Assembly (NCBI RefSeq): GCF_022899355.1
Contig: NZ_JALJCK010000022.1
Span: forward strand, 1 to 64,000
From: Shinella yambaruensis
Lineage (GTDB): Bacteria; Pseudomonadota; Alphaproteobacteria; Rhizobiales; Rhizobiaceae
Direction of reading: 5' to 3'
Length of the DNA: 64,000 bases
The position numbers were made by a program, and so were the translations under genes. Numbering within the stretch: the first letter of the stretch is position 1; the number at the start of each line of letters is the position of its first letter. Shown piece after piece: positions 1 through 64,000 of this stretch. The notes below the pieces were generated by a model. It made no database searches, was not told the origin of the DNA, and saw only the letters and a list, made by a program, of their open reading frames with translations.

Positions 1-67
1 GCGCCTTCACAAAACCCTTGACGGTATCCTCGACAACAAGGTCAGGGTCGTTGATGAAACGCTGCAT
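1..67 (-). CDS. DhaK-type dihydroxyacetone/tetrulose kinase, N-terminal fragment (cut by window edge)
   Basis: Only the first 22 codons are in the window. They read MQRFINDPDLVVEDTVKGFV, which matches the start of DhaK-family kinases (consensus like M-KKFINDPDxVVxExLxGF). The ATG at 67 is preceded by a strong AGGAGG Shine-Dalgarno at 74-79. DhaK proteins bind dihydroxyacetone covalently; relatives (LerK, DerK, OiaK types) phosphorylate erythruloses or other keto-sugars. It lies 22 bp downstream of the isomerase-like gene in the same direction, so the two are probably co-transcribed. The exact substrate cannot be read from 22 residues; family assignment is fairly safe. Confidence 0.7.
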   Translation of the reverse strand, partial: MQRFINDPDLVVEDTVKGFVKA

Positions 68-89
68 GGTAACTCCTCCTTCAGAAAAA

Positions 90-941
90 TCAGCCGCAGG
101 CGGCCAGCGCCTCGCGCACCGTCCGCAGCGAGCGTGCGAGCGCGTTCTCGATGGTTTCGAGCGCGACGGGTTCGGCCTGGCGGACCGGCCTGGCGTTCGG
201 GTCGCGATGGAGCCGCAGCGGCAGTTCGATGCTCACCGGGAAATCGGGCAGCGCGGCGACGGCGGAAAGAAGGCGCACGCAGCCGATCGTGCCTTCGCCG
301 ACGGGCGTGAAGAACCAGCCCCGGTCGGTGCGGCGTACATCCTTGATATGGGCGTGGGCGGACGCGGGCAGGGCGCGCACGGCGTCGCCCGCGAAATCGC
401 CGAAATCCGGGCGGTGCGAGGCCGTGTTGGCGGCATCGTAGTTGAGCCTGAGCCAGGGGGAGGCATATGCCGCGACGAGCGCCACGCCGTCCGCTGCCGT
501 ATTGATCAGGTTGTCGCTGCCGTCGCCCGGATTTTCGAGCGCGATGACGAGGCCGAGTCGCTCGGCGCGCTTCAGCAGGCTGTCGATGTTGCGGCGGAAT
601 GCGGCTTCGCGCGCCTGGGCGCTGGCATTCGTCGCGATGACCTTCGCGCCGAGCGCGGCGGCGAACTCCATGCGCCCGGTGAAGACCTCGACCGCGTCGT
701 CGAGGCCGAGATCGATATGCGAGGACATCGCATGGCAGGCAAGGCCCGCCGCGCCCATTGCCCGCCGCCAGGCTTCGGCCTCCGCCGGCAGGAAGGCGGT
801 CTCGTCGAAGGGCTCCGTGTAGCCGACGATGAAGGCCGGCTCGACATGGGTGAAACCGAGACGCGCCAAGCTTTCCAGCATCCTCTCGCGGCTGTGCCCG
901 TCATAGGGCGCGCCGGATGCGGACACGATCCGTTCTGTCAT
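90..941 (-). CDS. sugar phosphate isomerase/epimerase-type TIM-barrel protein
   Basis: A 283-residue protein of the xylose-isomerase-like TIM-barrel family (PF01261). Likely metal ligands sit in the usual strand-end motifs: IALENPGD, HIKDVRR and SIELPLR. The start at 941 is chosen because GGGAGGATGG lies just upstream; an in-frame upstream start at 974 lacks this. The family includes sugar epimerases, isomerases and decarboxylases such as 3-oxo-isoapionate decarboxylase (OiaC). Followed by a DhaK-type kinase and preceded by a LysR regulator on the same strand, it probably acts in sugar or sugar-acid catabolism together with the divergent SDR/transketolase/TRAP operon. Family firm, reaction unknown. 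Confidence 0.8.
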   Translation of the reverse strand: MTERIVSASGAPYDGHSRERMLESLARLGFTHVEPAFIVGYTEPFDETAFLPAEAEAWRRAMGAAGLACHAMSSHIDLGLDDAVEVFTGRMEFAAALGAKVIATNASAQAREAAFRRNIDSLLKRAERLGLVIALENPGDGSDNLINTAADGVALVAAYASPWLRLNYDAANTASHRPDFGDFAGDAVRALPASAHAHIKDVRRTDRGWFFTPVGEGTIGCVRLLSAVAALPDFPVSIELPLRLHRDPNARPVRQAEPVALETIENALARSLRTVREALAACG

Positions 942-1047
942 TCCATCCTCCCGCGCCGGCCCCGCGGCCGGCATCCCGCAAGGGAACTCCTCGCCCCCGC
1001 ATCACCGATAGATGCGACGGCGCGGGCGTATCGACAAACGGAAAGAA

Positions 1048-1983
1048 CTAAAGGACCGGTGAATTGGCTTCATCAATGGCGGGAGCGGTGCCCGTCTCGC
1101 CGGCTTGCGCCTCGCCCAGCGCGGCTGTGAGCCATTCGGCGAAACGCCGCGCCAGCCGCCGCTGCGAGCCGGATTTCGGGAAGGCGAGATAATGACCGAT
1201 ATAGTGTACGTCCCTGGCGACACCCGTCAGCGGCGCGACGAGCTTGCCGCTCTTCAGCTCGCGATGGGCAAGGCGGGTCGATTCCAGCGCCACGCCGAGG
1301 CCGTTGGCGGCGGCGTCGATCGCGAGGAACGAGCGGTCGAAGCTGACGCTCTGGATCGGCGGCGTGCCGAGGTCGTTGGCCTCGAACCAGTCCGGCCAGC
1401 GCAGGCGCTTGTTGTCGCTGCGGATCAGGACCTTCGAGAGGAGGTCGCGCGGCGTGTGGATGCCTTGCGCGAGGTCCGGCGTGCAGAGCGGCGTCACCGT
1501 CTCCGTGCCGAGCGGGATGATCACGAGATCGTCGCCCTGCGGCTCGCCGTAGATGATGTCCGCATCGAACTCCCCGTCAACGAAGCGCACATAGGTGGTG
1601 CTCGCCGCGAGGCGGACCTCGATGCCGGGATTGGCGGCGAGGAACTGCGGCAGGCGCGGGGAGAGAACCTGCGCGGCGAAACTCGGCGCACAATGGAGGC
1701 GCAGGAGATGCGACCGGTTCGAGGAAACCAGCTCGATGCCGCAGCGCAGCTCCTCGAAGGCATTCGACGCATGGCTGAGCAGCGTCTGGCCGTCGATGGT
1801 CAGGCGCACCGTTCTCGTGGTGCGTTCGAAGAGCGGCGTGCCGAGCGCCCGCTCCAGCTTGACGATGGCATGGCTGACGGCGCTTGCGGAGAGATGCAGC
1901 TCGTCGGCGGCGGCCCGGAAGGAGCCGAGCCGGGCGGCGGATTCGAAGGCGCGGATCGAGGACAGTGAAATTCCGTTCAGCAT
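1048..1983 (-). CDS. LysR-family transcriptional regulator
   Basis: A 311-residue LysR-type regulator. Residues about 1-65 form the winged helix-turn-helix (SIRAFESAARLGSFRAAADE, then LSASAVSHAIVKLE), GcvA-like in style; residues about 90-300 form the inducer-binding domain. It reads away from the SDR/transketolase/TRAP operon, with a perfect inverted repeat of the LysR-box type immediately upstream (1991-2005), so it probably controls itself and that operon. The effector is likely the sugar or an intermediate handled by the module. Confidence 0.9.
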   Translation of the reverse strand: MLNGISLSSIRAFESAARLGSFRAAADELHLSASAVSHAIVKLERALGTPLFERTTRTVRLTIDGQTLLSHASNAFEELRCGIELVSSNRSHLLRLHCAPSFAAQVLSPRLPQFLAANPGIEVRLAASTTYVRFVDGEFDADIIYGEPQGDDLVIIPLGTETVTPLCTPDLAQGIHTPRDLLSKVLIRSDNKRLRWPDWFEANDLGTPPIQSVSFDRSFLAIDAAANGLGVALESTRLAHRELKSGKLVAPLTGVARDVHYIGHYLAFPKSGSQRRLARRFAEWLTAALGEAQAGETGTAPAIDEANSPVL

Positions 1984-1990
1984 TCGATTA

Positions 1991-2005
1991 GTGAAACAGA
2001 TTCAC
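1991..2005. promoter_or_regulatory. LysR-box inverted repeat in divergent promoter
   Basis: GTGAA-ACAGA-TTCAC is a perfect 5-bp inverted repeat; inside it TGAAACAGATTCA fits the T-N11-A rule for LysR-type operators. It lies 8 bp before the regulator start and about 150 bp before the SDR gene. A second imperfect dyad (CACC-TACC-GGTG) overlaps it on the right at 2003-2014. Function is inferred. Confidence 0.55.
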
Positions 2006-2154
2006 CTACCGGTGTAAACTTCGCGTTTGAAGCCGGGGGTGGGTCTCTGCAATATCCCCGCCATCCGCCGGGCAAGGCGGAGCGGCTGCGCAAGAGACGG
2101 TGAGCCGCCTATCGATGGGCCGGAGCCGTTCGGCGTCCGGGGAGGAGAATTGAC

Positions 2155-2916
2155 ATGTTGCTGAAGGGCAAGACCGCCGTGATCTCCGGCGCGGCGAGCA
2201 AGCGTGGCATCGGCCGGGCGACGGCCGAACTTTTCGCGGAACACGGCGCACGCGTCGCGATCCTCGATCTCGACGAAGCGGCAAGCGCCGAAGCCGCCGC
2301 CTCGATCGCCGCCGTCGAGGGCGGCGCTCATCTCGGTGTCGCCTGCGACGTGACCGCAAGGGCGTCCTGCGATGCGGCGATCGCCCGGGTCATCGACGCC
2401 TTCGGCAAGATCGACATCCTGATCAACAATGCCGGCATCACCCAGCCGGTGAAGACGCTCGACATCACCGGCGAGGACTGGGAGCGCATCGTCGCCGTCA
2501 ACATGACGGGCGTGCTGAACCTCAGCCAGTCGACCATTCCGCACATGCGCGGCAATGGCGGCGGCTCGATCGCCTGCATGTCCTCGGTCTCCGCCCAGCG
2601 CGGCGGTGGCATTTTCGGCGGCCCGCACTATTCGGCCGCCAAGGCCGGCGTGCTGGGCCTCGCCAAGGCGATGGCCCGCGAGTTCGGCGTCGACGGCATC
2701 CGTGTCAACTCCGTCACCCCCGGGCTGATCCAGACCGACATCACCGGCGGCAAGCTGACGGACGCGATGCGCGCCGACATCCTGAAGGGCATTCCGCTCA
2801 ACCGCCTGGGCGACGCGCGGGACGTGGCGAACATCTACCTGTTCCTCGCCTCCGACCTGTCGTCCTACGTCACAGGCGCCGTCATCGACGTCAACGGCGG
2901 CATGCTGATCCACTGA
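2155..2916 (+). CDS. SDR-family NAD(P)-dependent dehydrogenase
   Basis: A 253-residue classical short-chain dehydrogenase/reductase. The nucleotide-binding glycines are in SGAASKRGIG (residues 11-20), the NNAG motif is at 91-94, and the catalytic residues are Ser144, Tyr159 and Lys163, the last two in YSAAK. Asp38 and Asp40 after strand 2 (AILDLD) favour NAD over NADP. A GGAGGAG Shine-Dalgarno precedes the ATG. It leads an operon with a split transketolase and a TRAP transporter, so it probably oxidises an imported polyol, sugar or sugar acid. Substrate unknown. Confidence 0.9.
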   Translation: MLLKGKTAVISGAASKRGIGRATAELFAEHGARVAILDLDEAASAEAAASIAAVEGGAHLGVACDVTARASCDAAIARVIDAFGKIDILINNAGITQPVKTLDITGEDWERIVAVNMTGVLNLSQSTIPHMRGNGGGSIACMSSVSAQRGGGIFGGPHYSAAKAGVLGLAKAMAREFGVDGIRVNSVTPGLIQTDITGGKLTDAMRADILKGIPLNRLGDARDVANIYLFLASDLSSYVTGAVIDVNGGMLIH

Positions 2917-2939
2917 GGATCGACCGACGGAGGGGCGCC

Positions 2940-3803
2940 ATGACGACAGAAACCGCAACCGAAAATCCCGCCCTCCTGGCGAATGTCTCGCTTGCCGAGC
3001 GGGCCTATCGCATCCGCCGCAATGCGGTGCTGATGGGCGAGGTCCAGGGGCAGGGCTATGTCGGCCAGGCGCTCGGCATCGCCGATGTGCTCGCCGTCGC
3101 CTATTTCCACGCGCTCCGCTACCGACCGGACGATCCGCGCTGGGAGGGCCGCGACCGCTTCCTCCTGTCGATCGGGCACTATGCCATCGCGCTCTATGCC
3201 GCGCTCATCGAGGCCGGCATCGTGCCGGAGGACGAGCTCGAGACCTATGGCTGCGACGATTCGCGGCTGCCCATGTCCGGCATGGCCTCCTACACGCCGG
3301 GCATGGAGATTACCGGCGGCTCGCTCGGCCACGGCCTCGGCATCGCCGTCGGCATGGCGCTCGGCCTGAAGCGCAAGGGGTCCGACCGCTTCGTCTTCAA
3401 CCTGATGTCGGACGGGGAACTGGGCGAGGGCTCGACCTGGGAAGCGGCGATGGGCGCGGCCCATCACCGGCTCGGCAACCTCGTCAATCTCGTCGATTTC
3501 AACAACCAGCAGGCCGACGGCCCCTCGCGCGACATGCTGTCGGCGGAGCCCGTCACGGACAAGTTCGCCGCCTTCGGCTGGCATGTCCAGCGCGTCGACG
3601 GCAACGACGTCGAGGCCGTGCGCGCCGCCTTCGACACGGCCATGGCGGTCAGGGACGACCGGCCCCGGGCCATCGTCTTCGACACGAAGATGGGCAAGGG
3701 CGTGCCCTTCCTCGAAAGCCGCGAGGTGACGCATTTCATCCGCGTCGAGGCGAACGAATGGGCGCTTGCGCTCCAAGCTCTGGAACAGGGACGGCCGGCA
3801 TGA
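2940..3803 (+). CDS. transketolase, N-terminal (TPP-binding) subunit
   Basis: A 287-residue stand-alone N-terminal half of transketolase. The TPP/Mg motif starts at SDGELGEG (157-164) and ends with Asn-Asn at 188-189, the expected spacing, although the first residue is Ser instead of the usual Gly. GGSLGHGLGIAVGMALG (126-142) is the conserved substrate/cofactor stretch. The downstream gene supplies the C-terminal half and overlaps by 4 bp (ATGA). Split transketolases include uncharacterised sets and dedicated catabolic ones such as AptAB (apulose-4-phosphate) and SqwGH (sulfosugar); the SDR, DhaK kinase and TRAP context suggests a dedicated catabolic enzyme. Confidence 0.9.
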   Translation: MTTETATENPALLANVSLAERAYRIRRNAVLMGEVQGQGYVGQALGIADVLAVAYFHALRYRPDDPRWEGRDRFLLSIGHYAIALYAALIEAGIVPEDELETYGCDDSRLPMSGMASYTPGMEITGGSLGHGLGIAVGMALGLKRKGSDRFVFNLMSDGELGEGSTWEAAMGAAHHRLGNLVNLVDFNNQQADGPSRDMLSAEPVTDKFAAFGWHVQRVDGNDVEAVRAAFDTAMAVRDDRPRAIVFDTKMGKGVPFLESREVTHFIRVEANEWALALQALEQGRPA

Positions 3804-4825
3804 GCACGACAGGCAAGGAACCCGCCGCCGCGCCGGCGAAGAAGCGGCTCACCACCTCCGCCATGATCGCCTCGATCGCGGCGGAAGGACAGGCGACGCG
3901 TCCCGCTCCCTTCGGCCACGCCCTGGTCGAGCTCGCCAAGCGCGACGAGCGCATCGTCGGCCTCACCGCCGACCTCGGCAAGTACACCGACCTGCACATC
4001 TTCGCGCGGGCCTTTCCGGACCGCTTCTACCAGATGGGCATGGCCGAGCAGCTTCTGATGAGCACGGCCGCGGGGCTGGCGCGCGAGGGCTTCGTGCCCT
4101 TCGCCACCACCTACGCCGTCTTCGCCGCGCGCCGGGCCTACGACTTCATCGCCATGGCGATCGCGGAGGAGAAGCTGCCGGTGAAGATCGCCTGCGCATT
4201 GCCGGGGCTGACCACCGGATACGGCCCGAGCCACCAGGCGACGGACGACATCGCCATCTTCCGCGCGATGCCGGACATCACCATCGTCGATCCCTGCGAC
4301 GCGCTCGACATCGAGCAGGCGGTACCGGCGATCGCAGCCCATGACGGGCCGGTCTATCTGCGGCTGCTGCGCGGCCAGGTGCCGGCGGTGCTCGACGCCT
4401 ACGACTACAGTTTCGAACTCGGCAAGGCGAAGGTCCTGCGCGAGGGGGGCGACGTCCTCTTCATCTCGTCCGGCATCCTGACGATGCGCGCACTGGAGGC
4501 GGCCCGCGCGCTCGAGGGGGACGGTATCCGGGCCGCTGTCCTGCATTCGCCGACGATCAAGCCGCTCGATGTCGCGACCATCCTCGCGGAGGTCGATCGC
4601 GCCGGCCGGCTCGTCGTGGTGGCCGAGAACCATTCCCGCATCGGCGGGCTCGGCGAAGCGGTCGCCACGGCCCTGCTCGCCAACGGGCGTGCACCACGCT
4701 TCCGCCACATCGCGCTGCCGGATGCCTTCCTCGATGCCGGCGCGCTGCCGACGCTGCACGACCGCTACGGCATTTCCACGGATCGCATCGTCGAACGGAC
4801 GAAGGGGTGGCTCGAAGAGGATTGA
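3800..4825 (+). CDS. transketolase, C-terminal (pyrimidine-binding) subunit
   Basis: A 341-residue partner of the preceding gene, with the central pyrimidine-binding domain and C-terminal domain of transketolase. The catalytic Glu expected to activate TPP is at about residue 83 in QMGMAEQLLM. The start at 3800 gives an ATGA overlap with the N-half gene; an upstream in-frame ATG at 3758 lies inside that gene and is rejected. With its partner it should form an alpha2beta2 transketolase that moves a two-carbon ketol unit between sugar phosphates. The sugar-phosphate specificity cannot be read from sequence. Confidence 0.9.
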   Translation: MSTTGKEPAAAPAKKRLTTSAMIASIAAEGQATRPAPFGHALVELAKRDERIVGLTADLGKYTDLHIFARAFPDRFYQMGMAEQLLMSTAAGLAREGFVPFATTYAVFAARRAYDFIAMAIAEEKLPVKIACALPGLTTGYGPSHQATDDIAIFRAMPDITIVDPCDALDIEQAVPAIAAHDGPVYLRLLRGQVPAVLDAYDYSFELGKAKVLREGGDVLFISSGILTMRALEAARALEGDGIRAAVLHSPTIKPLDVATILAEVDRAGRLVVVAENHSRIGGLGEAVATALLANGRAPRFRHIALPDAFLDAGALPTLHDRYGISTDRIVERTKGWLEED

Positions 4826-4911
4826 ATCAGATAGGTGAGCAGCCGTCGGGAGCCGGCCGCCACGGATGTTCCATGCACTGCGCCGGAGGGCGCCAACTGG
4901 GAGGATTGAAA

Positions 4912-5916
4912 ATGACTTTTCTGATGAAGCGGCGTGCCTTTCTGGCTGCGGGCGGCTCTGTTCTTGCCGCGCCAGCCATCCTGTCGTTCGGCCGCGAGGC
5001 GCGCGCTGCCGTGACCCTGACGCTCGGCCACGGCGCAGCGCCCGGCAATCCGCGCACGGTCGCCGCCGACAAGTTCGCCGAGCTGGTGAAAGCGAAGACG
5101 GAGGGTCGCGTGACGATCAACGTCGCCGGCTCCGAAACGCTCGGCAGCGATGCGGCCATGCTGACGAGCCTGCGCACCGGCGCGCTCGACATCACCGCCA
5201 ACAGCCAGGGGCCGGTTTCCGCGCTCATCCCCGAGATCGCCGCCCTCGGCCTGCCTTTCCTGTTCGAGACGGCCGAGCAGGCGATCAAGGTGCTGCAGGG
5301 CGATGTCGGCAAGGCGCTTGCCGAGCGCTTCGATGCCGTCGGCCTCGTCACCCTCGACTGGTGGGACAACGGCATCCGCCACCTGTCCAACTCGAAGCTG
5401 GCGGTCAAGACGCCCGACGACGTGAAGGGCCTGAAGATCCGCACGCCGGCCGACCCGATGACCATCGACATCTTCGAGGCGCTGGGCGCGAGCACCGAGC
5501 AGATCGCTTTCGGCGAACTTTACATCGCGCTCCAGCAGGGCGTCGTCGACGGGCAGGAGAACCCGCTCGCCAACATCGAGAGCTCCAAGCTCTACGAGGT
5601 CAACAAGTACATCAGCCTGACGGCGCACAAGTGGGAATCGACGCCCTTCCTGATGTCGAAGATGTCCGAGGCACGCCTTGGCGACGACCTGGAGGCCGTG
5701 AAGGCGGCAGCCCTGGAGGCCGGCACGCTGCAGCGCGACCTGTCGGCGCAGAAGGCCACCGAGACGCTCGAAGCCTTCAAGGCCAATACGGCGATCGAGA
5801 TCTCCGAGGTCGACCGTGCCGCCTTCGCGGCCGCGACGACCTCCGTCCTGGAGACCTGGAAGCAGAAGCCCTTCGGCGAGTTCGTGGCGCAGATCGCCGC
5901 GGCCGCCAAGGGCTGA
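4912..5916 (+). CDS. dctP: TRAP transporter substrate-binding protein (DctP family)
   Basis: A 334-residue periplasmic solute receptor. The N-terminus MTFLMKRRAFLAAGGSVLAA has a twin-arginine-like start and a hydrophobic core, with cleavage probable after GREARA. The family signature GLKIRTPADPM carries the conserved Arg that binds the substrate carboxylate. The start at 4912 has GGGAGGATTG upstream; a longer in-frame start is not supported. It delivers ligand to the DctQ/DctM membrane proteins encoded next. The conserved Arg suggests a sugar acid or other carboxylate rather than a neutral sugar. Confidence 0.92.
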   Translation: MTFLMKRRAFLAAGGSVLAAPAILSFGREARAAVTLTLGHGAAPGNPRTVAADKFAELVKAKTEGRVTINVAGSETLGSDAAMLTSLRTGALDITANSQGPVSALIPEIAALGLPFLFETAEQAIKVLQGDVGKALAERFDAVGLVTLDWWDNGIRHLSNSKLAVKTPDDVKGLKIRTPADPMTIDIFEALGASTEQIAFGELYIALQQGVVDGQENPLANIESSKLYEVNKYISLTAHKWESTPFLMSKMSEARLGDDLEAVKAAALEAGTLQRDLSAQKATETLEAFKANTAIEISEVDRAAFAAATTSVLETWKQKPFGEFVAQIAAAAKG

Positions 5917-5925
5917 TCCTGCCGC

Positions 5926-5952
5926 ACCGCGCGCCGCAGGCCGGCGCGCGGT
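5926..5952 (+). other. intercistronic stem-loop after TRAP receptor gene
   Basis: ACCGCGCGCC and GGCGCGCGGT form a perfect 10-bp stem with a 7-nt loop, 9 bp after the dctP stop. There is no U-tract. Such hairpins after receptor genes usually protect the upstream mRNA so that the binding protein is made in excess. Confidence 0.6.
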
Positions 5953-5989
5953 CTTCATCCATCATCGTGCATATTGGGGAGGAGCACCG

Positions 5990-6523
5990 ATGACCGATGG
6001 CTTGCTGGCTGCCGCCGATCGGATCGACAGGGCCATATCGCTGCTGTGTCGCGCCACGATCATTCTTGCCGGAGTCGTTCTCACGGTCGTCATGACGGCC
6101 AATGTCGCTGCCCGCTACACCTTTGCCGGCGGCGGCTTCAATTTCGCGCAGGAGCTGCCGACGCTGATCTTTCCATGGTTCATCGTCGCCGGCATCGTGC
6201 TTGCCGCGCAGATGGGCATCCACATGTCCGTCGAATGGATCTACGGGAAGTTCGCGGACCGCGGCCGGATCGTCGTCTTCATGATCGCCAACCTGATCTC
6301 GGTCGCGTCCTTCGCCGTGCTCGCGCGCCAGGCCTTGGTGGTCGCGGACATCGCCAGCATCGAGCGCAGCCCCGTCCTGCAGTTGCCCAACAGCATCGGC
6401 TACTACTCCATCGCGCTCAGCGCCGTGCTGGTGGCGGTCGTTACCGCCACGGCGTGCCTGCGCGTCTTCGTCAACGGCTGGGATGCCCGCCCGCAGGCGG
6501 AAACCGAGGAGATGCCGCTATGA
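5990..6523 (+). CDS. dctQ: TRAP transporter small permease (DctQ family)
   Basis: A 177-residue membrane protein with four predicted transmembrane helices, the usual size and topology of DctQ. The first helix contains IILAGVVLTVVMTANVAARY and the segment FNFAQELPTLIFPWFIVAGI is typical of the family. The ATG at 5990 has GGGAGGAGC upstream. It overlaps dctM by 4 bp. It forms the membrane complex with DctM for sodium-driven uptake of the DctP ligand. Confidence 0.92.
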   Translation: MTDGLLAAADRIDRAISLLCRATIILAGVVLTVVMTANVAARYTFAGGGFNFAQELPTLIFPWFIVAGIVLAAQMGIHMSVEWIYGKFADRGRIVVFMIANLISVASFAVLARQALVVADIASIERSPVLQLPNSIGYYSIALSAVLVAVVTATACLRVFVNGWDARPQAETEEMPL

Positions 6524-7782
6524 TGACCCTTGTGATGATCGTCGCCTTCTGCGTGCTGATGATGCTCGCGGTTCCCGTCGGCTACGCGCTGATCATTTCG
6601 GCCGGCCTCGCCATTCTTTCCACCGACCATGTCCCGCTCTCGATCGTTGCGCAGCAGGTCTACGACCAGACCCAGTCCTTCCCGATGCTCGCGCTGCCCT
6701 TCTTCATGCTGGCCGGGACCCTGATGCTCGGCGGCAAGCTGGGCCAGCAACTGCTCGAGCTCGCCTCGAAGGCCCTGCAGCGCTGGCGCGGCGGCGCGCT
6801 TTCCACGACAGTGCTCTCCTCGGTCGTCTTCGGCGGCGTCTCCGGCTCGGCCGTCGCCAATGCCAGTGCGCTCGGCTCGGTCCTCATTCCCTGGCAGAAG
6901 CGCCACGGCTATCCGGCGCCGCTGTGCGCGGCCAACAATGCCACCTCTGCCGTCATCGACGTGCTCATTCCGCCGTCGATCCCCATGATCCTCTATTCGC
7001 TGGTCAGCGGTGTCAGCATCGCGAACCTCTTCATCGCCGGCATCCTGCCCGGCCTGCTCATGGCGGCAAGCTTCGTCTTCGTCTGCTGGGCCATTTCGGT
7101 CCGCCGCGGCTATCCCGTGGCGAAGGAGAGGGTCCGCAAGCGCGAACTCGCCATGATGGCGGGCAAGAGCCTGCCGGCGCTGCTTCTGCCGGTGCTCATC
7201 ATCCTCGGCCTGCGCTTCGGCTTTGCGACGCCGACGGAAGTGGCCGTTCTGTCGGTCGTCTATTCGCTGGTCCTCAGCCTCGGCTTCTACCGGGACCTGA
7301 CCGTCAGGCGCTTCTGCGACAATGTCATCGAAGCGGGGGTCGCGACCGGTGTCGTCATGCTCGTCATCATGGGCAGCGCGGCGGTGGGCTGGGTGCTGAC
7401 ATTCGATCAGACGCCGCAAATGGTGGCGCGATGGGTCGCCGAGAACATGTCGAACCCGATCGTCATCATCCTCATGATGAACCTGCTGATGCTGATTGTC
7501 GGCATGCCGCTCGATCTGCCGCCGGCGATCCTGCTGCTTGGCCCGATCTTCGTGCCGCTTGCCGACGTGATCGGTCTCGATCGGGTGCAGCTCGGCCTGA
7601 TGATGGTCATCAACCTCGGTATCGGCCTCTATACGCCGCCGATCGGAACGACGCTGTTCATCTCGTCGTCGATCGCCAAGGCGTCGATGGGGGCGACGAC
7701 ACGGGAACTCTGGCCGTTCTTCGTGATGGCCATGCTGCTCCTCCTGGCGGTGAGCTACATTCCGGCTCTGACCCTCTACTAG
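6520..7782 (+). CDS. dctM: TRAP transporter large permease (DctM family)
   Basis: A 420-residue, multi-helix DctM-type permease. Recognisable family stretches are PFFMLAGTLM, GGVSGSAVANASALGSVLIP (scaffold motif near residue 110) and DLPPAILLLGPIFVPL near the C-terminus. It starts in an ATGA overlap with dctQ. It is the last gene of the SDR/transketolase/TRAP operon and is followed by a strong hairpin at 7800. Confidence 0.94.
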   Translation: MMTLVMIVAFCVLMMLAVPVGYALIISAGLAILSTDHVPLSIVAQQVYDQTQSFPMLALPFFMLAGTLMLGGKLGQQLLELASKALQRWRGGALSTTVLSSVVFGGVSGSAVANASALGSVLIPWQKRHGYPAPLCAANNATSAVIDVLIPPSIPMILYSLVSGVSIANLFIAGILPGLLMAASFVFVCWAISVRRGYPVAKERVRKRELAMMAGKSLPALLLPVLIILGLRFGFATPTEVAVLSVVYSLVLSLGFYRDLTVRRFCDNVIEAGVATGVVMLVIMGSAAVGWVLTFDQTPQMVARWVAENMSNPIVIILMMNLLMLIVGMPLDLPPAILLLGPIFVPLADVIGLDRVQLGLMMVINLGIGLYTPPIGTTLFISSSIAKASMGATTRELWPFFVMAMLLLLAVSYIPALTLY

Positions 7783-7799
7783 ACGCTTTCTCCCATAGG

Positions 7800-7824
7800 C
7801 CGCGGTGAAGGTTCTTCATCGCGG
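7800..7824 (+). terminator. probable terminator of the transketolase/TRAP operon
   Basis: CCGCGGTGAAG-GTT-CTTCATCGCGG makes an 11-bp stem with one G-U pair and a 3-nt loop, 17 bp after the dctM stop. The following bases (tcttccgggtgatttt) are only moderately U-rich. The rest of the 227-bp gap to the convergent gene shows nothing else recognisable. Confidence 0.6.
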
Positions 7825-8009
7825 TCTTCCGGGTGATTTTGCTGCCGGGCATCAGAACCCGCACCATGTCGCGCTGTGGATCCTTTCACGTAGCGGACGG
7901 CCCATCGGCAGATTCGCGAAATAGACCGGTTGGGCGAACGGCGCCAGCGGGTGGTGCCGGCGCGATAGGGCATGGTGCGCCGGACCGGTCGCTCTCGCAC
8001 GGCTCTCCT

Positions 8010-9515
8010 TCACTGTCCTTGCGCGTTGACTGCGGCTTCCCAACGCTCCGCGAAGCCGCTCTTCCGCTCTTCGTCGTTCCAAATCAGAGCCGGGCAACGG
8101 ACGATGGGGCGGCATTCTCCCGCGATGCAGAGCTTGCCGTCGTCTCCTGAAATATCGAGATTTCCCCGGCCCTGTGCGTCGAGGCTTTGGCCCGGCGCGC
8201 CCCCGAACATCTGGCAGCTCCGGTCTGATGCGCATCGCAAATGCAGGATTGTCTGGGGTGGGTCCTGGCCCATGCCGTCGAAGAGGACGATCAGACCGTT
8301 GCCGTGGATTTTGATGGGACTCATCAAACACATGCTTCTGGCGAACTCGGCGGAGTCGTCCATGCCGTCGAACTTGCTGAACCATATCCCGGAAAAGCCG
8401 TCGGGGAAGCCTCCCGCCGGCATTCGTGTCCACGCGATCGGCTCGACCCCGCTCGTGCTGAGGAGCCTTTGCCCGTCCGGACTGAAGGCAACGGAGCCGG
8501 GGGCGTTGAGATGGCCCGTCAGGACGGCTATCCCGGCGCCGCTCTCCACATCCCAGACGCGGATGCTGCGATCCTCCGCCGCCGTGGCCACGCGCAGGCC
8601 GTCGTGGCTGAACGCCGTGTCGTTCACGTCGCCTTCGTGTCCCCGCAGCACATGGATTTGGCCTCCCGACACGGCATCGAACATATGGGCTTCGTTGGCC
8701 GATGCCGTGACGATCCGCGTACCGTCCTTGCTGAAGGCCGCCGAATGAACCTCGAAGGCATGGGGCAGAACCAGCAGCTGGCCGCCATCTGCAGCATTCC
8801 ATATCCGCGCAGTCCTGTCGTCCGATGCCGTGACGATCTTTCCGCCGTCCGAGCTGTAGCGTGCCTGAAGAACCTTGCCGGCATGCCCCTCCAGCGTCGC
8901 GATTTTTTTGCCTGACGCCGCGTCCCATAGGTGCACCTTTCCCTTCCGGCCTGTCGCGGCGAGCTGCTTTCCGTCAGGACTGAAGGATAGGGAGGTGACA
9001 TCCAGCGGCGGCTGCAGAGACGCGATTGCGCTGCCGCTCGTGGAATCCCAGAGACGCACGATCCCCTCGGCGGATGCCGTGGCGACGCCTGCCCCCTTGG
9101 GGCTGAGGGCGACGGCAACGACCGGCGAGGGATGCGCAAGCTCGCCGAGCTGGCGGCCGCTGGCGATATCCCAGAAGCGCACGATCCTGTCCCCGGACGC
9201 TGTCGCGAGACGCGCGCCATCTGCGCTGAAGGCGACGAAGCCCAGGAAGCCGTCGGGCTTGTCGAGCGCCGTCGCGGCCGACAGCGACGCGACTTCGTTC
9301 CCGTTCGCCGTATCGCAGATGCGGACAAGAAGTCCCTCGGTGGCGACGGCGACACGGCTCGCATCTTCGCTGAAGGCCGTCGCGGATATGGTGACGCTTC
9401 CGGCATCGGCGTTCCCGCAGAAGGAAAGCTTGTTCATCGTATAGAATTCGTCGGCGTCCGCCGCGACCGGCAGCAGCAGGGCGGAAAGCGCGAAAGCCAG
9501 TCCGAGACGTTTCAT
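8010..9515 (-). CDS. exported WD40 beta-propeller protein with Cys-rich C-terminal domain
   Basis: A 501-residue protein. The first 22 residues (MKRLGLAFALSALLLPVAAD) are a signal peptide. Residues about 40-355 hold seven clear WD40 repeats and a weaker eighth, recognisable by AFSxDGxRxATAS...VRxWD blocks. The last ~140 residues are not WD40-like and carry six or more cysteines (CLMS, LRCASDRSC, LCIAGEC, IVRC), consistent with disulfides in the periplasm. WD40 propellers are interaction platforms, so a scaffold or sensor role is possible, but no function can be assigned. It lies downstream of the LuxR-type gene on the same strand with a 99-bp gap. Confidence 0.85.
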   Translation of the reverse strand: MKRLGLAFALSALLLPVAADADEFYTMNKLSFCGNADAGSVTISATAFSEDASRVAVATEGLLVRICDTANGNEVASLSAATALDKPDGFLGFVAFSADGARLATASGDRIVRFWDIASGRQLGELAHPSPVVAVALSPKGAGVATASAEGIVRLWDSTSGSAIASLQPPLDVTSLSFSPDGKQLAATGRKGKVHLWDAASGKKIATLEGHAGKVLQARYSSDGGKIVTASDDRTARIWNAADGGQLLVLPHAFEVHSAAFSKDGTRIVTASANEAHMFDAVSGGQIHVLRGHEGDVNDTAFSHDGLRVATAAEDRSIRVWDVESGAGIAVLTGHLNAPGSVAFSPDGQRLLSTSGVEPIAWTRMPAGGFPDGFSGIWFSKFDGMDDSAEFARSMCLMSPIKIHGNGLIVLFDGMGQDPPQTILHLRCASDRSCQMFGGAPGQSLDAQGRGNLDISGDDGKLCIAGECRPIVRCPALIWNDEERKSGFAERWEAAVNAQGQ

Positions 9516-9563
9516 CTGTTCCTCCTGGGAGCCTGGTCAATTTGAAGAGGGCGCTCGCCTGTC

Positions 9564-9580
9564 GGTTGCGCGCCGCAACC
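9564..9580. other. small hairpin/inverted repeat between LuxR and WD40 genes
   Basis: GGTTGCG-CGC-CGCAACC is a perfect 7-bp dyad in the 99-bp gap. It could be an operator or an mRNA hairpin; no U-tract follows on the minus strand. Confidence 0.3.
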
Positions 9581-9614
9581 AAGCCGGCATGCCTCCGTTC
9601 CGAAGCGGGACCTC

Positions 9615-10688
9615 TCACCGAAACGGCTGGGTCATCGTCAGCAAGGACACGAGTTCCGATTGGCGGTGCGTGCCGGTTTTCTCGAATATGCGGGTGAGGT
9701 AGGTCGTGGCGGACCGGTCTGCGATCCCGAGGGTCCTTGCGATCGATCTGACGGTCTTTCCGGCGGCAAGCTCGATCGCAAAGCGTGTTTCGGCAGGCGT
9801 GAGGTCGAAAAGACCCATCAGGACCTGCGGGGCGGGAACGATCGACGACTTTCGCAATGCGGTGACCGCGACGATCAGATCGCCTCCGGGAAACAGGTCA
9901 TGGGCGCTGCGATGGAGCGGCAGGGCATGAATGACGCACGCCTCGCGGCTCTCCTTTGCGCCAATCGGTATGGACTGGATCTTTTCGCCCGGTGCAAGCC
10001 CCGTCTCGATGACCTGTTGCAGCAGGCGGTTTGCCGGGATGTCCGCGATCGCCAGCCGCCCGAAGGCGACAGGCATGAAAAGGTCGGTCAAACCGTCGAA
10101 CAGCGCATTGGCCGACAGGACCCGGCCGTTGCCGCCCAGCACGGCGGCGGGCAGGCCGATCGCCTGCAGCGTCGATGTCGTCGCCTTCGCGCGCTCCAGC
10201 CCGAGATGGGCGGCCATCAGGCCGGCCCGCGCCAGATGCGGGAGAAGGCGGTCAAGCGTCGCTATGTCTTCCCGGGAGTGGGGGCCGTCGGCCTTCCGCC
10301 TGGTGAAATCGTAGATCACGAGTTCGCCCGTCGGAAGCGGCACGGCGGCGGCGACCTCGCTGTCCAGCCCCAATGCATCGAGCCTCTTGCGGCACGGATC
10401 GCACGCGATCAGCTCCGCCGGGAAGTAGTCGTTGAGGACGGCGAAGCCAAAGAACGGCCTCTTCTGGGCATATGCGACGCGGGAACTGTCGCGCCACTGT
10501 TTCGTGCTTTCGTGGGCGACCTCGGCCACCTCGTCCGTGGCCCTGTACTGGACGGGACGGGCGTCGTCATAGACGAAGAGGGCCCCGCCCGGCGAACGGA
10601 CGAGCGCGCCGATGTCCTCAAGCACGCGCATCCAGCCCTGCGGCTGGAAAGCAGCCTCGTAGATTCGCTCGATCAGGCCGTTTTCCAT
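9615..10688 (-). CDS. LuxR-type helix-turn-helix regulator
   Basis: A 357-residue regulator. Residues about 295-350 are a LuxR/FixJ-type HTH (LTPAETRFAIELAAGKTVRS, then a helix containing RSATTYLTRIFEKTG). The ~290 residues before it include a PAS/GAF-like sensory region (LQAIGLPAAVLGGNGRVLSA) but no response-regulator Asp domain. It is followed by the WD40 gene on the same strand and preceded by the IclR gene, also minus. A control link to the WD40 protein is plausible but not shown. Confidence 0.85.
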   Translation of the reverse strand: MENGLIERIYEAAFQPQGWMRVLEDIGALVRSPGGALFVYDDARPVQYRATDEVAEVAHESTKQWRDSSRVAYAQKRPFFGFAVLNDYFPAELIACDPCRKRLDALGLDSEVAAAVPLPTGELVIYDFTRRKADGPHSREDIATLDRLLPHLARAGLMAAHLGLERAKATTSTLQAIGLPAAVLGGNGRVLSANALFDGLTDLFMPVAFGRLAIADIPANRLLQQVIETGLAPGEKIQSIPIGAKESREACVIHALPLHRSAHDLFPGGDLIVAVTALRKSSIVPAPQVLMGLFDLTPAETRFAIELAAGKTVRSIARTLGIADRSATTYLTRIFEKTGTHRQSELVSLLTMTQPFR

Positions 10689-10859
10689 GCAGCCGTGCTC
10701 CGTCAGACCGCCACGAACCGGATGCTATACCGGATTCGTCCGCTCGTCTGTCGCTGTTCGACGACTGGCGTGCCTTGACCCGGACTGCGGCGGAAGTTGA
10801 CGGGTGCCGTTTCCTGATGGCACCGGCCGGCCTTGCCGGCGCCCCCTCCGGCCGTACCT

Positions 10860-11627
10860 TTACCAGCCGAGGCCCTCCGATATTTTCCTGGAGGCGTCCT
10901 TCAGGAGGGCAATATAGCGCGGAATATCGTTGTCCTGTGTTCGAAAGGCCGGCGCGGCGATGTTCACGGCAGCGATGACCGAGCCGTCGAAGGCGAGCAC
11001 CGGGACGGATACCGACACAAGCTGATCGCTGACCTCGCCGCGGCTGACGCAGTGGCCGGCCTCGCGAACGCGTTTCAGCTCCGCCTCCAGCCTCGCACGG
11101 GTCGTGATGGTCCGGGGGGTGAAGCGCTCGAGCTTGTCGGGAATCATCTGCGCCTGGACCTGCGGCGGCAGGTAGGCGAGCAGAATCTTGTAGGAACCCG
11201 CATGAAGCGGCCGGCGCCTTCCGATCATGGAATGCACCCGGAGGTCCCGTGTCGGTTCGAACTTGGCGATGCAGAGAGATTCGCCGTTGTCGATGATCCT
11301 CAACTGGGTCGTTTCATTCACCTTCTGCCCGAGTTCTTCGAGGATCGGGTTGGCTATTCTGACCAGATCGACCTGCGTCGATGCGGCCGTGCCGAGCACG
11401 ATGGCGGTGTTTCCGAGCCGATAGGTCCCGCTGCTGCTCTTCCGGACCAGTCCACGGCGTTCCATTGTGCGTAACATTCGCAAGATTCTTGGCTTGGTCT
11501 CGCCAATGTTCCTGGCGATGTCGGCCAGCCTGCAGTCCGGATTCTTCGCGACATCCAGAAGCACGTCGATGCAGACATCAACAGCTTGAACAGTCGATCT
11601 TTTTTCTTCTTTTTCCTCGTCGTTCAT
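10860..11627 (-). CDS. IclR-family transcriptional regulator
   Basis: A 255-residue IclR protein: an N-terminal winged helix (residues about 10-75, CRLADIARNIGETKPRILRM) followed by the IclR effector-binding domain. The ATG at 11627 (MNDEEKEEKR) leaves the usual short lead-in before the HTH; a longer frame from a TTG at 11714 would run through the inverted repeat at 11676 and is less likely. It is divergent from the peptide-transport/gamma-glutamyltransferase operon and very probably controls it. Confidence 0.9.
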   Translation of the reverse strand: MNDEEKEEKRSTVQAVDVCIDVLLDVAKNPDCRLADIARNIGETKPRILRMLRTMERRGLVRKSSSGTYRLGNTAIVLGTAASTQVDLVRIANPILEELGQKVNETTQLRIIDNGESLCIAKFEPTRDLRVHSMIGRRRPLHAGSYKILLAYLPPQVQAQMIPDKLERFTPRTITTRARLEAELKRVREAGHCVSRGEVSDQLVSVSVPVLAFDGSVIAAVNIAAPAFRTQDNDIPRYIALLKDASRKISEGLGW

Positions 11628-11675
11628 GGAGAGTTTTCCACAGAGGAATGATCCTGTTATTGCCCAAGGGGAAGC

Positions 11676-11692
11676 GTTACGTTTAGCGTAAC
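11676..11692. promoter_or_regulatory. inverted repeat, candidate IclR operator
   Basis: GTTACG-TTTAG-CGTAAC is a perfect 6-bp dyad with a 5-bp spacer in the divergent IclR/SBP promoter region. The octamer TTACGTTT from its left arm recurs at 11731-11738. Its position between the two starts fits a regulator binding site. Confidence 0.5.
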
Positions 11693-11707
11693 ATGCCGGT
11701 TTTCCGT

Positions 11708-11736
11708 TTGACAATGGGTGTCCGGGGAACTTACGT
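11708..11736 (+). promoter_or_regulatory. possible promoter of the peptide-transport operon
   Basis: A consensus -35 hexamer TTGACA (11708-11713) faces the SBP gene. With a 17-bp spacer the -10 would be TTACGT (11731-11736), a weak match. The leader would be about 70 nt. Confidence 0.3.
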
Positions 11737-11814
11737 TTTTGTTCAAGAGAGGCTCAGAACCCCTCGTCAGGCTGGCGTCAGACCGGCAGGAAACTCCAAC
11801 TGGGATTTAATCAG

Positions 11815-13389
11815 ATGACCGCAAAGATATTGACGCGGGCAGCCGTCGCGCTGCTCGGCACGATCGCCATTCCTGCACTCGCCGCCGCGCAGGAGACACC
11901 GCTGACGATCGGCATGTCGACAACACCCACCACCATCGATCCGCATGAGGACAGCTCCGCGCCCAACAACGCGACATCCCGGCACATCTGGGACAGCCTC
12001 ATCAACCTCACGGGCACATCAGCCAACGACCCGGAACTGGCGACCGAGTGGAAGGCCATCGACGCCACCCACTGGGAATTCAAGCTGCGCGAGGGCGTGA
12101 AGTTTCACGACGGAAGCGCATTCGACGCCGACGACGTCGTCGCCTCGCTGCTGCGGGCCCGCGACAAGCCGAGCCAGGGTTTTGCCTCCTACACCCGCAA
12201 TATTGCGAACGTGACCGCAAAGGATCCGCTCACCGTCGTCGTGGAGACGAAGGTCCCCGATCCCCTCATCCTCAATTCTGTCAGCCGTATCCGCATCATC
12301 AGCGCCGACTGCAAGGACGCGCCGGTCCAGGACTTCGACAACGGGAAGTGTGCGATCGGGACGGGGGCCTATTCCTTCGTCTCCTATACGCCGGGCGGCG
12401 AGCTGACGATGAAGCGGAACGAGGACTATTTCGCCGGCGCGTCGCACTGGTCGAACGTCACCTTGCGCTTCCTGCCCGACGATGGGGCCCGGCTGGCGTC
12501 GCTTCTGTCGAACGAGATCGACATCATCGAGGCCCTTCCGGCCGACGGCATGGCGCGGGTCGAGGCAAGCGACAGCCTGCAGGTCGTCAACGGCCAGTCC
12601 TCGCGCCTCGTCTATCTCGGCATGGACGTCAGCCGCGACGCGTCGCCCTTCGTCAAGGCCGCGGACGGTTCCAACCTCGACGAGAACCCGCTCAAGGACA
12701 TTCGCGTCCGTCGCGCAATGCTGATGTCGATCAATCGACCTGCCATCGTCGACCGCGTCATGCAGAAGAACGGCACCGTCGCCGACCAGTTCGTGGCGGA
12801 GGGGTATGCCGGCCATAGCGACGCTGTCGAGAGCGTGGCTTACGATCCGGCCGCCGCAAAGGCGCTCCTGGCCGAGGCGGACTATCCGGATGGCTTCAGC
12901 CTGACGCTGCACGGCCCCTCCGGCCGCTATGTCAAGGACGCCGAAGTGCTCCAGGCCGTCGGCCAGATGTTCACGCGCATCGGCGTCCAGTCCAAGGTCG
13001 AGGTGATGCCCTGGGCCATGTATTCGGAAGCCTATGCGCAGGGCGAGTACAGCACCTATCTTGGTTCATGGGGCGTCAACACCGGCGAGACGACCAATCC
13101 GACGGTCGCTCTGGTCGCCACGCGCGACGAGGCGAAGGGAACCGGGCGCTACAATGGCGGCGGCGTTTCGGATCCGAAGATCGACGAGGTGCTCGCCCGC
13201 GCGAGCTCGACCCTGGATGAGGCGGAGCGCGCTCCGCTGCTCGAGGAGCTGTCGAAGCAGACCTTCGACAATCTGTGGATCCTGCCCATGCATTACGAAA
13301 ACGTCGTGCTCGGCGCCCGCAAGACGGTCGCCTACACGCCGCGTGGCGACAAGTACACGCTCGCCTATGAAGTGAAGCCCGCAAACTGA
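11815..13389 (+). CDS. ABC transporter substrate-binding protein, peptide/opine type (SBP_bac_5)
   Basis: A 524-residue family 5 extracellular solute-binding protein with a Sec signal peptide (MTAKILTRAAVALLGTIAIP...AAAQ). WEFKLREGVKFHDGSAFDAD is the family signature and is close to the N-terminus as expected. It is the receptor for the DppBCDF-like transporter encoded about 2.6 kb downstream. The intervening hydrolase and gamma-glutamyltransferase genes suggest the ligand is a gamma-glutamyl or other modified peptide. Confidence 0.92.
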   Translation: MTAKILTRAAVALLGTIAIPALAAAQETPLTIGMSTTPTTIDPHEDSSAPNNATSRHIWDSLINLTGTSANDPELATEWKAIDATHWEFKLREGVKFHDGSAFDADDVVASLLRARDKPSQGFASYTRNIANVTAKDPLTVVVETKVPDPLILNSVSRIRIISADCKDAPVQDFDNGKCAIGTGAYSFVSYTPGGELTMKRNEDYFAGASHWSNVTLRFLPDDGARLASLLSNEIDIIEALPADGMARVEASDSLQVVNGQSSRLVYLGMDVSRDASPFVKAADGSNLDENPLKDIRVRRAMLMSINRPAIVDRVMQKNGTVADQFVAEGYAGHSDAVESVAYDPAAAKALLAEADYPDGFSLTLHGPSGRYVKDAEVLQAVGQMFTRIGVQSKVEVMPWAMYSEAYAQGEYSTYLGSWGVNTGETTNPTVALVATRDEAKGTGRYNGGGVSDPKIDEVLARASSTLDEAERAPLLEELSKQTFDNLWILPMHYENVVLGARKTVAYTPRGDKYTLAYEVKPAN

Positions 13390-13398
13390 CGGCGGGCC

Positions 13399-13421
13399 GG
13401 GGGCCGTGCGAGGCGGCCCCC
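13399..13421 (+). other. intercistronic stem-loop after peptide SBP gene
   Basis: GGGGGCCG and CGGCCCCC form a perfect 8-bp stem with a 7-nt loop, 9 bp after the SBP stop. No U-tract follows, so it is more likely an mRNA-stabilising element than a full terminator. Confidence 0.55.
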
Positions 13422-13446
13422 ATCCATGACTTTCCAGGAGACGATC

Positions 13447-14301
13447 ATGCAGGAACTCGGAACGGGCGATGCCAGCGCCCGGGCGACGGCGATCTATGAC
13501 TACGGCCAGACGGCGATTTTCGCGTCACGGGTCGATCCGCGCCTTCACATGCTGCTCTACGTGCCGCCGACGGCGGCCGATGGCCGCAAGCTCGACCTTC
13601 TGGTCGCCGTGCACGGCACAGGCCGCACGTCGGCCATTGACTTCCGTGACGGTTTCGCCGAATTCGGCCTCTACAACGATTGCGCCATCCTGTGTCCGAT
13701 CTTCCCCGTCGGCGTGCTCGGCGACGGCGCGCGCTCCGGCTACAAGTTCATCGAGGAGGGCGACATCCGCTATGACCGTGTCGTCCTCGCCATGGTCGAG
13801 GAAGTGGCCGCCAAATACGGCCAGGACTGGTCGACCTTCGCCATGTTCGGCTTTTCCGGCGGCGGGCATTTCACCCACCGTTTCGCCATCCTCCATCCGG
13901 AAAGGCTCTGGGCCGCCTCGATCGGCGCGCCGGGTTCCGTCACGCTTCTCGATCCGACGCGCGACTGGTGGGTCGGCATTCGCGACCTGGAGGCCCGTTT
14001 CGGCCGGCCGTTCCGGCCGCAGGAGCTTGCAAAGGTCCCGGTCCAGATGGTCGTCGGCGATGCCGACCTGGAGACCTGGGAGATCACCCACCAGCCCGGC
14101 GGGCGATACTACATGGAAGGCGCGAACGATGCCGGCGCGACGCGCCCCGAACGGCTGGCGGCGCTTGCGGAATCGTTCCGCGATGCGGGCGTCGACGTGA
14201 GCTTCGAGCGCGTGCCGGGCGTCTCCCACGACCGGATCAAGGTGCTGGGCCACGTTAAGGCCTTCCTCGCAAAGGTATTGAAGGACCGTCGCGCAAGATG
14301 A
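13447..14301 (+). CDS. alpha/beta-hydrolase (poly-hydroxyalkanoate depolymerase/esterase-like)
   Basis: A 284-residue serine hydrolase. The nucleophile elbow is GFSGGG with Ser at about 137, the oxyanion HG motif is in VAVHGTGR (about 54-60), and likely acid and base are in VVGDADLE and GVSHDR. It has no signal peptide. The ATG at 13447 is preferred over 13426 because AGGAG lies at the right distance upstream. It sits between the SBP and the gamma-glutamyltransferase genes and overlaps the latter by 4 bp, so it probably hydrolyses an ester or amide in the imported compound. Substrate unknown. Confidence 0.8.
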   Translation: MQELGTGDASARATAIYDYGQTAIFASRVDPRLHMLLYVPPTAADGRKLDLLVAVHGTGRTSAIDFRDGFAEFGLYNDCAILCPIFPVGVLGDGARSGYKFIEEGDIRYDRVVLAMVEEVAAKYGQDWSTFAMFGFSGGGHFTHRFAILHPERLWAASIGAPGSVTLLDPTRDWWVGIRDLEARFGRPFRPQELAKVPVQMVVGDADLETWEITHQPGGRYYMEGANDAGATRPERLAALAESFRDAGVDVSFERVPGVSHDRIKVLGHVKAFLAKVLKDRRAR

Positions 14302-15908
14302 GAAACGCAACCATTGTCGCGCCGCAGCCCGAGGCGGTGGAAGCGGGCGCGCATGTCCTGGAGCGCGGCGGTAACGCCATCGACGCAGCGCTCGCCTGCG
14401 CCTTCGTCCAGGGCGTCGTCGATCCGCAGATGGCCGGCATCGGCGGGTTCGGCTCCATGCATGTGCACATGCCGAAGAGGGGCGTGCACGACATCCTGGA
14501 ATTCTACGCCCGCGCGCCCCTGAAGGCGACGCCGGATATGTGGCTGGGCGCGATCAAGCACCAGAGCCGGGACGGCTTCGGTTACGTTCTGGAAGGCAAT
14601 ATCTCGGATATCGGCTACCTTGCGGTCTGCACGCCCGGATCCCTCAAAGGCTACGAGACGGCCCTCAGGGACTACGGCACGTTCGACTGGGCCGACCTCA
14701 TCGCGCCGGCGATCCGCTTTGCGCGCGACGGCTTCATGATCCGCAGCCATATGCACTGGTACTGGACCAAGGACCAGTCGAACGACGGCTTTGCCAACAC
14801 GCTTGAAAAGCTGCGCTATTCCGCCACCGGCCGGCGCGTCTATTTCCATGAGGACGGCAACATCCGCAATGTCGGGGAAACGCTCGTCAACACGGACATG
14901 GCGCGGACGCTCGAGCGCATTGCACGCAGCGGCGGATCCGACATCTTCTACCATGGCGAGATCGCCGAGCAGATCGCCGAGGATTTCAAGGCCAATGGCG
15001 GCCTGATCGACCAGCAGGATCTCGCCCGCTACGAACTGTCGCGCGTAAAGCCCGTTTGGGGCGAATATCGCGGGCACCGCATCGCCACGTCGCCTCCGCC
15101 GGGTTCCGGCTTCCCGCTGCTCGAACTCCTGCATATCATGCAGCAGTTCGATGTCGGCGCGATGCGACACGGCAGCGCCGAGCACATCCGCATCCTGTTC
15201 GAGGCCATGAAGCGGATGACGATCGACAAGGACGCCCATATGGGCGATCCCGCCTATGTCGACGTGCCCTACGAGAAGCTGCTGTCGCGCGACCATGCCG
15301 TCGCCCTGGCGGCGTCGATCAAGGCCGGCGAGAGGGCCAATGTCTCGCGCCTCGACCGGTCGCAGCGCGATACGACCCATATCTCGGTGATCGACAGGGA
15401 AGGCAATGCCGTCGCCATGACCCACACGCTGGGCAGCCCCTCCGGCGCGATCACGGATGGCCTCGGTTTCATGTATAATGGCACCATGAGCCGCTTCAAT
15501 CCGGTTCCGGGAAAGCCCGGTTCCATCGCCCCCGGAAAGCGCCGGCCGAGTTCGGCCGCCCCGACCATCGTCTTCAAGGATGACGAACCCAGCATCGTGA
15601 TCGGTGCGCCAGGGGGGAGCTACATCGCCCCCGCCGTCGCCCAGTGCCTCATGAACATGATCGACTTCGACATGTCCGTGCTCGAGGCTGTCGTCGCGCC
15701 CCGGATCGTCGGTGTCTCGAACACCATCGATATCTGCAACCGCATCCGCCATTCGGTGGAGGACGAACTGCGCGCCGAAGGGTATCAGGTGGCCCGCTCA
15801 TCCCAGACCTATGCATTCGCGGCGGTCCACGCGATCAGGATCGAGGACGGGGTCTCCAGGGGCGCCGCCGATCCGCAACGTGACGGGATGGCGATCTCCG
15901 TCGCCTAG
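14298..15908 (+). CDS. gamma-glutamyltransferase-family protein, apparently cytoplasmic
   Basis: A 536-residue Ntn-hydrolase of the gamma-glutamyltranspeptidase family. The expected autocatalytic nucleophile is Thr360 in DTTHISVIDREGNAVAMT; downstream motifs KRRPSSAAPTIV and APGGSYIAPAV match the donor-binding region. The protein begins directly with the catalytic-domain sequence (EAVEAGAHVLERGGNAIDAA) and has no signal peptide, unlike periplasmic GGT of E. coli. In this operon it would act on substrates already imported by the Dpp-like transporter. Family is firm; hydrolysis versus transfer, and the substrate, are unknown. Confidence 0.9.
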   Translation: MRNATIVAPQPEAVEAGAHVLERGGNAIDAALACAFVQGVVDPQMAGIGGFGSMHVHMPKRGVHDILEFYARAPLKATPDMWLGAIKHQSRDGFGYVLEGNISDIGYLAVCTPGSLKGYETALRDYGTFDWADLIAPAIRFARDGFMIRSHMHWYWTKDQSNDGFANTLEKLRYSATGRRVYFHEDGNIRNVGETLVNTDMARTLERIARSGGSDIFYHGEIAEQIAEDFKANGGLIDQQDLARYELSRVKPVWGEYRGHRIATSPPPGSGFPLLELLHIMQQFDVGAMRHGSAEHIRILFEAMKRMTIDKDAHMGDPAYVDVPYEKLLSRDHAVALAASIKAGERANVSRLDRSQRDTTHISVIDREGNAVAMTHTLGSPSGAITDGLGFMYNGTMSRFNPVPGKPGSIAPGKRRPSSAAPTIVFKDDEPSIVIGAPGGSYIAPAVAQCLMNMIDFDMSVLEAVVAPRIVGVSNTIDICNRIRHSVEDELRAEGYQVARSSQTYAFAAVHAIRIEDGVSRGAADPQRDGMAISVA

Positions 15909-15910
15909 AA

Positions 15911-15936
15911 GCGTTTCCGGCCGAAGCGGAAAACGC
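15911..15936. repeat. small inverted repeat between gamma-glutamyltransferase and permease genes
   Basis: GCGTTT-CCG and CGG-AAAACGC flank a 7-nt centre. It resembles short palindromic intergenic elements common in rhizobial genomes, but one copy cannot establish membership of a repeat family. It may act as an mRNA hairpin inside the operon. Confidence 0.4.
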
Positions 15937-15981
15937 CCTGGCGCCGGACAACGCGCTGAAAACAGGACCCTGGAGCAATCA

Positions 15982-16956
15982 ATGGTCACATCGATAATCA
16001 GGCGGTTGATACAGGCGGTGTTCGTCGTCGTCGCGATGACGGTGATCGTGTTCATCGGCGTGAACGTGATCGGCAATCCGGTCGATATCCTGATCAACCC
16101 GGATGCCAACCAGGCCGAGCGTGCGCGCGTGATCGCCCATTACGGCCTCGACCAGCCGCTCTGGCGCCAATATCTCCTGTTCCTGCAAGGTCTGCTTCAC
16201 GGCGATTTCGGCAACAGCTTCGTCTATGGCCGACCCGCCATGGGGCTCATCCTGGAACGCCTGCCGGCAACGCTCGAACTGGCGATCTCGGCATTGGCGA
16301 TCGCGCTCGTGTTCGGCCTGCCGCTCGGGCTTTACGCGGGGCTTTATCCGAACCGGGTTTCGTCGAAGCTTATCATGAGCGGCTCCATTCTCGGATTTTC
16401 GCTCCCGACATTCTGGGTCGGGCTGATGCTGATCATGGTCTTCTCGGTCGAACTGGGCTGGCTGCCGACCAACGGGCGCGGCCCGACGCTGGAACTGTTC
16501 GGCGTGCGATGGTCGTTCCTGACCGGGGAGGGGCTGAGGCACCTGCTCCTGCCCGCCTTCAATCTCGCTCTGTTCAAGACGTCCCTCATCCTGCGGCTGA
16601 CGCGCGCCGGCGTGCAGGAGGTGCTCCCCCAGGACTACGTCAAGTTCGCCCGTGCGAAGGGCCTGCGCGAGCGCCGGGTGATCGCAGTGCATGTGCTCAA
16701 GAACCTGATGATCCCCGTCGTGACGATCATCGGCCTCGAATTCGGCTCGCTCATCGCCTTTTCGGTGGTCACCGAAAGCATCTTCGCCTGGCCCGGCATG
16801 GGCAAGCTCATCATCGACTCGATCAATCTCCTCGATCGGCCCGTCATCGTCGCCTACCTGATGATGATGGTCCTGCTCTTCGTCGTCCTGAACTTCATCA
16901 TCGACGTCTGTTACACCATCCTGGATCCGCGGGTCCGGCTGGATTCAAAGGCTTAG
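15982..16956 (+). CDS. ABC transporter permease, DppB type
   Basis: A 324-residue inner-membrane permease with the DppB/OppB layout: N-terminal helix (RRLIQAVFVVVAMTVIVFIG), a periplasmic region and a C-terminal permease core. The cytoplasmic coupling motif is in DYVKFARAKGLRERRVIAVH. The ATG at 15982 gives the canonical MxxxIxRRLxQ start; the longer open frame from 15712 overlaps the previous gene and is rejected. Pairs with the next gene. Confidence 0.93.
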   Translation: MVTSIIRRLIQAVFVVVAMTVIVFIGVNVIGNPVDILINPDANQAERARVIAHYGLDQPLWRQYLLFLQGLLHGDFGNSFVYGRPAMGLILERLPATLELAISALAIALVFGLPLGLYAGLYPNRVSSKLIMSGSILGFSLPTFWVGLMLIMVFSVELGWLPTNGRGPTLELFGVRWSFLTGEGLRHLLLPAFNLALFKTSLILRLTRAGVQEVLPQDYVKFARAKGLRERRVIAVHVLKNLMIPVVTIIGLEFGSLIAFSVVTESIFAWPGMGKLIIDSINLLDRPVIVAYLMMMVLLFVVLNFIIDVCYTILDPRVRLDSKA

Positions 16957-16960
16957 ACCC

Positions 16961-17866
16961 ATGGCCGAACACGATATGCAAGAGACGCTTCCGGAACCCG
17001 GCCGGCTTTCCAAGCACCTCGCCGATTTCTTCGCCTCGCCGGCGGCGGCGATCGGCTTCGTCACCCTCCTCGTCATCTGTTGCCTGGCGCTCCTTGCGCC
17101 CTGGATATCGCCGCAGAACCCCTACGACCTGATGCAGCTGGACATCATGGACGGGCGCCTGCCGCCGGGGTCGGAATCCATGACCGGTCTCGTCTATCAC
17201 CTCGGCACGGACAGCCAGGGCCGGGACATCCTGTCCGGCATTCTCTACGGCCTTCGCACGTCGCTGCTGGTCGGCGTGCTCTCCGCCTTCGCCGCCGCCA
17301 TCATCGGCACGACGGCCGGGCTGTTCGCCGCCTATATGGGGCGCCGGACGGAAACCGTGATCATGCGTCTCGTCGACCTGCAGCTGTCCTTCCCGACGAT
17401 CCTGATGGCGCTGATGATGCTGGCGATCCTCGGCAAGGGCGTGCTGAATGTCGTCATCGCGCTGATCATCGCCGAATGGGCGACCTATGCGCGCACCGTC
17501 CGCGCCACCGCCCTCGTCGAGCGCGAGAAGGAATATATCGAGGCGGCGCGCATGCTCCGCCTGCCGGGCTGGCGCATCCTCTTCCGGCACCTGCTGCCGA
17601 ACTGTCTCGCCCCCGTCATCGTGATCGCGACGATGCAGGTGGCGCGCGCCATCGGCCTGGAGGCGACGCTTTCCTTCCTCGGCCTCGGCGCCTCCGTCAC
17701 CGAACCCTCGCTCGGCATGCTGATCTCGACGGGGTACCAGTATCTGCTGACGGGCCTCTACTGGATCAGCTTCTTTCCCGGCATCGCGCTCCTGGTCACC
17801 ATCGTCGCCATCAACCTGGTCGGCGATCGCCTCCGCGACGTGCTCAATCCGAGGAATGCGTCATGA
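16961..17866 (+). CDS. ABC transporter permease, DppC type
   Basis: A 301-residue DppC/OppC-type permease. FGTDSQGRDILS-like family sequence is present as LGTDSQGRDILSGILYGLRT, and the coupling-helix motif is EYIEAARMLRLPGWRILFRH. Four base pairs separate it from dppB-like, and it overlaps the ATPase gene by 4 bp. Confidence 0.93.
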   Translation: MAEHDMQETLPEPGRLSKHLADFFASPAAAIGFVTLLVICCLALLAPWISPQNPYDLMQLDIMDGRLPPGSESMTGLVYHLGTDSQGRDILSGILYGLRTSLLVGVLSAFAAAIIGTTAGLFAAYMGRRTETVIMRLVDLQLSFPTILMALMMLAILGKGVLNVVIALIIAEWATYARTVRATALVEREKEYIEAARMLRLPGWRILFRHLLPNCLAPVIVIATMQVARAIGLEATLSFLGLGASVTEPSLGMLISTGYQYLLTGLYWISFFPGIALLVTIVAINLVGDRLRDVLNPRNAS

Positions 17867-18843
17867 GCGCGCTTTTGCAGGTACGCAACCTGGTCACCGA
17901 GTTCGGCGGCGGCAAGGGACAGCCCGGCACCCGGGCGGTCAACGACGTGTCCTTCTCCGTCGAGCGCGGCCGCGTGCTTGGCCTCGTGGGCGAGTCCGGC
18001 TCCGGAAAGTCGGTCACCGGCTTTTCGATCATCCGGCTTCTGGAACGGCCCGGCCGCATCGCCGCGGGCGAGATCTTTTTCGACGGCGTCGATATCAGCC
18101 GGAATTCGGAGGAGGAGATGCGCCGCCTCCGCGGCAAGCGGATCGCGATGGTGTTCCAGGATCCCACGATGACGCTCAATCCGGTCCTGTCCGTCGGCAC
18201 GCAGATGATCGAGGCCGTGCTGGCCCACGAGAGCGTATCGAAGGAAGCCGCCCGGCAGCGCGCCCGCGATGCGCTCGGCCTCGTCGGCATCCCGAGCCCC
18301 GAGGAGCGGCTTGCGGCCTATCCCCACCAGTTTTCCGGCGGCATGCGCCAGCGGGTGGCCATCGCCATCGCGCTCCTGCACAAGCCGGATCTCATCATCG
18401 CCGACGAACCGACGACGGCGCTCGATGTGACGATCCAGAGCCAGATCATCGCGGAGTTCCAGAAGCTCACCGAAGAGGCAAGGACCGCGGTGATCTGGGT
18501 TACACACGACCTCGCGATCGTTTCGCGGCTGGCTGACGACATCGCCGTGATGTATGCCGGCCGGCTGGTGGAGACCGGCCCCGTCTCCGAGGTTCTGAAC
18601 GATCCCCGCCATCCCTATACGGCAGGCCTGATCGCCTCCGTGCCGTCGCAGAACCACCGCGGCGAGCGCTTGCACCAGATCAACGGCATGACGCCGGCCC
18701 TCAACCGTCTTCCGCAGGGCTGCAGTTTTCGCACGCGCTGCGAGCGGGCGGACGACGGTTGCCTTGTCATGCCGGAGCTCGCGCTTGCGGGCGAGCGATC
18801 CTTCCGCTGCATCCATCCCGTGACGAAAGTATCTGCATCATGA
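17863..18843 (+). CDS. ABC transporter ATP-binding protein, DppD type
   Basis: A 326-residue ATPase. Walker A GESGSGKS, signature FSGGMRQR, Walker [14 protein letters not shown]-loop VTHDLA. The C-terminal oligopeptide-transporter domain with its iron-sulfur-type cysteines ([14 protein letters not shown]) is present. It starts by ATGA overlap with the dppC-like gene and overlaps the dppF-like gene by 4 bp. Confidence 0.93.
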
Positions 18844-19841
18844 CGGCTGCCGAGACCCCATTGATCGAGGCCAGGACGATAACGCAGCGTTTCGGCGCCA
18901 GGCCGGACCTTGCCGCGAAGATCGCGCTCAGCCTGAAGCTGGCGAAACCCGCCCCGGTCGTCCATGCGCTGGATGGCGTCAGCCTCAGCATCCGCAGCGG
19001 CGAGGTCGTCGGCCTCGTCGGCGAAAGCGGCTGCGGAAAATCGACCCTCGGCCGCGTCATCGCCGGGATCGCCGCGCCGACCGGCGGCAATGTTCTGTGG
19101 AAGGGCGTGGATCGCCGGGCGATGTCTGCCGCCGAGCAGAAAGAGGCCGGCCTTGCCACGCAGATGATCTTCCAGAACCCGATGGCCGCCCTCAATCCGC
19201 GCATGACGATCGAGGACATCATCTGGGAAGCGCCGAAAACGCATGGCCTGGCGTCCTCGGCGGAACGCGTCTCCTACGTGGACAACTACCTGACGCTGGC
19301 CGGGTTCGACCCGTCCATGAAGGCGCGCTATCCGCACCAATTCTCCGGCGGTCAGCGCCAGCGCGTCAACATCGCGCGGGCATTGGCGGTGCAGCCGCAA
19401 TTCCTTGTCTGCGACGAAAGCGTCGCCGCCCTCGACGTCTCCATCCAGGCCCAGGTGATCAACCTGTTCATGGACCTCAGGGACCGGCTGGACCTGACCT
19501 ATCTCTTCGTCAGCCATGACCTCGGGGTGGTGGAGCACATTTCCGACCGCGTCGCGATCATGTATCTCGGCCGCATCGTCGAGGAAGCGCCCGTCGAGGA
19601 TGTCTTCCGTCGTCCCAACCACCCCTATACGAAGGCTCTCCTTGCGGAAGTTCCCCGGATCGAAACCGGAAAGCGGCGTTTCAAGGCCGTGGAAGGCGAA
19701 CTGCCCAGCCCGCTCGATCCGCCCAGGGGGTGCCATTTCCATCCCCGCTGTCCGTTCGCCATGGAGCGCTGCCGGGTGGAGGTGCCAATCCGCAAGGAGG
19801 TGGCGCCGCGACATCTGTCGGCCTGCCATCTGAACGGCTGA
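18840..19841 (+). CDS. ABC transporter ATP-binding protein, DppF type
   Basis: A 333-residue ATPase partner of the DppD-like protein. Walker A GESGCGKS, signature FSGGQRQR and H-loop VSHDLG are normal; Walker B reads FLVCDESVAALD, where Ser replaces the usual Pro after the catalytic Glu. The C-terminal oligopeptide domain (GCHFHPRCPFAMERC) is complete. It has an extra ~25 residues after the first beta-strand (LAAKIALSLKLAKPAPV), as in some DppF subfamilies. Confidence 0.92.
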   Translation: MTAAETPLIEARTITQRFGARPDLAAKIALSLKLAKPAPVVHALDGVSLSIRSGEVVGLVGESGCGKSTLGRVIAGIAAPTGGNVLWKGVDRRAMSAAEQKEAGLATQMIFQNPMAALNPRMTIEDIIWEAPKTHGLASSAERVSYVDNYLTLAGFDPSMKARYPHQFSGGQRQRVNIARALAVQPQFLVCDESVAALDVSIQAQVINLFMDLRDRLDLTYLFVSHDLGVVEHISDRVAIMYLGRIVEEAPVEDVFRRPNHPYTKALLAEVPRIETGKRRFKAVEGELPSPLDPPRGCHFHPRCPFAMERCRVEVPIRKEVAPRHLSACHLNG

Positions 19842-19913
19842 CGGAGCGCCTGGAGCGTTCGACCAGGGCCCGGTCGCATCCGTAATTTCAAATCCGAGAA
19901 CAGGAGGTCAGCC

Positions 19914-21110
19914 GTGGCTGAGAAGGTTTCCCATTCCGGCGTCAACGACGTGGCGTCGCTGATTGCCGCGATCGTCAATGAAAACGAGGCCCGTTTCGTC
20001 GATGTCCGCAGGCGCATTCACGAGTATCCCGAAATCGCCTTCGAGGAGGTCCGGACCGCGGCCCTCGTCGCGGATACCCTGGCGAGCCTCGGGATCGACC
20101 ACCAGACCGGCGTCGGCCGCACCGGCGTCGTCGGGCACATTCGCGGCAAGAGGCCCGGCCCCACATTGCTGATCCGCGCGGACATGGACGCCCTGCCGAT
20201 GCAGGAGGAGACGGGGCTGGCCTATGCGAGCAAGGTCCCGAACCGTATGCATGCCTGCGGTCACGATCTCCACACCGCGACGGTGCTGGCCGTCGGCGCC
20301 GTGCTGAAGCGCCTGGAGGACCGATTGGCCGGTGACGTTCGCCTGATCTTCCAGCCGGCGGAGGAGGCCATCGGCGGCGCCAGGGAAATGATCGCCGACG
20401 GGGTCATGGAGGGCGTCGACATGGCGCTGAGCCTGCATAATCGGCCTGAAATACCGGTCGGCCAGTTCGGTATCGTGCACGGCTATGCGAATGCCGCGGT
20501 CGATTCCTTCGACATCACCGTGCAGGGCAAGGGCGGACATGCCGCCCGTCCCTACGCCGCCGTCGATCCGATCGTCATCGCGGCCCAACTGATCGGCCAG
20601 CTGCAGACCATCGTGTCGCGAGACGTGCGGGCGCTCGACGCCTGCGTGGTGACGGTCGGCTCGATCCATGCGGGGGAGGCGAGAAACATCATTCCCGAAC
20701 GGTGTGAACTGAAGGGAACGGTGCGCAGCCGGCAGCCGGAGGCGCGCGACGCGGCGGAGGTCGGCCTGCGCCGGCTCTGCGAGGGTGTGGGTTTGAGCTT
20801 CAGGGCAGGATGCGAGCTCACCTACAGACGGGGCACGCCGCCCATCTTCAACGACGCGGGCATGCTCCAGCGCACCGTCAATGCGATCAGGGCGCAGCTC
20901 GGCGACGTCGCCTTCGACTACGAGCCGAGCATGGGCGGCGAGGATTTTGCGCTTTTCGCTGAAATCGTTCCGTCATTCCGGCTGCTTGTCGGTTCCTCCC
21001 AGCCGGGACGATCAGACAAGGTGCACAATCCGCATTATCAGCCGGACGAGCGGTCCATCGCCTTCGGAACGCTGGCGCTGGCAAGGACGGCGGCCGACCT
21101 CCTGAGCTGA
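19914..21110 (+). CDS. M20 family amidohydrolase (hippurate hydrolase/N-acyl amino acid amidase type)
   Basis: A 398-residue M20D amidohydrolase. Metal ligands are in the family motifs: RADMDALPMQEETG, MHACGHDLHTA (Cys and His), and FQPAEEAIGGA (Glu pair). The GTG start at 19914 has ACAGGAGGTC upstream. It ends the peptide-transport operon and probably removes an acyl group from an amino acid or small peptide released by the earlier enzymes. A clear terminator follows at 21170. Confidence 0.92.
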   Translation: MAEKVSHSGVNDVASLIAAIVNENEARFVDVRRRIHEYPEIAFEEVRTAALVADTLASLGIDHQTGVGRTGVVGHIRGKRPGPTLLIRADMDALPMQEETGLAYASKVPNRMHACGHDLHTATVLAVGAVLKRLEDRLAGDVRLIFQPAEEAIGGAREMIADGVMEGVDMALSLHNRPEIPVGQFGIVHGYANAAVDSFDITVQGKGGHAARPYAAVDPIVIAAQLIGQLQTIVSRDVRALDACVVTVGSIHAGEARNIIPERCELKGTVRSRQPEARDAAEVGLRRLCEGVGLSFRAGCELTYRRGTPPIFNDAGMLQRTVNAIRAQLGDVAFDYEPSMGGEDFALFAEIVPSFRLLVGSSQPGRSDKVHNPHYQPDERSIAFGTLALARTAADLLS

Positions 21111-21169
21111 CGGGATGCCGGTCGGCGGTGCTTTTAATGACCATCGAGCCTTGGCATGACTGCACACGG

Positions 21170-21198
21170 CCGCCGATTTTCGGCGGTCGCGTTTTATT
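21170..21198 (+). terminator. rho-independent terminator of the peptide operon
   Basis: CCGCCGA-TTT-TCGGCGG is a perfect 7-bp stem followed by cgcGTTTTATT. It lies 60 bp after the amidohydrolase stop and just before the convergent GntR gene. Confidence 0.75.
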
Positions 21199-21205
21199 CG
21201 GATGA

Positions 21206-21886
21206 TCAGGCGAGGATCGTCTTCGCGATCGCCGAAGCTGCGCCAACATGGGCGCGGCAGGCTGCCGCGGCGGCGGCGGGATCGTTGGCGTCGATCGCTT
21301 TGAAGATTTCCCGGATTTGCGAGGGGCCGGACGCCATGCGATTCGATGTCGAGAGCGTCATGACGCGCAGCCGCGAGATGCGGCTGTTCAGGCGGCTGAC
21401 GATTTCCCAGGCGATGTTGTGGCCGCCGGCCTCGAAGACGACCTTGTAGAACTCCGTGGTCGCATCGAGCACGCCGACGGGAGAGTTTTGCTTCGATGTC
21501 TCTTCCAGTTCGTTCATCGCTTTCCGCAGCCGCGCCTTGACGTCGGGGCCGGCAACGCGCGCGCAATCGGCGACCGCGGTTGATTCCAGTGCGGCCCGGA
21601 TCTCGTAGATCTGCCGCGCATCATCCCAATCGAGCTTTGCGACGATCGGTCCTTGCTTGGCGAGCATCTCGACGAGCCCTTCCGCCTCGAGATGGCGAAT
21701 GACCTCGCGGATGACGGAGCGCGAGACGCCGAGCTGGTCGCAGAGCGTGCGTTCGACCAGCCGCTCGCCCGGCTCGAAGAGGCCGCCGATGATGGCGCGA
21801 CGCATGCGGTCGAGCGCAATCTCCCGGAGCGTTGTCGGCGGGGTTTCGATGCGGAGGGCCGCGAGGCTTTCGGCGTTCTTTGTCAT
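21206..21886 (-). CDS. GntR-family regulator, FCD (FadR) subfamily
   Basis: A 226-residue regulator: N-terminal GntR winged helix (residues about 15-80, GERLVERTLCDQLGVSRSVI) and an all-helical FCD effector domain. The ATG at 21886 is chosen; the frame stays open upstream to 22189 but that part overlaps the divergent gene antisense. It faces cassette A and a palindromic TGGTATACCA lies between the two starts, so it is the likely repressor of that operon. Confidence 0.92.
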   Translation of the reverse strand: MTKNAESLAALRIETPPTTLREIALDRMRRAIIGGLFEPGERLVERTLCDQLGVSRSVIREVIRHLEAEGLVEMLAKQGPIVAKLDWDDARQIYEIRAALESTAVADCARVAGPDVKARLRKAMNELEETSKQNSPVGVLDATTEFYKVVFEAGGHNIAWEIVSRLNSRISRLRVMTLSTSNRMASGPSQIREIFKAIDANDPAAAAAACRAHVGAASAIAKTILA

Positions 21887-21925
21887 GCTGGACTCATAGC
21901 CGCAAAAAAAGTTCGAGACAATGGC

Positions 21926-21955
21926 TTGACACTTTGTCTTATGGTATACCAAAAT
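21926..21955 (+). promoter_or_regulatory. cassette A promoter with GntR-type operator
   Basis: TTGACA (21926-21931) and CAAAAT (21950-21955) are spaced by 18 bp. The perfect palindrome TGGTATACCA (21942-21951) lies between them and touches the -10 box. TGGTATACCA is the form expected for FadR/FCD-type GntR regulators, so binding would block RNA polymerase. Confidence 0.6.
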
Positions 21956-21986
21956 ATGAGCAGATGAAAGACAGGAGGATGCCTCG

Positions 21987-22586
21987 GTGACGCTGGTCCG
22001 GAAAACGCTGCTGCATGTGGAGACGACGTTCGTGGAGGGCGGCAGAAAGGCCGCACGGCCGCTCAAGCTGATCGCGGCCGTGGCCGTCGTGAAAAACCCA
22101 TGGGCTGGCCGCGGTTTCGTCGAGGACCTGAAACCGGAAATCCATGCCGTCGCTCCGGTCCTTGGCGAGCTCCTGACCGGGATGATCATCGATGAGGCCG
22201 GCTCCGGCGAAGCCGTCGAAGCCTATGGCAAGTCGGCGGTCGTCGGCCTAGACGGCGAGGTAGAGCATGCGTCCGCCCTTATCCACACGCTTCGTTTCGG
22301 CAACCACTACCGCAGCGCCGTGGGCGCAAAGTCCTATCTCGCCTTCTGCAACACGCGCGGCCCGGCGAATGCGCCGATCATGATCCCGCTGATGGACAAG
22401 AACGACGAGGGCCGCCGGTCGCACTACCTCACCATTCAGTGCGCGGTCCCGGATGCGCCGGCCGCCGACGAGATCGTGCTGGCGCTTGGCGCTTCCATTG
22501 GCGGTCGCCCGCATCACCGCATCGGTGACCGGTACCAGGACCTCAAGGAGCTGGGCCACGATGTTGCAAATCCTGCCGCGGTCTAA
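21987..22586 (+). CDS. 'amino acid synthesis' family protein (DUF1185/PF06684)
   Basis: A 199-residue soluble protein of the DUF1185 family. Recognisable stretches are KNPWAGRGF, IDEAGSGEAVEAYGKSAVVG and EHASALIHTLRFGN. No catalytic role is established for the family despite its name. The GTG start has a strong AGGAGGA upstream. A paralogue is encoded at 31057-31644 beside cassette B, which argues that the protein is a functional part of both cassettes. It overlaps the next gene by 26 bp. Confidence 0.88.
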   Translation: MTLVRKTLLHVETTFVEGGRKAARPLKLIAAVAVVKNPWAGRGFVEDLKPEIHAVAPVLGELLTGMIIDEAGSGEAVEAYGKSAVVGLDGEVEHASALIHTLRFGNHYRSAVGAKSYLAFCNTRGPANAPIMIPLMDKNDEGRRSHYLTIQCAVPDAPAADEIVLALGASIGGRPHHRIGDRYQDLKELGHDVANPAAV

Positions 22587-23352
22587 GACGCCTTCGGGCG
22601 CGGCCTATCTGGAGCGGGGCGCGGGGGATGAGGCCCTCGTCCTTATCCACGGCGTCGGCATGCGCATCGAGGCCTGGGGGCCGCAGATCGAGCGGCTGGC
22701 GGAAGGATATCGCGTGATCGCGGTCGATCTTCCCGGTCACGGCCTTTCGAATGCGCTCGATGGCGCGCCGGACCTGCACCGTTATGTGGCATGGTTCCAG
22801 CGCTTCCTGGAGGAGGTCGATGCCGGGCCGGTCAATGTCGCGGGCCATTCGATGGGCGCACTGATCGCAAACGGCATCGTGGCGACGGCGCCCGGGAGGG
22901 TGCGGCGGGTTGCGCTGTTGAATGGCGTCTACCGGCGGGGGCCGGACGCGCGGAAGGCTGTGGAGGCGCGGGCGCGGGAAATCGGGTCCGGCGACTTCGA
23001 CCGGGTGGCGCCGCTGGCCCGCTGGTTTTCCGAGGAGGAGGCGGGAACCGACGCCTACATCCTGGTGCGCGACCTGCTGCAGGCGGTGGACCCGTCAGGT
23101 TATGCCGCGGCCTACGCGGCCTTTGCCGGCGGGGATACGGTCTATGCGGATTGCTGGCCCGGGGTCGAATGCCCGGCGCTCTTTCTGACGGGGGACGGAG
23201 ACCTGAATTCGACCGCCGGCATGACGCGGGACATGGCCGCTGCCGCCCGCCGGGGAAGGGCCGTGGTGATCGAGGGACACCGTCACATGGTGAACCTGAC
23301 GGCGCCCGACGCGGTGAACCGTGCGCTTGCGGACTGGCTGGCGACGAGCTGA
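22561..23352 (+). CDS. alpha/beta-hydrolase (cassette A)
   Basis: A 263-residue alpha/beta-hydrolase. Oxyanion motif LIHGVG (28-33), nucleophile GHSMG with Ser97, acid in TGDGDLNST, base in GHRHMVNL. No signal peptide. AAGGAG precedes the ATG at 22561, inside the end of the DUF1185 gene. Its counterpart in cassette B (37351-38163) also has its nucleophile at residue 97. It may hydrolyse an ester, lactone, enol-lactone or amide made by the neighbouring monooxygenase and dehydrogenase. Substrate unknown. Confidence 0.88.
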   Translation: MLQILPRSKTPSGAAYLERGAGDEALVLIHGVGMRIEAWGPQIERLAEGYRVIAVDLPGHGLSNALDGAPDLHRYVAWFQRFLEEVDAGPVNVAGHSMGALIANGIVATAPGRVRRVALLNGVYRRGPDARKAVEARAREIGSGDFDRVAPLARWFSEEEAGTDAYILVRDLLQAVDPSGYAAAYAAFAGGDTVYADCWPGVECPALFLTGDGDLNSTAGMTRDMAAAARRGRAVVIEGHRHMVNLTAPDAVNRALADWLATS

Positions 23353-23386
23353 AACATTCGGTCCTCACGGACCATGGGAGGAGACC

Positions 23387-24307
23387 ATGATACCAGACGC
23401 GAGAGCCTTGCGCGACGCCTTCGGCGCATTCCTGACCGGTGTCACCGTCGTCACGACCGTAGACGATGCGGGCGCGCCGATCGGGTTCACCGCCAACAGC
23501 TTCACCAGCGTTTCGCTCGATCCGCCGCTGCTCCTCGTCTGCCTGGCGAAGACCTCGCGCAATTACGCGACGCTGACCGGCGCGAAGGGGTTTGGCGTGA
23601 ACATCCTCTCGGAAGGGCAGAAGGAGGTTTCCAACACCTTCGCCCGCCCCGTCGAGGACCGTTTCGCGGCCGTCGACTGGAGGCCGGGACCGCACGGTTC
23701 GCCCGTCTTCGCCGATGTTGCCGCCTGGTTCGATTGCGCGACGCATGAGGTCGTCGATGCCGGCGATCATGTGATCCTGATCGGCCGGGTCGAGGGTTTC
23801 GACAACAGCGGCAAGACCGGCCTCGGCTATGCGCGCGGCGGGTATTTCACGCCGGCGCTCGCTGAAAAGAGCCTGCTCGCCTCGGCCGAAAGCCTGCTTC
23901 TCGGCGCAGTCGCCGTGCGGAACGGTGAACTCCTCCTGATCGATGACGGCAAGGGGGGCTGGACGCTGCCGTTCGTCGAAAAGGCCGAGGGTGACGGCAT
24001 GGAGGCCCTGGAGCATCATATCGCGCAGACGGTGGGGCTGACGCTCACGACCGGTCTTCTCTACTCCGTCTACGAGGACACGAAAACCGGCCAGCAGCAT
24101 GTCGTCTACCGCGCCGAACTGGGAGACGGGACGGCAAGGAGCGGCCGCTTCTTTCCCGTCCAGGCTCCGCCGGTGGCCGAGATCGCCGACGGTGCGGTGC
24201 GCGACATCGTCACGCGTTTTGCGCAGGAAAGCACGCTCGGCAATTTCGGCGTCTATTTCGGAAATCAGGAAAAGGGCCGCGTGCACGCCGTGGCTGCAAA
24301 GGGGTAA
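23387..24307 (+). CDS. flavin reductase with C-terminal Nudix-like domain (cassette A)
   Basis: A 306-residue protein. Residues about 1-160 are a flavin reductase-like domain (PF01613), with FTANSFTSVSLDPPLLLVC at 34-52 as signature. Residues about 168-300 are an extra domain that looks Nudix-like: ELLLIDDGKGGWTLP, then a helix where the Nudix box should be, but the box reads ALEHHIAQTVGL and lacks the REXXEE acidic residues, so it is probably not catalytic. It should supply reduced flavin to the adjacent luciferase-like monooxygenase. The paralogue at 33740-34732 has the same architecture. The ATG at 23387 has GGGAGGAG upstream. Confidence 0.85.
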   Translation: MIPDARALRDAFGAFLTGVTVVTTVDDAGAPIGFTANSFTSVSLDPPLLLVCLAKTSRNYATLTGAKGFGVNILSEGQKEVSNTFARPVEDRFAAVDWRPGPHGSPVFADVAAWFDCATHEVVDAGDHVILIGRVEGFDNSGKTGLGYARGGYFTPALAEKSLLASAESLLLGAVAVRNGELLLIDDGKGGWTLPFVEKAEGDGMEALEHHIAQTVGLTLTTGLLYSVYEDTKTGQQHVVYRAELGDGTARSGRFFPVQAPPVAEIADGAVRDIVTRFAQESTLGNFGVYFGNQEKGRVHAVAAKG

Positions 24308-24310
24308 GCC

Positions 24311-25348
24311 ATGAAATTCTCCCTGTTCGTTCACATGGAACGGCTGGATGCCAGGCAGAACCATCAGGACCTCTACGAGGAATTCATCGCGCTGTGCGAG
24401 ATCGCGGACAAGGGCGGCATGCATGCCATCTGGACCGGCGAGCACCACGGCATGGATTTCACGATCGCGCCGAACCCCTTCGTCAACATCGCAGACCTTG
24501 CGCGGCGCACGAAGAATGTGCGGCTCGGCACGGGCACGGTGATCGCGCCGTTCTGGCATCCGATCAAGCTTGCCGGCGAAGCGGCGATGACCGACATCAT
24601 CGCCGGCGGCCGGCTCGACGTGGGCATCGCGCGCGGCGCCTACAGCTTCGAATACGAACGGCTCCTGCCGGGCCTCGATGCCTGGGGCGCCGGCCAGCGG
24701 ATGCGCGAGCTGATCCCGGCCGTCAAGGGTCTCTGGGCGGGCGATTATGCCCATGACGGCGAGTTCTGGAAATTCCCGAAGACGACCTCCGCGCCGAAAC
24801 CGGTGCAGCAGCCGCACCCGCCGATCTGGGTCGCGGCGCGCGATCCCAACAGCCACGAATTCGCCGTCGCCAACGGCTGCAACGTGCAGTGCACGCCGCT
24901 TGCCAATGGCGAGGCGGAAATCGCCAGCCTCATGGAGCGCTTCGATGCGGCCTGCGAGAAGGCGACGGGCGTGCCGCGCCCGAAGATCATGCTGCTGCTG
25001 CACACCTATGTCGGCTCCGACGAGGCCGATATCGCGCAGGCCGCGAAGGAAGTGAGTACCTACTACAATTACTTCTTCGCCTGGTTCAAGAACGAGCGGC
25101 CGATCAGCCAGGGTCTCATCGAGCGCCTTTCCGGGGAGGAGCTTGCCGCCAATCCAAACCTCACGCCGCAGAAGATGCGCGAGAACATGCCGATCGGCAC
25201 GGCGGACGAGGTGATCAAGCGGCTGAAGGTCTACGAGGATCTCGGCTACGACGAATATTCGTTCTGGATCGACACGGGCATGAGCTTTGCGCGCAAGAAG
25301 GCGTCGCTCGAGCGCTTCATCGCCGATGTCATGCCGGCATTCCGGTGA
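24311..25348 (+). CDS. luciferase-like flavin-dependent monooxygenase (cassette A)
   Basis: A 345-residue LLM-class (PF00296) TIM-barrel monooxygenase. Characteristic stretches are WTGEHHGMDF, RLGTGTVIAPFWHPIKLAGE, GRLDVGIARGAY and PPIWVAARDPNSHEFA. Such enzymes use FMNH2 delivered by a reductase, here most likely the preceding gene 3 bp upstream, to oxidise or cleave C-C, C-N or C-S bonds. The following aldehyde dehydrogenase suggests that the reaction yields an aldehyde. Substrate unknown. Confidence 0.9.
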   Translation: MKFSLFVHMERLDARQNHQDLYEEFIALCEIADKGGMHAIWTGEHHGMDFTIAPNPFVNIADLARRTKNVRLGTGTVIAPFWHPIKLAGEAAMTDIIAGGRLDVGIARGAYSFEYERLLPGLDAWGAGQRMRELIPAVKGLWAGDYAHDGEFWKFPKTTSAPKPVQQPHPPIWVAARDPNSHEFAVANGCNVQCTPLANGEAEIASLMERFDAACEKATGVPRPKIMLLLHTYVGSDEADIAQAAKEVSTYYNYFFAWFKNERPISQGLIERLSGEELAANPNLTPQKMRENMPIGTADEVIKRLKVYEDLGYDEYSFWIDTGMSFARKKASLERFIADVMPAFR

Positions 25349-25355
25349 GGCCGCC

Positions 25356-26819
25356 ATGCAGAGCTTCCAGCAATATATAGACGGAACCTTCGAAGACGGC
25401 GCGGCGCGGTTCGACTCGATCGATCCGGCAACCGGTTCGGTCTGGGCGGCGATGCCCGAAGCGCGCGAAGACGATGTCGATCGTGCCGTGAAGGCCGCGC
25501 AGCGCGCACTCTGGAACGGCGCCTGGCCGGCCATGACCGCGACGGCCCGCGGCAAGCTGCTCTACCGGCTTGCCGATCTCGTCGAGGCCAATGCCAGGAC
25601 GCTCGCCGAACTGGAGACCCGCGACACCGGCAAGATCATCCGCGAGACCTCCGCGCAGATCGCCTATGTCGCGGATTACTACCGCTATTATGCCGGCCTT
25701 GCCGACAAGATCGAGGGCGCGACGCTTGCCATCGACAAGGCGGACATGGATGTCTGGACGCGGCGCGAGCCGATCGGCGTCGTGGCGGCGGTCGTGCCGT
25801 GGAACAGCCAGCTTTTCCTCTCGGCCGTCAAGATCGGCCCGGCCCTCGCCGCCGGCTGTACGCTGGTCGTCAAGGCCTCGGAGGAGGCCCCCGCGCCGCT
25901 TCTCGAATTCGCGCGGCTCGTGCACGAGGCGGGCTTTCCGGCGGGTGTCGTCAATATCCTGACGGGCTTCGGCCCGGCCTGCGGCAGCGCGCTGACCCGT
26001 CACCCCGGCGTCGATCACATCGCCTTCACCGGCGGTCCGGCGACGGCGGCGGCCGTGGTGCGCAATTCCGCGGAAAACCTTGCCACGACCTCGCTCGAAC
26101 TCGGCGGCAAGTCGCCCTTCATCGTCTTTGCCGATGCGGATCTCGACAGCGCGGCCAACGCGCAGGTCGCGGGGATTTTTGCCGCGACGGGCCAGAGCTG
26201 CGTTGCCGGTTCGCGCCTCATCGTCGAGGCTTCGGTGAAGGACCGGTTCCTCGCCATCCTGAAGGCGAAGGCGGAAGCCATCCGCATCGGCGCGCCGCTC
26301 GACATGGCGACGGAAGTCGGGCCGCTCTGCACGCGCCGGCAGCGCGACCATATTGCGGCGGTCGTCGCCGTCTCGCTGGAGGCGGGTGCGAAACTTGTGA
26401 CCGGCGGCCGGGCAGGAGAAGGCGGCGGCTTCTACTATGTCCCCACCATCCTCGACTGCGACGGCGTCTCCGCCGCCTCGGTGGAAACCGAGCTCTTCGG
26501 GCCGGTGCTTTCCGTGCTTTCCTTCACGAGCGAGGAGGAGGCTGTGCGGCTTGCGAACGCCACGCCCTACGGGCTCGCCTCCGGCGTGTTCACGCGCGAC
26601 CTTGCCCGCGCCCACCGCATGATCAAGCGCATCCGCGCCGGCATCGTCTGGGTGAACACCTATCGCGCGGTCTCGCCGATCGCGCCCTTCGGCGGATATG
26701 GCCAGTCGGGGCAGGGGCGCGAGGGCGGGCTTGCCGCCGCGCTCGACTATACGAAGACGAAAACCGTGTGGCTCCGGACGTCCGACGATCCGATCCCCGA
26801 TCCCTTCGTGATGCGGTGA
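25356..26819 (+). CDS. aldehyde dehydrogenase family protein (cassette A)
   Basis: A 487-residue NAD(P)-dependent aldehyde dehydrogenase. General base Glu248 is in LELGGKSP and the nucleophile Cys282 is in GQSCVAGS; VVPWNSQLF and FTGGPAT are the cofactor-binding motifs. The ATG at 25356 lies 5 bp after the LLM stop. It probably oxidises the aldehyde formed by the monooxygenase. Confidence 0.93.
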   Translation: MQSFQQYIDGTFEDGAARFDSIDPATGSVWAAMPEAREDDVDRAVKAAQRALWNGAWPAMTATARGKLLYRLADLVEANARTLAELETRDTGKIIRETSAQIAYVADYYRYYAGLADKIEGATLAIDKADMDVWTRREPIGVVAAVVPWNSQLFLSAVKIGPALAAGCTLVVKASEEAPAPLLEFARLVHEAGFPAGVVNILTGFGPACGSALTRHPGVDHIAFTGGPATAAAVVRNSAENLATTSLELGGKSPFIVFADADLDSAANAQVAGIFAATGQSCVAGSRLIVEASVKDRFLAILKAKAEAIRIGAPLDMATEVGPLCTRRQRDHIAAVVAVSLEAGAKLVTGGRAGEGGGFYYVPTILDCDGVSAASVETELFGPVLSVLSFTSEEEAVRLANATPYGLASGVFTRDLARAHRMIKRIRAGIVWVNTYRAVSPIAPFGGYGQSGQGREGGLAAALDYTKTKTVWLRTSDDPIPDPFVMR

Positions 26820-26824
26820 CGGCG

Positions 26825-27154
26825 ATGTTTGTCGAAATCCGCACCTACAGGCTGAAGAACGGCGGCATTCCCGAATACCTCAAGGTGGTCGGCGAAACCG
26901 GCATCGCGATCCAGAAGAAGCATCTCGGCAATCTCGTCGGTTATTTCTCCTCGGAGATCGGACCGGTCAACGAGATCGTCCACATCTGGAGCTTTGCGAG
27001 CCTGGACGACCGGCAGGCGCGCCGCGCGCGCCTTGCCGCCGATCCGGACTGGCAGGCCTTCCTGCCGAAGATCCGCGACCTGATCGTCACCGCGGACAAC
27101 AAGATCATGACACCGGCCGCCTTTTCGCCGCTTGGCGGCAGCGCGCCGGCCTGA
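26825..27154 (+). CDS. NIPSNAP family protein
   Basis: A 109-residue protein starting MFVEIRTYRLKNGGIPEYLK, the typical opening of NIPSNAP (PF07978) ferredoxin-like-fold proteins. The segment FSSEIGPVNEIVHIWSFASL also fits. It starts 3 bp after the aldehyde dehydrogenase stop. Bacterial NIPSNAP proteins often sit in catabolic operons, but no biochemical role is settled. It has no counterpart in cassette B. Confidence 0.85.
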   Translation: MFVEIRTYRLKNGGIPEYLKVVGETGIAIQKKHLGNLVGYFSSEIGPVNEIVHIWSFASLDDRQARRARLAADPDWQAFLPKIRDLIVTADNKIMTPAAFSPLGGSAPA

Positions 27155-27187
27155 CGACGATATCAACCGAACCGGGAGGATGGAAAC

Positions 27188-28198
27188 ATGAAAAGCAGAC
27201 TGGTAATCGCGCTTCTTTCGACGACGCTCTTGCTTGCGGGAAACGCCGCGGCTGAGGACCTGGTCTTCACGAGCTGGGGCGGGACCACGCAGGACGCCCA
27301 GAAGACCTACTGGGCCGATGCCTTCACCGCGGAGAGCAACATCGCCGTCACGCAGGACGGCCCGACCGACTACGGCAAGATCAAGGCCATGGTGGAAGCC
27401 GGCAACGTGACCTGGGACGTCGTGGACGTCGAGGGCGACTACGCGGTCCAGGCCGGCAATGCGGGCCTTCTCGAAAAGCTCGACTTCTCCGTCATCGACA
27501 AGACCAAGCTCGATCCGCGCTTCGTGACGGACTATTCCGTCGGCAGCTTCTACTATTCCTTCGTGATCGGCTGCAACAAGGACGCGGTCGAGGCCTGCCC
27601 GAAGACTTGGGCGGATCTGTTCGACACCCAGAAGTTTCCCGGCAAGCGCACCTTCTACAAGTGGTCCGCGCCGGGCGTGATCGAGGCGGCGCTGCTGGCC
27701 GACGGCGTTGCCGCCGACAAGCTCTATCCGCTCGATCTCGACCGCGCCTTCAGGAAGCTCGACACGATCAAGGCGGATATCGTCTGGTGGGACAGCGGCG
27801 CCCAGTCGCAGCAGCTTCTCGCCTCCGCCGAGGCGCCGTTCGGCTCGTTCTGGAACGGCCGCCTGACGGCACTCGCCGAAACCGGCGTCACCGTCGAGAC
27901 GTCCTGGACGAACAACATCACGGCAGCCGATTCCCTGGTCGTCCCGAAGGGCGCGAAGAACAAGGATGCGGCGATGAAGTTCATCGCGCAGGCCACCAGC
28001 GATCAGGCCCAGGCGCAGTTCGCCACCGCGACCGGCTATGCGCCGATCAACCTCGATGCCAGCACCCTGATGGACGCGGAACTGCGCAGCTCGCTGCCGG
28101 ACATGCAGGCGGATACCCAGGTCAACGCCGACATGGGCTACTGGGCCGAGCATCGCGACGAGATCGGCACCCGCTGGTACGCCTGGCAGGCGAAGTAA
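27188..28198 (+). CDS. ABC transporter substrate-binding protein, spermidine/putrescine type
   Basis: A 336-residue PotD/PotF-like receptor with a Sec signal peptide (cleavage after GNAAA). The mature protein begins EDLVFTSWGGTTQDAQKTYW, the usual start of family 1-type polyamine receptors, and has DVVDVEGDYAVQAG and PCKTWADLF-like (CPKTWADLFD) stretches. GGGAGGATGG precedes the ATG. It is the receptor of the cassette A importer, probably for a cationic or nitrogenous organic compound. Confidence 0.9.
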   Translation: MKSRLVIALLSTTLLLAGNAAAEDLVFTSWGGTTQDAQKTYWADAFTAESNIAVTQDGPTDYGKIKAMVEAGNVTWDVVDVEGDYAVQAGNAGLLEKLDFSVIDKTKLDPRFVTDYSVGSFYYSFVIGCNKDAVEACPKTWADLFDTQKFPGKRTFYKWSAPGVIEAALLADGVAADKLYPLDLDRAFRKLDTIKADIVWWDSGAQSQQLLASAEAPFGSFWNGRLTALAETGVTVETSWTNNITAADSLVVPKGAKNKDAAMKFIAQATSDQAQAQFATATGYAPINLDASTLMDAELRSSLPDMQADTQVNADMGYWAEHRDEIGTRWYAWQAK

Positions 28199-28218
28199 GG
28201 CCATCTCCCGAGACGATG

Positions 28219-28242
28219 GCGGGCCGGCAGCTGCCGGCCCGC
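28219..28242 (+). other. 24-bp perfect palindrome after polyamine-type SBP gene
   Basis: GCGGGCCGGCAG is followed directly by its exact reverse complement, forming a very stable hairpin 21 bp after the SBP stop. No U-tract follows. It probably stabilises the receptor mRNA or reduces read-through into the permease genes. Confidence 0.6.
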
Positions 28243-28267
28243 TTCCCAATCCACTGGATGATCGATC

Positions 28268-29119
28268 ATGGCTGTTACGGTAGCGACAGGCGCCGTCAAA
28301 ACGAAGCGCGAGGGCACGTTCGGCTATCTCCTGCCGGCCTTGCTGCTCATTGCCTTCTTCTTCATCGTGCCCGTGCTCATGCTGCTCGTGCGCAGCGTGC
28401 TGGAGCCGGAGCCCGGTTTGCAGAACTATGCGGTTCTCCTCGGCTCGACGACCTATCTGCGCGTCTTCCTGAACACGTTCATGGTGGCCGGCGTCGTAAC
28501 GTTGGTCTCGATCGTCATCGGCTATCCGGTCGCCTGGCTGCTCGCCATCATGCCGGAACGGTGGTCGCGCATCGTGCTGGCCATCATCATCCTGTCGATG
28601 TGGACGAACCTGCTTGCCCGCACCTATGCCTGGATGGTGCTGCTGCAGCGTACCGGCGTCGTCAACAAGACGCTGATGGGCCTTGGCCTCATCGACCAGC
28701 CGCTGGCGCTCGTCAACAATCTCGTCGGCGTCACCATCGGCATGACCTATATCATGCTGCCCTTCGTCATCCTGCCGCTGATGGGCGTGATCCGTGCCAT
28801 CGATCCGGCGATCCTGCGCGCCGCGGCGCTGTGCGGCGCCGGCCGGCTGCAATGCTTCTGGCGCGTGCTGCTGCCGCTGTCGCTGCCGGGCATCGCCGCC
28901 GGCGCGCTGATGGTCTTCGTCATGTCGCTCGGCTATTTCGTGACGCCCGCCCTCCTCGGCGGCACCGCCAACATGATGCTCGCCGAGCTCGTCGCGCAGT
29001 TCGTGCAGTCGCTGGTGAACTGGGGCATGGGAGGCGCGGCCGCATTGGTGCTGCTCGTCGTCACCCTCGCGCTCTACGCGGTCCAGCTGCGTTATTTCAA
29101 TCCGGCCCGGGGGACGTGA
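28268..29119 (+). CDS. ABC transporter permease, PotB type
   Basis: A 283-residue six-helix permease. The first helix reads LLPALLLIAFFFIVPVLMLL and the coupling motif is AAALCGAGRLQCFWRVLLPL. Two codons separate it from the next permease gene. It forms the membrane channel of the cassette A importer with the next gene. Confidence 0.92.
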   Translation: MAVTVATGAVKTKREGTFGYLLPALLLIAFFFIVPVLMLLVRSVLEPEPGLQNYAVLLGSTTYLRVFLNTFMVAGVVTLVSIVIGYPVAWLLAIMPERWSRIVLAIIILSMWTNLLARTYAWMVLLQRTGVVNKTLMGLGLIDQPLALVNNLVGVTIGMTYIMLPFVILPLMGVIRAIDPAILRAAALCGAGRLQCFWRVLLPLSLPGIAAGALMVFVMSLGYFVTPALLGGTANMMLAELVAQFVQSLVNWGMGGAAALVLLVVTLALYAVQLRYFNPARGT

Positions 29120-29120
29120 C

Positions 29121-29921
29121 ATGCTGCTCGACTTCGACAAGCTCGGCGGGCTGCGCACCGCCCTCATCGCCCTCGTCGCGCTGGTCTGCCTCTTCCTGAT
29201 CCTGCCCATCGTCTTCATCGCCGCGCTCTCGTTCGGCTCCTCGCAATGGCTGATCTTCCCGCCGCCCTCCTGGACCTTCAGATGGTATCAGGATCTTTTC
29301 GCCGATCCGCGCTGGCTCTATTCGGCGCTGACGAGCCTGAAGATCGCGGCCATCGTCACGGTGCTGTCCGTGGTGATCGGCTTCCTTGCCGCCCTCGGCC
29401 TCAATCGTGGCCGCTTTCCCGGCCGGGATTTCCTGCGGGCGCTGTTCCTCACGCCGATGATCCTGCCCGTCGTGGTGCTGGCGGTGGCGCTTTATGCGCT
29501 CTTCCTGAAGCTCGGCCTTGCCGGCACGACGCTTGCCTTCATCATCGCCCACCTCCTGATCGCGCTGCCCTTCTCGATCATCTCGATCGGCAATGCACTG
29601 GAAGGCTTCGACCGCTCGGTCGAGGACGCGGCCATCCTGTGCGGGGCGAGCCCGTGGGAGGCGCGGCTGCGCGTGACGGTGCCGGCCGTCAGCCACGGCA
29701 TCTTCGGCGCTGCCGTCTTCTCCTTCCTCGCCTCCTGGGACGAGGTGGTGCTGGCGATCTTCATGGCCAGCCCTACCCTGCAGACGCTGCCGGTGAAGAT
29801 CTGGTCCACGCTCCGGCAGGACCTGACGCCGGTGATCGCCGCCGCCTCCACATTGCTCATTGCCTTCACGATCCTCCTGATGATCGTCGCAGCACTCTTC
29901 CGCAAGGGACGAAAAGCATGA
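29121..29921 (+). CDS. ABC transporter permease, PotC type
   Basis: A 266-residue permease. Typical PotC features are WLIFPPPSWTFRWYQDLFAD after the first helix and the coupling motif EDAAILCGASPWEARLRVTV. It overlaps the ATPase gene by 4 bp. Confidence 0.92.
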   Translation: MLLDFDKLGGLRTALIALVALVCLFLILPIVFIAALSFGSSQWLIFPPPSWTFRWYQDLFADPRWLYSALTSLKIAAIVTVLSVVIGFLAALGLNRGRFPGRDFLRALFLTPMILPVVVLAVALYALFLKLGLAGTTLAFIIAHLLIALPFSIISIGNALEGFDRSVEDAAILCGASPWEARLRVTVPAVSHGIFGAAVFSFLASWDEVVLAIFMASPTLQTLPVKIWSTLRQDLTPVIAAASTLLIAFTILLMIVAALFRKGRKA

Positions 29922-30994
29922 CCCAACCCTTCCTCAGCATCCGCGGCATCCGCAAGACCTACGGCACGGTCACGGCCGTCAAGAGCGTCGGCATGGACAT
30001 TGCCGAGGGCGAGTTCATGACCTTCCTCGGCCCTTCGGGGTCCGGCAAGTCGACGACCCTCTATATCCTCGCCGGCTTCCAGGATCCGACGGACGGCGAC
30101 ATCCTGCTGAAGGGCCGGAGCCTCTTGTCGACGCCGTCGCACAAGCGCAACATCGGCATGGTGTTCCAGCGTTATACGCTCTTCCCGCATCTGTCCGTCG
30201 GCGAGAACGTCGCATTCCCGTTGCGCATCCGCCGCCGCCCGCAGGCCGAGATCGCCGAGCGCGTGAAGGCTGCCCTGAAGCTGGTGCGCCTGGAGGGGTT
30301 CGAGGATCGCATGCCGGCCAATATGTCCGGCGGCCAGCAGCAGCGCGTCGCACTCGCCCGCGCGCTCGTCTACAATCCGCCGGTGCTGCTGATGGACGAG
30401 CCGCTCTCGGCGCTCGACAAGAAGCTGCGCGAGGAGATCCAGTTCGAAATCCGCCGCATCCACCAGGAGACGGGCGTTACCATCCTCTATGTCACGCATG
30501 ACCAGGAGGAGGCGTTGCGCCTGTCCGACCGCATCGCGGTCTTCAGCCAGGGCGAGATCGACCAGATCGGCACAGGCCCCGAACTCTATTCCAACCCGGC
30601 GACCCGCTTCGTTGCGGGCTTCATCGGCGACAGCAATTTTCTCGATGCGACCGTCGTGGCGAGCCATGCCGGCAAGGCGAAGCTTTCGCTGGGCGATGGC
30701 GCCGTCGTCGAAGATGTGCCGTTGCACGGGGCGTCGACGGCAAGCGGCAAGGCATCGCTGATGCTGCGCCCGGAACGCCTGTCGCTGTCGCGCGCCTCGG
30801 TCCCCTCGGGCATTGCCGTGACGGTGCGGGATATCACCTTCCTCGGCAACAATGTCGAGGTCAGCACCGCGACGTCCGCCGGTGCCGATCTTTCGGTGCG
30901 CCTGCCGTTCGGCCACGAGGCGATTTCGAGCCTTGCGCGCGGCGAAAAGGCCTGGCTGACCTTCGACACGGCCTCCGCCCACGCCTTTGCCTGA
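29918..30994 (+). CDS. ABC transporter ATP-binding protein, PotA type
   Basis: A 358-residue ATPase. Walker A GPSGSGKS, signature MSGGQQQR, Walker [13 protein letters not shown]-loop VTHDQEEA. The C-terminal ~110 residues form the TOBE-type regulatory domain. Last gene of cassette A; a small dyad CAGCC-GGAA-GGCTG at 31005-31018 follows, before the convergent DUF1185 gene. Confidence 0.94.
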
Positions 30995-31056
30995 ATCCTG
31001 CCCCCAGCCGGAAGGCTGCTCTTCGAAAGGACGAGGGAACGCAAAGCAAGGAAGCG

Positions 31057-31644
31057 TCAGGTAGCGGCGGCATCCTCCATTTCCGCCATGTCCTGGAACC
31101 GGTCGGCGATGCGCGCATGAGGGCGCCCGCCGTCGGCGGCCGCGATGGAGACGACGATCTCGTCCGGGTGCGGCGCGTCGGCGATCTGGAAATTGGCGGT
31201 GAGGAAGTGGGACCGCTTGCCGGTCTCGCTCTTGTGCATCATCGGCAGCGAGAGCAGCGCGCCGGGCGCGTTGCGTGTATTGGCGAATTCGAGATAGTTC
31301 GTGCCGCCGATCGCGTTGCGGAAAGGATTGCCGAAGCGCAGGGTGTGGATCATCGCCGAGGCATGCTCGATCTCGCCGTTGATGCCCACGGCGGCCGCCT
31401 TGCCGCAAGCCTCGATCTGCTCGGCCGGCATCTGCGCGAGCAGCCGGCGCGTCATTTCCTCGCTGAGCGGCCCGGCGATGCGGACGATCTGCGGCCGCAG
31501 GTTTTCCACGAAGCCCTTGCCAGCCCATGGGTTCTCGATGATGGCGGCCACGACGACGATCCTGACGGGCCGCGGCGTCGCTTTGCCGCCTTCGACATGG
31601 GTTTCTTCCAGGAACGTGCAGATCTTTCGAATGCCGAGCGCCAT
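31057..31644 (-). CDS. 'amino acid synthesis' family protein (DUF1185), second copy
   Basis: A 195-residue paralogue of the protein at 21987-22586. Shared blocks are ENPWAGKGFVENL (KNPWAGRGFVEDL in copy A), EACGKAAAVG (EAYGKSAVVG) and EHASAMIHTLRFGN (EHASALIHTLRFGN). The ATG at 31644 is preferred to an upstream TTG at 31677, although its Shine-Dalgarno (GGTGG) is weak. It is divergent from the PucR-like regulator of cassette B. Function unknown. Confidence 0.87.
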   Translation of the reverse strand: MALGIRKICTFLEETHVEGGKATPRPVRIVVVAAIIENPWAGKGFVENLRPQIVRIAGPLSEEMTRRLLAQMPAEQIEACGKAAAVGINGEIEHASAMIHTLRFGNPFRNAIGGTNYLEFANTRNAPGALLSLPMMHKSETGKRSHFLTANFQIADAPHPDEIVVSIAAADGGRPHARIADRFQDMAEMEDAAAT

Positions 31645-31765
31645 GTCGTTTCCACCATCTATTGAATGTCTCCTCAACCTAGCGCGCGACGGCGCGGGGT
31701 CTTCCTATTTTTCGGAGGAGGCAGGGGCGAACACCTCCTATGAAAACGAGTAGATTTAAGCCGCG

Positions 31766-33613
31766 GTGCATCGCATTATCCGGGTCCGAACGACGGGAGT
31801 GCGTGGCGCGTTGGATCAGAAATCTCGCATACTCTCGCTGCGCGACGTGGCGAGCCAGATCAACAGCGGCGGCGACCTTGCGACCGTGTTGCAGCACCTC
31901 GTCGCGGCCGCCTGCCGGCACGCCAACTGGGCACTCGGCTCGATCATGGGCATCGATGCCGCGCATGGTTATGCCCATGTCATCGTCCGTCACGATCCGA
32001 CGCTCATCCAGCGGGACCTGCCCGATCGCTGGGAGCTTGCCACCAGCCCGTCGTTGATCGCGCTTCAGCGCAATGAGCCTGTCTATATCCGCGACGCGCG
32101 TGAAAGCACCGAGTTCCCGGGCTATCGCAAGGAGGCTTTCGAGCGGGACTATCGCACCGTCCTCGTCATGCCGATGGACTGTGCCGATGCCGAGGGCCGC
32201 CCGATGGTGCTGAGCGTTATTGCGCGCACCGTGACCGACGTGACAGAGGATGATCTGGCCTTCCTCGGCACCATCCTGCATCTCGGCGCGATCGCGGTGG
32301 AAAAGCAGCATCGGCTCGCGGCGGAGAAAAGCGCGTCGGAGCGGCTCGATCGGGCGCTTGCGGCCCATACCTCGTTGCTGGAGCATGTGCTCAGCGACGG
32401 TTCCGTCTCCTCGCTCGCTGCAATGGTTGGACGGCTGCTGCCCAATCCGCTGGTCGTCGTGGACTTCACGGTCAATCAGCTCATCGCGGGACGCTCGCCC
32501 CTGGCGGACGCCGACGATGCGGCCTGGCAATCGGCCGCGCCGACGGTTTTCGCGCGCGCGCTGATGCGGGCGGCGCGCGATGCGGTGGAGCGCGGCAGCA
32601 CCGCTGCGGCGCCGATCTTTCTTGAGGACGGCGCGCGGCGTTTGCGTGTCTTTGCCCGCGTGGAGCCCTTGACGGTGGATCGCCAACAGGTCGGCGCGCT
32701 CGTCATCTTTCCCTCCGCGGCGGCCGAAGGCGAACTGGACCAGCTCATGCTCGACAGCGCGAAATACGCGCTCAGCGTCCAGATGATGCGCAGCTTCTTG
32801 CGCTTCCGCTTTGAGACACGCACGCAAAGCGAGCTCTTCTTCGAGATCGTGGAGCGGCGCTGGCGTGATGCAGCCGATATTGGCCAGCGCGCCGCCCGGC
32901 TCGGCCTCGATCTGTCGCTCGCACAGCAGATGATCGTCGTCGATTTTCCCGAGCGCGCCAAGGCCTTGGGCGGCGGCTCGATCGACGTGGAGCATACATT
33001 GTCGCGCGTCCTGCAGCAGGCCTCTATCGAGGCCGTGCTGGTGGCAATCGATGGCGGGCTCGTATGCCTGATGCCGTATGAAGACTCGCCCCGGCAGGAG
33101 CGCTCGACGAAACTCATGCGGCGTATCGCCGACGACCTCAGCCGCTATCTCGGCGAGGCGCCGATCGTCGTTGCCGGAAGCCGCTGCATCGGTCTTGACG
33201 ATTACGCCATGGCCTGGGAACGGTGCAATCGGATGATCCGCATCGGCCGTTCCTTCGGGCTGACGGGCGCGCTGTCGACGCAGGATTTCGGGCCCCTGCC
33301 CATGCTCGTTTCGGCCGCCGATGTCGGCGACGTCCGCAATTTCGTGCGTGCCAGCATCGGCGCGATTGCCGAACATGATCGTGAAAACGGAACGCCCTAC
33401 CTCGAAACGCTTTCCGCCTATCTGGAGGAGGGCTGCCGCAGCCAGGCCTGTGCCGATCGTCTTGGCCTGCACGTAACGACGCTGCGCTACAGGCTGGCGC
33501 GCATCCAGGAGCTTTTCGGCATCGACGTAGAAACGCCGGAACGGCGCTTTGCCGTCGAGCTCGCCCTCCGCCTTCACAGCGTCATCGACAATCATGCTCT
33601 CGGCGAGCGCTGA
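31766..33613 (+). CDS. PucR/CdaR-like regulator with GAF-like domain
   Basis: A 615-residue regulator from a GTG at 31766; a GTG at 31799 is an equally possible start. Residues about 30-190 are GAF-like (VLQHLVAAACRHANWALGSI). The middle resembles the CdaR/PucR GGDEF-like region. The last ~60 residues are the C-terminal PucR-type HTH: YLEEGCRSQACADRLGLHVT, then TLRYRLARIQELFG. Such proteins activate catabolic operons in response to nitrogenous compounds. It lies directly upstream of cassette B, reading in the same direction, and is its likely activator. Confidence 0.87.
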   Translation: MHRIIRVRTTGVRGALDQKSRILSLRDVASQINSGGDLATVLQHLVAAACRHANWALGSIMGIDAAHGYAHVIVRHDPTLIQRDLPDRWELATSPSLIALQRNEPVYIRDARESTEFPGYRKEAFERDYRTVLVMPMDCADAEGRPMVLSVIARTVTDVTEDDLAFLGTILHLGAIAVEKQHRLAAEKSASERLDRALAAHTSLLEHVLSDGSVSSLAAMVGRLLPNPLVVVDFTVNQLIAGRSPLADADDAAWQSAAPTVFARALMRAARDAVERGSTAAAPIFLEDGARRLRVFARVEPLTVDRQQVGALVIFPSAAAEGELDQLMLDSAKYALSVQMMRSFLRFRFETRTQSELFFEIVERRWRDAADIGQRAARLGLDLSLAQQMIVVDFPERAKALGGGSIDVEHTLSRVLQQASIEAVLVAIDGGLVCLMPYEDSPRQERSTKLMRRIADDLSRYLGEAPIVVAGSRCIGLDDYAMAWERCNRMIRIGRSFGLTGALSTQDFGPLPMLVSAADVGDVRNFVRASIGAIAEHDRENGTPYLETLSAYLEEGCRSQACADRLGLHVTTLRYRLARIQELFGIDVETPERRFAVELALRLHSVIDNHALGER

Positions 33614-33631
33614 TCGGTCCGTTCGGATCTC

Positions 33632-33644
33632 CTACGAACCGTAG
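33632..33644. promoter_or_regulatory. inverted repeat upstream of cassette B enzymes
   Basis: CTACG-AAC-CGTAG is a perfect 5-bp dyad 18 bp after the regulator stop and 96 bp before the flavin reductase gene. It is followed by ACTCTTTTG. It may be the regulator's binding site or a weak terminator of its gene. Confidence 0.35.
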
Positions 33645-33739
33645 CAGAACTCTTTTGCCATCTCCTCCGCCCGGCAGGAAGAAGCGCCGGTCCGCCCCGG
33701 CTAGCTTCCTCCCAACAAACCGCGGAGGAGAACGAGGGC

Positions 33740-34732
33740 ATGGTGAAAGAGGCGGCAGCACTGGACGCACCGATCGATCCCGTCGCGCTGCGTCGGGCCT
33801 TCGGCACCTTCGTCACCGGCGTCACGGTCATCACCACGCTTGAAGCCGACGGCACACCACGCGGCATGACGGCCAATTCCTTCACCTCCGTCTCGCTCGA
33901 TCCGCCGCTGCTGCTGGTCTGCGTCGCCAAGTCCGCTTCCAGCTATGCGGCCTTCATCGCGGCGGACTGTTTCGCGGTCAACATCCTGCATGAAGGCCAG
34001 GTTGATGTGTCGGCCACCTTCGCTTCCAAGGCGCCGGACAAGTTCCTGTCGGTCAATCACGACCGGGCGCATACCGGCGCGCCGGTGCTGACGGACAGCC
34101 TCACCTGGTTCGACTGCAGCCTGCACAACGCCGTCGACGCGGGCGATCATGTGATCCTGATCGGCCGGGTGCGGGCTTTCGGCACCAGCCCGACGGCCCC
34201 GCTCGGTTTCTGCCGCGGACGCTATGCCAGCGTGAAGGATCCGCTGCCGACGGGCTGGCTCGCCTCGCACGGCATGATCATCGGCTATCTCATCGAGGCC
34301 TGCGACGGCCTGCTGCTGCGGGCGGACGGCAAGGGCGGCTGGGTCCTGCCCTCCGCGCGCCGCCGCAAGGCCGACAGCGAACTCGTGGTGGATGGCGGCG
34401 ACGCGCTCCGCCTCGTGCCGGAGGAGACCTTCCTCTATTCCGTCTTCGACGTCGCCGACAGCGATCCCGGCTATCTCGTCTACCGCGCCCGGCTGGCGGG
34501 CGAGGGGGCGGAGATCGGCCTCCCGGAAAGCCTTCGCTTCTTCCCGATCGACGATCTGCCCTACGCGGCGATCGCGACCCACGAACTGCGCTCCATGCTG
34601 CGCCGCTATGTGCGCGAACGGCAGGCGGGCCGCTTCGGCATCTACATGGATTCCCACGACGGCGGCCGCGTCGCGATGATCGACGGGCAAGCCCGCGCCT
34701 GGCTCCAGGCCTCCCAAGACCAAGGACAATGA
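33740..34732 (+). CDS. flavin reductase with C-terminal Nudix-like domain (cassette B)
   Basis: A 330-residue paralogue of the cassette A reductase. The flavin reductase domain includes MTANSFTSVSLDPPLLLVC (43-61) and AGDHVILIGRVRAFG. The C-terminal ~150 residues again look like a degenerate Nudix domain (LLLRADGKGGWVLP, then no REXXEE). CGCGGAGGAG precedes the ATG at 33740. First enzyme gene of cassette B; it should feed FMNH2 to the luciferase-like monooxygenase at 36272. Confidence 0.85.
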   Translation: MVKEAAALDAPIDPVALRRAFGTFVTGVTVITTLEADGTPRGMTANSFTSVSLDPPLLLVCVAKSASSYAAFIAADCFAVNILHEGQVDVSATFASKAPDKFLSVNHDRAHTGAPVLTDSLTWFDCSLHNAVDAGDHVILIGRVRAFGTSPTAPLGFCRGRYASVKDPLPTGWLASHGMIIGYLIEACDGLLLRADGKGGWVLPSARRRKADSELVVDGGDALRLVPEETFLYSVFDVADSDPGYLVYRARLAGEGAEIGLPESLRFFPIDDLPYAAIATHELRSMLRRYVRERQAGRFGIYMDSHDGGRVAMIDGQARAWLQASQDQGQ

Positions 34733-34733
34733 C

Positions 34734-36248
34734 ATGAAGACGACCGTCAGCACCATCGAAGGTTCCCGCCAGCAGCTGTTTATCGGCGGCGAGTTCGTCG
34801 CGCCGAAGAACGGCGCCTACATCCGGAGCTTCGATCCGACGACCGGCGAGCCCTGGTACGAATTCGCCGAGGCCGACGCCGATGATGTCGAGGCCGCCGT
34901 CGGTGCGGCCACCGCCGCGTTTCGCGATCCCGCCTGGCGCCGCATGACGCAGACCGATCGCGGTGCGCTGGTCCGCCGCCTCGCCGAATTGGTCCGCGCC
35001 AATGCCGATGCGCTCGCCGAGATCGAGACGCGCGACAACGGCAAGCTCCTGAAAGAGACCCGCGCCCAGATGCGCGCCATGCCGGACAGCTACCACTATT
35101 TCGCCGGCATGGCCGACAAGCTGCAGGGCGACACGATCCCGATCAACCGGCTCGACACGCTGAACCTCAACCTGCGTGAACCGCTCGGCGTGGTCGGCAT
35201 GATCACGCCGTGGAATTCGCCGCTGATGCTGCTCACCGGCACGCTCGCGCCGTGCCTTGCCATCGGCAACACCGTCGTCATCAAGCCTTCCGAGCATGCC
35301 ACGGCCTCGACGCTGGCGCTCGCCGAACTCATCCATGAAGCGGGCTTCCCGGCCGGCGTCGTCAACGTGGTGACCGGTACTGGCGGTAGCGCCGGCGAGG
35401 CGCTGACGCGTCATCCCGGCGTCGCCAAATACGTCTTCACCGGCAGTACCGCGACCGGCCGCCGCATCGCCGGCAATGCCGCTGAAAACCTCGTGCCCTG
35501 CTCGATGGAGCTTGGCGGCAAGTCGCCCCATGTCGTCTTCGGCGATGTCGATATCGAGCATGCGGTGAACGGCGTCGTCTCCGGCGTCTTTGCCGCCGCG
35601 GGCCAGACCTGCGTGGCCGGCTCGCGCTGCTTCATCGAGGCCGGTGTCTATGATCGGTTCATCGAGGCGCTCGTGGCGCGGACCCGGCGCATCCGCGTCG
35701 GCCTGCCGACCGTCGACGACACCGATATCGGCCCGCTGGCACTCGCCGACCAGCTTTCCAAGGTGGAATCCTACGTCGCCTCGGGCGTCAAGGAAGGCGC
35801 GAAGGTCGCCGTCGGCGGCGGCCGGCCGCAGCAGGCGGAGCTTGCGCCGGGCGGCTGGTATTTCGAGCCGACCGTCATGGTGGATGCCGGGAACGACATG
35901 GCCTTCATGCGCGACGAACTCTTCGGGCCGGTCGTGGGCGTCATGCCCTTCCGTAACGAGGAGGAAATGATCGAGCTCGCCAACGACACGCGCTACGGCC
36001 TCGCCTCCGGCATCTGGACGAAGGACATCGACCGGGCGCTGCGCTTCGCTAGCCGCATCGATGCGGGCACAGTCTGGATCAACACCTACCGTTCCGCCTC
36101 CTTCATGTCCGCGAACGGCGGCTTCAAGGAAAGCGGCTACGGCCGGCGTGGCGGCTTCGAGGTCATGTACGAGTTCTCGCGGCTGAAGAACGTCATCATC
36201 GACTATTCCGGCGCCATGCAGGACCCCTTCGTCATCCGCCTCAAATAA
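34734..36248 (+). CDS. aldehyde dehydrogenase family protein (cassette B)
   Basis: A 504-residue aldehyde dehydrogenase with Glu259 in MELGGKSP and nucleophile Cys293 in GQTCVAGS; ITPWNSPLML and FTGSTATG are the cofactor motifs. It starts 1 bp after the reductase stop. It is clearly homologous to the cassette A enzyme and ends with the same type of tail (DPFVIRLK; DPFVMR in A), supporting descent from a common cassette. Confidence 0.93.
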   Translation: MKTTVSTIEGSRQQLFIGGEFVAPKNGAYIRSFDPTTGEPWYEFAEADADDVEAAVGAATAAFRDPAWRRMTQTDRGALVRRLAELVRANADALAEIETRDNGKLLKETRAQMRAMPDSYHYFAGMADKLQGDTIPINRLDTLNLNLREPLGVVGMITPWNSPLMLLTGTLAPCLAIGNTVVIKPSEHATASTLALAELIHEAGFPAGVVNVVTGTGGSAGEALTRHPGVAKYVFTGSTATGRRIAGNAAENLVPCSMELGGKSPHVVFGDVDIEHAVNGVVSGVFAAAGQTCVAGSRCFIEAGVYDRFIEALVARTRRIRVGLPTVDDTDIGPLALADQLSKVESYVASGVKEGAKVAVGGGRPQQAELAPGGWYFEPTVMVDAGNDMAFMRDELFGPVVGVMPFRNEEEMIELANDTRYGLASGIWTKDIDRALRFASRIDAGTVWINTYRSASFMSANGGFKESGYGRRGGFEVMYEFSRLKNVIIDYSGAMQDPFVIRLK

Positions 36249-36271
36249 CAAGCATCGAAAGGCAGAATCCC

Positions 36272-37348
36272 ATGAAGTTCGCAGTCTCGCTCACGATGGA
36301 ACGTTTTTCGCCCGAGGTGCCGATGGCCACGGTGAAGAACAATCTGCTGACGCTGGCCCGCATGGCGGATGAGGGCGGTTTCGAGATGCTCTGGACGGCC
36401 GAGCACCACACGCTCGAATGCACCATCTCGCCGAACCCGTTCCAGACGCTCGTCTGGCTGGCGCAGCATACCGAGAACATCCGGCTGGGCACCTCGACGC
36501 TCGTCGCGCCCTACTGGAACCCGATCCGGCTTGCCGGCGAATCGGCGCTCTGCGACCACCTGACGAACGGCCGCCTCGAATTCGGCATCGCCCGCGGTTC
36601 CTATCAGTACGAGTTCGACCGCATGGCCGGCGGCATGCCGCAGCAGGAGGGCGTGGCCTACATGAAGGAGCTGGTGCCCGCGGTGAAGAAGCTGTGGGCC
36701 GGCGACTATGCCCATGAGGGCCATTACTGGAAGTTCCCGGTCACCGCCGCCGTGCCGAAGCCGCTGCAGGCGCCGCATCCGCGCATCTGGGTCGCCGCGC
36801 GCGATCCCGGCACGTTCGACTGGGCGATCGCCAACGGCGCCTCCATCCTCTCGACGCCGCTTTCCGCCCCAGCCGCGGAAATCCAGGTGCTTGCCGACAA
36901 GTTCGAGAAGGCCGTGGCCGACCATCCGGAAGTCCCGCGTCCGCGTTTCATGATGCAGCGCCGCACCTGCGTCTACGACCGGCCGGACGGCTGGGAGCGG
37001 GCCGTGCGGCACAGCATGGACTACGGCCGCGCCTTCGAGAACCTGATGCAGAACATCGGCACCGTGAAGGACGGTTTTCCCGAGGCCGTGCCCTACGAAG
37101 CGGTGAAGGGCAAGGAGAACTACAATCCGGACAATATCCGCATGAACCTGATGTTCGGCACGCCGGACGAGGTGATCGAAAAGCTGATGGTCTATGAAGC
37201 CGCGGGCGTCGACCAGTATTGTCTCGGCCTGACCTTCAACCTGCCCTTCGAATTGCAGAAGCGTTCGATCGAGCTCTTCGTCAAGGAAGTCATGCCCGTC
37301 TTCGCCGCGCGCGAGAGCGAGCGCAAACGGGCCGCCGTGGGACACTGA
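36272..37348 (+). CDS. luciferase-like flavin-dependent monooxygenase (cassette B)
   Basis: A 358-residue LLM-class monooxygenase, paralogous to 24311-25348. Shared positions include MKF...MER at the N-terminus, WTAEHHTLEC (WTGEHHGMDF in A), IRLGTSTLVAPYWNPIRLAG and GRLEFGIARGSYQYEFDR. It would use FMNH2 from the cassette B reductase. Substrate unknown; sequence differences from copy A suggest a related but different substrate. Confidence 0.9.
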   Translation: MKFAVSLTMERFSPEVPMATVKNNLLTLARMADEGGFEMLWTAEHHTLECTISPNPFQTLVWLAQHTENIRLGTSTLVAPYWNPIRLAGESALCDHLTNGRLEFGIARGSYQYEFDRMAGGMPQQEGVAYMKELVPAVKKLWAGDYAHEGHYWKFPVTAAVPKPLQAPHPRIWVAARDPGTFDWAIANGASILSTPLSAPAAEIQVLADKFEKAVADHPEVPRPRFMMQRRTCVYDRPDGWERAVRHSMDYGRAFENLMQNIGTVKDGFPEAVPYEAVKGKENYNPDNIRMNLMFGTPDEVIEKLMVYEAAGVDQYCLGLTFNLPFELQKRSIELFVKEVMPVFAARESERKRAAVGH

Positions 37349-37350
37349 TC

Positions 37351-38163
37351 ATGGACGACACGCAAGAGCACAAGGTCGGCGAAGTCACGCTCAACTATCG
37401 CATCGACGGCGATGGCGGCGAGCCGCTCGTCTGCATCCACGGGGTCGGCTCCTATCTGGAGGCCTGGTCGGGCGTTGTGGAGCGGTTGAAGGACCGCTTC
37501 ACCATCCTCACCTTCGACCTCCGGGGGCACGGCAAGTCGAGCCGCGTCAAGGGCCGCTACGAGATCGACGATTTCGTGACCGAGACGCTGGCGCTCGCCG
37601 ACAAGGTCGGGTTTTCGACCTTCAACCTCGCCGGCTTTTCGCTCGGCGGCCTGATCGCCCAGCGCCTCGCGCTGACCCGTCTTCCGCGTCTGCGCCGGCT
37701 CGTGCTCCTCTCCACCGTCGCTGGCCGCACGCCGCAAGAGCGCGAGCAGGTGCTGTCCCGGCTCGCCGCGCTTCAGGCGGGAACCCCGGCCGATCATCAC
37801 AATGCCTCGCTCTCGCGCTGGCTTACGGAGGCGTTTCAGGAGAAGAACCCCGACGTCATCACCTGGCTCAGAGCGCGCGATGCGGAAAACGACCCCGACT
37901 GCTACGCATCGGCCTATCGGGTCTTGGCCGAAACGGATTTTGGCGGTTTTCTCGACCAGATCCGCTGCCCGACGCTGATCGCCACCGGCGAGGATGATGT
38001 CGGCTCAAACCCGCGCATGGCCCGCTACATGCACGAGCGCATCCCGGGATCGCGGCTCGTCCTCTTTCCGGGCCTGCGCCATTCCATCCTCATCGAAGCG
38101 CCCGACGTCGTCGCCGATGCCATGGGCGATTTCCTGACAGGTACGGAGGCGGCCCATGGATGA
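37351..38163 (+). CDS. alpha/beta-hydrolase, enol-lactonase-like (cassette B)
   Basis: A 270-residue alpha/beta-hydrolase. Oxyanion motif CIHGVG (28-33), nucleophile GFSLGG with Ser97, acid in ATGEDDVGS, base in GLRHSILIEAP. It overlaps the PcaC-like gene by 8 bp. The PcaD/PcaC-like pairing recalls 3-oxoadipate enol-lactone hydrolase and carboxymuconolactone decarboxylase, so a lactone substrate is a reasonable guess, not proven. Confidence 0.87.
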   Translation: MDDTQEHKVGEVTLNYRIDGDGGEPLVCIHGVGSYLEAWSGVVERLKDRFTILTFDLRGHGKSSRVKGRYEIDDFVTETLALADKVGFSTFNLAGFSLGGLIAQRLALTRLPRLRRLVLLSTVAGRTPQEREQVLSRLAALQAGTPADHHNASLSRWLTEAFQEKNPDVITWLRARDAENDPDCYASAYRVLAETDFGGFLDQIRCPTLIATGEDDVGSNPRMARYMHERIPGSRLVLFPGLRHSILIEAPDVVADAMGDFLTGTEAAHG

Positions 38164-38545
38164 GGCTTTGCGGAAAAAGGGCGAGGGCGTGCGCCGGCAT
38201 GTGCTCGGCGAGGACTATGTCGACCGCGCGATGGGCGCGGCAGACGCCTTTTCGAAGCCCTTGCAGGATATGCTCAATGAATATTGCTGGGGCATGGCCT
38301 GGACGGATGACGGTCTGGACCTCAGGCAGCGCAGCCTTCTCAACCTCGGCATGCTGGCGGCAAGCAACCGCATGCATGAATTCGGCCTGCATTTCCGCGG
38401 CGCGGTCCGCAACGGCCTGACGGACAGGGAGCTTCAGGCGGCGCTTGTCCAGATCGCGGTCTATTGCGGTGTGCCGGCCGGCGTGGAGGCCTTTCGCGTC
38501 GCCCGCGCGGTCCGCGCCGAGATGGCGGGGGAGGGCGCGATTTGA
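38156..38545 (+). CDS. carboxymuconolactone decarboxylase family protein (PcaC-like)
   Basis: A 129-residue CMD-family protein. RRHVLGEDYVDRA near the N-terminus and LRQRSLLNLGMLAASNRMHE, then AVYCGVPAGVEAFR, match PcaC-type decarboxylases; there is no AhpD-like CxxC pair. It overlaps the hydrolase gene by 8 bp. The 148-bp gap to the SBP gene shows no clear element. Confidence 0.85.
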   Translation: MDEALRKKGEGVRRHVLGEDYVDRAMGAADAFSKPLQDMLNEYCWGMAWTDDGLDLRQRSLLNLGMLAASNRMHEFGLHFRGAVRNGLTDRELQAALVQIAVYCGVPAGVEAFRVARAVRAEMAGEGAI

Positions 38546-38693
38546 TTTCCGTCATTTCGGCGGAGCCTTGCGGCGCATGCTGCTTGGGAACGCCGGAAGA
38601 CGCAGGAGGCGACGGGCCTCAAAATGGCACACAACGGCGGGGAGAGGAACCTGCGCCGTCAAGGAAACGACAACGGACAGAGGGAACAAAGGC

Positions 38694-39527
38694 ATGATCA
38701 GAACCACGATATTTGCGGCGCTCACCGCCTCTCTCGCCCTCTCGCTGGCGGCCGCGCCGGCGCAGGCCGGCGAAGTGCTCGACCGCGTGCTCGCGGCCAA
38801 GAACCTGAAGGTCGCGACCGACGCCAACTGGGCGCCGCAGTCCTTCGTCAACGACAACAACGAGATGGACGGTTTCGATATCGACGTCGCCAAGGAGATC
38901 GGCAAACATCTCGGCGTTTCCGTCGAGTTCGTGACGCCGGGCTGGGACATCATCACCGCCGGCAAGTGGCAGGGCCGCTGGGACATGCATGTCGGCTCGA
39001 TGACGCCCACCAAGGCGCGCGCGGCGCTCTTCGACTTCCCCGCCGTCTACTATTACACGCCCGCGGCCGTCGCCGTGCACAAGGACAGCAAGGCCGAAAA
39101 GCTCGCCGATCTCGAAGGCAAGCGCGTCGGCGTGACGGCGACATCGACCTTTGAGGCCTATGCCAACCAGGACCTGACGCTGGACGCCGCCGGCGCGCCG
39201 GCCTTCACCTACGAATTCAAGCCGGGCGAGGTGAAATCCTACGCCAATTCGACGACCGCCTTCGACGACCTGCGCCTGGGCGACGGCACGCGCCTCGACG
39301 CCGTCGTCTCCTCGCTGCCGAGCATCCTCGACGCCGAAAAGGCCGGATACCCGATCAAGCAGCTCGGCAAGCCGGTCTTCTTCGAGCCGCTGGCGGTCGC
39401 CGTCGAGCATGGCGATGCGGAACTGAGCGCGAAGATCGCCGAAGCCGTCAAGGCCATGCAGGCGGACGGCACGCTGAGCAAGCTTTCCGTCAAGTGGTAC
39501 GGTGTCGACTACACGGTCACGCAGTAA
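38694..39527 (+). CDS. ABC transporter substrate-binding protein, polar amino acid type (SBP_bac_3)
   Basis: A 277-residue family 3 receptor with signal peptide (cleavage near PAQA). Mature sequence has LKVATDANWAPQSFVNDNNE and MDGFDIDVAKEIGKHLGV, the classic start of amino acid receptors, and RVGVTATSTFEAYANQDL. The ATG at 38694 gives the normal signal-peptide start; the longer open frame is not supported. Receptor of the cassette B importer; ligand probably a small amino-acid-like or nitrogenous compound. Confidence 0.9.
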   Translation: MIRTTIFAALTASLALSLAAAPAQAGEVLDRVLAAKNLKVATDANWAPQSFVNDNNEMDGFDIDVAKEIGKHLGVSVEFVTPGWDIITAGKWQGRWDMHVGSMTPTKARAALFDFPAVYYYTPAAVAVHKDSKAEKLADLEGKRVGVTATSTFEAYANQDLTLDAAGAPAFTYEFKPGEVKSYANSTTAFDDLRLGDGTRLDAVVSSLPSILDAEKAGYPIKQLGKPVFFEPLAVAVEHGDAELSAKIAEAVKAMQADGTLSKLSVKWYGVDYTVTQ

Positions 39528-39541
39528 CATCCCACCGGTGC

Positions 39542-39566
39542 GTGCGGCCCGGCCTGCGGGCCGCAC
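39542..39566 (+). other. intercistronic stem-loop after amino-acid-type SBP gene
   Basis: GTGCGGCCCG and CGGGCCGCAC form a perfect 10-bp stem with loop GCCTG, 14 bp after the SBP stop. No U-tract follows. The permease Shine-Dalgarno (AAGGAGCGG) lies just after it. Confidence 0.6.
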
Positions 39567-39585
39567 CAATCTTCAAGGAGCGGAG

Positions 39586-40560
39586 ATGCTGTATCCCGAT
39601 ACCGTCGAATCGGAAGTCCTCGTCCACAAGCCCTGGTTCGTCGCCACCCTTTTCGTGTTGGTCTTCGCCGTCTTTCTCGCCTTCGACCTCACGGGAACGT
39701 CGATGGGCGAGCTGATGCGCCCGGTGATCGGCGCGCCGGCCGAAAGCGGCTTCTACGGCCGGTTCGCCATCGGCCTCGTCATCGCCGTGCTCTTCTGCCT
39801 GAACATCGTGCTGATCGGCTTCGCCTCTCTGAGGGTGCAGGTGACGATCGTCTGGTTCGAGTTGCTCCTGCTCTTCCTCGCCTTCTTCACGACCTTCAAT
39901 CTCAGCCTGCCGTTCATCGCGGAAAAGCTGCCCTTCATGATCACGCAGGGCCTGTTCACGACGATCTACGTCTCGGCCATCTCGATTGCGATCGCCTCCA
40001 TCATCGCCATTCTCGGCGCGGTGGCCAAGCTTTCGACGAACGGCTTCGCCTACGCGATCGCCAGCTTCTACACCTCCTTCTTCCGCGGCCTGCCGCTTCT
40101 GATGCAGGTCTATCTCATCTATCTCGGCCTGCCGCAGCTCGGTTTCATCATCGATGCAGTACCGGCCGGCATTCTCGCGCTCTCGCTGTGCTACGGCGCC
40201 TATATGACGGAGATCTTCCGCTCGGGCATCCAGAGCATCGACCGCGGCCAGTGGGAGGCCTCGCGCTCCATCGGTTTCGGCTTCGGGCTTACCATGCGCA
40301 AGATCATCCTGCCGCAGGCGTTGCCCGTCATCATTCCGCCGACGGGCAACCAATTCATCTCGATGCTGAAGGACAGTTCGCTCGTCTCGGTCATCGGCGT
40401 CTGGGAGCTGATGTTCCTGGCGCGCACGCTCGGCCAGAAGACCTTCCAGCACATGGAGATGCTGATCTCGGCCGCCATGCTCTACTGGGTCGTGTCGATC
40501 TGCCTCGAACTCATCCAGTCCCGCATCGAACGCCACTACGCCAGGAGCAAAGTGCGATGA
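39586..40560 (+). CDS. ABC transporter permease, polar amino acid type (HisM/GlnP family)
   Basis: A 324-residue permease, longer than the usual ~220 because about 100 residues with two extra helices precede the core. The permease domain contains [20 protein letters not shown] and the [20 protein letters not shown] motif, both diagnostic of the HisMQ family, and [20 protein letters not shown]. It is the only permease in the operon, so it should work as a homodimer. Confidence 0.92.
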
Positions 40561-41297
40561 GCGAGAAGATCATCGACGTCCGCAACGTCTCCAAATGGTA
40601 CGGCGCCTTCCGCGTGCTGACCGATGTGAACCTGACGGTGGAGAAGGGCGAACGCATCGTCATCTGCGGTCCATCCGGCTCCGGCAAATCGACGCTGATC
40701 CGCTGCTTCAACCGGCTGGAGGCGCACCAGCAGGGCGACATCGTCGTCAACGGCATCACGCTGCACGACAGGATGCGCGACGTCGCCGAGGTGCGCAAGA
40801 ATGTCGGCATGGTGTTCCAGCACTTCAATCTCTTCCCGCACATGACCGTGCTGATGAACTGCATGGTCGGGCCGATGTGGATCAAGGGCGTGCCGGAAGC
40901 GGAGGCCCGCAAGACCGCGCTGAAGTTCCTCGAACGTGTCCGCATTCCCGAGCAGGCGAACAAATACCCCGTGCAGCTCTCCGGCGGCCAGCAGCAGCGC
41001 GTGGCGATCGCCCGTTCGCTCTGCATGCAGCCGGCGGTCATGCTGTTCGACGAGCCGACCTCGGCGCTCGACCCGGAGATGGTGTCCGAGGTGCTGGAGA
41101 CGATGACGAGCCTTGCCCGCGAGGGCATGACAATGGTCTGCGTCACCCACGAAATGGCCTTCGCCCGCGCGGTGGCCGACCGGGTGATCTTCATGAATGC
41201 CGGCCAGATCATCGAACAGGGCAAGCCGGATGATTTCTTCGGCAATCCGCAACATGAGCGAACCAAGCTGTTCCTCAGCCAGATTCTGAAGCACTAG
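40557..41297 (+). CDS. ABC transporter ATP-binding protein, polar amino acid type (GlnQ/HisP family)
   Basis: A 246-residue ATPase. Walker A GPSGSGKS, signature LSGGQQQR, Walker [14 protein letters not shown]-loop VTHEMAFA. It starts in an ATGA overlap with the permease gene. Last gene of the cassette B transport set; the convergent M20 gene ends only 19 bp away. Confidence 0.94.
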
Positions 41298-41316
41298 GCA
41301 ATTCCAGAGACCGTCG

Positions 41317-42597
41317 TCAGCTTTCCTGCACGCCGCACCAGTCGGCCGCAAAGAGCGCCAGCGTCTTGGTGACACGGCGCAGCGAGGAGAGGCTGACCCG
41401 CTCGTCGATGCCGTGGATGTTTTCCGCGATGGGACCATAGACGAGTGACGGGATGTTGCCGTGCACGGCGAAAATGGTGGCATCCAGGTAACAGGCCATG
41501 ACATAGGACCTGAGGTCGGCGCCCGCATGGGCGGCGGCGTGCGCGGTGCGCAGGCTTGTCTCCGCGTCGGTACCTTCGGGCAGCTCGTAGCCGGCCTGCA
41601 CGACCCCGACCCATGTGAGCGTGACCAGGTTTTCTCCGGCGAAAGCCGGATCTTCGGCCGCGATCCGCTCGATGAATGCTTCGACTTCGGCCGTGCGCAT
41701 CCTCGGGTCTTCGCCGGGGTAAAAGCCGATCCGGCCCTCTGCGACGCAATCGCTCGGGATGGAGGCGATCCAGTCGCCGCCGGTGATCGTGCCGATCGTC
41801 AGGGCGACGGGGTTGGGAAGATCCTCGAACAGAGACTTGCCGATCCGCTCGGCGATCCATTCGGCTTCCAGCCGCCTCAAGTGCCCGATCAGGCGGATCA
41901 TCAGGTCGATGGCGCTCTGGCCCGATTCCGGTTCACGCGGATGGGCCGGACGCCCCTTCGTCTCGAGCCGGAACTTGATCACGCCGGCATTGGCGCGCAC
42001 GAGCTGCTCGTCGGTCGGTTCCGGGCTGACGATCGCATCGGCGGTGAAGCCTTCGGCGAAAAGCGTCGCCGCGCCATTGCCGGTGATTTCCTCCTCCACG
42101 ACGGACTGCACCTGAACGTCGCCACGAAGTGAAAACCCGGCTGCCGCGATGGCGTCGAGCGCGAAGATGGAGGCAACGAGGCCGGCCTTCATGTCGCCGG
42201 CGCCGCGCCCGTAGAGCCAGTCGCCATCCCGGCGAGGCTCGAAAGGCGGGGCGGTCCAGCGGTGGGGGCTTCCCGCCGGCACCACGTCGACATGCGAGTT
42301 GAAAGCGAGCGAGCGGCCGCCGGTGCCCGCCCCGGCCTTCCGGCCGACGACGTTCCAGCTTTCCGCATAGTCGACCGTCGCCGGCGAGAATGCCGGGTGA
42401 CGGCCGATTTGGGAGGCATTCGTGCGCACGCGGTCGACCGCGAAACCGCGTTGCCTCAGCGCTGCCGCGAGGAAATCCTGCGCCGCGGCTTCCTCGTTGC
42501 GCAGCGATTTGAACCGGACCAGCGCTTCCAGGAACGCAACCTGATCGTCGAAAAGCCGATCGACGGCGCTGAGGATTCGGTCGTTGATGGATGACAT
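41317..42597 (-). CDS. M20 family metallopeptidase (ArgE/DapE type)
   Basis: A 426-residue M20 peptidase/deacylase. Metal-binding motifs are NSHVDVVPAGSP (His and Asp), GRGAGDMKAG (bridging Asp) and QSVVEEEITGNG (Glu pair). The ATG at 42597 is preferred over an upstream TTG. It is convergent with cassette B and divergent from the rhodanese gene. Related M20 enzymes deacylate N-acetylated S-alkyl cysteines in sulfur salvage; its place at the edge of the sulfur region makes that one option, N-acyl amino acid hydrolysis for cassette B another. Confidence 0.9.
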   Translation of the reverse strand: MSSINDRILSAVDRLFDDQVAFLEALVRFKSLRNEEAAAQDFLAAALRQRGFAVDRVRTNASQIGRHPAFSPATVDYAESWNVVGRKAGAGTGGRSLAFNSHVDVVPAGSPHRWTAPPFEPRRDGDWLYGRGAGDMKAGLVASIFALDAIAAAGFSLRGDVQVQSVVEEEITGNGAATLFAEGFTADAIVSPEPTDEQLVRANAGVIKFRLETKGRPAHPREPESGQSAIDLMIRLIGHLRRLEAEWIAERIGKSLFEDLPNPVALTIGTITGGDWIASIPSDCVAEGRIGFYPGEDPRMRTAEVEAFIERIAAEDPAFAGENLVTLTWVGVVQAGYELPEGTDAETSLRTAHAAAHAGADLRSYVMACYLDATIFAVHGNIPSLVYGPIAENIHGIDERVSLSSLRRVTKTLALFAADWCGVQES

Positions 42598-42783
42598 GGC
42601 AAGCCCTGGCAAAAATATGGAGGTTGGGGCACCGTAGTCCCTGTCCCGTGCAATTCAAGCCGGTTCAGTCGAGGACGAGCGCGATGAACCATTCGGTCGC
42701 ATGCTGAACTCGTTGACCGTCGGGCCCTCGGACCGATCGATCGGGAAGGTGCCGGCAACCGGCGGATAGCAGGGGAGTTTAAA

Positions 42784-42802
42784 TTCTACAGAAATTATAG
42801 AA
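42784..42802. promoter_or_regulatory. sulfur-region operator-like motif, site 1
   Basis: TTCTA-CAGAAATTA-TAGAA, a perfect 5-bp dyad with N9 spacer, stands out in an AT-rich patch of a GC-rich region. It is 73 bp upstream of the rhodanese start. Its reverse complement aligns with sites at 51096 and 51374 (TTCTATA-TTTC-TGTAGA core). It fits the geometry of a LysR-type (CysB/Cbl-like) operator; the regulator is not identified here. Confidence 0.6.
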
Positions 42803-42874
42803 TATACTTCCTTCCGAACGTTCCGGAAGCAGGCGATGCTTTTCCCGTTGCTATCGAACTCAGGGGAAAACGAC

Positions 42875-43804
42875 ATGAAGGGTATTTGGGGCATCAATAC
42901 GCTTTCGGCCATCGCGCTTTCGACGACCTTTCTTGCAGGATCGGCATCGGCGTCGGACGCGCTGGTCGATGCGAAATGGCTGCAGGACAATCTTTCCAAC
43001 CCGAAGGTCCGCATTTTCGAGGTGAGCGTCGATACGGGCGTCTATGAGCGCGGCCATATTCCCGGCGCGGCGCATCTCGACTGGCATACCGACCTCGTGG
43101 ATCCCCAGAAGCGGGACATTGCCAGCCGCGAGGCCTTCGAAAAGGTCTTGCGCGATGCCGGTGTCGACAAGGATACGACGATCGTCCTCTACGGCGATAA
43201 CAACAACTGGTTCGCGGCCTGGGGCGCCTGGGTGTTCGAGGTCTATGGCCTCGGCAGCCAGGTCAAGCTGCTCGATGGCGGGCGCAAGCTCTGGGAAGCG
43301 CAGGGCCTGCCGCTCGACACGGCCGTTCCCGATCACGCCGATTCCACCCTGGCGCTTGCCGACCGGGATGATTCCGTGCGTGCCCGCTTCGTCGATGTCG
43401 TCGCGGTCGCGGAGGGCAAGAACGATATCAAGCTCGTCGATATCCGCTCGGCCGACGAATATGCCGGCAAGATTTTCGCGCCGGAGGGCGTGAAGGAACT
43501 GTCCGTGCGTGCGGGCCACATTCCCGGCGCCGTCAACGTTCCGTGGGGCACGATCGTCAAGGAGGATGGCACGTTCAAATCCGCCGACGAGATCAGGGCG
43601 ATCTATGCCGAAAAGGGTGTCGACGGCTCGACGCCTGTCATCACCTATTGCCGCATCGGCGAGCGATCGAGCCACACCTGGTTCGCGCTGAAGAAGATCC
43701 TCGGCTACGACGTGCGCAACTATGACGGTTCCTGGACCGAATACGGCAATGCCGTCGGCGTGCCGGTGAACAATATCGCCGGCACGATCTGGACCGGCAA
43801 GTAA
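42875..43804 (+). CDS. periplasmic thiosulfate/3-mercaptopyruvate sulfurtransferase (tandem rhodanese)
   Basis: A 309-residue two-domain rhodanese with a signal peptide (cleavage near AGSASA). The inactive N-terminal domain has ERGHIPGAAHLDWHTDLVD; the catalytic Cys259 is in the C-terminal loop CRIGERSS. The ATG at 42875 has AGGGGAAAAC upstream. Next to a YeeE/YedE-type transporter, it probably acts on thiosulfate or a related sulfane-sulfur compound in the periplasm. Confidence 0.92.
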   Translation: MKGIWGINTLSAIALSTTFLAGSASASDALVDAKWLQDNLSNPKVRIFEVSVDTGVYERGHIPGAAHLDWHTDLVDPQKRDIASREAFEKVLRDAGVDKDTTIVLYGDNNNWFAAWGAWVFEVYGLGSQVKLLDGGRKLWEAQGLPLDTAVPDHADSTLALADRDDSVRARFVDVVAVAEGKNDIKLVDIRSADEYAGKIFAPEGVKELSVRAGHIPGAVNVPWGTIVKEDGTFKSADEIRAIYAEKGVDGSTPVITYCRIGERSSHTWFALKKILGYDVRNYDGSWTEYGNAVGVPVNNIAGTIWTGK

Positions 43805-43819
43805 CAGCGGTTCCCGAAG

Positions 43820-43840
43820 GCGCGGCGCCTTACGCCGCGC
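43820..43840 (+). other. GC-rich stem-loop after rhodanese gene
   Basis: GCGCGGCG-CCTTA-CGCCGCGC is a perfect 8-bp stem, 15 bp after the rhodanese stop. It is the first of two hairpins in the short gap to the transporter gene. Confidence 0.55.
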
Positions 43841-43851
43841 GGGATGCCGAC

Positions 43852-43886
43852 GCGGGTGGACATCCTCCCAGGTCCACCCGCATTTT
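43852..43886 (+). terminator. terminator-like hairpin abutting the YeeE start codon
   Basis: GCGGGTGGAC and GTCCACCCGC form a perfect 10-bp stem with a 10-nt loop, followed at once by ATTTTC and then the ATG at 43888. It may reduce read-through from the rhodanese gene, and it leaves no room for a free Shine-Dalgarno in front of that ATG. Confidence 0.6.
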
Positions 43887-43887
43887 C

Positions 43888-45078
43888 ATGTCCAGCCGCC
43901 GGATCGCCATGTCTTCCATCGCCGCCCGCTCTCTTTCCGTCTCGGTGCTCGCCCTCCTTGCCGCCTGGAGTGTCTGGCTGGCGCAGGATGCTGCCGGACG
44001 GGTGCTTTCCTTCGCGCTGATCGCCGGCAGCGCCTTCGGCATCGTCCTGCAACGGGGCCGTTTCTGCTTCCTGTGCAACCTGCGGGACTTCGTGGAAAGG
44101 CGGGATGAATCCGGCGTCATCGCCATTCTCGTGGCGCTTGCCGCGGGCATCGTTCTGTACCAGGCCGTGCTCGGGGCCTGGGTGCCGGTGCCGCAACCGG
44201 ATCGCCTGCCGCCGAATGCCCATATCGGCCCGGTCGGGACGGTGCTCGCATTTGCCGCCTTCACCTTCGGCCTCGGCATGGCGCTCTCCGGCTCCTGCCT
44301 TTCGGCGCATCTCTACCGGCTGGGCGAGGGGGCCTTCGGCTCGCTCGCCGCGCTGCTCGGCGCCGCCGCGGGCTTCCTGCTCGGCTTTTCGACATGGAAC
44401 GCGCTCTATACCTGGACGGTGTTCGACGACCCGCCGGTCTGGCTTCCCGGTGTATTGGGTTATGCCGGCGCCACGATTGCAGGACTGCTCGCGCTCGGCG
44501 TGCTCGCATGGCTGGTCCTTCGCAACGCCGCCCCGCCGCAGCATGCCGGCCTCCAGCCTGCCTCGTCCTTCGAAACGGTCTTCGTCCGGCGCTGGCCTCC
44601 GGTCGTCACAGGCCTCCTCGTCGCGACGATCGGCGCCTTCGCCTATCTGCGCGTCGCGCCGCTCGGCGTGACGGCGGAACTGGGCAGTCTCGTGCGCACC
44701 GGTGGCCTGTCGCTGGACCTCGTTCCCGAGACCCTCGTTGGGCTGGACACGGTTCGCGGCTGCGTGAGCGCGGTGAAGACGGCGCTGCTTTCACCGAACG
44801 GCGTCTTTGTCATCGGGCTGGTTCTGTCGAGCTTCGCCTCGGCACTCCTCGCGGGGCGCTTCGACCCCTCATGGCCCGGTCCGCGCGGCCTGGCCGCGCG
44901 CTTTGCCGGCGGCGTGCTGATGGGGTGGGGGGCGATGACGGGCCTCGGCTGCACTGTCGGCGTGCTCCTCTCCGGCATCCAGGCCGGCGCCGTTTCGGGC
45001 TGGGTCTTTCTCGTCTTCTGCACGCTGGGCGCCGTTCTCGGTCTGGCCGGCCAGCGCCGGCTCGCGCGCAACGGCTGA
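43888..45078 (+). CDS. YeeE/YedE (TsuA-like) thiosulfate/sulfur-compound transporter
   Basis: A 396-residue polytopic membrane protein with the duplicated YeeE/YedE fold. Conserved cysteines lie in RFCFLCNLRD (60 and 63), GSCLSAHLYR (137), RGCVSAVKT (292) and GLGCTVGVLLSG (355), matching the cysteines that relay thiosulfate through TsuA. The ATG at 43888 follows the hairpin directly; a second ATG at 43909 is possible. Its last 210 bp overlap the end of the MFS gene on the other strand. Confidence 0.9.
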   Translation: MSSRRIAMSSIAARSLSVSVLALLAAWSVWLAQDAAGRVLSFALIAGSAFGIVLQRGRFCFLCNLRDFVERRDESGVIAILVALAAGIVLYQAVLGAWVPVPQPDRLPPNAHIGPVGTVLAFAAFTFGLGMALSGSCLSAHLYRLGEGAFGSLAALLGAAAGFLLGFSTWNALYTWTVFDDPPVWLPGVLGYAGATIAGLLALGVLAWLVLRNAAPPQHAGLQPASSFETVFVRRWPPVVTGLLVATIGAFAYLRVAPLGVTAELGSLVRTGGLSLDLVPETLVGLDTVRGCVSAVKTALLSPNGVFVIGLVLSSFASALLAGRFDPSWPGPRGLAARFAGGVLMGWGAMTGLGCTVGVLLSGIQAGAVSGWVFLVFCTLGAVLGLAGQRRLARNG

Positions 45079-46341
45079 CGCAGCGTCTTCGCGCCGGGTG
45101 CTTGCGGTTCTGAAATAGATGCGGCGCGCGGCGGGCAAGGCGGCCGCCACGATCAGGGCGAAAAGTGCCGCGGCGATGCCGATCATCGTCTGAAGGTCGA
45201 ACCACTCGGCCAGGGCGCCGAGGGCGAAGGCGCCGAGCGCCGGAGCGGCGCGGAAGACGAGCATATAGAGCGCCAGCACGCGACCGCGCATCGCGGGCAG
45301 GCTGAGCGTCTGCGCCATGGATTGCATCGCGATGTTGCAGACGACGTGGAACAGGCCCGCCACGGCAATGGCCGGCAGGGCGAGGAAGGCGGAGGTGCTG
45401 AAGGCGAAGACCACCAGGGCCGCGGAAATGCCGAGCGCCGCACCGTAGCTCGTGCGCACCAGCGCGGGCGCGCTCTGTCGCCGCAGCATCCAGCTCGCTC
45501 CCACGAAGGCGCCGATGCCCTGCGCGCTCATCAGCATTGCCAGCATCTCCGGTCCGCCCTCGAACGAACCGCCGGCAAGGGCGGGGAAGAGCTCGGTAAA
45601 GGGCCGGGCGAGCAGCGAGAACGACGTCGTCAGCACGAAGAGCATGGCGATGGCCGGCTCGCCGGCGATGTAGCGAAAGCCGGCCAGGACATCGCCGGCG
45701 AGCGGTGCGGAGCGGGCCGCATGCGGCGTGTGATCGATCCAGCGCCGAACGTGTACGAGCGCCGCGAAGGTGGCGGTGAGGGCAAGGGCGTTGAAGACGA
45801 AGACGCTTTCGATGCCGGTCTTGACGATCAGGAGGCCCGCGATGGCCGGCCCGGTGGTGCGGGCGATATTGACCGCGATGGAGTTCGTGGCGATGGCCTG
45901 CGACAGCCGCCCCTCGGGTGCGAGCATGCCCGTGACCAGCATCCGCGCCGGATTGTTGAAGCCTTGCAGCGTGGCATCGATGACGGCCCAGAGGAGCAGC
46001 AGCCACGGCATCATGCCGCCGGACGTCAGGAGCAGCCAGATGGCGCCGCAGTTGAGCACCGTCAGGGCCTGGGTCAGCCGGATCAGCCGGTACGGGTTGC
46101 TGCGGTCCGCGACGGCCCCGGCAAGCGGCGCCACCCAGATGGCGGCGATCAGGTCGCTGAGCGCGATCGCCCCGACCCATGCGGGCGAATGGGTAAGATC
46201 CCAGGCAAGCCAGCCGACCGCCGTCTTCTGCGCCCAGGCGCCCATGAAGCCAGCACATTGGGCGATGGCGAAGACGATGAAGTTGCTGCTGCGCGGCGGC
46301 GGCTTCGGGGCGGTGGAGGCTTCCTCGGCGGCGGACGTCAT
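44869..46341 (-). CDS. MFS transporter (exporter-like) with long C-terminal tail
   Basis: A 490-residue major facilitator protein, 12 predicted helices from about residue 20 to 415. The family loop motif is in GAVADRSNPYRLIRL between helices 2 and 3, and GLLIVKTGIESVFVFNAL is typical of the MFS_3 (EntS-like) group. It starts in an ATGA overlap with the permease gene. The last ~70 residues (from about STRREDAAS) are low-complexity, charged and antisense to the YeeE gene, so this tail looks like accidental read-through after loss of a stop. Probably exports a product of the operon. Confidence 0.85.
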   Translation of the reverse strand: MTSAAEEASTAPKPPPRSSNFIVFAIAQCAGFMGAWAQKTAVGWLAWDLTHSPAWVGAIALSDLIAAIWVAPLAGAVADRSNPYRLIRLTQALTVLNCGAIWLLLTSGGMMPWLLLLWAVIDATLQGFNNPARMLVTGMLAPEGRLSQAIATNSIAVNIARTTGPAIAGLLIVKTGIESVFVFNALALTATFAALVHVRRWIDHTPHAARSAPLAGDVLAGFRYIAGEPAIAMLFVLTTSFSLLARPFTELFPALAGGSFEGGPEMLAMLMSAQGIGAFVGASWMLRRQSAPALVRTSYGAALGISAALVVFAFSTSAFLALPAIAVAGLFHVVCNIAMQSMAQTLSLPAMRGRVLALYMLVFRAAPALGAFALGALAEWFDLQTMIGIAAALFALIVAAALPAARRIYFRTASTRREDAASAVAREPALAGQTENGAQRAEDEKDPARNGAGLDAGEEHADSAAEARHRPPPHQHAAGKARGQAARTGP

Positions 46342-47831
46342 TGCACCCGCCGCCCCTGCACGACGCGATCGAGAACGATGGCGCAGAGCAATATGGCGAG
46401 CCCGGCAAGGAGGCCCTGGCCCTGCGCGGCATATTGCAGGGCATGCAGCACGTCCTCGCCCAGGCCCTTCGCGCCGATCAGCGCGGCGATCACCACCATG
46501 GAGAGGCACATGAGGATCGTCTGGCTGACGCCGGCCATGATCGATGGCGCGGCCGTCGGCAGGTCGACCTTGAAGAGGATGAAGGTCCGGGATGCGCCGA
46601 AGGCGACGGCGGCCTCGCGCACGGAGGCCGGGACGGACGCAATGCCGAGCGCCGTCAGCCGGACGACGGGCGGAATGCCGAAGATGATCGTCGCGATGAT
46701 GCCCGACGGCTTGCCGATGCCGAAGAGCGCGATCACCGGAATGAGATAGACGAAGGCCGGCATGGTCTGCATGAAATCGAGCAGCGGGCGCACGATCGCC
46801 GCGACGCGCCGGTTGTAGCCGCACAGCACGCCGAGGGGAATGCCGATCGCAATGGAAATGAGCGCCGCCGTGCCGAGAAGGGCGACGGTCTGCATGCTCT
46901 TTTCCCAGTAGCCGAGGATGGCGAGGTAGCTGATCGCGACGAAGGTCAGCAGGAAGACGCGAAAGCCTGCGAGCTGCCAGGCGATGGCGAGGATGATCGC
47001 CATCACGACCGGCCATGGCGTCTGTGTGAGGATGCCCTCCATCACGCCGAGCATGCCGTTGATCGCCTTCGTCAGGGTGCCCGCCGCTGGCGAGACCGCG
47101 CTGCTGATCGCGGCGATGAACCGGTCCAGCCACGCGGCGGCGCCCGAGTTCCAGGCGGGATCGCTCGGGAAGGCGTCGAAGAGCGTGCGGTCGTTGAAAT
47201 GAAGAAAGACGATCGGAACGAAGATGGCCAGCAGTGCCGCGGCGCCGGCGGCGTGAAGATGGCTGAATCCCGCCTTGCCCGCATCGCCTTCCAGCCGCCA
47301 GGCGCGGAAACGGCGTTCGGCGATATGATTGGCGAGCCCGCCCGCCACCAGGCGGGAGGCGGCAAGCATGCCGGTGCCGAGCAGGGCCACCAGCCACGCG
47401 CCGGTCCTTGCGTCTTCCGCCGCCTGCCGGGCATCCTTCGCCGCCTGCTCCAGGGCCGCGGCGGACCGTGTCAGCGACTTTGCGATGGGCGTACCGGCGT
47501 CCCGGTCGTTCGCGGTCTTCGCTTCGAGAAGGCGCGTCGCGGCGAGGGTCTCGAGCCTGTCGGCGCGCGCGCTCTGCCCGGCGCTGGCGCCGCCGCCAAG
47601 CGCGAAGGCGATCAGCACCACGGCGAGCAGGTCGGCGACGAGGAACGGCCAGAACGCCGACCAGAGGCGCCGCCCGGCGAGCCAGACGGGGCCGAGGACG
47701 GCGGCGGCGATGTTGAGGGAGGGCACATAGCCGCGCCGTTCGCCGATCCGCCGGAAAGCCCGGCGATAATAGGTGCTGTTGATGGCGGCGAAGCGGTCGA
47801 TGGCCTCGTCCCGCGCCGTGTGGTCGCTCAT
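46338..47831 (-). CDS. glycine betaine/proline-type ABC permease (OpuAB/ProW) with N-terminal DUF2628-like extension
   Basis: A 497-residue protein, about 200 residues longer than ProW-type permeases. Residues 1-75 resemble DUF2628 membrane modules (YYRRAFRRIGERRGYVPSLN, then PVWLAGRR). Residues about 90-145 are Ala/Glu/Arg-rich and probably coiled-coil. The permease core begins near residue 290; its family motifs are LGVLCGYNRRVAAIVRPLLD, MQTMPAFVYLIPVIALFGIG and SVREAAVAFGASRTFILFKV. Works with the ATPase and SBP encoded next to it. Confidence 0.88.
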   Translation of the reverse strand: MSDHTARDEAIDRFAAINSTYYRRAFRRIGERRGYVPSLNIAAAVLGPVWLAGRRLWSAFWPFLVADLLAVVLIAFALGGGASAGQSARADRLETLAATRLLEAKTANDRDAGTPIAKSLTRSAAALEQAAKDARQAAEDARTGAWLVALLGTGMLAASRLVAGGLANHIAERRFRAWRLEGDAGKAGFSHLHAAGAAALLAIFVPIVFLHFNDRTLFDAFPSDPAWNSGAAAWLDRFIAAISSAVSPAAGTLTKAINGMLGVMEGILTQTPWPVVMAIILAIAWQLAGFRVFLLTFVAISYLAILGYWEKSMQTVALLGTAALISIAIGIPLGVLCGYNRRVAAIVRPLLDFMQTMPAFVYLIPVIALFGIGKPSGIIATIIFGIPPVVRLTALGIASVPASVREAAVAFGASRTFILFKVDLPTAAPSIMAGVSQTILMCLSMVVIAALIGAKGLGEDVLHALQYAAQGQGLLAGLAILLCAIVLDRVVQGRRVQ

Positions 47832-48676
47832 GCGATGGCTCTTGCTTTCACGATGGGGTCTTGCGCGCGCGCCGGCAGGCGGGCGTTCTGGACGAAACGG
47901 CGGACATAGTCGTCCGCGGGCTGCGCCACGAGGTCCGCCGCCGTACCCGTCTGCACGATGCGGCCCGCCCGCATGAGAACGACGCGGTCGGCGATGCGGA
48001 AGGCTTCGTCGACATCATGCGTGACGAAGACGGTCGTCTTTCCGAGATCACGCGACAGCGCCATGAACTGGGTCTGGAGATCGTGGCGGATCAGCGGGTC
48101 GAGCGCGCTGAACGGCTCGTCCATCAGGAGGATATCGGGATCGGCCGCGAGCGCCCGGGCAAGGCCCACGCGCTGTTGCATGCCGCCGGAAAGCGCGGCG
48201 ACCCGCCGGTCGCCGAGGCCGTCAAGGCCGACGCGCACCAAAAGCTCGTCCGCCCGGTCCTCGCGCCGTGTGCGCGCCACGCCGCGGATCTCGAGCGGCA
48301 GGGCCACGTTGTCGCGCACGGAAAGATGCGCGAGCAGGGCATGCGACTGGAAGACCATCCCGATCCGCCGCGAGCGCAGCTCCCGCAGCGCTCGCGGCCC
48401 GAGCGACAGGATGTCGCCGCCGTCGATCCGCACCTTGCCGGCGCTCGGTTCGAGAAGGCGGTTGATCAGGCGCACGAGCGTCGACTTGCCGCTGCCGGAA
48501 AGGCCCATCAGGCAGACCAGCTCGCCCTTTTCGACCGACAGGCTCGCGCCGCCGACACCGATGACGGCGCGCAGGCGCTTGAGGACGGCATCGTCCGGCA
48601 CGGACCGGCGGGCCTCTGCGAGAACCGCCTGCTCGTCCGTGCCGAAAATCTTCCAGACGTCCTCAAGCTCGATCAT
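47828..48676 (-). CDS. glycine betaine/proline-type ABC ATPase (OpuAA/ProV)
   Basis: A 282-residue ATPase. Walker A GLSGSGKS, signature LSGGMQQR, Walker B ILLMDEPFSALD, H-loop VTHDVDEAF. It has the ProV-type N-terminal insert before Walker A (RRSVPDDAVLKRLRAVIGVG) but lacks the C-terminal CBS domains of osmoregulated OpuAA/ProV, which suggests a nutritional rather than osmotic role. Confidence 0.92.
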   Translation of the reverse strand: MIELEDVWKIFGTDEQAVLAEARRSVPDDAVLKRLRAVIGVGGASLSVEKGELVCLMGLSGSGKSTLVRLINRLLEPSAGKVRIDGGDILSLGPRALRELRSRRIGMVFQSHALLAHLSVRDNVALPLEIRGVARTRREDRADELLVRVGLDGLGDRRVAALSGGMQQRVGLARALAADPDILLMDEPFSALDPLIRHDLQTQFMALSRDLGKTTVFVTHDVDEAFRIADRVVLMRAGRIVQTGTAADLVAQPADDYVRRFVQNARLPARAQDPIVKARAIA

Positions 48677-48679
48677 GGA

Positions 48680-49648
48680 TCAGTTTCCGGTCCAGCCCGC
48701 GACGACATCCGGATTGGCGGCGATCCAGTCCCTGGCCGCATCGTCCGGCGCCTTGCCCTCGACGGCGATCGCGAAGGCGAGCTTGCTGACGGCATCCGTG
48801 GTGAAGGTCACCTTTTCGAGGATCGCCGCGACTTCGGGCGCGCTTTCCGCGAGCGACCCGGAATAGGCGATGTGGATCGCCGCATCCTTGTAGGCCGACT
48901 TGATCGCGGACTTTTCCAGCCAGTTCGGATCGGACGGCTCGACGAAGGTCCATGCGGCATCGTCGTGCTTCGGCTCCTCCAGCACTTCCAGCGCGTAGCG
49001 GGCGAAATTCTGGTGCGGGCCGTAGCAATAGCCGATCCAGCCGGTGCCGGCCTTCACGGCGGCGTCGAGATCGGCGGTCGTGACCGCCTCGTCCGTCGTC
49101 TGGAGTTCGAAGAAATCCGCAAAGCCGTAGTCGCGGGCGCGCACCGTTTCGATGTTCGTCGAAAGCCAGCCGGCAGCGCCGATCCAGATCTTGCCCTTGC
49201 CCTTGCCATCGGCGGAGAAGACGGCCGCCTTGGCCGGATCGGCGAGGTCGAAGACGGAGTGGATGTCGTGCTTGTCCGCTGTTGCCTTCGTCGTGCAATA
49301 GCCCTGCGTGCCGGCATAGGAGTTGGCGGCGAGTTTCACCTTGCCGCCCTCGCCGGCATATTGATCGACGAGTGCCTGCTGGTTCGGCAGCCAGACATCG
49401 GTCCAGATGTCGATCTCGCCGCCATTGCGGTTCAGGGCCTCCCAGATGACGGGCACGGAGCCGGCTTTCACCGCCTCAACCTCCTTGCCGAGCTGCTCTT
49501 CGAGCAGGACCTTGACGACATAGGCTGTGCCTTGCGCGGTGGCGTAACCGGGATCGGCGATGGTGATGGGGTTTGCCTGCGCGAGGGCCGGCCAGAGCAT
49601 GGCGAGCGCTGCCGAGGTCGCGAGGAGGGACTTGATCGTGAGATGCAT
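48680..49648 (-). CDS. glycine betaine/proline-type substrate-binding protein (OpuAC/ProX)
   Basis: A 322-residue receptor with signal peptide (MHLTIKSLLATSAALAMLWP, cleavage near AQA). The mature protein starts NPITIADPGYATAQGTAYVV, and DIWTDVWLPNQQ and GWIGYCYGPHQNF supply aromatic residues of the kind that box quaternary ammonium or sulfonium groups. It lies 3 bp before the ATPase gene. In this sulfur-gene context the ligand may be a sulfonium or S-containing betaine analogue; that is inference. Confidence 0.9.
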   Translation of the reverse strand: MHLTIKSLLATSAALAMLWPALAQANPITIADPGYATAQGTAYVVKVLLEEQLGKEVEAVKAGSVPVIWEALNRNGGEIDIWTDVWLPNQQALVDQYAGEGGKVKLAANSYAGTQGYCTTKATADKHDIHSVFDLADPAKAAVFSADGKGKGKIWIGAAGWLSTNIETVRARDYGFADFFELQTTDEAVTTADLDAAVKAGTGWIGYCYGPHQNFARYALEVLEEPKHDDAAWTFVEPSDPNWLEKSAIKSAYKDAAIHIAYSGSLAESAPEVAAILEKVTFTTDAVSKLAFAIAVEGKAPDDAARDWIAANPDVVAGWTGN

Positions 49649-49689
49649 GGTACGGTCCGTTCGGGTTGCGTTGGGATGATGTTCGGTGT

Positions 49690-51042
49690 TCAGGCGCGGT
49701 TCCGGCCCGCTTCGGAGGGCCGGTTGCGCGCGAGAGGGGGCAGGGCGAGCCGCTCGCGGAGCGAGCCGGTCTGCGGGCCGGGATTGAGAAGACTGCGTTC
49801 CCGCAGCAGGGGCACGACGGTGCGGATGAAGTCGTCCTGCCCTTCGGGAAAGGTCGGCGGCAGCAGCATGAAGCCATCGGCGGCGCCGCTTGCGGTCCAG
49901 TCCTCGATCTGGCCGGCGATGTCCTCCGCCGTGCCGATGACCTGCCAATGGCCGCGCGCGCCGGCGATGCGGCGGGCGAGGGCGCCGACGGTAAGGCCCT
50001 CCTTACGGGCAAGCTCGGTCAGGAGGACCTGCCGGCTGCGGATGGAGTTCGACACGGGCAGATCCGGAAGCGGGCCGTCGATGTCGATCCCGGAAAGATC
50101 GACGTCTCCAAGATAGGTTTCGAGCAGCGAGAGCGCGACGTCGGGCTGGATGAGATCCTGCAGTTCGGCATATTTGTCTTCCGCCTCGGCCGTCGTCCTG
50201 CCGATGACGGGGAAGATGCCGGGCAGGATGAGGACGTCGTCGGCGCGCTTGCCCGAGGCCGTGCGACGCTTCCTGATGTCCTGATAGAAGCTGCGGGCCG
50301 AAACGATGTCGGTCTGCGCGGTGAAGACGACATCCGCGGTCTTCGCGGCGAGCGCTTTGCCGCTGTCCGACGAGCCGGCCTGCACCAGGAGCGGGCGACC
50401 CTGCCGTGAGGGGATGACGTTGAGCGGACCCTTGCTGCGGAAATACCGCCCCTCATAGTCGATGGTCTTCACGGCGTCGGGCTCGAAGAAGACGCCGCTC
50501 TGCTTGTCGCGCACGAAGCCGTCGGGATTCCAGCTCCCCCAGAGGGCGAGCACGGCATCGACGAATTCGTCGGCGCGGGCATAGCGGGCAGCATGGTCGA
50601 AGTCCGGCCCCGGATTGAAGTTGTCGCTTTCCTGCCGAAGCGACGAGGTGACGATGTTCCAGCCGATGCGCCCGTTGCTGATGAGATCGAGCGAGGCGAG
50701 CTGCCTTGCCAGGTTGTAAGGCTCGTTGAAGGTCGTGGAGGCCGTCGCCACCACGCCGATCCGCGTCGTCGCGGTCGCGACGGCGGCGGTGAGCGTCAGC
50801 GCCTCGAAGCCATGCGACCATTCGTCGACGCGCCGCAGGGCCTCCGCCCGGCTCTTCGGCACGCCGAGACGATCGGAGATGAAGGCGATCTCGAAGCCGG
50901 CGGCTTCGGCTGCCCGCGCGGCATCGATGTAATGCGCGGCGGTGATATTGGCATCGGCGCGCGTCGACGGATGCCGCCAGGCGGCGACATGATGCCCGCT
51001 GGGATAGAGAATGGTGCCGAGAACGATTTTGCGTGAGGACAT
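49690..51042 (-). CDS. FMNH2-dependent monooxygenase, NtaA/SnaA/DszA family
   Basis: A 450-residue LLM-type monooxygenase of the NtaA/SnaA/DszA group. Family blocks are TRIGVVATASTTFNEPYNLA, SNGRIGWNIVTSSLRQESDN and GRPLLVQAGSSDSGKALAAK. The ATG at 51042 is preferred to an upstream TTG at 51066. Members oxidise C-S or C-N bonds: DszA, dimethyl sulfide monooxygenase DmoA, NtaA and the S-alkyl-cysteine enzymes. It leads the minus-strand operon with the OpuABC-like transporter and MFS gene, 54 bp from an operator-like site. No flavin reductase gene is in this operon. Confidence 0.9.
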   Translation of the reverse strand: MSSRKIVLGTILYPSGHHVAAWRHPSTRADANITAAHYIDAARAAEAAGFEIAFISDRLGVPKSRAEALRRVDEWSHGFEALTLTAAVATATTRIGVVATASTTFNEPYNLARQLASLDLISNGRIGWNIVTSSLRQESDNFNPGPDFDHAARYARADEFVDAVLALWGSWNPDGFVRDKQSGVFFEPDAVKTIDYEGRYFRSKGPLNVIPSRQGRPLLVQAGSSDSGKALAAKTADVVFTAQTDIVSARSFYQDIRKRRTASGKRADDVLILPGIFPVIGRTTAEAEDKYAELQDLIQPDVALSLLETYLGDVDLSGIDIDGPLPDLPVSNSIRSRQVLLTELARKEGLTVGALARRIAGARGHWQVIGTAEDIAGQIEDWTASGAADGFMLLPPTFPEGQDDFIRTVVPLLRERSLLNPGPQTGSLRERLALPPLARNRPSEAGRNRA

Positions 51043-51095
51043 GGCGACGAACTTGAAAAGGGGCAAACTGTTGCGGTTTCTCGCAAAATAATAAA

Positions 51096-51114
51096 TTCTA
51101 TAGTTTCTGTAAGG
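51096..51114. promoter_or_regulatory. sulfur-region operator-like motif, site 2
   Basis: TTCTA-TAGTTTCTG-TAAGG, 54 bp upstream of the monooxygenase start. It matches the reverse complement of site 1 over TTCTATA-TTTCTGTA and site 3 over TCTATAGTTT. The right arm departs from the dyad (TAAGG for TAGAA), so it is the weakest palindrome of the three. Confidence 0.55.
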
Positions 51115-51373
51115 AAATATGTTCTCTTCTGCGGCGCATGTCGGGTTTATTCATCGCGCCCCCGGCGGCGGGCGGAGCACCGGCCTTTCGCGTTCCCGTC
51201 CCCGGCCGCAGCCGGCCAAGCCTTTGATCTGCCGAGGCCAAATCGAGGCGCCAAGCGAGGCATCCGCGAAAGCGCACCAGGCCTGCCGATATGCGGATAG
51301 TTTGGCGCGCGGGCCGATTTCGGGGGAGCATTTTTTCTCTTCGGCAGCCATTGGGCACATCGTTATCCCTTTA
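51115..51373. other. spacer between divergent sulfur operons
   Basis: The gap between the divergent starts is 441 bp. Apart from the two operator-like sites I see nothing recognisable in this middle part. Short open frames exist on both strands (for example 51119-51394 plus) but have no Shine-Dalgarno, low-complexity Pro/Arg content and no familiar motif. Confidence 0.5.
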
Positions 51374-51392
51374 ATCTATAGTTTTAGTAGAT
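51374..51392. promoter_or_regulatory. sulfur-region operator-like motif, site 3
   Basis: ATCTA-TAGTTTTAG-TAGAT is a perfect 5-bp dyad with N9 spacer, 91 bp before the AprA-like gene. It shares TCTATAGTTT with site 2 and the TCTA-N9-TAGA layout with site 1. Confidence 0.6.
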
Positions 51393-51483
51393 AATATCGC
51401 TGTGTGATTGAGCGGTGCCCGCGGTGCCGCGCCCGTTCCGGGGATCTCAACCGGCTGTCTTCAGCGCGCATTGGAGAAATATC

Positions 51484-53103
51484 ATGGCATTTCCACCCAC
51501 CGCCGCATCATCCGTTCCCACCGCCTCGCTCGAACTCGACGCCGATGTCCTTGTGATAGGCGGCGGGCCGGCGGGCACCTGGGCGGCCATCGCCGCGGCC
51601 GCGAGAGGGGCGAAGGTCGTCCTCGCCGACAAGGGCTTTTGTGGCTCGTCCGGGGCCACTGCGCCTTCGGGCACGGGGGTCTGGTATGTGCCGCCGGATC
51701 CGGCGCGCCGCGCGAAGGCGATGAACAGCCGCTGGGATCTCGGCGGCCGGCTGGCGGATCCAGCCTGGATGCGGCGGGTGCTGGACCGGACCTATGACAA
51801 TGTGAACCGGCTTGCCGAATGGGGTTACCCGTTCAGCGACGACGCCGACGGCCGGTCGATCCGCAACGGCCTCGACGGCCCGGACTACATGCGCCTGATG
51901 CGCAAGCGCACGAAGGCCGCGGGCGTGAAAATCCTCGATCACAGTCCCGCGCTCGAATTGCTGCGCGATGACGGCGGCGCGGTGGCGGGGGCCGCGGGCG
52001 TCCGCCGCCAGAAGGCGGACACCTGGCTGGTGAGGGCCAATGCGGTCGTCATCGCGACGGGCGGCTGTGCCTTCCTCAGCAAGGCGCTCGGCTGCAATGT
52101 GCTCACCGGCGACGGCCTTCTGTTCGCTGCCGAGCTTGGCGCCGAGCTCTCGGGAATGGAGTTCTCGACCGCCTATGCCATGGCGCTCGAAGGCGGCTCG
52201 GTCACCAAGACGCGCTTCTACGATTGGGCGACCTTCACCTTCGAGGACGGTTCGCCGATTCCGGGCGCGGCCTCCAAGGGCGGCCGGTCGGTGATTGCGC
52301 GCGTGCTCCAGTCGCGGCGCGTCTTCGCCCAGCTCGACAAGGCCGACGCGGAGACGGAGCAGGCGATGCGCTATGCCCAGCCGAACTTCTTCCTGCCGCT
52401 CGACCGCGTGGGGATCGATCCGTTCCGGCAGCGCTTCCCGGTGACGCTGCTCTTGGAAGGCACGGTGCGCGGCACCGGCGGGCTGCGGATCGTCGACAGC
52501 ACCTGCGCCACGACCGTCCCGGGCCTCTATGCGGCGGGCGATGCGGCGACCCGCGAACTGGTTTGCGGCGCCTTCACCGGCGGCGGCAGCCACAATGCCG
52601 CCTGGGCGATGTCGTCCGGCTACTGGGCCGGCAGCGCGGCCGGCGAGCATGGCCGCCACCTGCGCGGCCGCAACCGGACGGTCCTGCGCGCCGGCGGCGT
52701 CGGCATCGCCGATGGGCCGGGCCGGGCGATCGACGCCGCGGCGCTCACCCGGGCGGTGCAGGACGAGGTCTGGCCGTATGACCGCAACTATCTTCGCTCC
52801 GGCGAGCGGCTGACCGACTCGCTCGGCCGTCTCGACGGCCTCTGGCGCGGCGCCCGCATGGCGCAGGCCGCGTCGCTCGACGAGGCGCAGCGCACCCGCG
52901 AAGGCGTGGCGATGCTGGCGACCTCCCGGTGGATGTACCGCAGCGCCCTGTCGCGGACCGAAAGCCGCGGCATGCACAAGCGCGAGGATTTTCCCGAGAA
53001 GGACGACAGCCAGCTTCACTACACGACGAGCGGCGGCCTCGACGAAATCTGGATCGGACACGAGCGCGCGCCCTCGCCCGAAGTAGAGGTGCTCGCGGCA
53101 TGA
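51484..53103 (+). CDS. FAD-dependent oxidoreductase, fumarate reductase/AprA-like flavoprotein
   Basis: A 539-residue soluble flavoprotein. The FAD ADP-binding motif is VLVIGGGPAGTWAA, with GATAPSGTGVW shortly after, and the C-terminal FAD motif is GLYAAGDAATRE. The middle and C-terminal helical regions fit the fumarate reductase/adenylylsulfate reductase A superfamily. GGAG precedes the ATG at 51484. It overlaps the ferredoxin gene by 4 bp; the pair recalls AprAB, but it is followed by a sulfonate-type importer, so it may reduce or desulfonate an imported organosulfur compound. No characterised family member is recognised. Confidence 0.87.
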   Translation: MAFPPTAASSVPTASLELDADVLVIGGGPAGTWAAIAAAARGAKVVLADKGFCGSSGATAPSGTGVWYVPPDPARRAKAMNSRWDLGGRLADPAWMRRVLDRTYDNVNRLAEWGYPFSDDADGRSIRNGLDGPDYMRLMRKRTKAAGVKILDHSPALELLRDDGGAVAGAAGVRRQKADTWLVRANAVVIATGGCAFLSKALGCNVLTGDGLLFAAELGAELSGMEFSTAYAMALEGGSVTKTRFYDWATFTFEDGSPIPGAASKGGRSVIARVLQSRRVFAQLDKADAETEQAMRYAQPNFFLPLDRVGIDPFRQRFPVTLLLEGTVRGTGGLRIVDSTCATTVPGLYAAGDAATRELVCGAFTGGGSHNAAWAMSSGYWAGSAAGEHGRHLRGRNRTVLRAGGVGIADGPGRAIDAAALTRAVQDEVWPYDRNYLRSGERLTDSLGRLDGLWRGARMAQAASLDEAQRTREGVAMLATSRWMYRSALSRTESRGMHKREDFPEKDDSQLHYTTSGGLDEIWIGHERAPSPEVEVLAA

Positions 53104-53423
53104 TCGAGGTCATCAGTGAGGATCGCTGCACGGGCTGCAACATCTGCGTCAATGTCTGTCCGACCAATGTCTTCGCCCCGGCCGCCGGGGGCATCCCGGT
53201 CATCGCGCGCCAGGATGACTGCCAGACGTGCTTCATGTGCGAGGTCTATTGTCCGGACGACGCGCTCTACGTGGCGCCCCACGCGACCGAGATCACTCAT
53301 GTGACGGCCGCGGAGCTGGAGGAGCGGGACCTCTTCGGAAGCTATCGCAGGTCGATCGGCTGGATCAGGGGCGGCCGCCCCCGGCCGGCGCCGGAAATCA
53401 TGCAGCGACTGGAGCACCGCTGA
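53100..53423 (+). CDS. 2[4Fe-4S] ferredoxin partner (AprB-like)
   Basis: A 107-residue ferredoxin with two 4Fe-4S motifs: cysteines 10, 13, 16 and 20 (CTGCNICVNVCP) and 41, 44, 47 and 51 (CQTCFMCEVYCP). The ~55-residue tail after the clusters (EERDLFGSYRRSIGWIRGG) probably docks onto the flavoprotein, as in AprB, though it is shorter than AprB. It starts by ATGA overlap with the flavoprotein gene, which strongly suggests a complex. Confidence 0.92.
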   Translation: MIEVISEDRCTGCNICVNVCPTNVFAPAAGGIPVIARQDDCQTCFMCEVYCPDDALYVAPHATEITHVTAAELEERDLFGSYRRSIGWIRGGRPRPAPEIMQRLEHR

Positions 53424-53485
53424 AGGCGGGCCGGCGGCTGCAAGCCTCAAGGCATGAACCGCAATTGGAACGAATGGGGATTTGA

Positions 53486-54568
53486 ATGTCTATCAATCGC
53501 AGAATGTTCGTGGCCGTGCTGACGGCCGTCATCGGGTTCGCGGCCGTGCAGGCCATGCCATTACAGGCGCTGGCGGCGGAAAAGCCGAGCGTGATCCGCC
53601 TCGCCTCCTTCGGCAACGCCGCCGGCAAGCCCTATGGCACGGGGGCGATCGGGGTCCTGCGGGCGCAGGAACTGCTGGAGAAGGAATTTGCCGCCGACGG
53701 CATCTCGATCGAATGGCAGTTCCCGCGCGGAACCGGCCCCGCGATCAACGAGGCCATCGCAAACGGCCAGCTCGACTTCGCCTATTACGGCGGCCTGCCG
53801 AACATCGTGGGGCGCGGTGCCGGCCTCAAGACCAAGGTCGTCTCGTCCTATGGCGTCAGCCCGAGTTATGTCGTGGCCAGGCCGGATGCGAAGATCGCCT
53901 CGATCGCCGATCTCAAGGGAAAGAAGGTCGCGACATCGCGCGGCACGATCAACGAGCTCAGCCTCTTCCGCATCCTGGAGCAGGCGGGCCTGACGCCGGA
54001 CGACATCCAGTTCTTCGACCTGCAGACCGCCGACCAGATCGCCGCGATCACCTCGGGTGACATCGATGCGGTCGTCGGCGGGGGCAGCAGCGTGCTTCAG
54101 CTCGTCGAGCAGAACATCGCCACGGTCGTCTTCACGACGAAGGGCAGCCCCGCTCCCGGCAGCAATTTCGGGTCCTTCGTCGTCACGGATGCGTTCCGCG
54201 AAGCCTATCCGGACCTGACGCAGCGGGTCGTCAACAAGTTCGTCGAGGCATCCTACTTCGCTTCCGACGAGAAGAACCGCGAGGCCCTGTTCGATATCTG
54301 GGCGCTGACCGGCTCGCCGCGGTCCACCTTCGAGAAGGACTATGCCGACGAGGTGCTGAAGGATCGCCAGAGCCCGCTTCTCGACGATTTCTATCGGGCG
54401 AACGTCACCGCCGGTGTCGATTTCGCCGTCAGCCAGAAGCTGATCCGCAAGCCGTTCGACGTCAACGAATGGGTGGACGACAGCTACCTGAAGAAGGCCC
54501 TGAAGGACTACGGCTACGAGAACGTCTGGACCCCGCGCGACAGCAAGGGCAACGCCGTCCAGTTCTGA
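53486..54568 (+). CDS. ABC transporter substrate-binding protein, sulfonate/nitrate/taurine type (SsuA-like)
   Basis: A 360-residue receptor with signal peptide (MSINRRMFVAVLTAVIGFAA, cleavage near LQALA). The mature part has the SsuA layout: AINEAIANGQLDFAYYGGLP, DLKGKKVATSRGTINELSLF and VFTTKGSPAPGSNFGSFVVT. Receptor of the following permeases and ATPase. Ligand probably a sulfonate or other oxidised organosulfur compound. Confidence 0.9.
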   Translation: MSINRRMFVAVLTAVIGFAAVQAMPLQALAAEKPSVIRLASFGNAAGKPYGTGAIGVLRAQELLEKEFAADGISIEWQFPRGTGPAINEAIANGQLDFAYYGGLPNIVGRGAGLKTKVVSSYGVSPSYVVARPDAKIASIADLKGKKVATSRGTINELSLFRILEQAGLTPDDIQFFDLQTADQIAAITSGDIDAVVGGGSSVLQLVEQNIATVVFTTKGSPAPGSNFGSFVVTDAFREAYPDLTQRVVNKFVEASYFASDEKNREALFDIWALTGSPRSTFEKDYADEVLKDRQSPLLDDFYRANVTAGVDFAVSQKLIRKPFDVNEWVDDSYLKKALKDYGYENVWTPRDSKGNAVQF

Positions 54569-54602
54569 CGCTTTCGGTCCGTCCCGATTTTTCGACCGCC
54601 AG

Positions 54603-54626
54603 CTTTCACCGGATTCCCGGTGAAGG
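54603..54626 (+). other. intercistronic stem-loop after sulfonate-type SBP gene
   Basis: TTCACCGG-ATTC-CCGGTGAA is a perfect 8-bp stem, extendable by a G-U and a C-G pair, 34 bp after the SBP stop and 12 bp before the permease start. The permease Shine-Dalgarno (AAAGGAGAG) follows it. Confidence 0.5.
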
Positions 54627-54638
54627 AAAGGAGAGAGC

Positions 54639-55505
54639 ATGTCCGACGTCACCTTCAAGGCGCCCGTCATCATCCGCGATCGCCGGCCTCAGCGGGCCGG
54701 TGCAGGAGAGGGCGCGGCGCGCTCGTGGCCTCGGCCTTGGCTGCCCGATGCGGCCGCCAGGGTGCTCCTGGGCCTCGTGCCTCCGCTCGCGCTGCTGGCC
54801 CTGTGGTCCTATGCCGTCCGGCAGGAATGGCTGGCGGAGCAGATCCTGCCCGCGCCGATCCTCGTCTATGAAACGACGCTCGACCTGCTGCTGACCGGCC
54901 AGCTTGCCGAGGAACTCTCAGTCAGCCTTGCCCGCGTCGGGGCGGGCCTTGCGATCGGCGGCGGGCTCGGCCTCCTGTTCGGGCTCGCCTTCGGGCTCTT
55001 TCGCACGCTCGACCTCTATGTCGCGCCGACGGTTCGCGCCTTCTGCCTCGTGCCGTCGCTGGGCTGGCTTCCCTTCTTCATGCTCGTCTTCGGCATCGGC
55101 GAAACGCTCAAGCTCGTCCTCATCGCCAAGACCTGCTTCCTGCCGCTGATGGTCGGGGCCTATGAGGGATTGCACAGCCGGCCGCGCAAGTACGACGACG
55201 TTGCGAGCGTCCTCGAACTCTCGTGGTTCTCGCGTGTGCGGCTGGTCGTCTGGCCGTCCATTCTGCCGTCCATCCTGACGGGGATACGCCAGGCGCTCAG
55301 CCGCGGCTGGAAGGTGCTCATCCTCGTGGAGATGATCTCGTCGGCCGCCGGCCTCGGCTATCTGATGATGTGGGGGCGCAAGGCGTTCCAGCTCGACGTC
55401 GTCTTCGCGACCATGATCGTTATTGGCCTGGTCGGCTGGGCGCTCGACTATGCCCTGACGCGCTTCCAACACCGGGCGACCGCCTGGTCGTTCAAGGCGG
55501 CCTGA
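54639..55505 (+). CDS. ABC transporter permease, SsuC type (first copy)
   Basis: A 288-residue permease with the SsuC/TauC core: LARVGAGLAIGGGLGLLFGL, the LGWLPFFMLVFGIGETLKLV region and coupling motif VASVLELSWFSRVRLVVWPS. The N-terminal ~30 residues are cytoplasmic and Arg-rich. It is paired with a second, different permease, so the channel is a heterodimer, whereas SsuC normally works as a homodimer. Confidence 0.92.
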   Translation: MSDVTFKAPVIIRDRRPQRAGAGEGAARSWPRPWLPDAAARVLLGLVPPLALLALWSYAVRQEWLAEQILPAPILVYETTLDLLLTGQLAEELSVSLARVGAGLAIGGGLGLLFGLAFGLFRTLDLYVAPTVRAFCLVPSLGWLPFFMLVFGIGETLKLVLIAKTCFLPLMVGAYEGLHSRPRKYDDVASVLELSWFSRVRLVVWPSILPSILTGIRQALSRGWKVLILVEMISSAAGLGYLMMWGRKAFQLDVVFATMIVIGLVGWALDYALTRFQHRATAWSFKAA

Positions 55506-55506
55506 C

Positions 55507-56307
55507 ATGGCGGCGACCAATTTCTCCGCCGCGTCGCGGTCCGGCATCGTCGCGCGTGCCCTAGTGCTGCCGGCCGCGCTTCTTCTCCTCTGGGTGCTGC
55601 TGGACGCCCTCGGCGCCCTGAAGGGCGGCATCGTGGTATCGCCCTCGCAGGTCTTCGGCACGGCCTATGAGGGATTTGCCGACGGGTCGCTGCCGGGCGC
55701 GGCGCTCGCGACCCTGCTGCGGGCGCTGACCGGCTGGGCCATCGGCGCGCTTGCCGGGCTCGTTTTCGGCCTGATCCTCGGCCTGTCCGGCATCGCGCGC
55801 AATCTGTTCGATCCCTCGATTTCCAGCCTGCGGCAGATCGCCCTGTTCGCCTGGATCCCGCTGCTCAGCGCATGGCTGGGAAACGGCGAGGCGATGAAGA
55901 TCACGCTGATCGCCCTTGGCGCCTTCTTTCCCATGGCGCTCGGCACCCAGGCAGGCTGCCAGAACGTCCCGGCGCCGTTTCGCGAGGTCGGCAGGGTGCT
56001 GGAGCTCGATCGCCGCGCGACGATCACCGCCATCATCGTTCCCGCGGCCCTGCCGTCGATCCTGGTGGGGCTGGAGCTCTCCCTCAATATTGCCTGGCTC
56101 GGCACCTTCGGGGCCGAATACCTGATCGGCACGGGCTACATCAACGGCATGGGCGACGGCCTCGGGGCCTATCTCGCGGCGGCGCGGGAATATGCCCGCA
56201 TGGACCAGGTCCTGCTCGGGGTCCTGTTCCTCGCGCTGATCGGCCTCGGCCTCGACAGGCTCGTTCTCGGATTTTCAAGGAGGCTCGTATCATGGCGGAC
56301 GCCCTGA
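55507..56307 (+). CDS. ABC transporter permease, SsuC type (second copy)
   Basis: A 266-residue permease of the same family: LLRALTGWAIGALAGLVFGL, then LRQIALFAWIPLLSAWLGNG and coupling motif VGRVLELDRRATITAIIVPA. It starts 1 bp after the first permease and overlaps the ATPase gene by 16 bp. Confidence 0.92.
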   Translation: MAATNFSAASRSGIVARALVLPAALLLLWVLLDALGALKGGIVVSPSQVFGTAYEGFADGSLPGAALATLLRALTGWAIGALAGLVFGLILGLSGIARNLFDPSISSLRQIALFAWIPLLSAWLGNGEAMKITLIALGAFFPMALGTQAGCQNVPAPFREVGRVLELDRRATITAIIVPAALPSILVGLELSLNIAWLGTFGAEYLIGTGYINGMGDGLGAYLAAAREYARMDQVLLGVLFLALIGLGLDRLVLGFSRRLVSWRTP

Positions 56308-57080
56308 CGCTTTCACGACCGGCCGCGCGGGATGCCGGCGCGGTGGCCATCCTCGGCGTGTCGAAGACCTTTCACGTCGAGAACCGGACGGTGCATGCGC
56401 TCGACGACGTGTCGCTTGCGATCGCATCGGGTGAATTCATCAGCATCGTCGGGCCGAGCGGCTGCGGGAAATCGACGCTGTTGCGCTTCCTCGCCGGCCT
56501 GGACAGGCCGGACGGCGGCCGGATCACGGTGGATGGCGAGGTGGTCGACCGGCCGAGCCTCAAGCGCGGCATCGTCTTTCAGGACCATCGCCTGCTTCCC
56601 TGGCTCAATGTGGAGGAAAACGTCGCGCTCAGCCTTCGCAGCCTTGCCGGCGCGCCGGCCGACAAGAAGGAGAGGGTGCAGTCCCTCATCGACCTCGTGG
56701 GGCTGACCGGCTTCGAGAAGGCCCTTCCGCACGAATTGTCCGGCGGCATGTCGCAGCGCGCCGCGATTGCCCGCGGGCTTGCACCGCGGCCGCCGCTGCT
56801 GCTGCTGGACGAGCCGCTCGGCGCGCTCGATTCCCTGACGCGCAGCTATCTCCAGGACGAGCTCCTGGCGATCCGGGAACGGGAAAAGAGCACGGTCGTC
56901 ATGGTGACGCACGATGTGGAGGAAGCGATCTATCTCTCCGATCGCGTCGTCGTCATGGAGCCGAGGCCCGGGCGCATCGCCGCGATCTTCGATATCACAA
57001 GCAGGAGGCCACGCCACCGCGACGATCCGGATTTCGTGGCGACGAGGCGCAAGATCACGGACCTGCTCGCAACGCGCTAG
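56292..57080 (+). CDS. ABC transporter ATP-binding protein, SsuB type
   Basis: A 262-residue ATPase. Walker A GPSGCGKS, signature LSGGMSQR, Walker B LLLLDEPLGALD, H-loop VTHDVEEA. The sequence GIVFQDHRLLPWLNVEENVA is typical of the nitrate/sulfonate/taurine ATPases. Last gene of the AprA-like/ferredoxin/transport operon. Confidence 0.93.
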   Translation: MADALTLSRPAARDAGAVAILGVSKTFHVENRTVHALDDVSLAIASGEFISIVGPSGCGKSTLLRFLAGLDRPDGGRITVDGEVVDRPSLKRGIVFQDHRLLPWLNVEENVALSLRSLAGAPADKKERVQSLIDLVGLTGFEKALPHELSGGMSQRAAIARGLAPRPPLLLLDEPLGALDSLTRSYLQDELLAIREREKSTVVMVTHDVEEAIYLSDRVVVMEPRPGRIAAIFDITSRRPRHRDDPDFVATRRKITDLLATR

Positions 57081-57100
57081 CAAGGGCGCGATCCCTTGCT
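57079..57100 (+). terminator. possible terminator hairpin at the end of the sulfonate-type operon
   Basis: AGCAAGGG-CGCGAT-CCCTTGCT is a perfect 8-bp stem that begins within the ATPase stop codon. No U-tract follows, so it is a weak terminator candidate. Confidence 0.4.
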
Positions 57101-57141
57101 GGCCCCTCCAGAAAAGCATGCGAGGCCAGGTTCGAACTGGT

Positions 57142-57545
57142 TCAGCCCTCGGCGCATCGTCGCGATGCGTCTGGGTCGCCAAGCCGACGGCTGGGCGTTT
57201 TGGCCGGAGCGGTATGGGTTGCCAGCTCGCCGGCAGTCAGATGGCAGCGTATGAACCCATTCTTCGTCGCCCGAACAGGTGGCCGCGCCTCGGCACACAG
57301 ATTGCCGACCTGGCGGGGACAGCGGCCGGCGAGCGGGCAGCCGACGCCATGCATGGCTCTCGACGCCGGAAAGGCGGGTGGCCGTGAGACGTAGTGGTCC
57401 TTTCGAAGGCCGGGGGCGGCCTCCAGCAGCATTTCCGTATAGGGGTGGAGTGGGGCGACGCGCCTGGGCGTGGCGCGGCAGGCTGTGGTGGCAAAATCGC
57501 AGCGCGGCTCGAACTTGCAGCCGTCGCGGTCAAGTGCCATGCCTC
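57142..57545 (-). pseudogene. remnant of a fused DppDF-type ABC ATPase
   Basis: The minus-strand frame ending at 57142 reads CKFEPRCDFATTACRATP, then HPYTEMLLEAAPGL and GCPLAGRCPRQVGNLCAE followed by GFIRCHL. These are C-terminal oligopeptide-transporter motifs of two ATPase halves placed side by side, while Walker A, signature and Walker B of the second half are missing. This fits a fused two-domain peptide ATPase that has lost its N-terminal part and most of the second nucleotide-binding domain. It has no ribosome site and is probably not functional. It fills most of the gap between the SsuB-like and cyclase genes. Confidence 0.65.
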
Positions 57546-57555
57546 ATGTCCGGGA

Positions 57556-58701
57556 TCATTCAGCGGGAATGGGCAAGTGGATTGGCCGTTCAGCCGTCTT
57601 GCGCGCCGAGAGCGCCGCAACGCCGAGCATATGCCCGCGTCCCTTGAGGTCATGCTGTCCAAGATCTTCGACAAGGATGGCATCCGGAAGCACAATCTGC
57701 GCTGCGAGCTTATGGGAGATCAGCACGTCGCGGCCGAGCGTCTTGCAAAGCGTTTCGATGCGCGCCGTCGTGTTGACCGTGTCGCCGAAGAACGCGATTT
57801 TGTGATGGTCGACGCCGATTTCCGCAGTGACGATCGGTCCTCCATGAAGGGCAGCCCGCAATCGCGGCACTTCTCCGAAACGGTGCTTCCAGGTCCTGGC
57901 GTGGGCGTCGATTTCGGACAGGATGTCAAAGACGCAGCGGACACAGCGGGCATCCTTGATCCCGCGGGCAAGCGGCCAGGTGATGATCGCGGCATCGCCG
58001 ACATAGTCGTTGATGGCGCCCTTGTGGCGCCGCACCGGTTCCGCGAAGGTCGAGAAGATCGCCTTCAGATACTGTTGCGCGCGCAGGTCGCCGTATTTTT
58101 CCGCGTAGGCGGTCGAGCCGGCGAGATCGATGAACAGGAACACGCGCTCTTCTGTGACCGGTTGACGATAACGGCTGATCAGCATGCTGGTGAACACATC
58201 CCTGCCGAGCAGGTCGCGAACACGCAGGATGAAGATGATCAGAAGGCAGACGGCGAAGCCGTAGAGAAGCACCTCGACGGGCATGACCACCGCCTCGACG
58301 AGCGAGCCGGCTTTGATCATGCCAAGCAGGAGAAGGCCGGCGCTGGCCACCGCATAGCCGACACTCATCAGGATTTGATAGGCAAGGAGCGACGCAAGGA
58401 GATAGGGCAAGCTCGGCAGCTCATCGATCTTCCGACGCAGTTTGCGGAAGGTCGCCCGGCGCTCGAAAGCGATGATGGGCATTCCCATGGCGATCGCATA
58501 GGCTGGCCCCACGACCGGCAGCAGCCGCCCTGGCGACATCATGACATCGTAGAGAATCCCGCTCAGCGCCAGGCCGAGGACTATGAACAGCCAGTTTTGA
58601 GCAGGCGAGATTTCCCGCATGGCGCAGAGCGCTCCTTTGGCGTCGGCAGGCGTTGTCGCACCCGCGCTGTTGCGGTCCAAGGCGACTGCATTGCCGTCCA
58701 T
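57556..58701 (-). CDS. membrane-bound class III adenylate/guanylate cyclase
   Basis: A 381-residue protein. Residues about 30-165 hold four or five membrane helices; residues about 185-350 are a class III cyclase domain. Metal-binding aspartates are in FLFIDLAGST and YVGDAAII, and the transition-state Asn and Arg in GDTVNTTARIE, so it looks catalytically intact. The start may be 58701 or an internal ATG at 58620. It has no operon partner and may belong to the older genome around the accessory modules. Confidence 0.88.
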   Translation of the reverse strand: MDGNAVALDRNSAGATTPADAKGALCAMREISPAQNWLFIVLGLALSGILYDVMMSPGRLLPVVGPAYAIAMGMPIIAFERRATFRKLRRKIDELPSLPYLLASLLAYQILMSVGYAVASAGLLLLGMIKAGSLVEAVVMPVEVLLYGFAVCLLIIFILRVRDLLGRDVFTSMLISRYRQPVTEERVFLFIDLAGSTAYAEKYGDLRAQQYLKAIFSTFAEPVRRHKGAINDYVGDAAIITWPLARGIKDARCVRCVFDILSEIDAHARTWKHRFGEVPRLRAALHGGPIVTAEIGVDHHKIAFFGDTVNTTARIETLCKTLGRDVLISHKLAAQIVLPDAILVEDLGQHDLKGRGHMLGVAALSARKTAERPIHLPIPAE

Positions 58702-58891
58702 GAACGGCAGGTGCGCGCCGCAAGGGCGATCGAAGCTCCGGGGAAATGCCGGGCGGCCCGTTTCAGGGGCCGCCGGACCGCACCGGCGCTCAACAACATG
58801 ATACGCTATCGGCTTTCAAAACAATCGAAAACGCTGTCGCCAAACCCAACGTGCCGCTGCACCCATTGCCTTTCCTCACGCGGGTTTGACT

Positions 58892-59356
58892 TCAGGAGCG
58901 CTCAACGCTTTGAAGACGATCGCGTATGTCGTCGATCGATGCGCGAATGGCGTTGATCGTTTCGCCGTCGAGCCCGACGGCGTCCTGGATGCAACGCGCG
59001 ATCTCTGCCGCATGGCCTCTCAGCGCGTGCCCTTCCTTGGTCAGATGCAGGAGGACCTCGCGTTCGTCTTTCGGGTTTCGCGTCCTGGTGACCAGGCCGG
59101 CCGCCTCCAGTCGCTTGAGAAGGGGCGTAAGCGTGCTGGAGTCGAGAAAAAGAATCCCGCCCAGTTCCTTCACGGTGCGGCCGTCCCGGCCCCAGAGCGT
59201 CACCATGACGAGGTACTGAGGGTAGGTGAGCTTGAGCTTGTCGAGCAGCGGGCGGTACAGCTGCGTGAAGGCGTGTTCGGCGGAATAGACGGAAAAGCAC
59301 AGCATTTCCGAGACATCCGGGATGGAAGGGGGCTGGCTGGCGGGCGCTGGCGTCAT
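58892..59356 (-). CDS. ohrR: OhrR-type MarR-family peroxide-sensing regulator
   Basis: A 154-residue MarR protein of the OhrR group. The reactive cysteine is Cys20 in MLCFSVYSAEHAF; LTYPQYLVMVTLWGRDGRTV and LDSSTLTPLLKRLEAAGLV are strongly OhrR-like. AAAGGAGA precedes the ATG at 59356; the frame stays open further upstream across the operator, which is not coding. It is divergent from two alpha/beta-hydrolases rather than from an ohr peroxidase gene. It probably represses both directions until oxidised by an organic hydroperoxide or a similar electrophile. Confidence 0.88.
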   Translation of the reverse strand: MTPAPASQPPSIPDVSEMLCFSVYSAEHAFTQLYRPLLDKLKLTYPQYLVMVTLWGRDGRTVKELGGILFLDSSTLTPLLKRLEAAGLVTRTRNPKDEREVLLHLTKEGHALRGHAAEIARCIQDAVGLDGETINAIRASIDDIRDRLQSVERS

Positions 59357-59373
59357 GGCGGTCTCCTTTCTCT

Positions 59374-59388
59374 CACAAATAATTTGTG
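59374..59388. promoter_or_regulatory. OhrR operator palindrome next to ohrR
   Basis: CACAAAT-A-ATTTGTG is a perfect 15-bp palindrome 18 bp upstream of the ohrR start. The ACAAATT half-site recurs in the tandem repeat at 59439, as expected for sites of one regulator. Confidence 0.65.
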
Positions 59389-59408
59389 CGCGATTGATTT
59401 GCAAGCAA

Positions 59409-59437
59409 TTGACAACGGGCCTCGGCGCGCATAAATA
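59409..59437 (+). promoter_or_regulatory. sigma70-type promoter of the alpha/beta-hydrolase operon
   Basis: TTGACA (59409-59414), 17-bp spacer, TAAATA (59432-59437). This is the best promoter match in the window. The transcription start would fall in the tandem repeat just downstream. Confidence 0.65.
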
Positions 59438-59438
59438 G

Positions 59439-59468
59439 ATCGTACACAAATTAATCGTACACAAATTA
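59439..59468. repeat. tandem 15-bp operator repeat downstream of the promoter
   Basis: ATCGTACACAAATTA occurs twice in direct succession with no mismatch. Each unit has the ACAAATT half-site of the palindrome at 59374. The repeats cover the predicted transcription start and end 14 bp before the preferred ATG, so bound OhrR would block initiation. Confidence 0.7.
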
Positions 59469-59481
59469 AAAGGAGATGACG

Positions 59482-60303
59482 ATGACCTACTTCACGACCA
59501 GCGACGGCACCCGGCTTTTCTACAAGGACTGGGGCGTCGGCCAGCCCATTCTCTTCGCTCACGGCTGGCCGCTGTCATCCGACGCCTGGGACCAGCAGAT
59601 GCTGTTCTTCGGACAGAATGGTTTCCGCGTGATCGCCCATGATCGCCGCAGCCACGGCCGCTCCGACCAGACCTGGGACGGCAACAACATGGACCGGTAC
59701 GCCGACGATCTGGCGGAATTGATCGAGGCGCTGGACCTGCGCGACGCTATCCTCGTCGGTCATTCGACCGGCGGCGGCGAGGTCGCGCACTACATCGGCC
59801 GTCACGGCTCGGCGCGTGTCGCCAAGGTCGTCCTTGTCGGCGCTGTCCCGCCGCTGATGCTGAAGACGGATGCCAATCCCGAGGGAGCACCGCTCTCGGT
59901 GTTCGACGGCATCCGAAAGAACACCGCTACCAACCGGTCGCAGTTCTTCTTCGACCTGACCGTTCCCTTCTACGGCTTCAATCGCGACGGCGTCGAAACC
60001 AACGAAGGCCTGCGCGAGAACTTCCGCCGCATCGGCCTGCAGGGCGGCATCAAGGGCCAGTATGACTGCGTCCGCGAATTCTCCGAGGTCGACTACACCG
60101 AAGACCTTCGGCGGATTGATCGCCCGACCCTGATCATCCACGGCGATGATGACCAGATCGTCCCGCTCAAGGCTTCCGCTCGATTGGCCGCGGAAATCGT
60201 CCCGGATGCGACCCTGAAGGTCTATCCCGGCGGATCGCACGGGCTCGCCGAGACCGAGGCCGAACGCTTCAACGCCGATGTCCTGACCTTCATTCGCGGC
60301 TGA
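59482..60303 (+). CDS. alpha/beta-hydrolase (non-heme chloroperoxidase family)
   Basis: A 273-residue hydrolase. Oxyanion motif FAHGWPLSSD, nucleophile GHSTGGGE with Ser95, acid in IHGDDDQIVP, base in GGSHGLAE. This subgroup is often labelled non-heme haloperoxidase; many are esterases or perhydrolases. The ATG at 59482 is preferred over 59476 because of spacing from AAGGAG. Under OhrR-type control it may act on peroxy-acids or hydroperoxide-derived esters. Confidence 0.88.
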   Translation: MTYFTTSDGTRLFYKDWGVGQPILFAHGWPLSSDAWDQQMLFFGQNGFRVIAHDRRSHGRSDQTWDGNNMDRYADDLAELIEALDLRDAILVGHSTGGGEVAHYIGRHGSARVAKVVLVGAVPPLMLKTDANPEGAPLSVFDGIRKNTATNRSQFFFDLTVPFYGFNRDGVETNEGLRENFRRIGLQGGIKGQYDCVREFSEVDYTEDLRRIDRPTLIIHGDDDQIVPLKASARLAAEIVPDATLKVYPGGSHGLAETEAERFNADVLTFIRG

Positions 60304-60356
60304 GTGCGTCCTCAGGTCCCGAAATTCACAAAACCAGATCAGAGAAGGAAAGTATC

Positions 60357-61124
60357 ATGTCCAAGTTTGCTGCAACGGTTGCTCTCGCAGCCACGCTTCT
60401 TTCCGGTGCTGCCGCCGCCGAACCGGCCAAGCCCACCATCGTCTTCGTGCATGGCGCGTTTGCCGACTCCTCGAGCTGGAACGGCGTCATCACCCGCCTT
60501 CACAAGGATGGGTACAGGGCCGTCGCCGTCGCAAATCCGCTGCGCGGCGTCTCGCATGACGCACGGCGCGTTTCCGATGTCGTCGACAGCATCGAGGGCC
60601 CGGTGGTCCTTGTCGGTCATTCCTATGGCGGCCAGGTCATCTCGAACGCCGCGAAGGGACACGACAACGTCAAGTCGCTGGTCTATGTGGCGGCCTTCGC
60701 GCCGGACACTGGCGAGGCCGCGGCCGAGCTGGCCGGCAGGTTCCCTGGCGGTACACTCGGCGAAGCGCTTGCTGCCCCGGTCAAGCTCGCCGGGGGCGGC
60801 GTCGACCTCTACATCGACCAGACGAAGTTCCGCGACCAGTTCGCGCACGACGTTCCGGCCGAAGCGACGGCGCTGATGGCGGCCGGCCAGCGGCCGATCA
60901 CCGAGGCGGCGTTGACGGAAAAGTCCGGCGACCCGGCCTGGAAGGCGCTGCCGTCGTATTTCGTCTATGGCGATGGCGACAAGAACATCCCGGCGAAAGC
61001 ACTGGGATTCATGGCCGAGCGCGCGGGCTCCAAGCGCACGGTCGTCGTGGAAGGCGCGTCGCATGTCGTGATGGTCTCGCAGCCGCAGGTCGTCGCCGAC
61101 CTGATCGAAGAGGCTGCGCGATAG
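60357..61124 (+). CDS. exported alpha/beta-hydrolase
   Basis: A 255-residue hydrolase with signal peptide (MSKFAATVALAATLLSGAAA). Oxyanion motif FVHGAFADSSSW, nucleophile GHSYGGQ with Ser89, base in GASHVVMVS. It resembles the salicylate esterase/MES-like alpha/beta-hydrolases. It is 53 bp downstream of the previous gene and is probably co-transcribed from the OhrR-regulated promoter. A terminator follows at 61146. Confidence 0.87.
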   Translation: MSKFAATVALAATLLSGAAAAEPAKPTIVFVHGAFADSSSWNGVITRLHKDGYRAVAVANPLRGVSHDARRVSDVVDSIEGPVVLVGHSYGGQVISNAAKGHDNVKSLVYVAAFAPDTGEAAAELAGRFPGGTLGEALAAPVKLAGGGVDLYIDQTKFRDQFAHDVPAEATALMAAGQRPITEAALTEKSGDPAWKALPSYFVYGDGDKNIPAKALGFMAERAGSKRTVVVEGASHVVMVSQPQVVADLIEEAAR

Positions 61125-61539
61125 GCTGGCACCGACCTACGACACCAGGCCACGGTACGTCAGCGCCGTGGCCTGTCCGTTTCCCCGGCTTCGCGGTCTG
61201 CAACGTCCTCGGAAGGATTGTCATGCGGACCGTTGCTGAACTGAAACCGGCGCGTGCCCTTGCAGCCAGAATGTGCTCGAGATCCCTCAGTGCCGCCGCC
61301 GTGGTGGCGAGCGGTTCCTTGCCGGATCCGATCGCGACCGTTTCGCCCATCGCGTCGGTGGTGATGCGGATTGCCTTGTCCTTTCCGCCGCAGTCGCTTG
61401 TGGCCACTCCGAGCCGGACACGGCCGTGGGGTGCCCGGGCCGCGATCCGGCATTGTTGGCTGCCGCCGATCATGATCGGCGGCGGTGCCCGCGAAAATTC
61501 GATGCCGTAACGGTCACGCATCGGGCCGGCCACGTCCAT
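61009..61539 (-). pseudogene. unassigned open frame, possible gene remnant
   Basis: Between about 61220 and 61539 this minus-strand frame has strongly GC-biased third positions and protein-like sequence (VRLGVATSDCGGKDKAIRIT, then DAMGETVAIGSGKEPLATTA). Downstream of about 61210 the frame runs through a terminator hairpin and into the antisense of the hydrolase gene, so the natural 3' end seems lost. I do not recognise the family and see no Shine-Dalgarno. It may be a truncated gene or chance. Confidence 0.3.
61146..61183 (+). terminator. terminator of the OhrR-regulated hydrolase operon
   Basis: CAGGCCACGG and CCGTGGCCTG form a perfect 10-bp stem with a 10-nt loop, followed by tccgtttcc, 22 bp after the hydrolase stop. 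Outside this hairpin, the 513-bp gap up to 61637 holds only the unassigned frame described separately. Confidence 0.65.
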
Positions 61540-61637
61540 CAGGCATGGGCGGCGTTCTTGCAGAGAGGGGATGACAAGGCCCGACAGCGACCGGCTTTTC
61601 CTCGATGCCCGTTCGAGACCTCGCAATCCCGCCCGGA

Positions 61638-62291
61638 TCAGCCCGCGGTGCCCGGTGCCGGCGTGTTGAGCAGCTGCTGCTCCCAAAGATAGGCGATGCC
61701 GCTTCCGGCAGCGTGCTGGAGGACCACGTCGTTCAGCGCGATGGCGGTTTCGGCCCGTGCCCAGTCGCGCTGCCACTCGGATGCCAGGGCCAGCCAGGTC
61801 ATCAAGTTCACGCCCGCCGCGGCCATGCGCTGGATGGCGACCTCATGCGCCTCGACCGAAACCGCGCCCGACGCATCGGTGATGACCGTCACATCCCAGC
61901 CTTCCCCCGCAGCCTGGATTGCCGGCATCGCGACGCAGATCTCGGTCCACAGGCCGGCGATGATGAGCTGCTTGCGTCTCGTCGCCTTGACCGCGTCGAC
62001 CACCTTCTGATCTTCCCAGGTGTTGATGAACGTCCGGTCGATCACCTCCTGGCCGGGGAACACATCGGTGATCTGCCGAAAGAGGAGGCCGCCGCGATCG
62101 GCGATGACGCTTGTCAGGATCGTCGGGACGTTGAAGACCTTGGCGGCCTTTGCCAGCGCCGTCGAATTGTTGACCACGATGTGGGGGTCATGGCTGTTCA
62201 GGTTCGCGAGCTGATAGGGCTGATGGTCGATCAGGACGAGGACCGAATCTTCCGGACGAAGAAGCGAAGCAAGGCCATTACGAAAGGTCAT
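61638..62291 (-). CDS. isochorismatase-family cysteine hydrolase (YcaC-like)
   Basis: A 217-residue hydrolase. Asp22 in VLIDHQPYQ and the nucleophile Cys119 in GLWTEICVAM are the family catalytic residues; the usual third residue (Lys) is not clear to me, Arg86 lying in that region. GLWTEICVAMPAIQAAGEGW and SGAVSVEAHEVAIQRM resemble YcaC-type enzymes of unknown physiological substrate. It is divergent from a LysR regulator, which probably controls it. Confidence 0.88.
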   Translation of the reverse strand: MTFRNGLASLLRPEDSVLVLIDHQPYQLANLNSHDPHIVVNNSTALAKAAKVFNVPTILTSVIADRGGLLFRQITDVFPGQEVIDRTFINTWEDQKVVDAVKATRRKQLIIAGLWTEICVAMPAIQAAGEGWDVTVITDASGAVSVEAHEVAIQRMAAAGVNLMTWLALASEWQRDWARAETAIALNDVVLQHAAGSGIAYLWEQQLLNTPAPGTAG

Positions 62292-62383
62292 GAAGACATC
62301 CTCTGTTGCCGTTTTGTGTGGGATTGGTCTGGCAATCGGCAGGCGCCGGATGCGGCGCTGCCTGCGAAACGGACTCTGTCATC

Positions 62384-62399
62384 CCGCATCATGATGCGG
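62384..62399. promoter_or_regulatory. 16-bp palindrome in the isochorismatase/LysR divergent promoter
   Basis: CCGCATCATGATGCGG is a perfect palindrome in the 154-bp divergent gap. A second dyad (GCAGGCGCC ... GGCGC-T-GCCTGC, 62339-62365) lies beside it. Either may bind the LysR regulator encoded to the right. Confidence 0.45.
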
Positions 62400-62445
62400 T
62401 AGCGCCCTTTCGTGCTAAGCTGTGTCGCAATATGGGGAACGCCGA

Positions 62446-63327
62446 ATGGACATAGAAGACTTGCGGACATTCGTGGAGGTTGCCGATGCGGGGGGCGTTA
62501 CGTCTGCGGCGCTCCGGCTCGGCATCTCCAAGTCGATGGTCAGCCGGCGGCTTATCCGGCTTGAGGCGGAGCTCGGCACCCAGCTTCTCGCACGAACCAC
62601 CCGCGGCGCCGCTCTCACGGAAGCCGGGGCCACGTTCCGGGATTATGCCGCCAGGGTTTGCGCCGAGATCGACGTGGCCAGGGAAACGATCCTGCCCGCC
62701 GGTGAGCTGTGCGGCCGCCTGCGGATTGCCGCGCCGCTTTCGTTCGGCCCGACCCACTTCGCCCCGGTGCTCGCGGACATGGCGCGACGCCACCCGCAGC
62801 TCCACATCCACACGTCCTACAGCGACCGCTTCGTCGATCTCGTCGCCGAAGGTTTCGATTGTGCGATCCGGGTCGGCACTCTCCAGGATTCCAGCCTGAT
62901 CGCCAGGCGCATCGGGCCGCTCCATGGGAAGTTCGTCGCGAGCCCGGATTATATAAGGACGCATGGATCCCCGGAAACGCCGGAAGAGCTCGTCGCCCAT
63001 CAGGCCCTCATGCAGGGCATGGAAACCTGGCAGCTTATGGATGGCGACAGGATCATGACGGTCAACCCGCGGGGGCGCTTCAAGGCCGACAGCGGAGTGG
63101 CTCTTGCCGTGGCCGCGGCAGCCGGGCTGGGCATCGCCGCGCTGCCCGACTACCTTATCCAGGACTACATGGCGTCCGGAACGCTTGTTCCGGTCATGAC
63201 GCGCCATCCACCGCCACCAGCCGGCATATTCATTGTCCGCCCGCCGGGGCAGCATCCCGCAAGGAAGGTGCGAGTCCTCACCGAAATGCTGATCGAGTGT
63301 TTCGAACAGGCACCAGACCCGGCGTGA
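62446..63327 (+). CDS. LysR-family transcriptional regulator
   Basis: A 293-residue LysR regulator. The HTH is in FVEVADAGGVTSAALRLGIS and SMVSRRLIRLEAELGTQLL; the CrgA-like effector domain (HTSYSDRFVDLVAEGFDCAI) follows. The ATG at 62446 gives the standard MDIEDLRTF start. It probably regulates the divergent isochorismatase-family gene. Confidence 0.92.
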   Translation: MDIEDLRTFVEVADAGGVTSAALRLGISKSMVSRRLIRLEAELGTQLLARTTRGAALTEAGATFRDYAARVCAEIDVARETILPAGELCGRLRIAAPLSFGPTHFAPVLADMARRHPQLHIHTSYSDRFVDLVAEGFDCAIRVGTLQDSSLIARRIGPLHGKFVASPDYIRTHGSPETPEELVAHQALMQGMETWQLMDGDRIMTVNPRGRFKADSGVALAVAAAAGLGIAALPDYLIQDYMASGTLVPVMTRHPPPPAGIFIVRPPGQHPARKVRVLTEMLIECFEQAPDPA

Positions 63328-63346
63328 GCGCCATGAGGGGGCAAGC

Positions 63347-64000
63347 CTACAGATTGTTTCGGCAGGCCTGCAGCTCGAGCCGTAGCGTGTCGACCAGTTC
63401 GGCCGCCGGCATTGTACGCGTGAGCGGCGCGCCTTGTCCGGCCCATTGTGCCCCGAAGCCGTATTCCCCTTTTGCCTTGGCGGCGGCGTGGAGAGCCTTG
63501 CCTGCGTCGTAGGCGATCGGATAATCCGGCGGGAGGCGGTTTCCGACCGTCCTTGCAAGTGCGGTAAAGCGGTTGGCAAGCGCACGGGCCGGCCGGCCCG
63601 ATATGAGCGGCGTAAGCGTGGTGTGGTAGGCCGCCGGCCCGGCAAGTGCGGCGCGGTACGCGTCGTCGGCAGCGGACTCGGGACAGGCGATGAACGCCGT
63701 GCCGAGCTGTGCCGCGGCCGCACCGAGGTCGAGCGCTGCGGCGATGCCCGCGCCGTCCATGATCCCCCCGGCTGCGACGACGGGCAGGGAGGTGTTCTTC
63801 ACCAGCAACCGGGTCAGCGCCATGGTGCCGAGCGCATCGTCGGGTGCGGCGGGATCGAACATGCCGCGATGCCCCCCGGCCTCGATCCCCTGCGCGACGA
63901 TCGCGTCGATTCCCGCAGCTTCGACTGCCCGTGCCTCATCGAGGCTGGTTGCTGTGGCGAGCATGAAGATGCCGCGCTCACGCAACGCCGACAGCACATC
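63347..64000 (-). CDS. nitronate monooxygenase family protein (cut by window edge)
   Basis: The C-terminal ~217 residues of a nitronate monooxygenase/2-nitropropane dioxygenase (PF03060). The FMN-binding blocks are VAQGIEAGGHRGMFD, LPVVAAGGIMDGAGIAAALD and AAAAQLGTAFIACPESAA. The frame is open to position 64000, so the N-terminus lies outside. It oxidises toxic nitronates such as propionate 3-nitronate in characterised members. Convergent with the LysR gene. Confidence 0.92.
   Translation of the reverse strand, partial: DVLSALRERGIFMLATATSLDEARAVEAAGIDAIVAQGIEAGGHRGMFDPAAPDDALGTMALTRLLVKNTSLPVVAAGGIMDGAGIAAALDLGAAAAQLGTAFIACPESAADDAYRAALAGPAAYHTTLTPLISGRPARALANRFTALARTVGNRLPPDYPIAYDAGKALHAAAKAKGEYGFGAQWAGQGAPLTRTMPAAELVDTLRLELQACRNNL

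Follow-up and report, generated by a model that had tools for sequence, protein, structure and literature searches.

A trigonelline (tgn) gene cluster and pathway has reportedly been described for Acinetobacter baylyi by Perchat et al. (PNAS, 2018), and in the Pyr (pyridine) and Rut (pyrimidine) pathways an N-heterocycle is opened by an LLM monooxygenase together with a flavin reductase. According to the accessible part of one report, the ring is opened in the tgn pathway by the TgnA/TgnB oxygenase system, and trigonelline and homarine are pyridinium betaine osmolytes of plants and plankton (PMC8269262). TgnF, as far as the accessible part of a second source goes, is a homologue of the DUF1185-type protein HcdD and, in A. 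baylyi ADP1, a stimulator of the succinic semialdehyde oxidation that depends on TgnE (PMC7913881). When trigonelline is the sole carbon source, wild-type S. meliloti grows and a strain deleted for pSymA does not (PMC4207669).

The window analysed here is a stretch of 64,000 nucleotides (contig NZ_JALJCK010000022.1, positions 1-64,000; assembly GCF_022899355.1) from the 6.87 Mb genome of Shinella yambaruensis. Shinella is a relative of rhizobia, and two catabolic cassettes, A and B, stand side by side in this window. Pfam bears out the preliminary description in that both carry, at the places it gave, the same five families (DUF1185, PF06684; alpha/beta-hydrolase; tailed flavin reductase; LLM; ALDH) under different regulators, FCD-GntR in A and a PucR type with GAF-GGDEF_2-HTH_30 architecture in B. 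That description had proposed two related oxygenolytic pathways for different nitrogenous compounds, with pyridine breakdown as the parallel. The relatedness of the gene sets holds, but it had missed that A is the described tgn set, a closer parallel for A than pyridine breakdown, which leaves only B without an assigned function. We consider it likely that A is a trigonelline operon and B an ancient paralogue of it that applies the same chemistry to a different pyridinium betaine. This reading draws on the gene content, on the orthology of A to the clusters of Acinetobacter and S. meliloti, on the separate clade formed by B and on the importers found beside B.

Cassette A begins with an FCD-domain GntR regulator (21206..21886, minus strand; Pfam). 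A GntR gene lies near 91 of the 105 A-type places, defined by an LLM at least 60% identical to that of A and for the most part drawn from the best 80 of 545 in a single scan ordered by likeness to an Acinetobacter LLM, so that they are not a random sample. The remaining genes are on the plus strand, and tgn letters were given to them by family: a tgnF-like DUF1185/AA_synth gene (21987..22586; PF06684, E 1.2e-68), a tgnD-like alpha/beta-hydrolase (22561..23352; Pfam), putatively acting on formamides or enamides, a tgnB-like flavin reductase with a C-terminal tail (23387..24307; PF01613, with a match to PDB 3rh7 that includes the tail), a tgnA-like LLM (24311..25348; PF00296) and a tgnC-like ALDH (25356..26819; PF00171). 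The type strain A. baylyi DSM 14961 has the same order, GntR followed by DUF1185, hydrolase, reductase, LLM and ALDH, with a regulator of the same family, and the identities to A from DUF1185 (locus L015) to ALDH are 75, 52, 45, 72 and 71%; the two LLMs fall in one clade with a support of 100. Downstream of the ALDH, a small NIPSNAP-family gene (26825..27154) also belongs to cassette A; it is supported by tblastn and by the annotation of both R. leguminosarum (L010) and the Shinella twin L004, and it lies near 18 of the 105 A-type places. The cassette ends with an importer made of a PotD-like solute-binding protein (27188..28198; PF13416), two permeases (28268..29119 and 29121..29921; Pfam) and an ATPase (29918..30994; PF00005 and TOBE_2). 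Starts of the regulator, hydrolase and ATPase follow the annotation of L004. The importers of A and B do differ as had been described, PotD/PotA-like in A and of SBP_bac_3 type in B, but the polyamine specificity ascribed to that of A is unsupported, since the NCBIfam PotD model scores 66.6 bits, far under its cut-off of 582, and we dropped it.

A and the A. baylyi cluster differ in that the former has a PotD-type ABC importer and NIPSNAP and the latter a permease of NCS1 type, a CMD gene and an SSADH of its own. Its SSADH follows the ALDH and scores 682.6 against the TIGR01780 cut-off of 646.35. Cassette A is without an SSADH of its own, which speaks against the tgn reading; four genes above the cut-off lie elsewhere in the genome, and as an SSADH occurs near only 28 of the 105 A-type places, location within the cluster is no hallmark of tgn. 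The pSymA cluster of S. meliloti around SMa0793 is collinear with A over the five families, NIPSNAP and the PotD-type importer, with an LLM of 82% identity, and differs in the orientation of the regulator gene and in a further ALDH downstream; its reductase is identical to PDB 3rh7, which is named SMa0793. Indirectly, the failure of the pSymA-deleted strain to grow on trigonelline (PMC4207669) speaks for a dependence of such growth on this cluster. Judged by sequence and gene order, cassette A is thus not new, being collinear with both the cluster of the tgn species A. baylyi and that of pSymA. As the cluster reductase is SMa0793 and a PotD-type importer comes after it, our comparison, with locus tags assigned by gene order, suggests that SMa0799-803 imports trigonelline for the tgn cluster of pSymA. 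In the accessible part of a TnSeq study of S. meliloti, SMa0799-803 is called a putrescine system (potABCD2) and counted among the transporters essential for symbiosis (PMC7268258).

The reactions proposed for A rest on the published tgn pathway. Trigonelline (N-methylnicotinate) would be imported, and its pyridinium ring would be opened oxygenolytically by the LLM, with reduced flavin supplied by the reductase; the ALDH would then oxidise the resulting aldehyde or hydroxylactone, and the alpha/beta-hydrolase would cleave N-methylformamide, giving methylamine, formate, CO2 and succinic semialdehyde. The last step may fall to a succinic semialdehyde dehydrogenase whose gene lies at another place in the genome, with the help of the DUF1185 protein. 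Cassette A would in this way gain a named function, trigonelline use, a trait of the legume rhizosphere, and B a short list of candidate substrates.

Cassette B starts on the minus strand with its DUF1185/AA_synth gene (31057..31644; PF06684, E 2.5e-63) and continues on the plus strand with a regulator bearing GAF and a PucR-type HTH (31811..33613; Pfam), a PucR gene being found near all 15 B-type loci (34-84% identity). The flavin reductase (33740..34732; Pfam) has the same kind of tail as that of A and matches PDB 3rh7 over residues 12-314 of 330 (E 4.1e-55). The ALDH (34734..36248), the LLM (36272..37348) and a PcaD-like alpha/beta-hydrolase (37351..38163), 35% identical to that of A, were assigned by Pfam. 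A PcaC-like gene of the carboxymuconolactone-decarboxylase (CMD) family (38156..38545; PF02627, E 4e-20; TIGR02425 126.2 bits, under the cut-off of 155.7) belongs to cassette B as well, and was not found at 6 of the 15 B-type loci. The importer consists of a family 3 solute-binding protein (38694..39527; Pfam), a permease (39586..40560) and an ATPase (40557..41297), the latter two supported by Pfam and NCBIfam; the starts of the DUF1185 gene, regulator, hydrolase and all three importer genes were taken from L004. An M20 deacylase (41317-42597) adjoins B in L004 too, but it stands at none of the 15 other B-type loci and was not retained as a member.

Within the genome there are only two DUF1185 genes, one per cassette. 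The LLMs of A and B are each other's sole close kin (41%, E 5.8e-93; next match 7.4e-9), and so are the reductases (44% over residues 4-302 of 306), the next reductase match (E 1.6e-15) covering the reductase domain only. The hydrolases are best paralogues by a narrow margin (35% against 32% for the next), and the ALDHs show no special pairing: that of A is 50 and 47% identical to two further ALDHs of the genome and 48% to that of B. The ALDHs of A and B may therefore have been recruited separately. A recent tandem duplication, already discounted in the preliminary description, is ruled out by the 41% LLM identity, the different gene order and the separate occurrence of the two types: one genome (G489) has B only, and two (G429 and G611) have A only. 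The LLMs of both types share one replicon in Ensifer adhaerens NZ_CP098809, about 0.6 Mb apart, and in Sinorhizobium RAC02, about 0.95 Mb apart (the shorter way round in each). A and B are old paralogous modules that have been brought together.

Linkage of the five families is recurrent, all five being present within 7 kb at 109 of 153 LLM places. These loci, used also for the Mantel, residue and neighbour counts, were L003-L091, L156-L175 and L205-L246, with L315 added for the neighbour counts; some 4-kb loci were replaced by longer stretches, for part of the matches only. L004, which carries A and B together, was kept in the co-occurrence count, where its A set was credited in error with a B-type DUF1185, the DUF1185 genes of both cassettes lying close together, and was left out of the other counts. 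The co-evolution of partners that had been put forward as a check is found insofar as, inside each type, the identities of one family follow those of another (Mantel r 0.59-0.85 in A and 0.82-0.97 in B; permutations as high in 0 of 999 for 19 of 20 tests and in 1 of 999 for one). It does not extend to a close pairing of the ALDHs, the exception to our conclusion that co-occurrence and covariation rule out independent assembly. Reductases of A type vary widely, their identities to one another falling as low as 34%, and 102 of 108 loci overlap the A-B range; 6 among 96 complete A loci have a reductase that stands closer to that of B. The ALDH and DUF1185 comparisons show 12 overlaps in 108, probably due to L216, which was counted as B in the covariation though it lies outside the B clade.

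In a quick LLM tree with a single support value and a long-branched outgroup, the B sequences form a clade of their own (SH-aLRT 97, 14 rows), apart from the A/TgnA clade (100, 22 rows) and a third clade, C (99). L216 and L217, labelled B beforehand, fell outside the B clade; 13 of the 15 B-type loci lie within it, and the other two, L005 (88%) and L315 (76%), are counted as B by the identity of their LLMs. At position 231 all 106 A-type sequences and 95% of 19 C sequences have His, and all 15 of B have Arg, as does the window's own B enzyme; further switches from A to B are Phe184 to Trp, Trp258 to Leu and Trp319 to Gly (93% of B). Within 9 kb of the B-type loci we found a polar-amino-acid binding protein at 8 and a ProX quaternary-amine type at 7, ProX being near none of the 105 A-type and none of the 12 C-type places. 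NCBIfam confirmed ProX at six of the seven, and at the seventh, L211, it found ProW and ProV. At two of the ProX loci (L214 and L215) a B-clade LLM has no member of the other four enzyme families within 7 kb, and the PucR match is weak (36 and 34%); the importer of B in the window itself belongs to the amino-acid type, and ProX could be a neighbour of B instead of a partner.

Many substrates are served by LLM-reductase pairs, and B might attack an unrelated nitrogen compound, a lactam, pyrimidine or amide, as in the Rut or pyridine clusters. Weak RutF and RutB-like matches go in that direction, but the RutF model lies far below its cut-off on both reductases (87.8 against 254.75 on that of B), a difference from the Rut pathway; the nearest kin of B in the tree, from which RutA was absent, are the trigonelline and C-type LLMs, and ProX is associated with B, so that we hold such a substrate to be improbable. 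Still less credible is a second, redundant trigonelline pathway with isozymes under another inducer. It would account for the same five families and for the genome with B alone, but B has neither the GntR regulator nor the tgn gene order, the A and B LLMs are 38-47% identical with no overlap with the identities within either type and sit in separate clades, residue 231 has changed from His to Arg along with the switches at 184, 258 and 319, and both cassettes have been kept in the window genome and its Shinella twin.

A homarine (N-methylpicolinate) pathway reportedly appeared in Nature Microbiology in 2026 under the operon name homABCDER, and B could be that pathway and hence already known, which we regard as rather unlikely, if better founded than the two preceding explanations. 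Homarine is a betaine, the 2-carboxy isomer of trigonelline, on which the operon would probably carry out the same kind of chemistry as B. Opened, oxidised and deformylated in the same way, homarine would yield an N-methyl-iminoglutarate, in line with the part that N-methylglutamate dehydrogenase (Mgd) takes in homarine catabolism according to the accessible text of one paper (PMC13390433). ProX near 7 of the 15 B-type loci and the presence of B on a Thalassospira marina plasmid point the same way. Yet among the best 40 B matches listed, all but one, from Thalassospira, come from rhizobia and close kin, the CMD decarboxylase-like gene would suit a ring carboxylated at position 3 more than one carboxylated at position 2, and clade C, with a TPP enzyme at 4 and a LysR regulator at 6 of 12 loci, could equally be the homarine set.

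B is best read as a pathway for a pyridinium betaine that is not trigonelline and whose ring is opened in a flavin-dependent reaction. The LLM and reductase would open the ring, the ALDH would oxidise the aldehyde, the hydrolase would take off a formyl (or acyl) group, and decarboxylation of a beta-oxo acid might be the task of the CMD-family protein. Two loci, L212 and L213, have no alpha/beta-hydrolase match and carry an isochorismatase-family hydrolase instead, which fits expectation if the task is amide cleavage. An SSADH, seen near 3 of the 15 B-type loci (two of R. etli and one of A. rubi), is a weak sign of a succinic-semialdehyde end product and was set aside: the two R. etli loci adjoin amino-acid/ectoine transport genes, and the only enzyme scored, that of L206, reaches 599.5 against a cut-off of 646.35. 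No characterised member of the B lineage was found in the literature surveyed, which was queried under terms other than B gene names and lay mostly outside subscription papers.

More tentatively, B may be an undescribed pathway for a betaine that is neither trigonelline nor homarine, A, B and C being at least three LLM clades tuned to different N-substituted pyridines, with the DUF1185 protein in all of them assisting the ALDH by opening the cyclic hydroxylactone (pseudo-acid) of gamma-oxo acids. Among 40 PF06684 loci, hand-picked from 85 places for genus spread with several in known LLM cassettes left out, an ALDH together with a hydrolase accompanies each of the 12 that have at least 55% identity to the window's proteins, and of the 28 more distant loci 3 have an ALDH. 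The proposed lactone-opening role would explain this linkage. As pyridinium betaines are osmolytes, more than one family of such ring-opening cassettes would bear on carbon and nitrogen turnover.

The reductase tail had been called Nudix-like, a label that our comparisons do not bear out: a Pfam scan at E<=1, with HMMER filters that drop most matches above about 0.1, gave no Nudix match in any of 16 reductases, and no Nudix protein stands among the best 50 of 1272 Foldseek matches of the reductase model. The tail is predicted by the structure model to have the order b-b-b-a-b-b-b-a, similar to Nudix in the order of strands and helices alone.

The occurrence of two cassettes sharing five enzyme families is confirmed. 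Pfam searches located a DUF1185 protein (PF06684), an alpha/beta-hydrolase, a flavin reductase with a C-terminal tail, a luciferase-like monooxygenase (LLM) and an aldehyde dehydrogenase (ALDH) in both cassette A (about 21.2-31.0 kb) and cassette B (about 31.1-41.3 kb), where the preliminary description had placed them. The regulator and importer are FCD-GntR and PotD/PotA-like in A, GAF-PucR and SBP_bac_3 in B. Further members are a NIPSNAP gene in A and a CMD/PcaC-like gene in B. A Shinella plasmid (L004, NZ_OZ000531), from whose annotation several gene starts were adopted, carries the 21 genes of A and B in identical order with 98-100% protein identity, and the M20 gene too. Within the genome (6.87 Mb, 34 contigs), DUF1185 genes are confined to the cassette pair and the LLMs and reductases have no other close kin; the two hydrolases are best paralogues of each other by a narrow margin, and the ALDHs are not. 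At 11815-21110 (twin coordinates 7505-16800), the twin's annotation gives a neighbouring ABC importer, a gamma-glutamyltransferase, an alpha/beta-hydrolase and an M20 peptidase, which probably serve the use of gamma-glutamyl compounds.

In Acinetobacter baylyi DSM 14961, the type strain and not ADP1, in which the published trigonelline pathway was reportedly worked out, tblastn of the window proteins recovered GntR, DUF1185 (75%), hydrolase (52%), reductase (45%), LLM (72%) and ALDH (71%) in the order of cassette A. Downstream of ALDH lie an NCS1-type permease, then a succinic semialdehyde dehydrogenase (SSADH) above the curated cut-off and a PcaC-like protein; cassette A lacks SSADH, and four are encoded elsewhere in the genome. 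A cluster collinear with A is also found on Sinorhizobium meliloti pSymA, whose reductase is identical to PDB 3rh7 (SMa0793), and the LLMs of these two organisms share one tree clade with that of cassette A (support 100). According to PMC4207669, wild-type S. meliloti grows on trigonelline and a pSymA deletion strain does not; a title cited in PMC12489286 likewise assigns essential trigonelline-catabolism genes to pSym. Both collinearities, the growth data, the LLM clade and the SSADHs elsewhere in the genome lead us to file cassette A, with high confidence, as a member of the already known tgn kind, in which TgnA/TgnB open the ring (PMC8269262).

Several observations concern A-type loci. Judging from gene order, the PotD-type importer of the pSymA cluster (L003, 14949-18727) seems to correspond to SMa0799-803, which PMC7268258 names potABCD2 (putrescine) and counts among the transporters essential for symbiosis; it may be a trigonelline importer. 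In Leisingera sp. NJS201 (L007, 8893-10352), the ALDH matches as two overlapping pieces, is missing from the gene table and is perhaps frameshifted. The Acinetobacter baumannii record NZ_CP064203, with an A-type LLM (72%), belongs to a plasmid collection and is probably a chromosome given its size of 3.97 Mb. Two small low-GC genomes (L156, L157; GC 0.30 and 0.32; 1.4 and 2.2 Mb) each have an LLM of clade A (59-60%) together with a distant hydrolase, and no cassette-type reductase was found in the stretches examined; L156 also has ALDH and DUF1185.

The proposed co-occurrence of the five families was borne out, all lying within 7 kb at 109 of the 153 LLM places examined. Their pairwise identities correlate within each type (r 0.59-0.85 for 96 A, 0.82-0.97 for 12 B loci), a figure that includes a contribution of shared organismal descent. 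Across 108 loci, within- and between-type identities overlap in no case for LLM, 1 for hydrolase, 12 each for ALDH and DUF1185 and 102 for reductase; thus LLM and hydrolase track type, DUF1185 and ALDH mostly do so, and the reductases are too diverged to be sorted by identity alone. A quick LLM tree of 62 rows separates clades A (22 rows, support 100), B (14, 97) and C (19, 99), and a comparison of 106 A, 15 B and 19 C sequences found 23 positions that exceed 90% conservation within A and within B yet differ between the two, including His231 (A) versus Arg231 (B). The B LLM model (mean pLDDT 85) most closely resembles RslO1, a monooxygenase, and bacterial luciferases. Four clade C loci (L159, L160, L161, L231) combine A-like ALDH, hydrolase and a TPP enzyme, with DUF1185 in some and LysR in three; this set is a candidate for homarine, the 2-carboxy isomer of trigonelline. 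A hybrid cassette (L166), whose PucR, reductase and LLM are nearer B or C and whose ALDH, NIPSNAP and PotD-type importer are A-like, shows that modules have been exchanged.

The B block (DUF1185 / PucR / reductase / ALDH / LLM / hydrolase / (CMD) / importer) is kept on plasmids of Rhizobium etli, Agrobacterium rubi, R. leguminosarum, Mesorhizobium loti, Shinella and Thalassospira, with a variant in A. fabrum and one relative outside the class (L295/L315). It would be a previously undescribed version of a known kind of pathway, unless it proves to be the published homarine operon. Besides the window and its twin, all 15 B-type loci have PucR within 9 kb; within the same distance, eight have polar-amino-acid-type binding proteins and the other seven the ProX quaternary-amine type (NCBIfam models identified ProX at six of them, and ProW and ProV at the remaining one). 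ProX was near none of the 105 A-type places (LLM at least 60% identical to A, most from the best 80 of 545 matches to an Acinetobacter LLM) and none of the 12 C-type places. At two ProX loci (L214, L215) the LLM is present and none of the other four families lies within 7 kb; L212 and L213 have an isochorismatase-family hydrolase and no alpha/beta-hydrolase match, and L211 has both. Ectoine transport genes adjoin the block of R. etli CFN 42. Taken together, the ProX importers, the isochorismatase-family hydrolase and the ectoine transport neighbours suggest that B acts on a quaternary, betaine-like compound and that opening the ring would yield a product bearing an amide. Reduced-flavin-dependent cleavage beside the ring nitrogen would come first; the aldehyde would then be oxidized and the formyl group removed, and the CMD protein would perhaps act as a decarboxylase. 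We infer every step from homology to the trigonelline route. The CMD gene was found at 9 of the 15 B-type loci and at 24 of the 105 A-type places.

The reductase tail had been described as Nudix-like, a label that was not confirmed: no Nudix match was obtained for 16 reductases in a Pfam scan (E<=1) or among the 50 of 1272 Foldseek matches listed. Both reductases align with 3rh7 through the tail, and a structure model of the A enzyme (mean pLDDT 81, pTM 0.57) gives this tail a b-b-b-a-b-b-b-a order.

As for DUF1185, PMC7913881 states that TgnF, a homologue of a DUF1185-type protein, boosts TgnE-dependent succinic semialdehyde oxidation, and that attempts to see stimulation by its relative HcdD of its own pathway failed. 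Among 40 PF06684 loci hand-picked from a phylum-level search, the 12 at least 55% identical to the window proteins all have, within about 8 kb, both ALDH and a hydrolase of the cassette type, and 10 have LLM as well; ALDH accompanies 3 of the 28 more distant ones. We hypothesize that members of the near subfamily prepare hydroxylactone pseudo-acids for ALDH by opening them. Two DUF1185-hydrolase-ALDH-reductase-CMD-GntR cassettes (L280, L282), where a close LLM was not found, may use another oxygenase in its place. Tandem pairs of distant DUF1185 genes, with no LLM or ALDH found nearby (L273, L274, L277, L279, L283, L284, L288, L289), probably differ in function from the tgn-linked subfamily.
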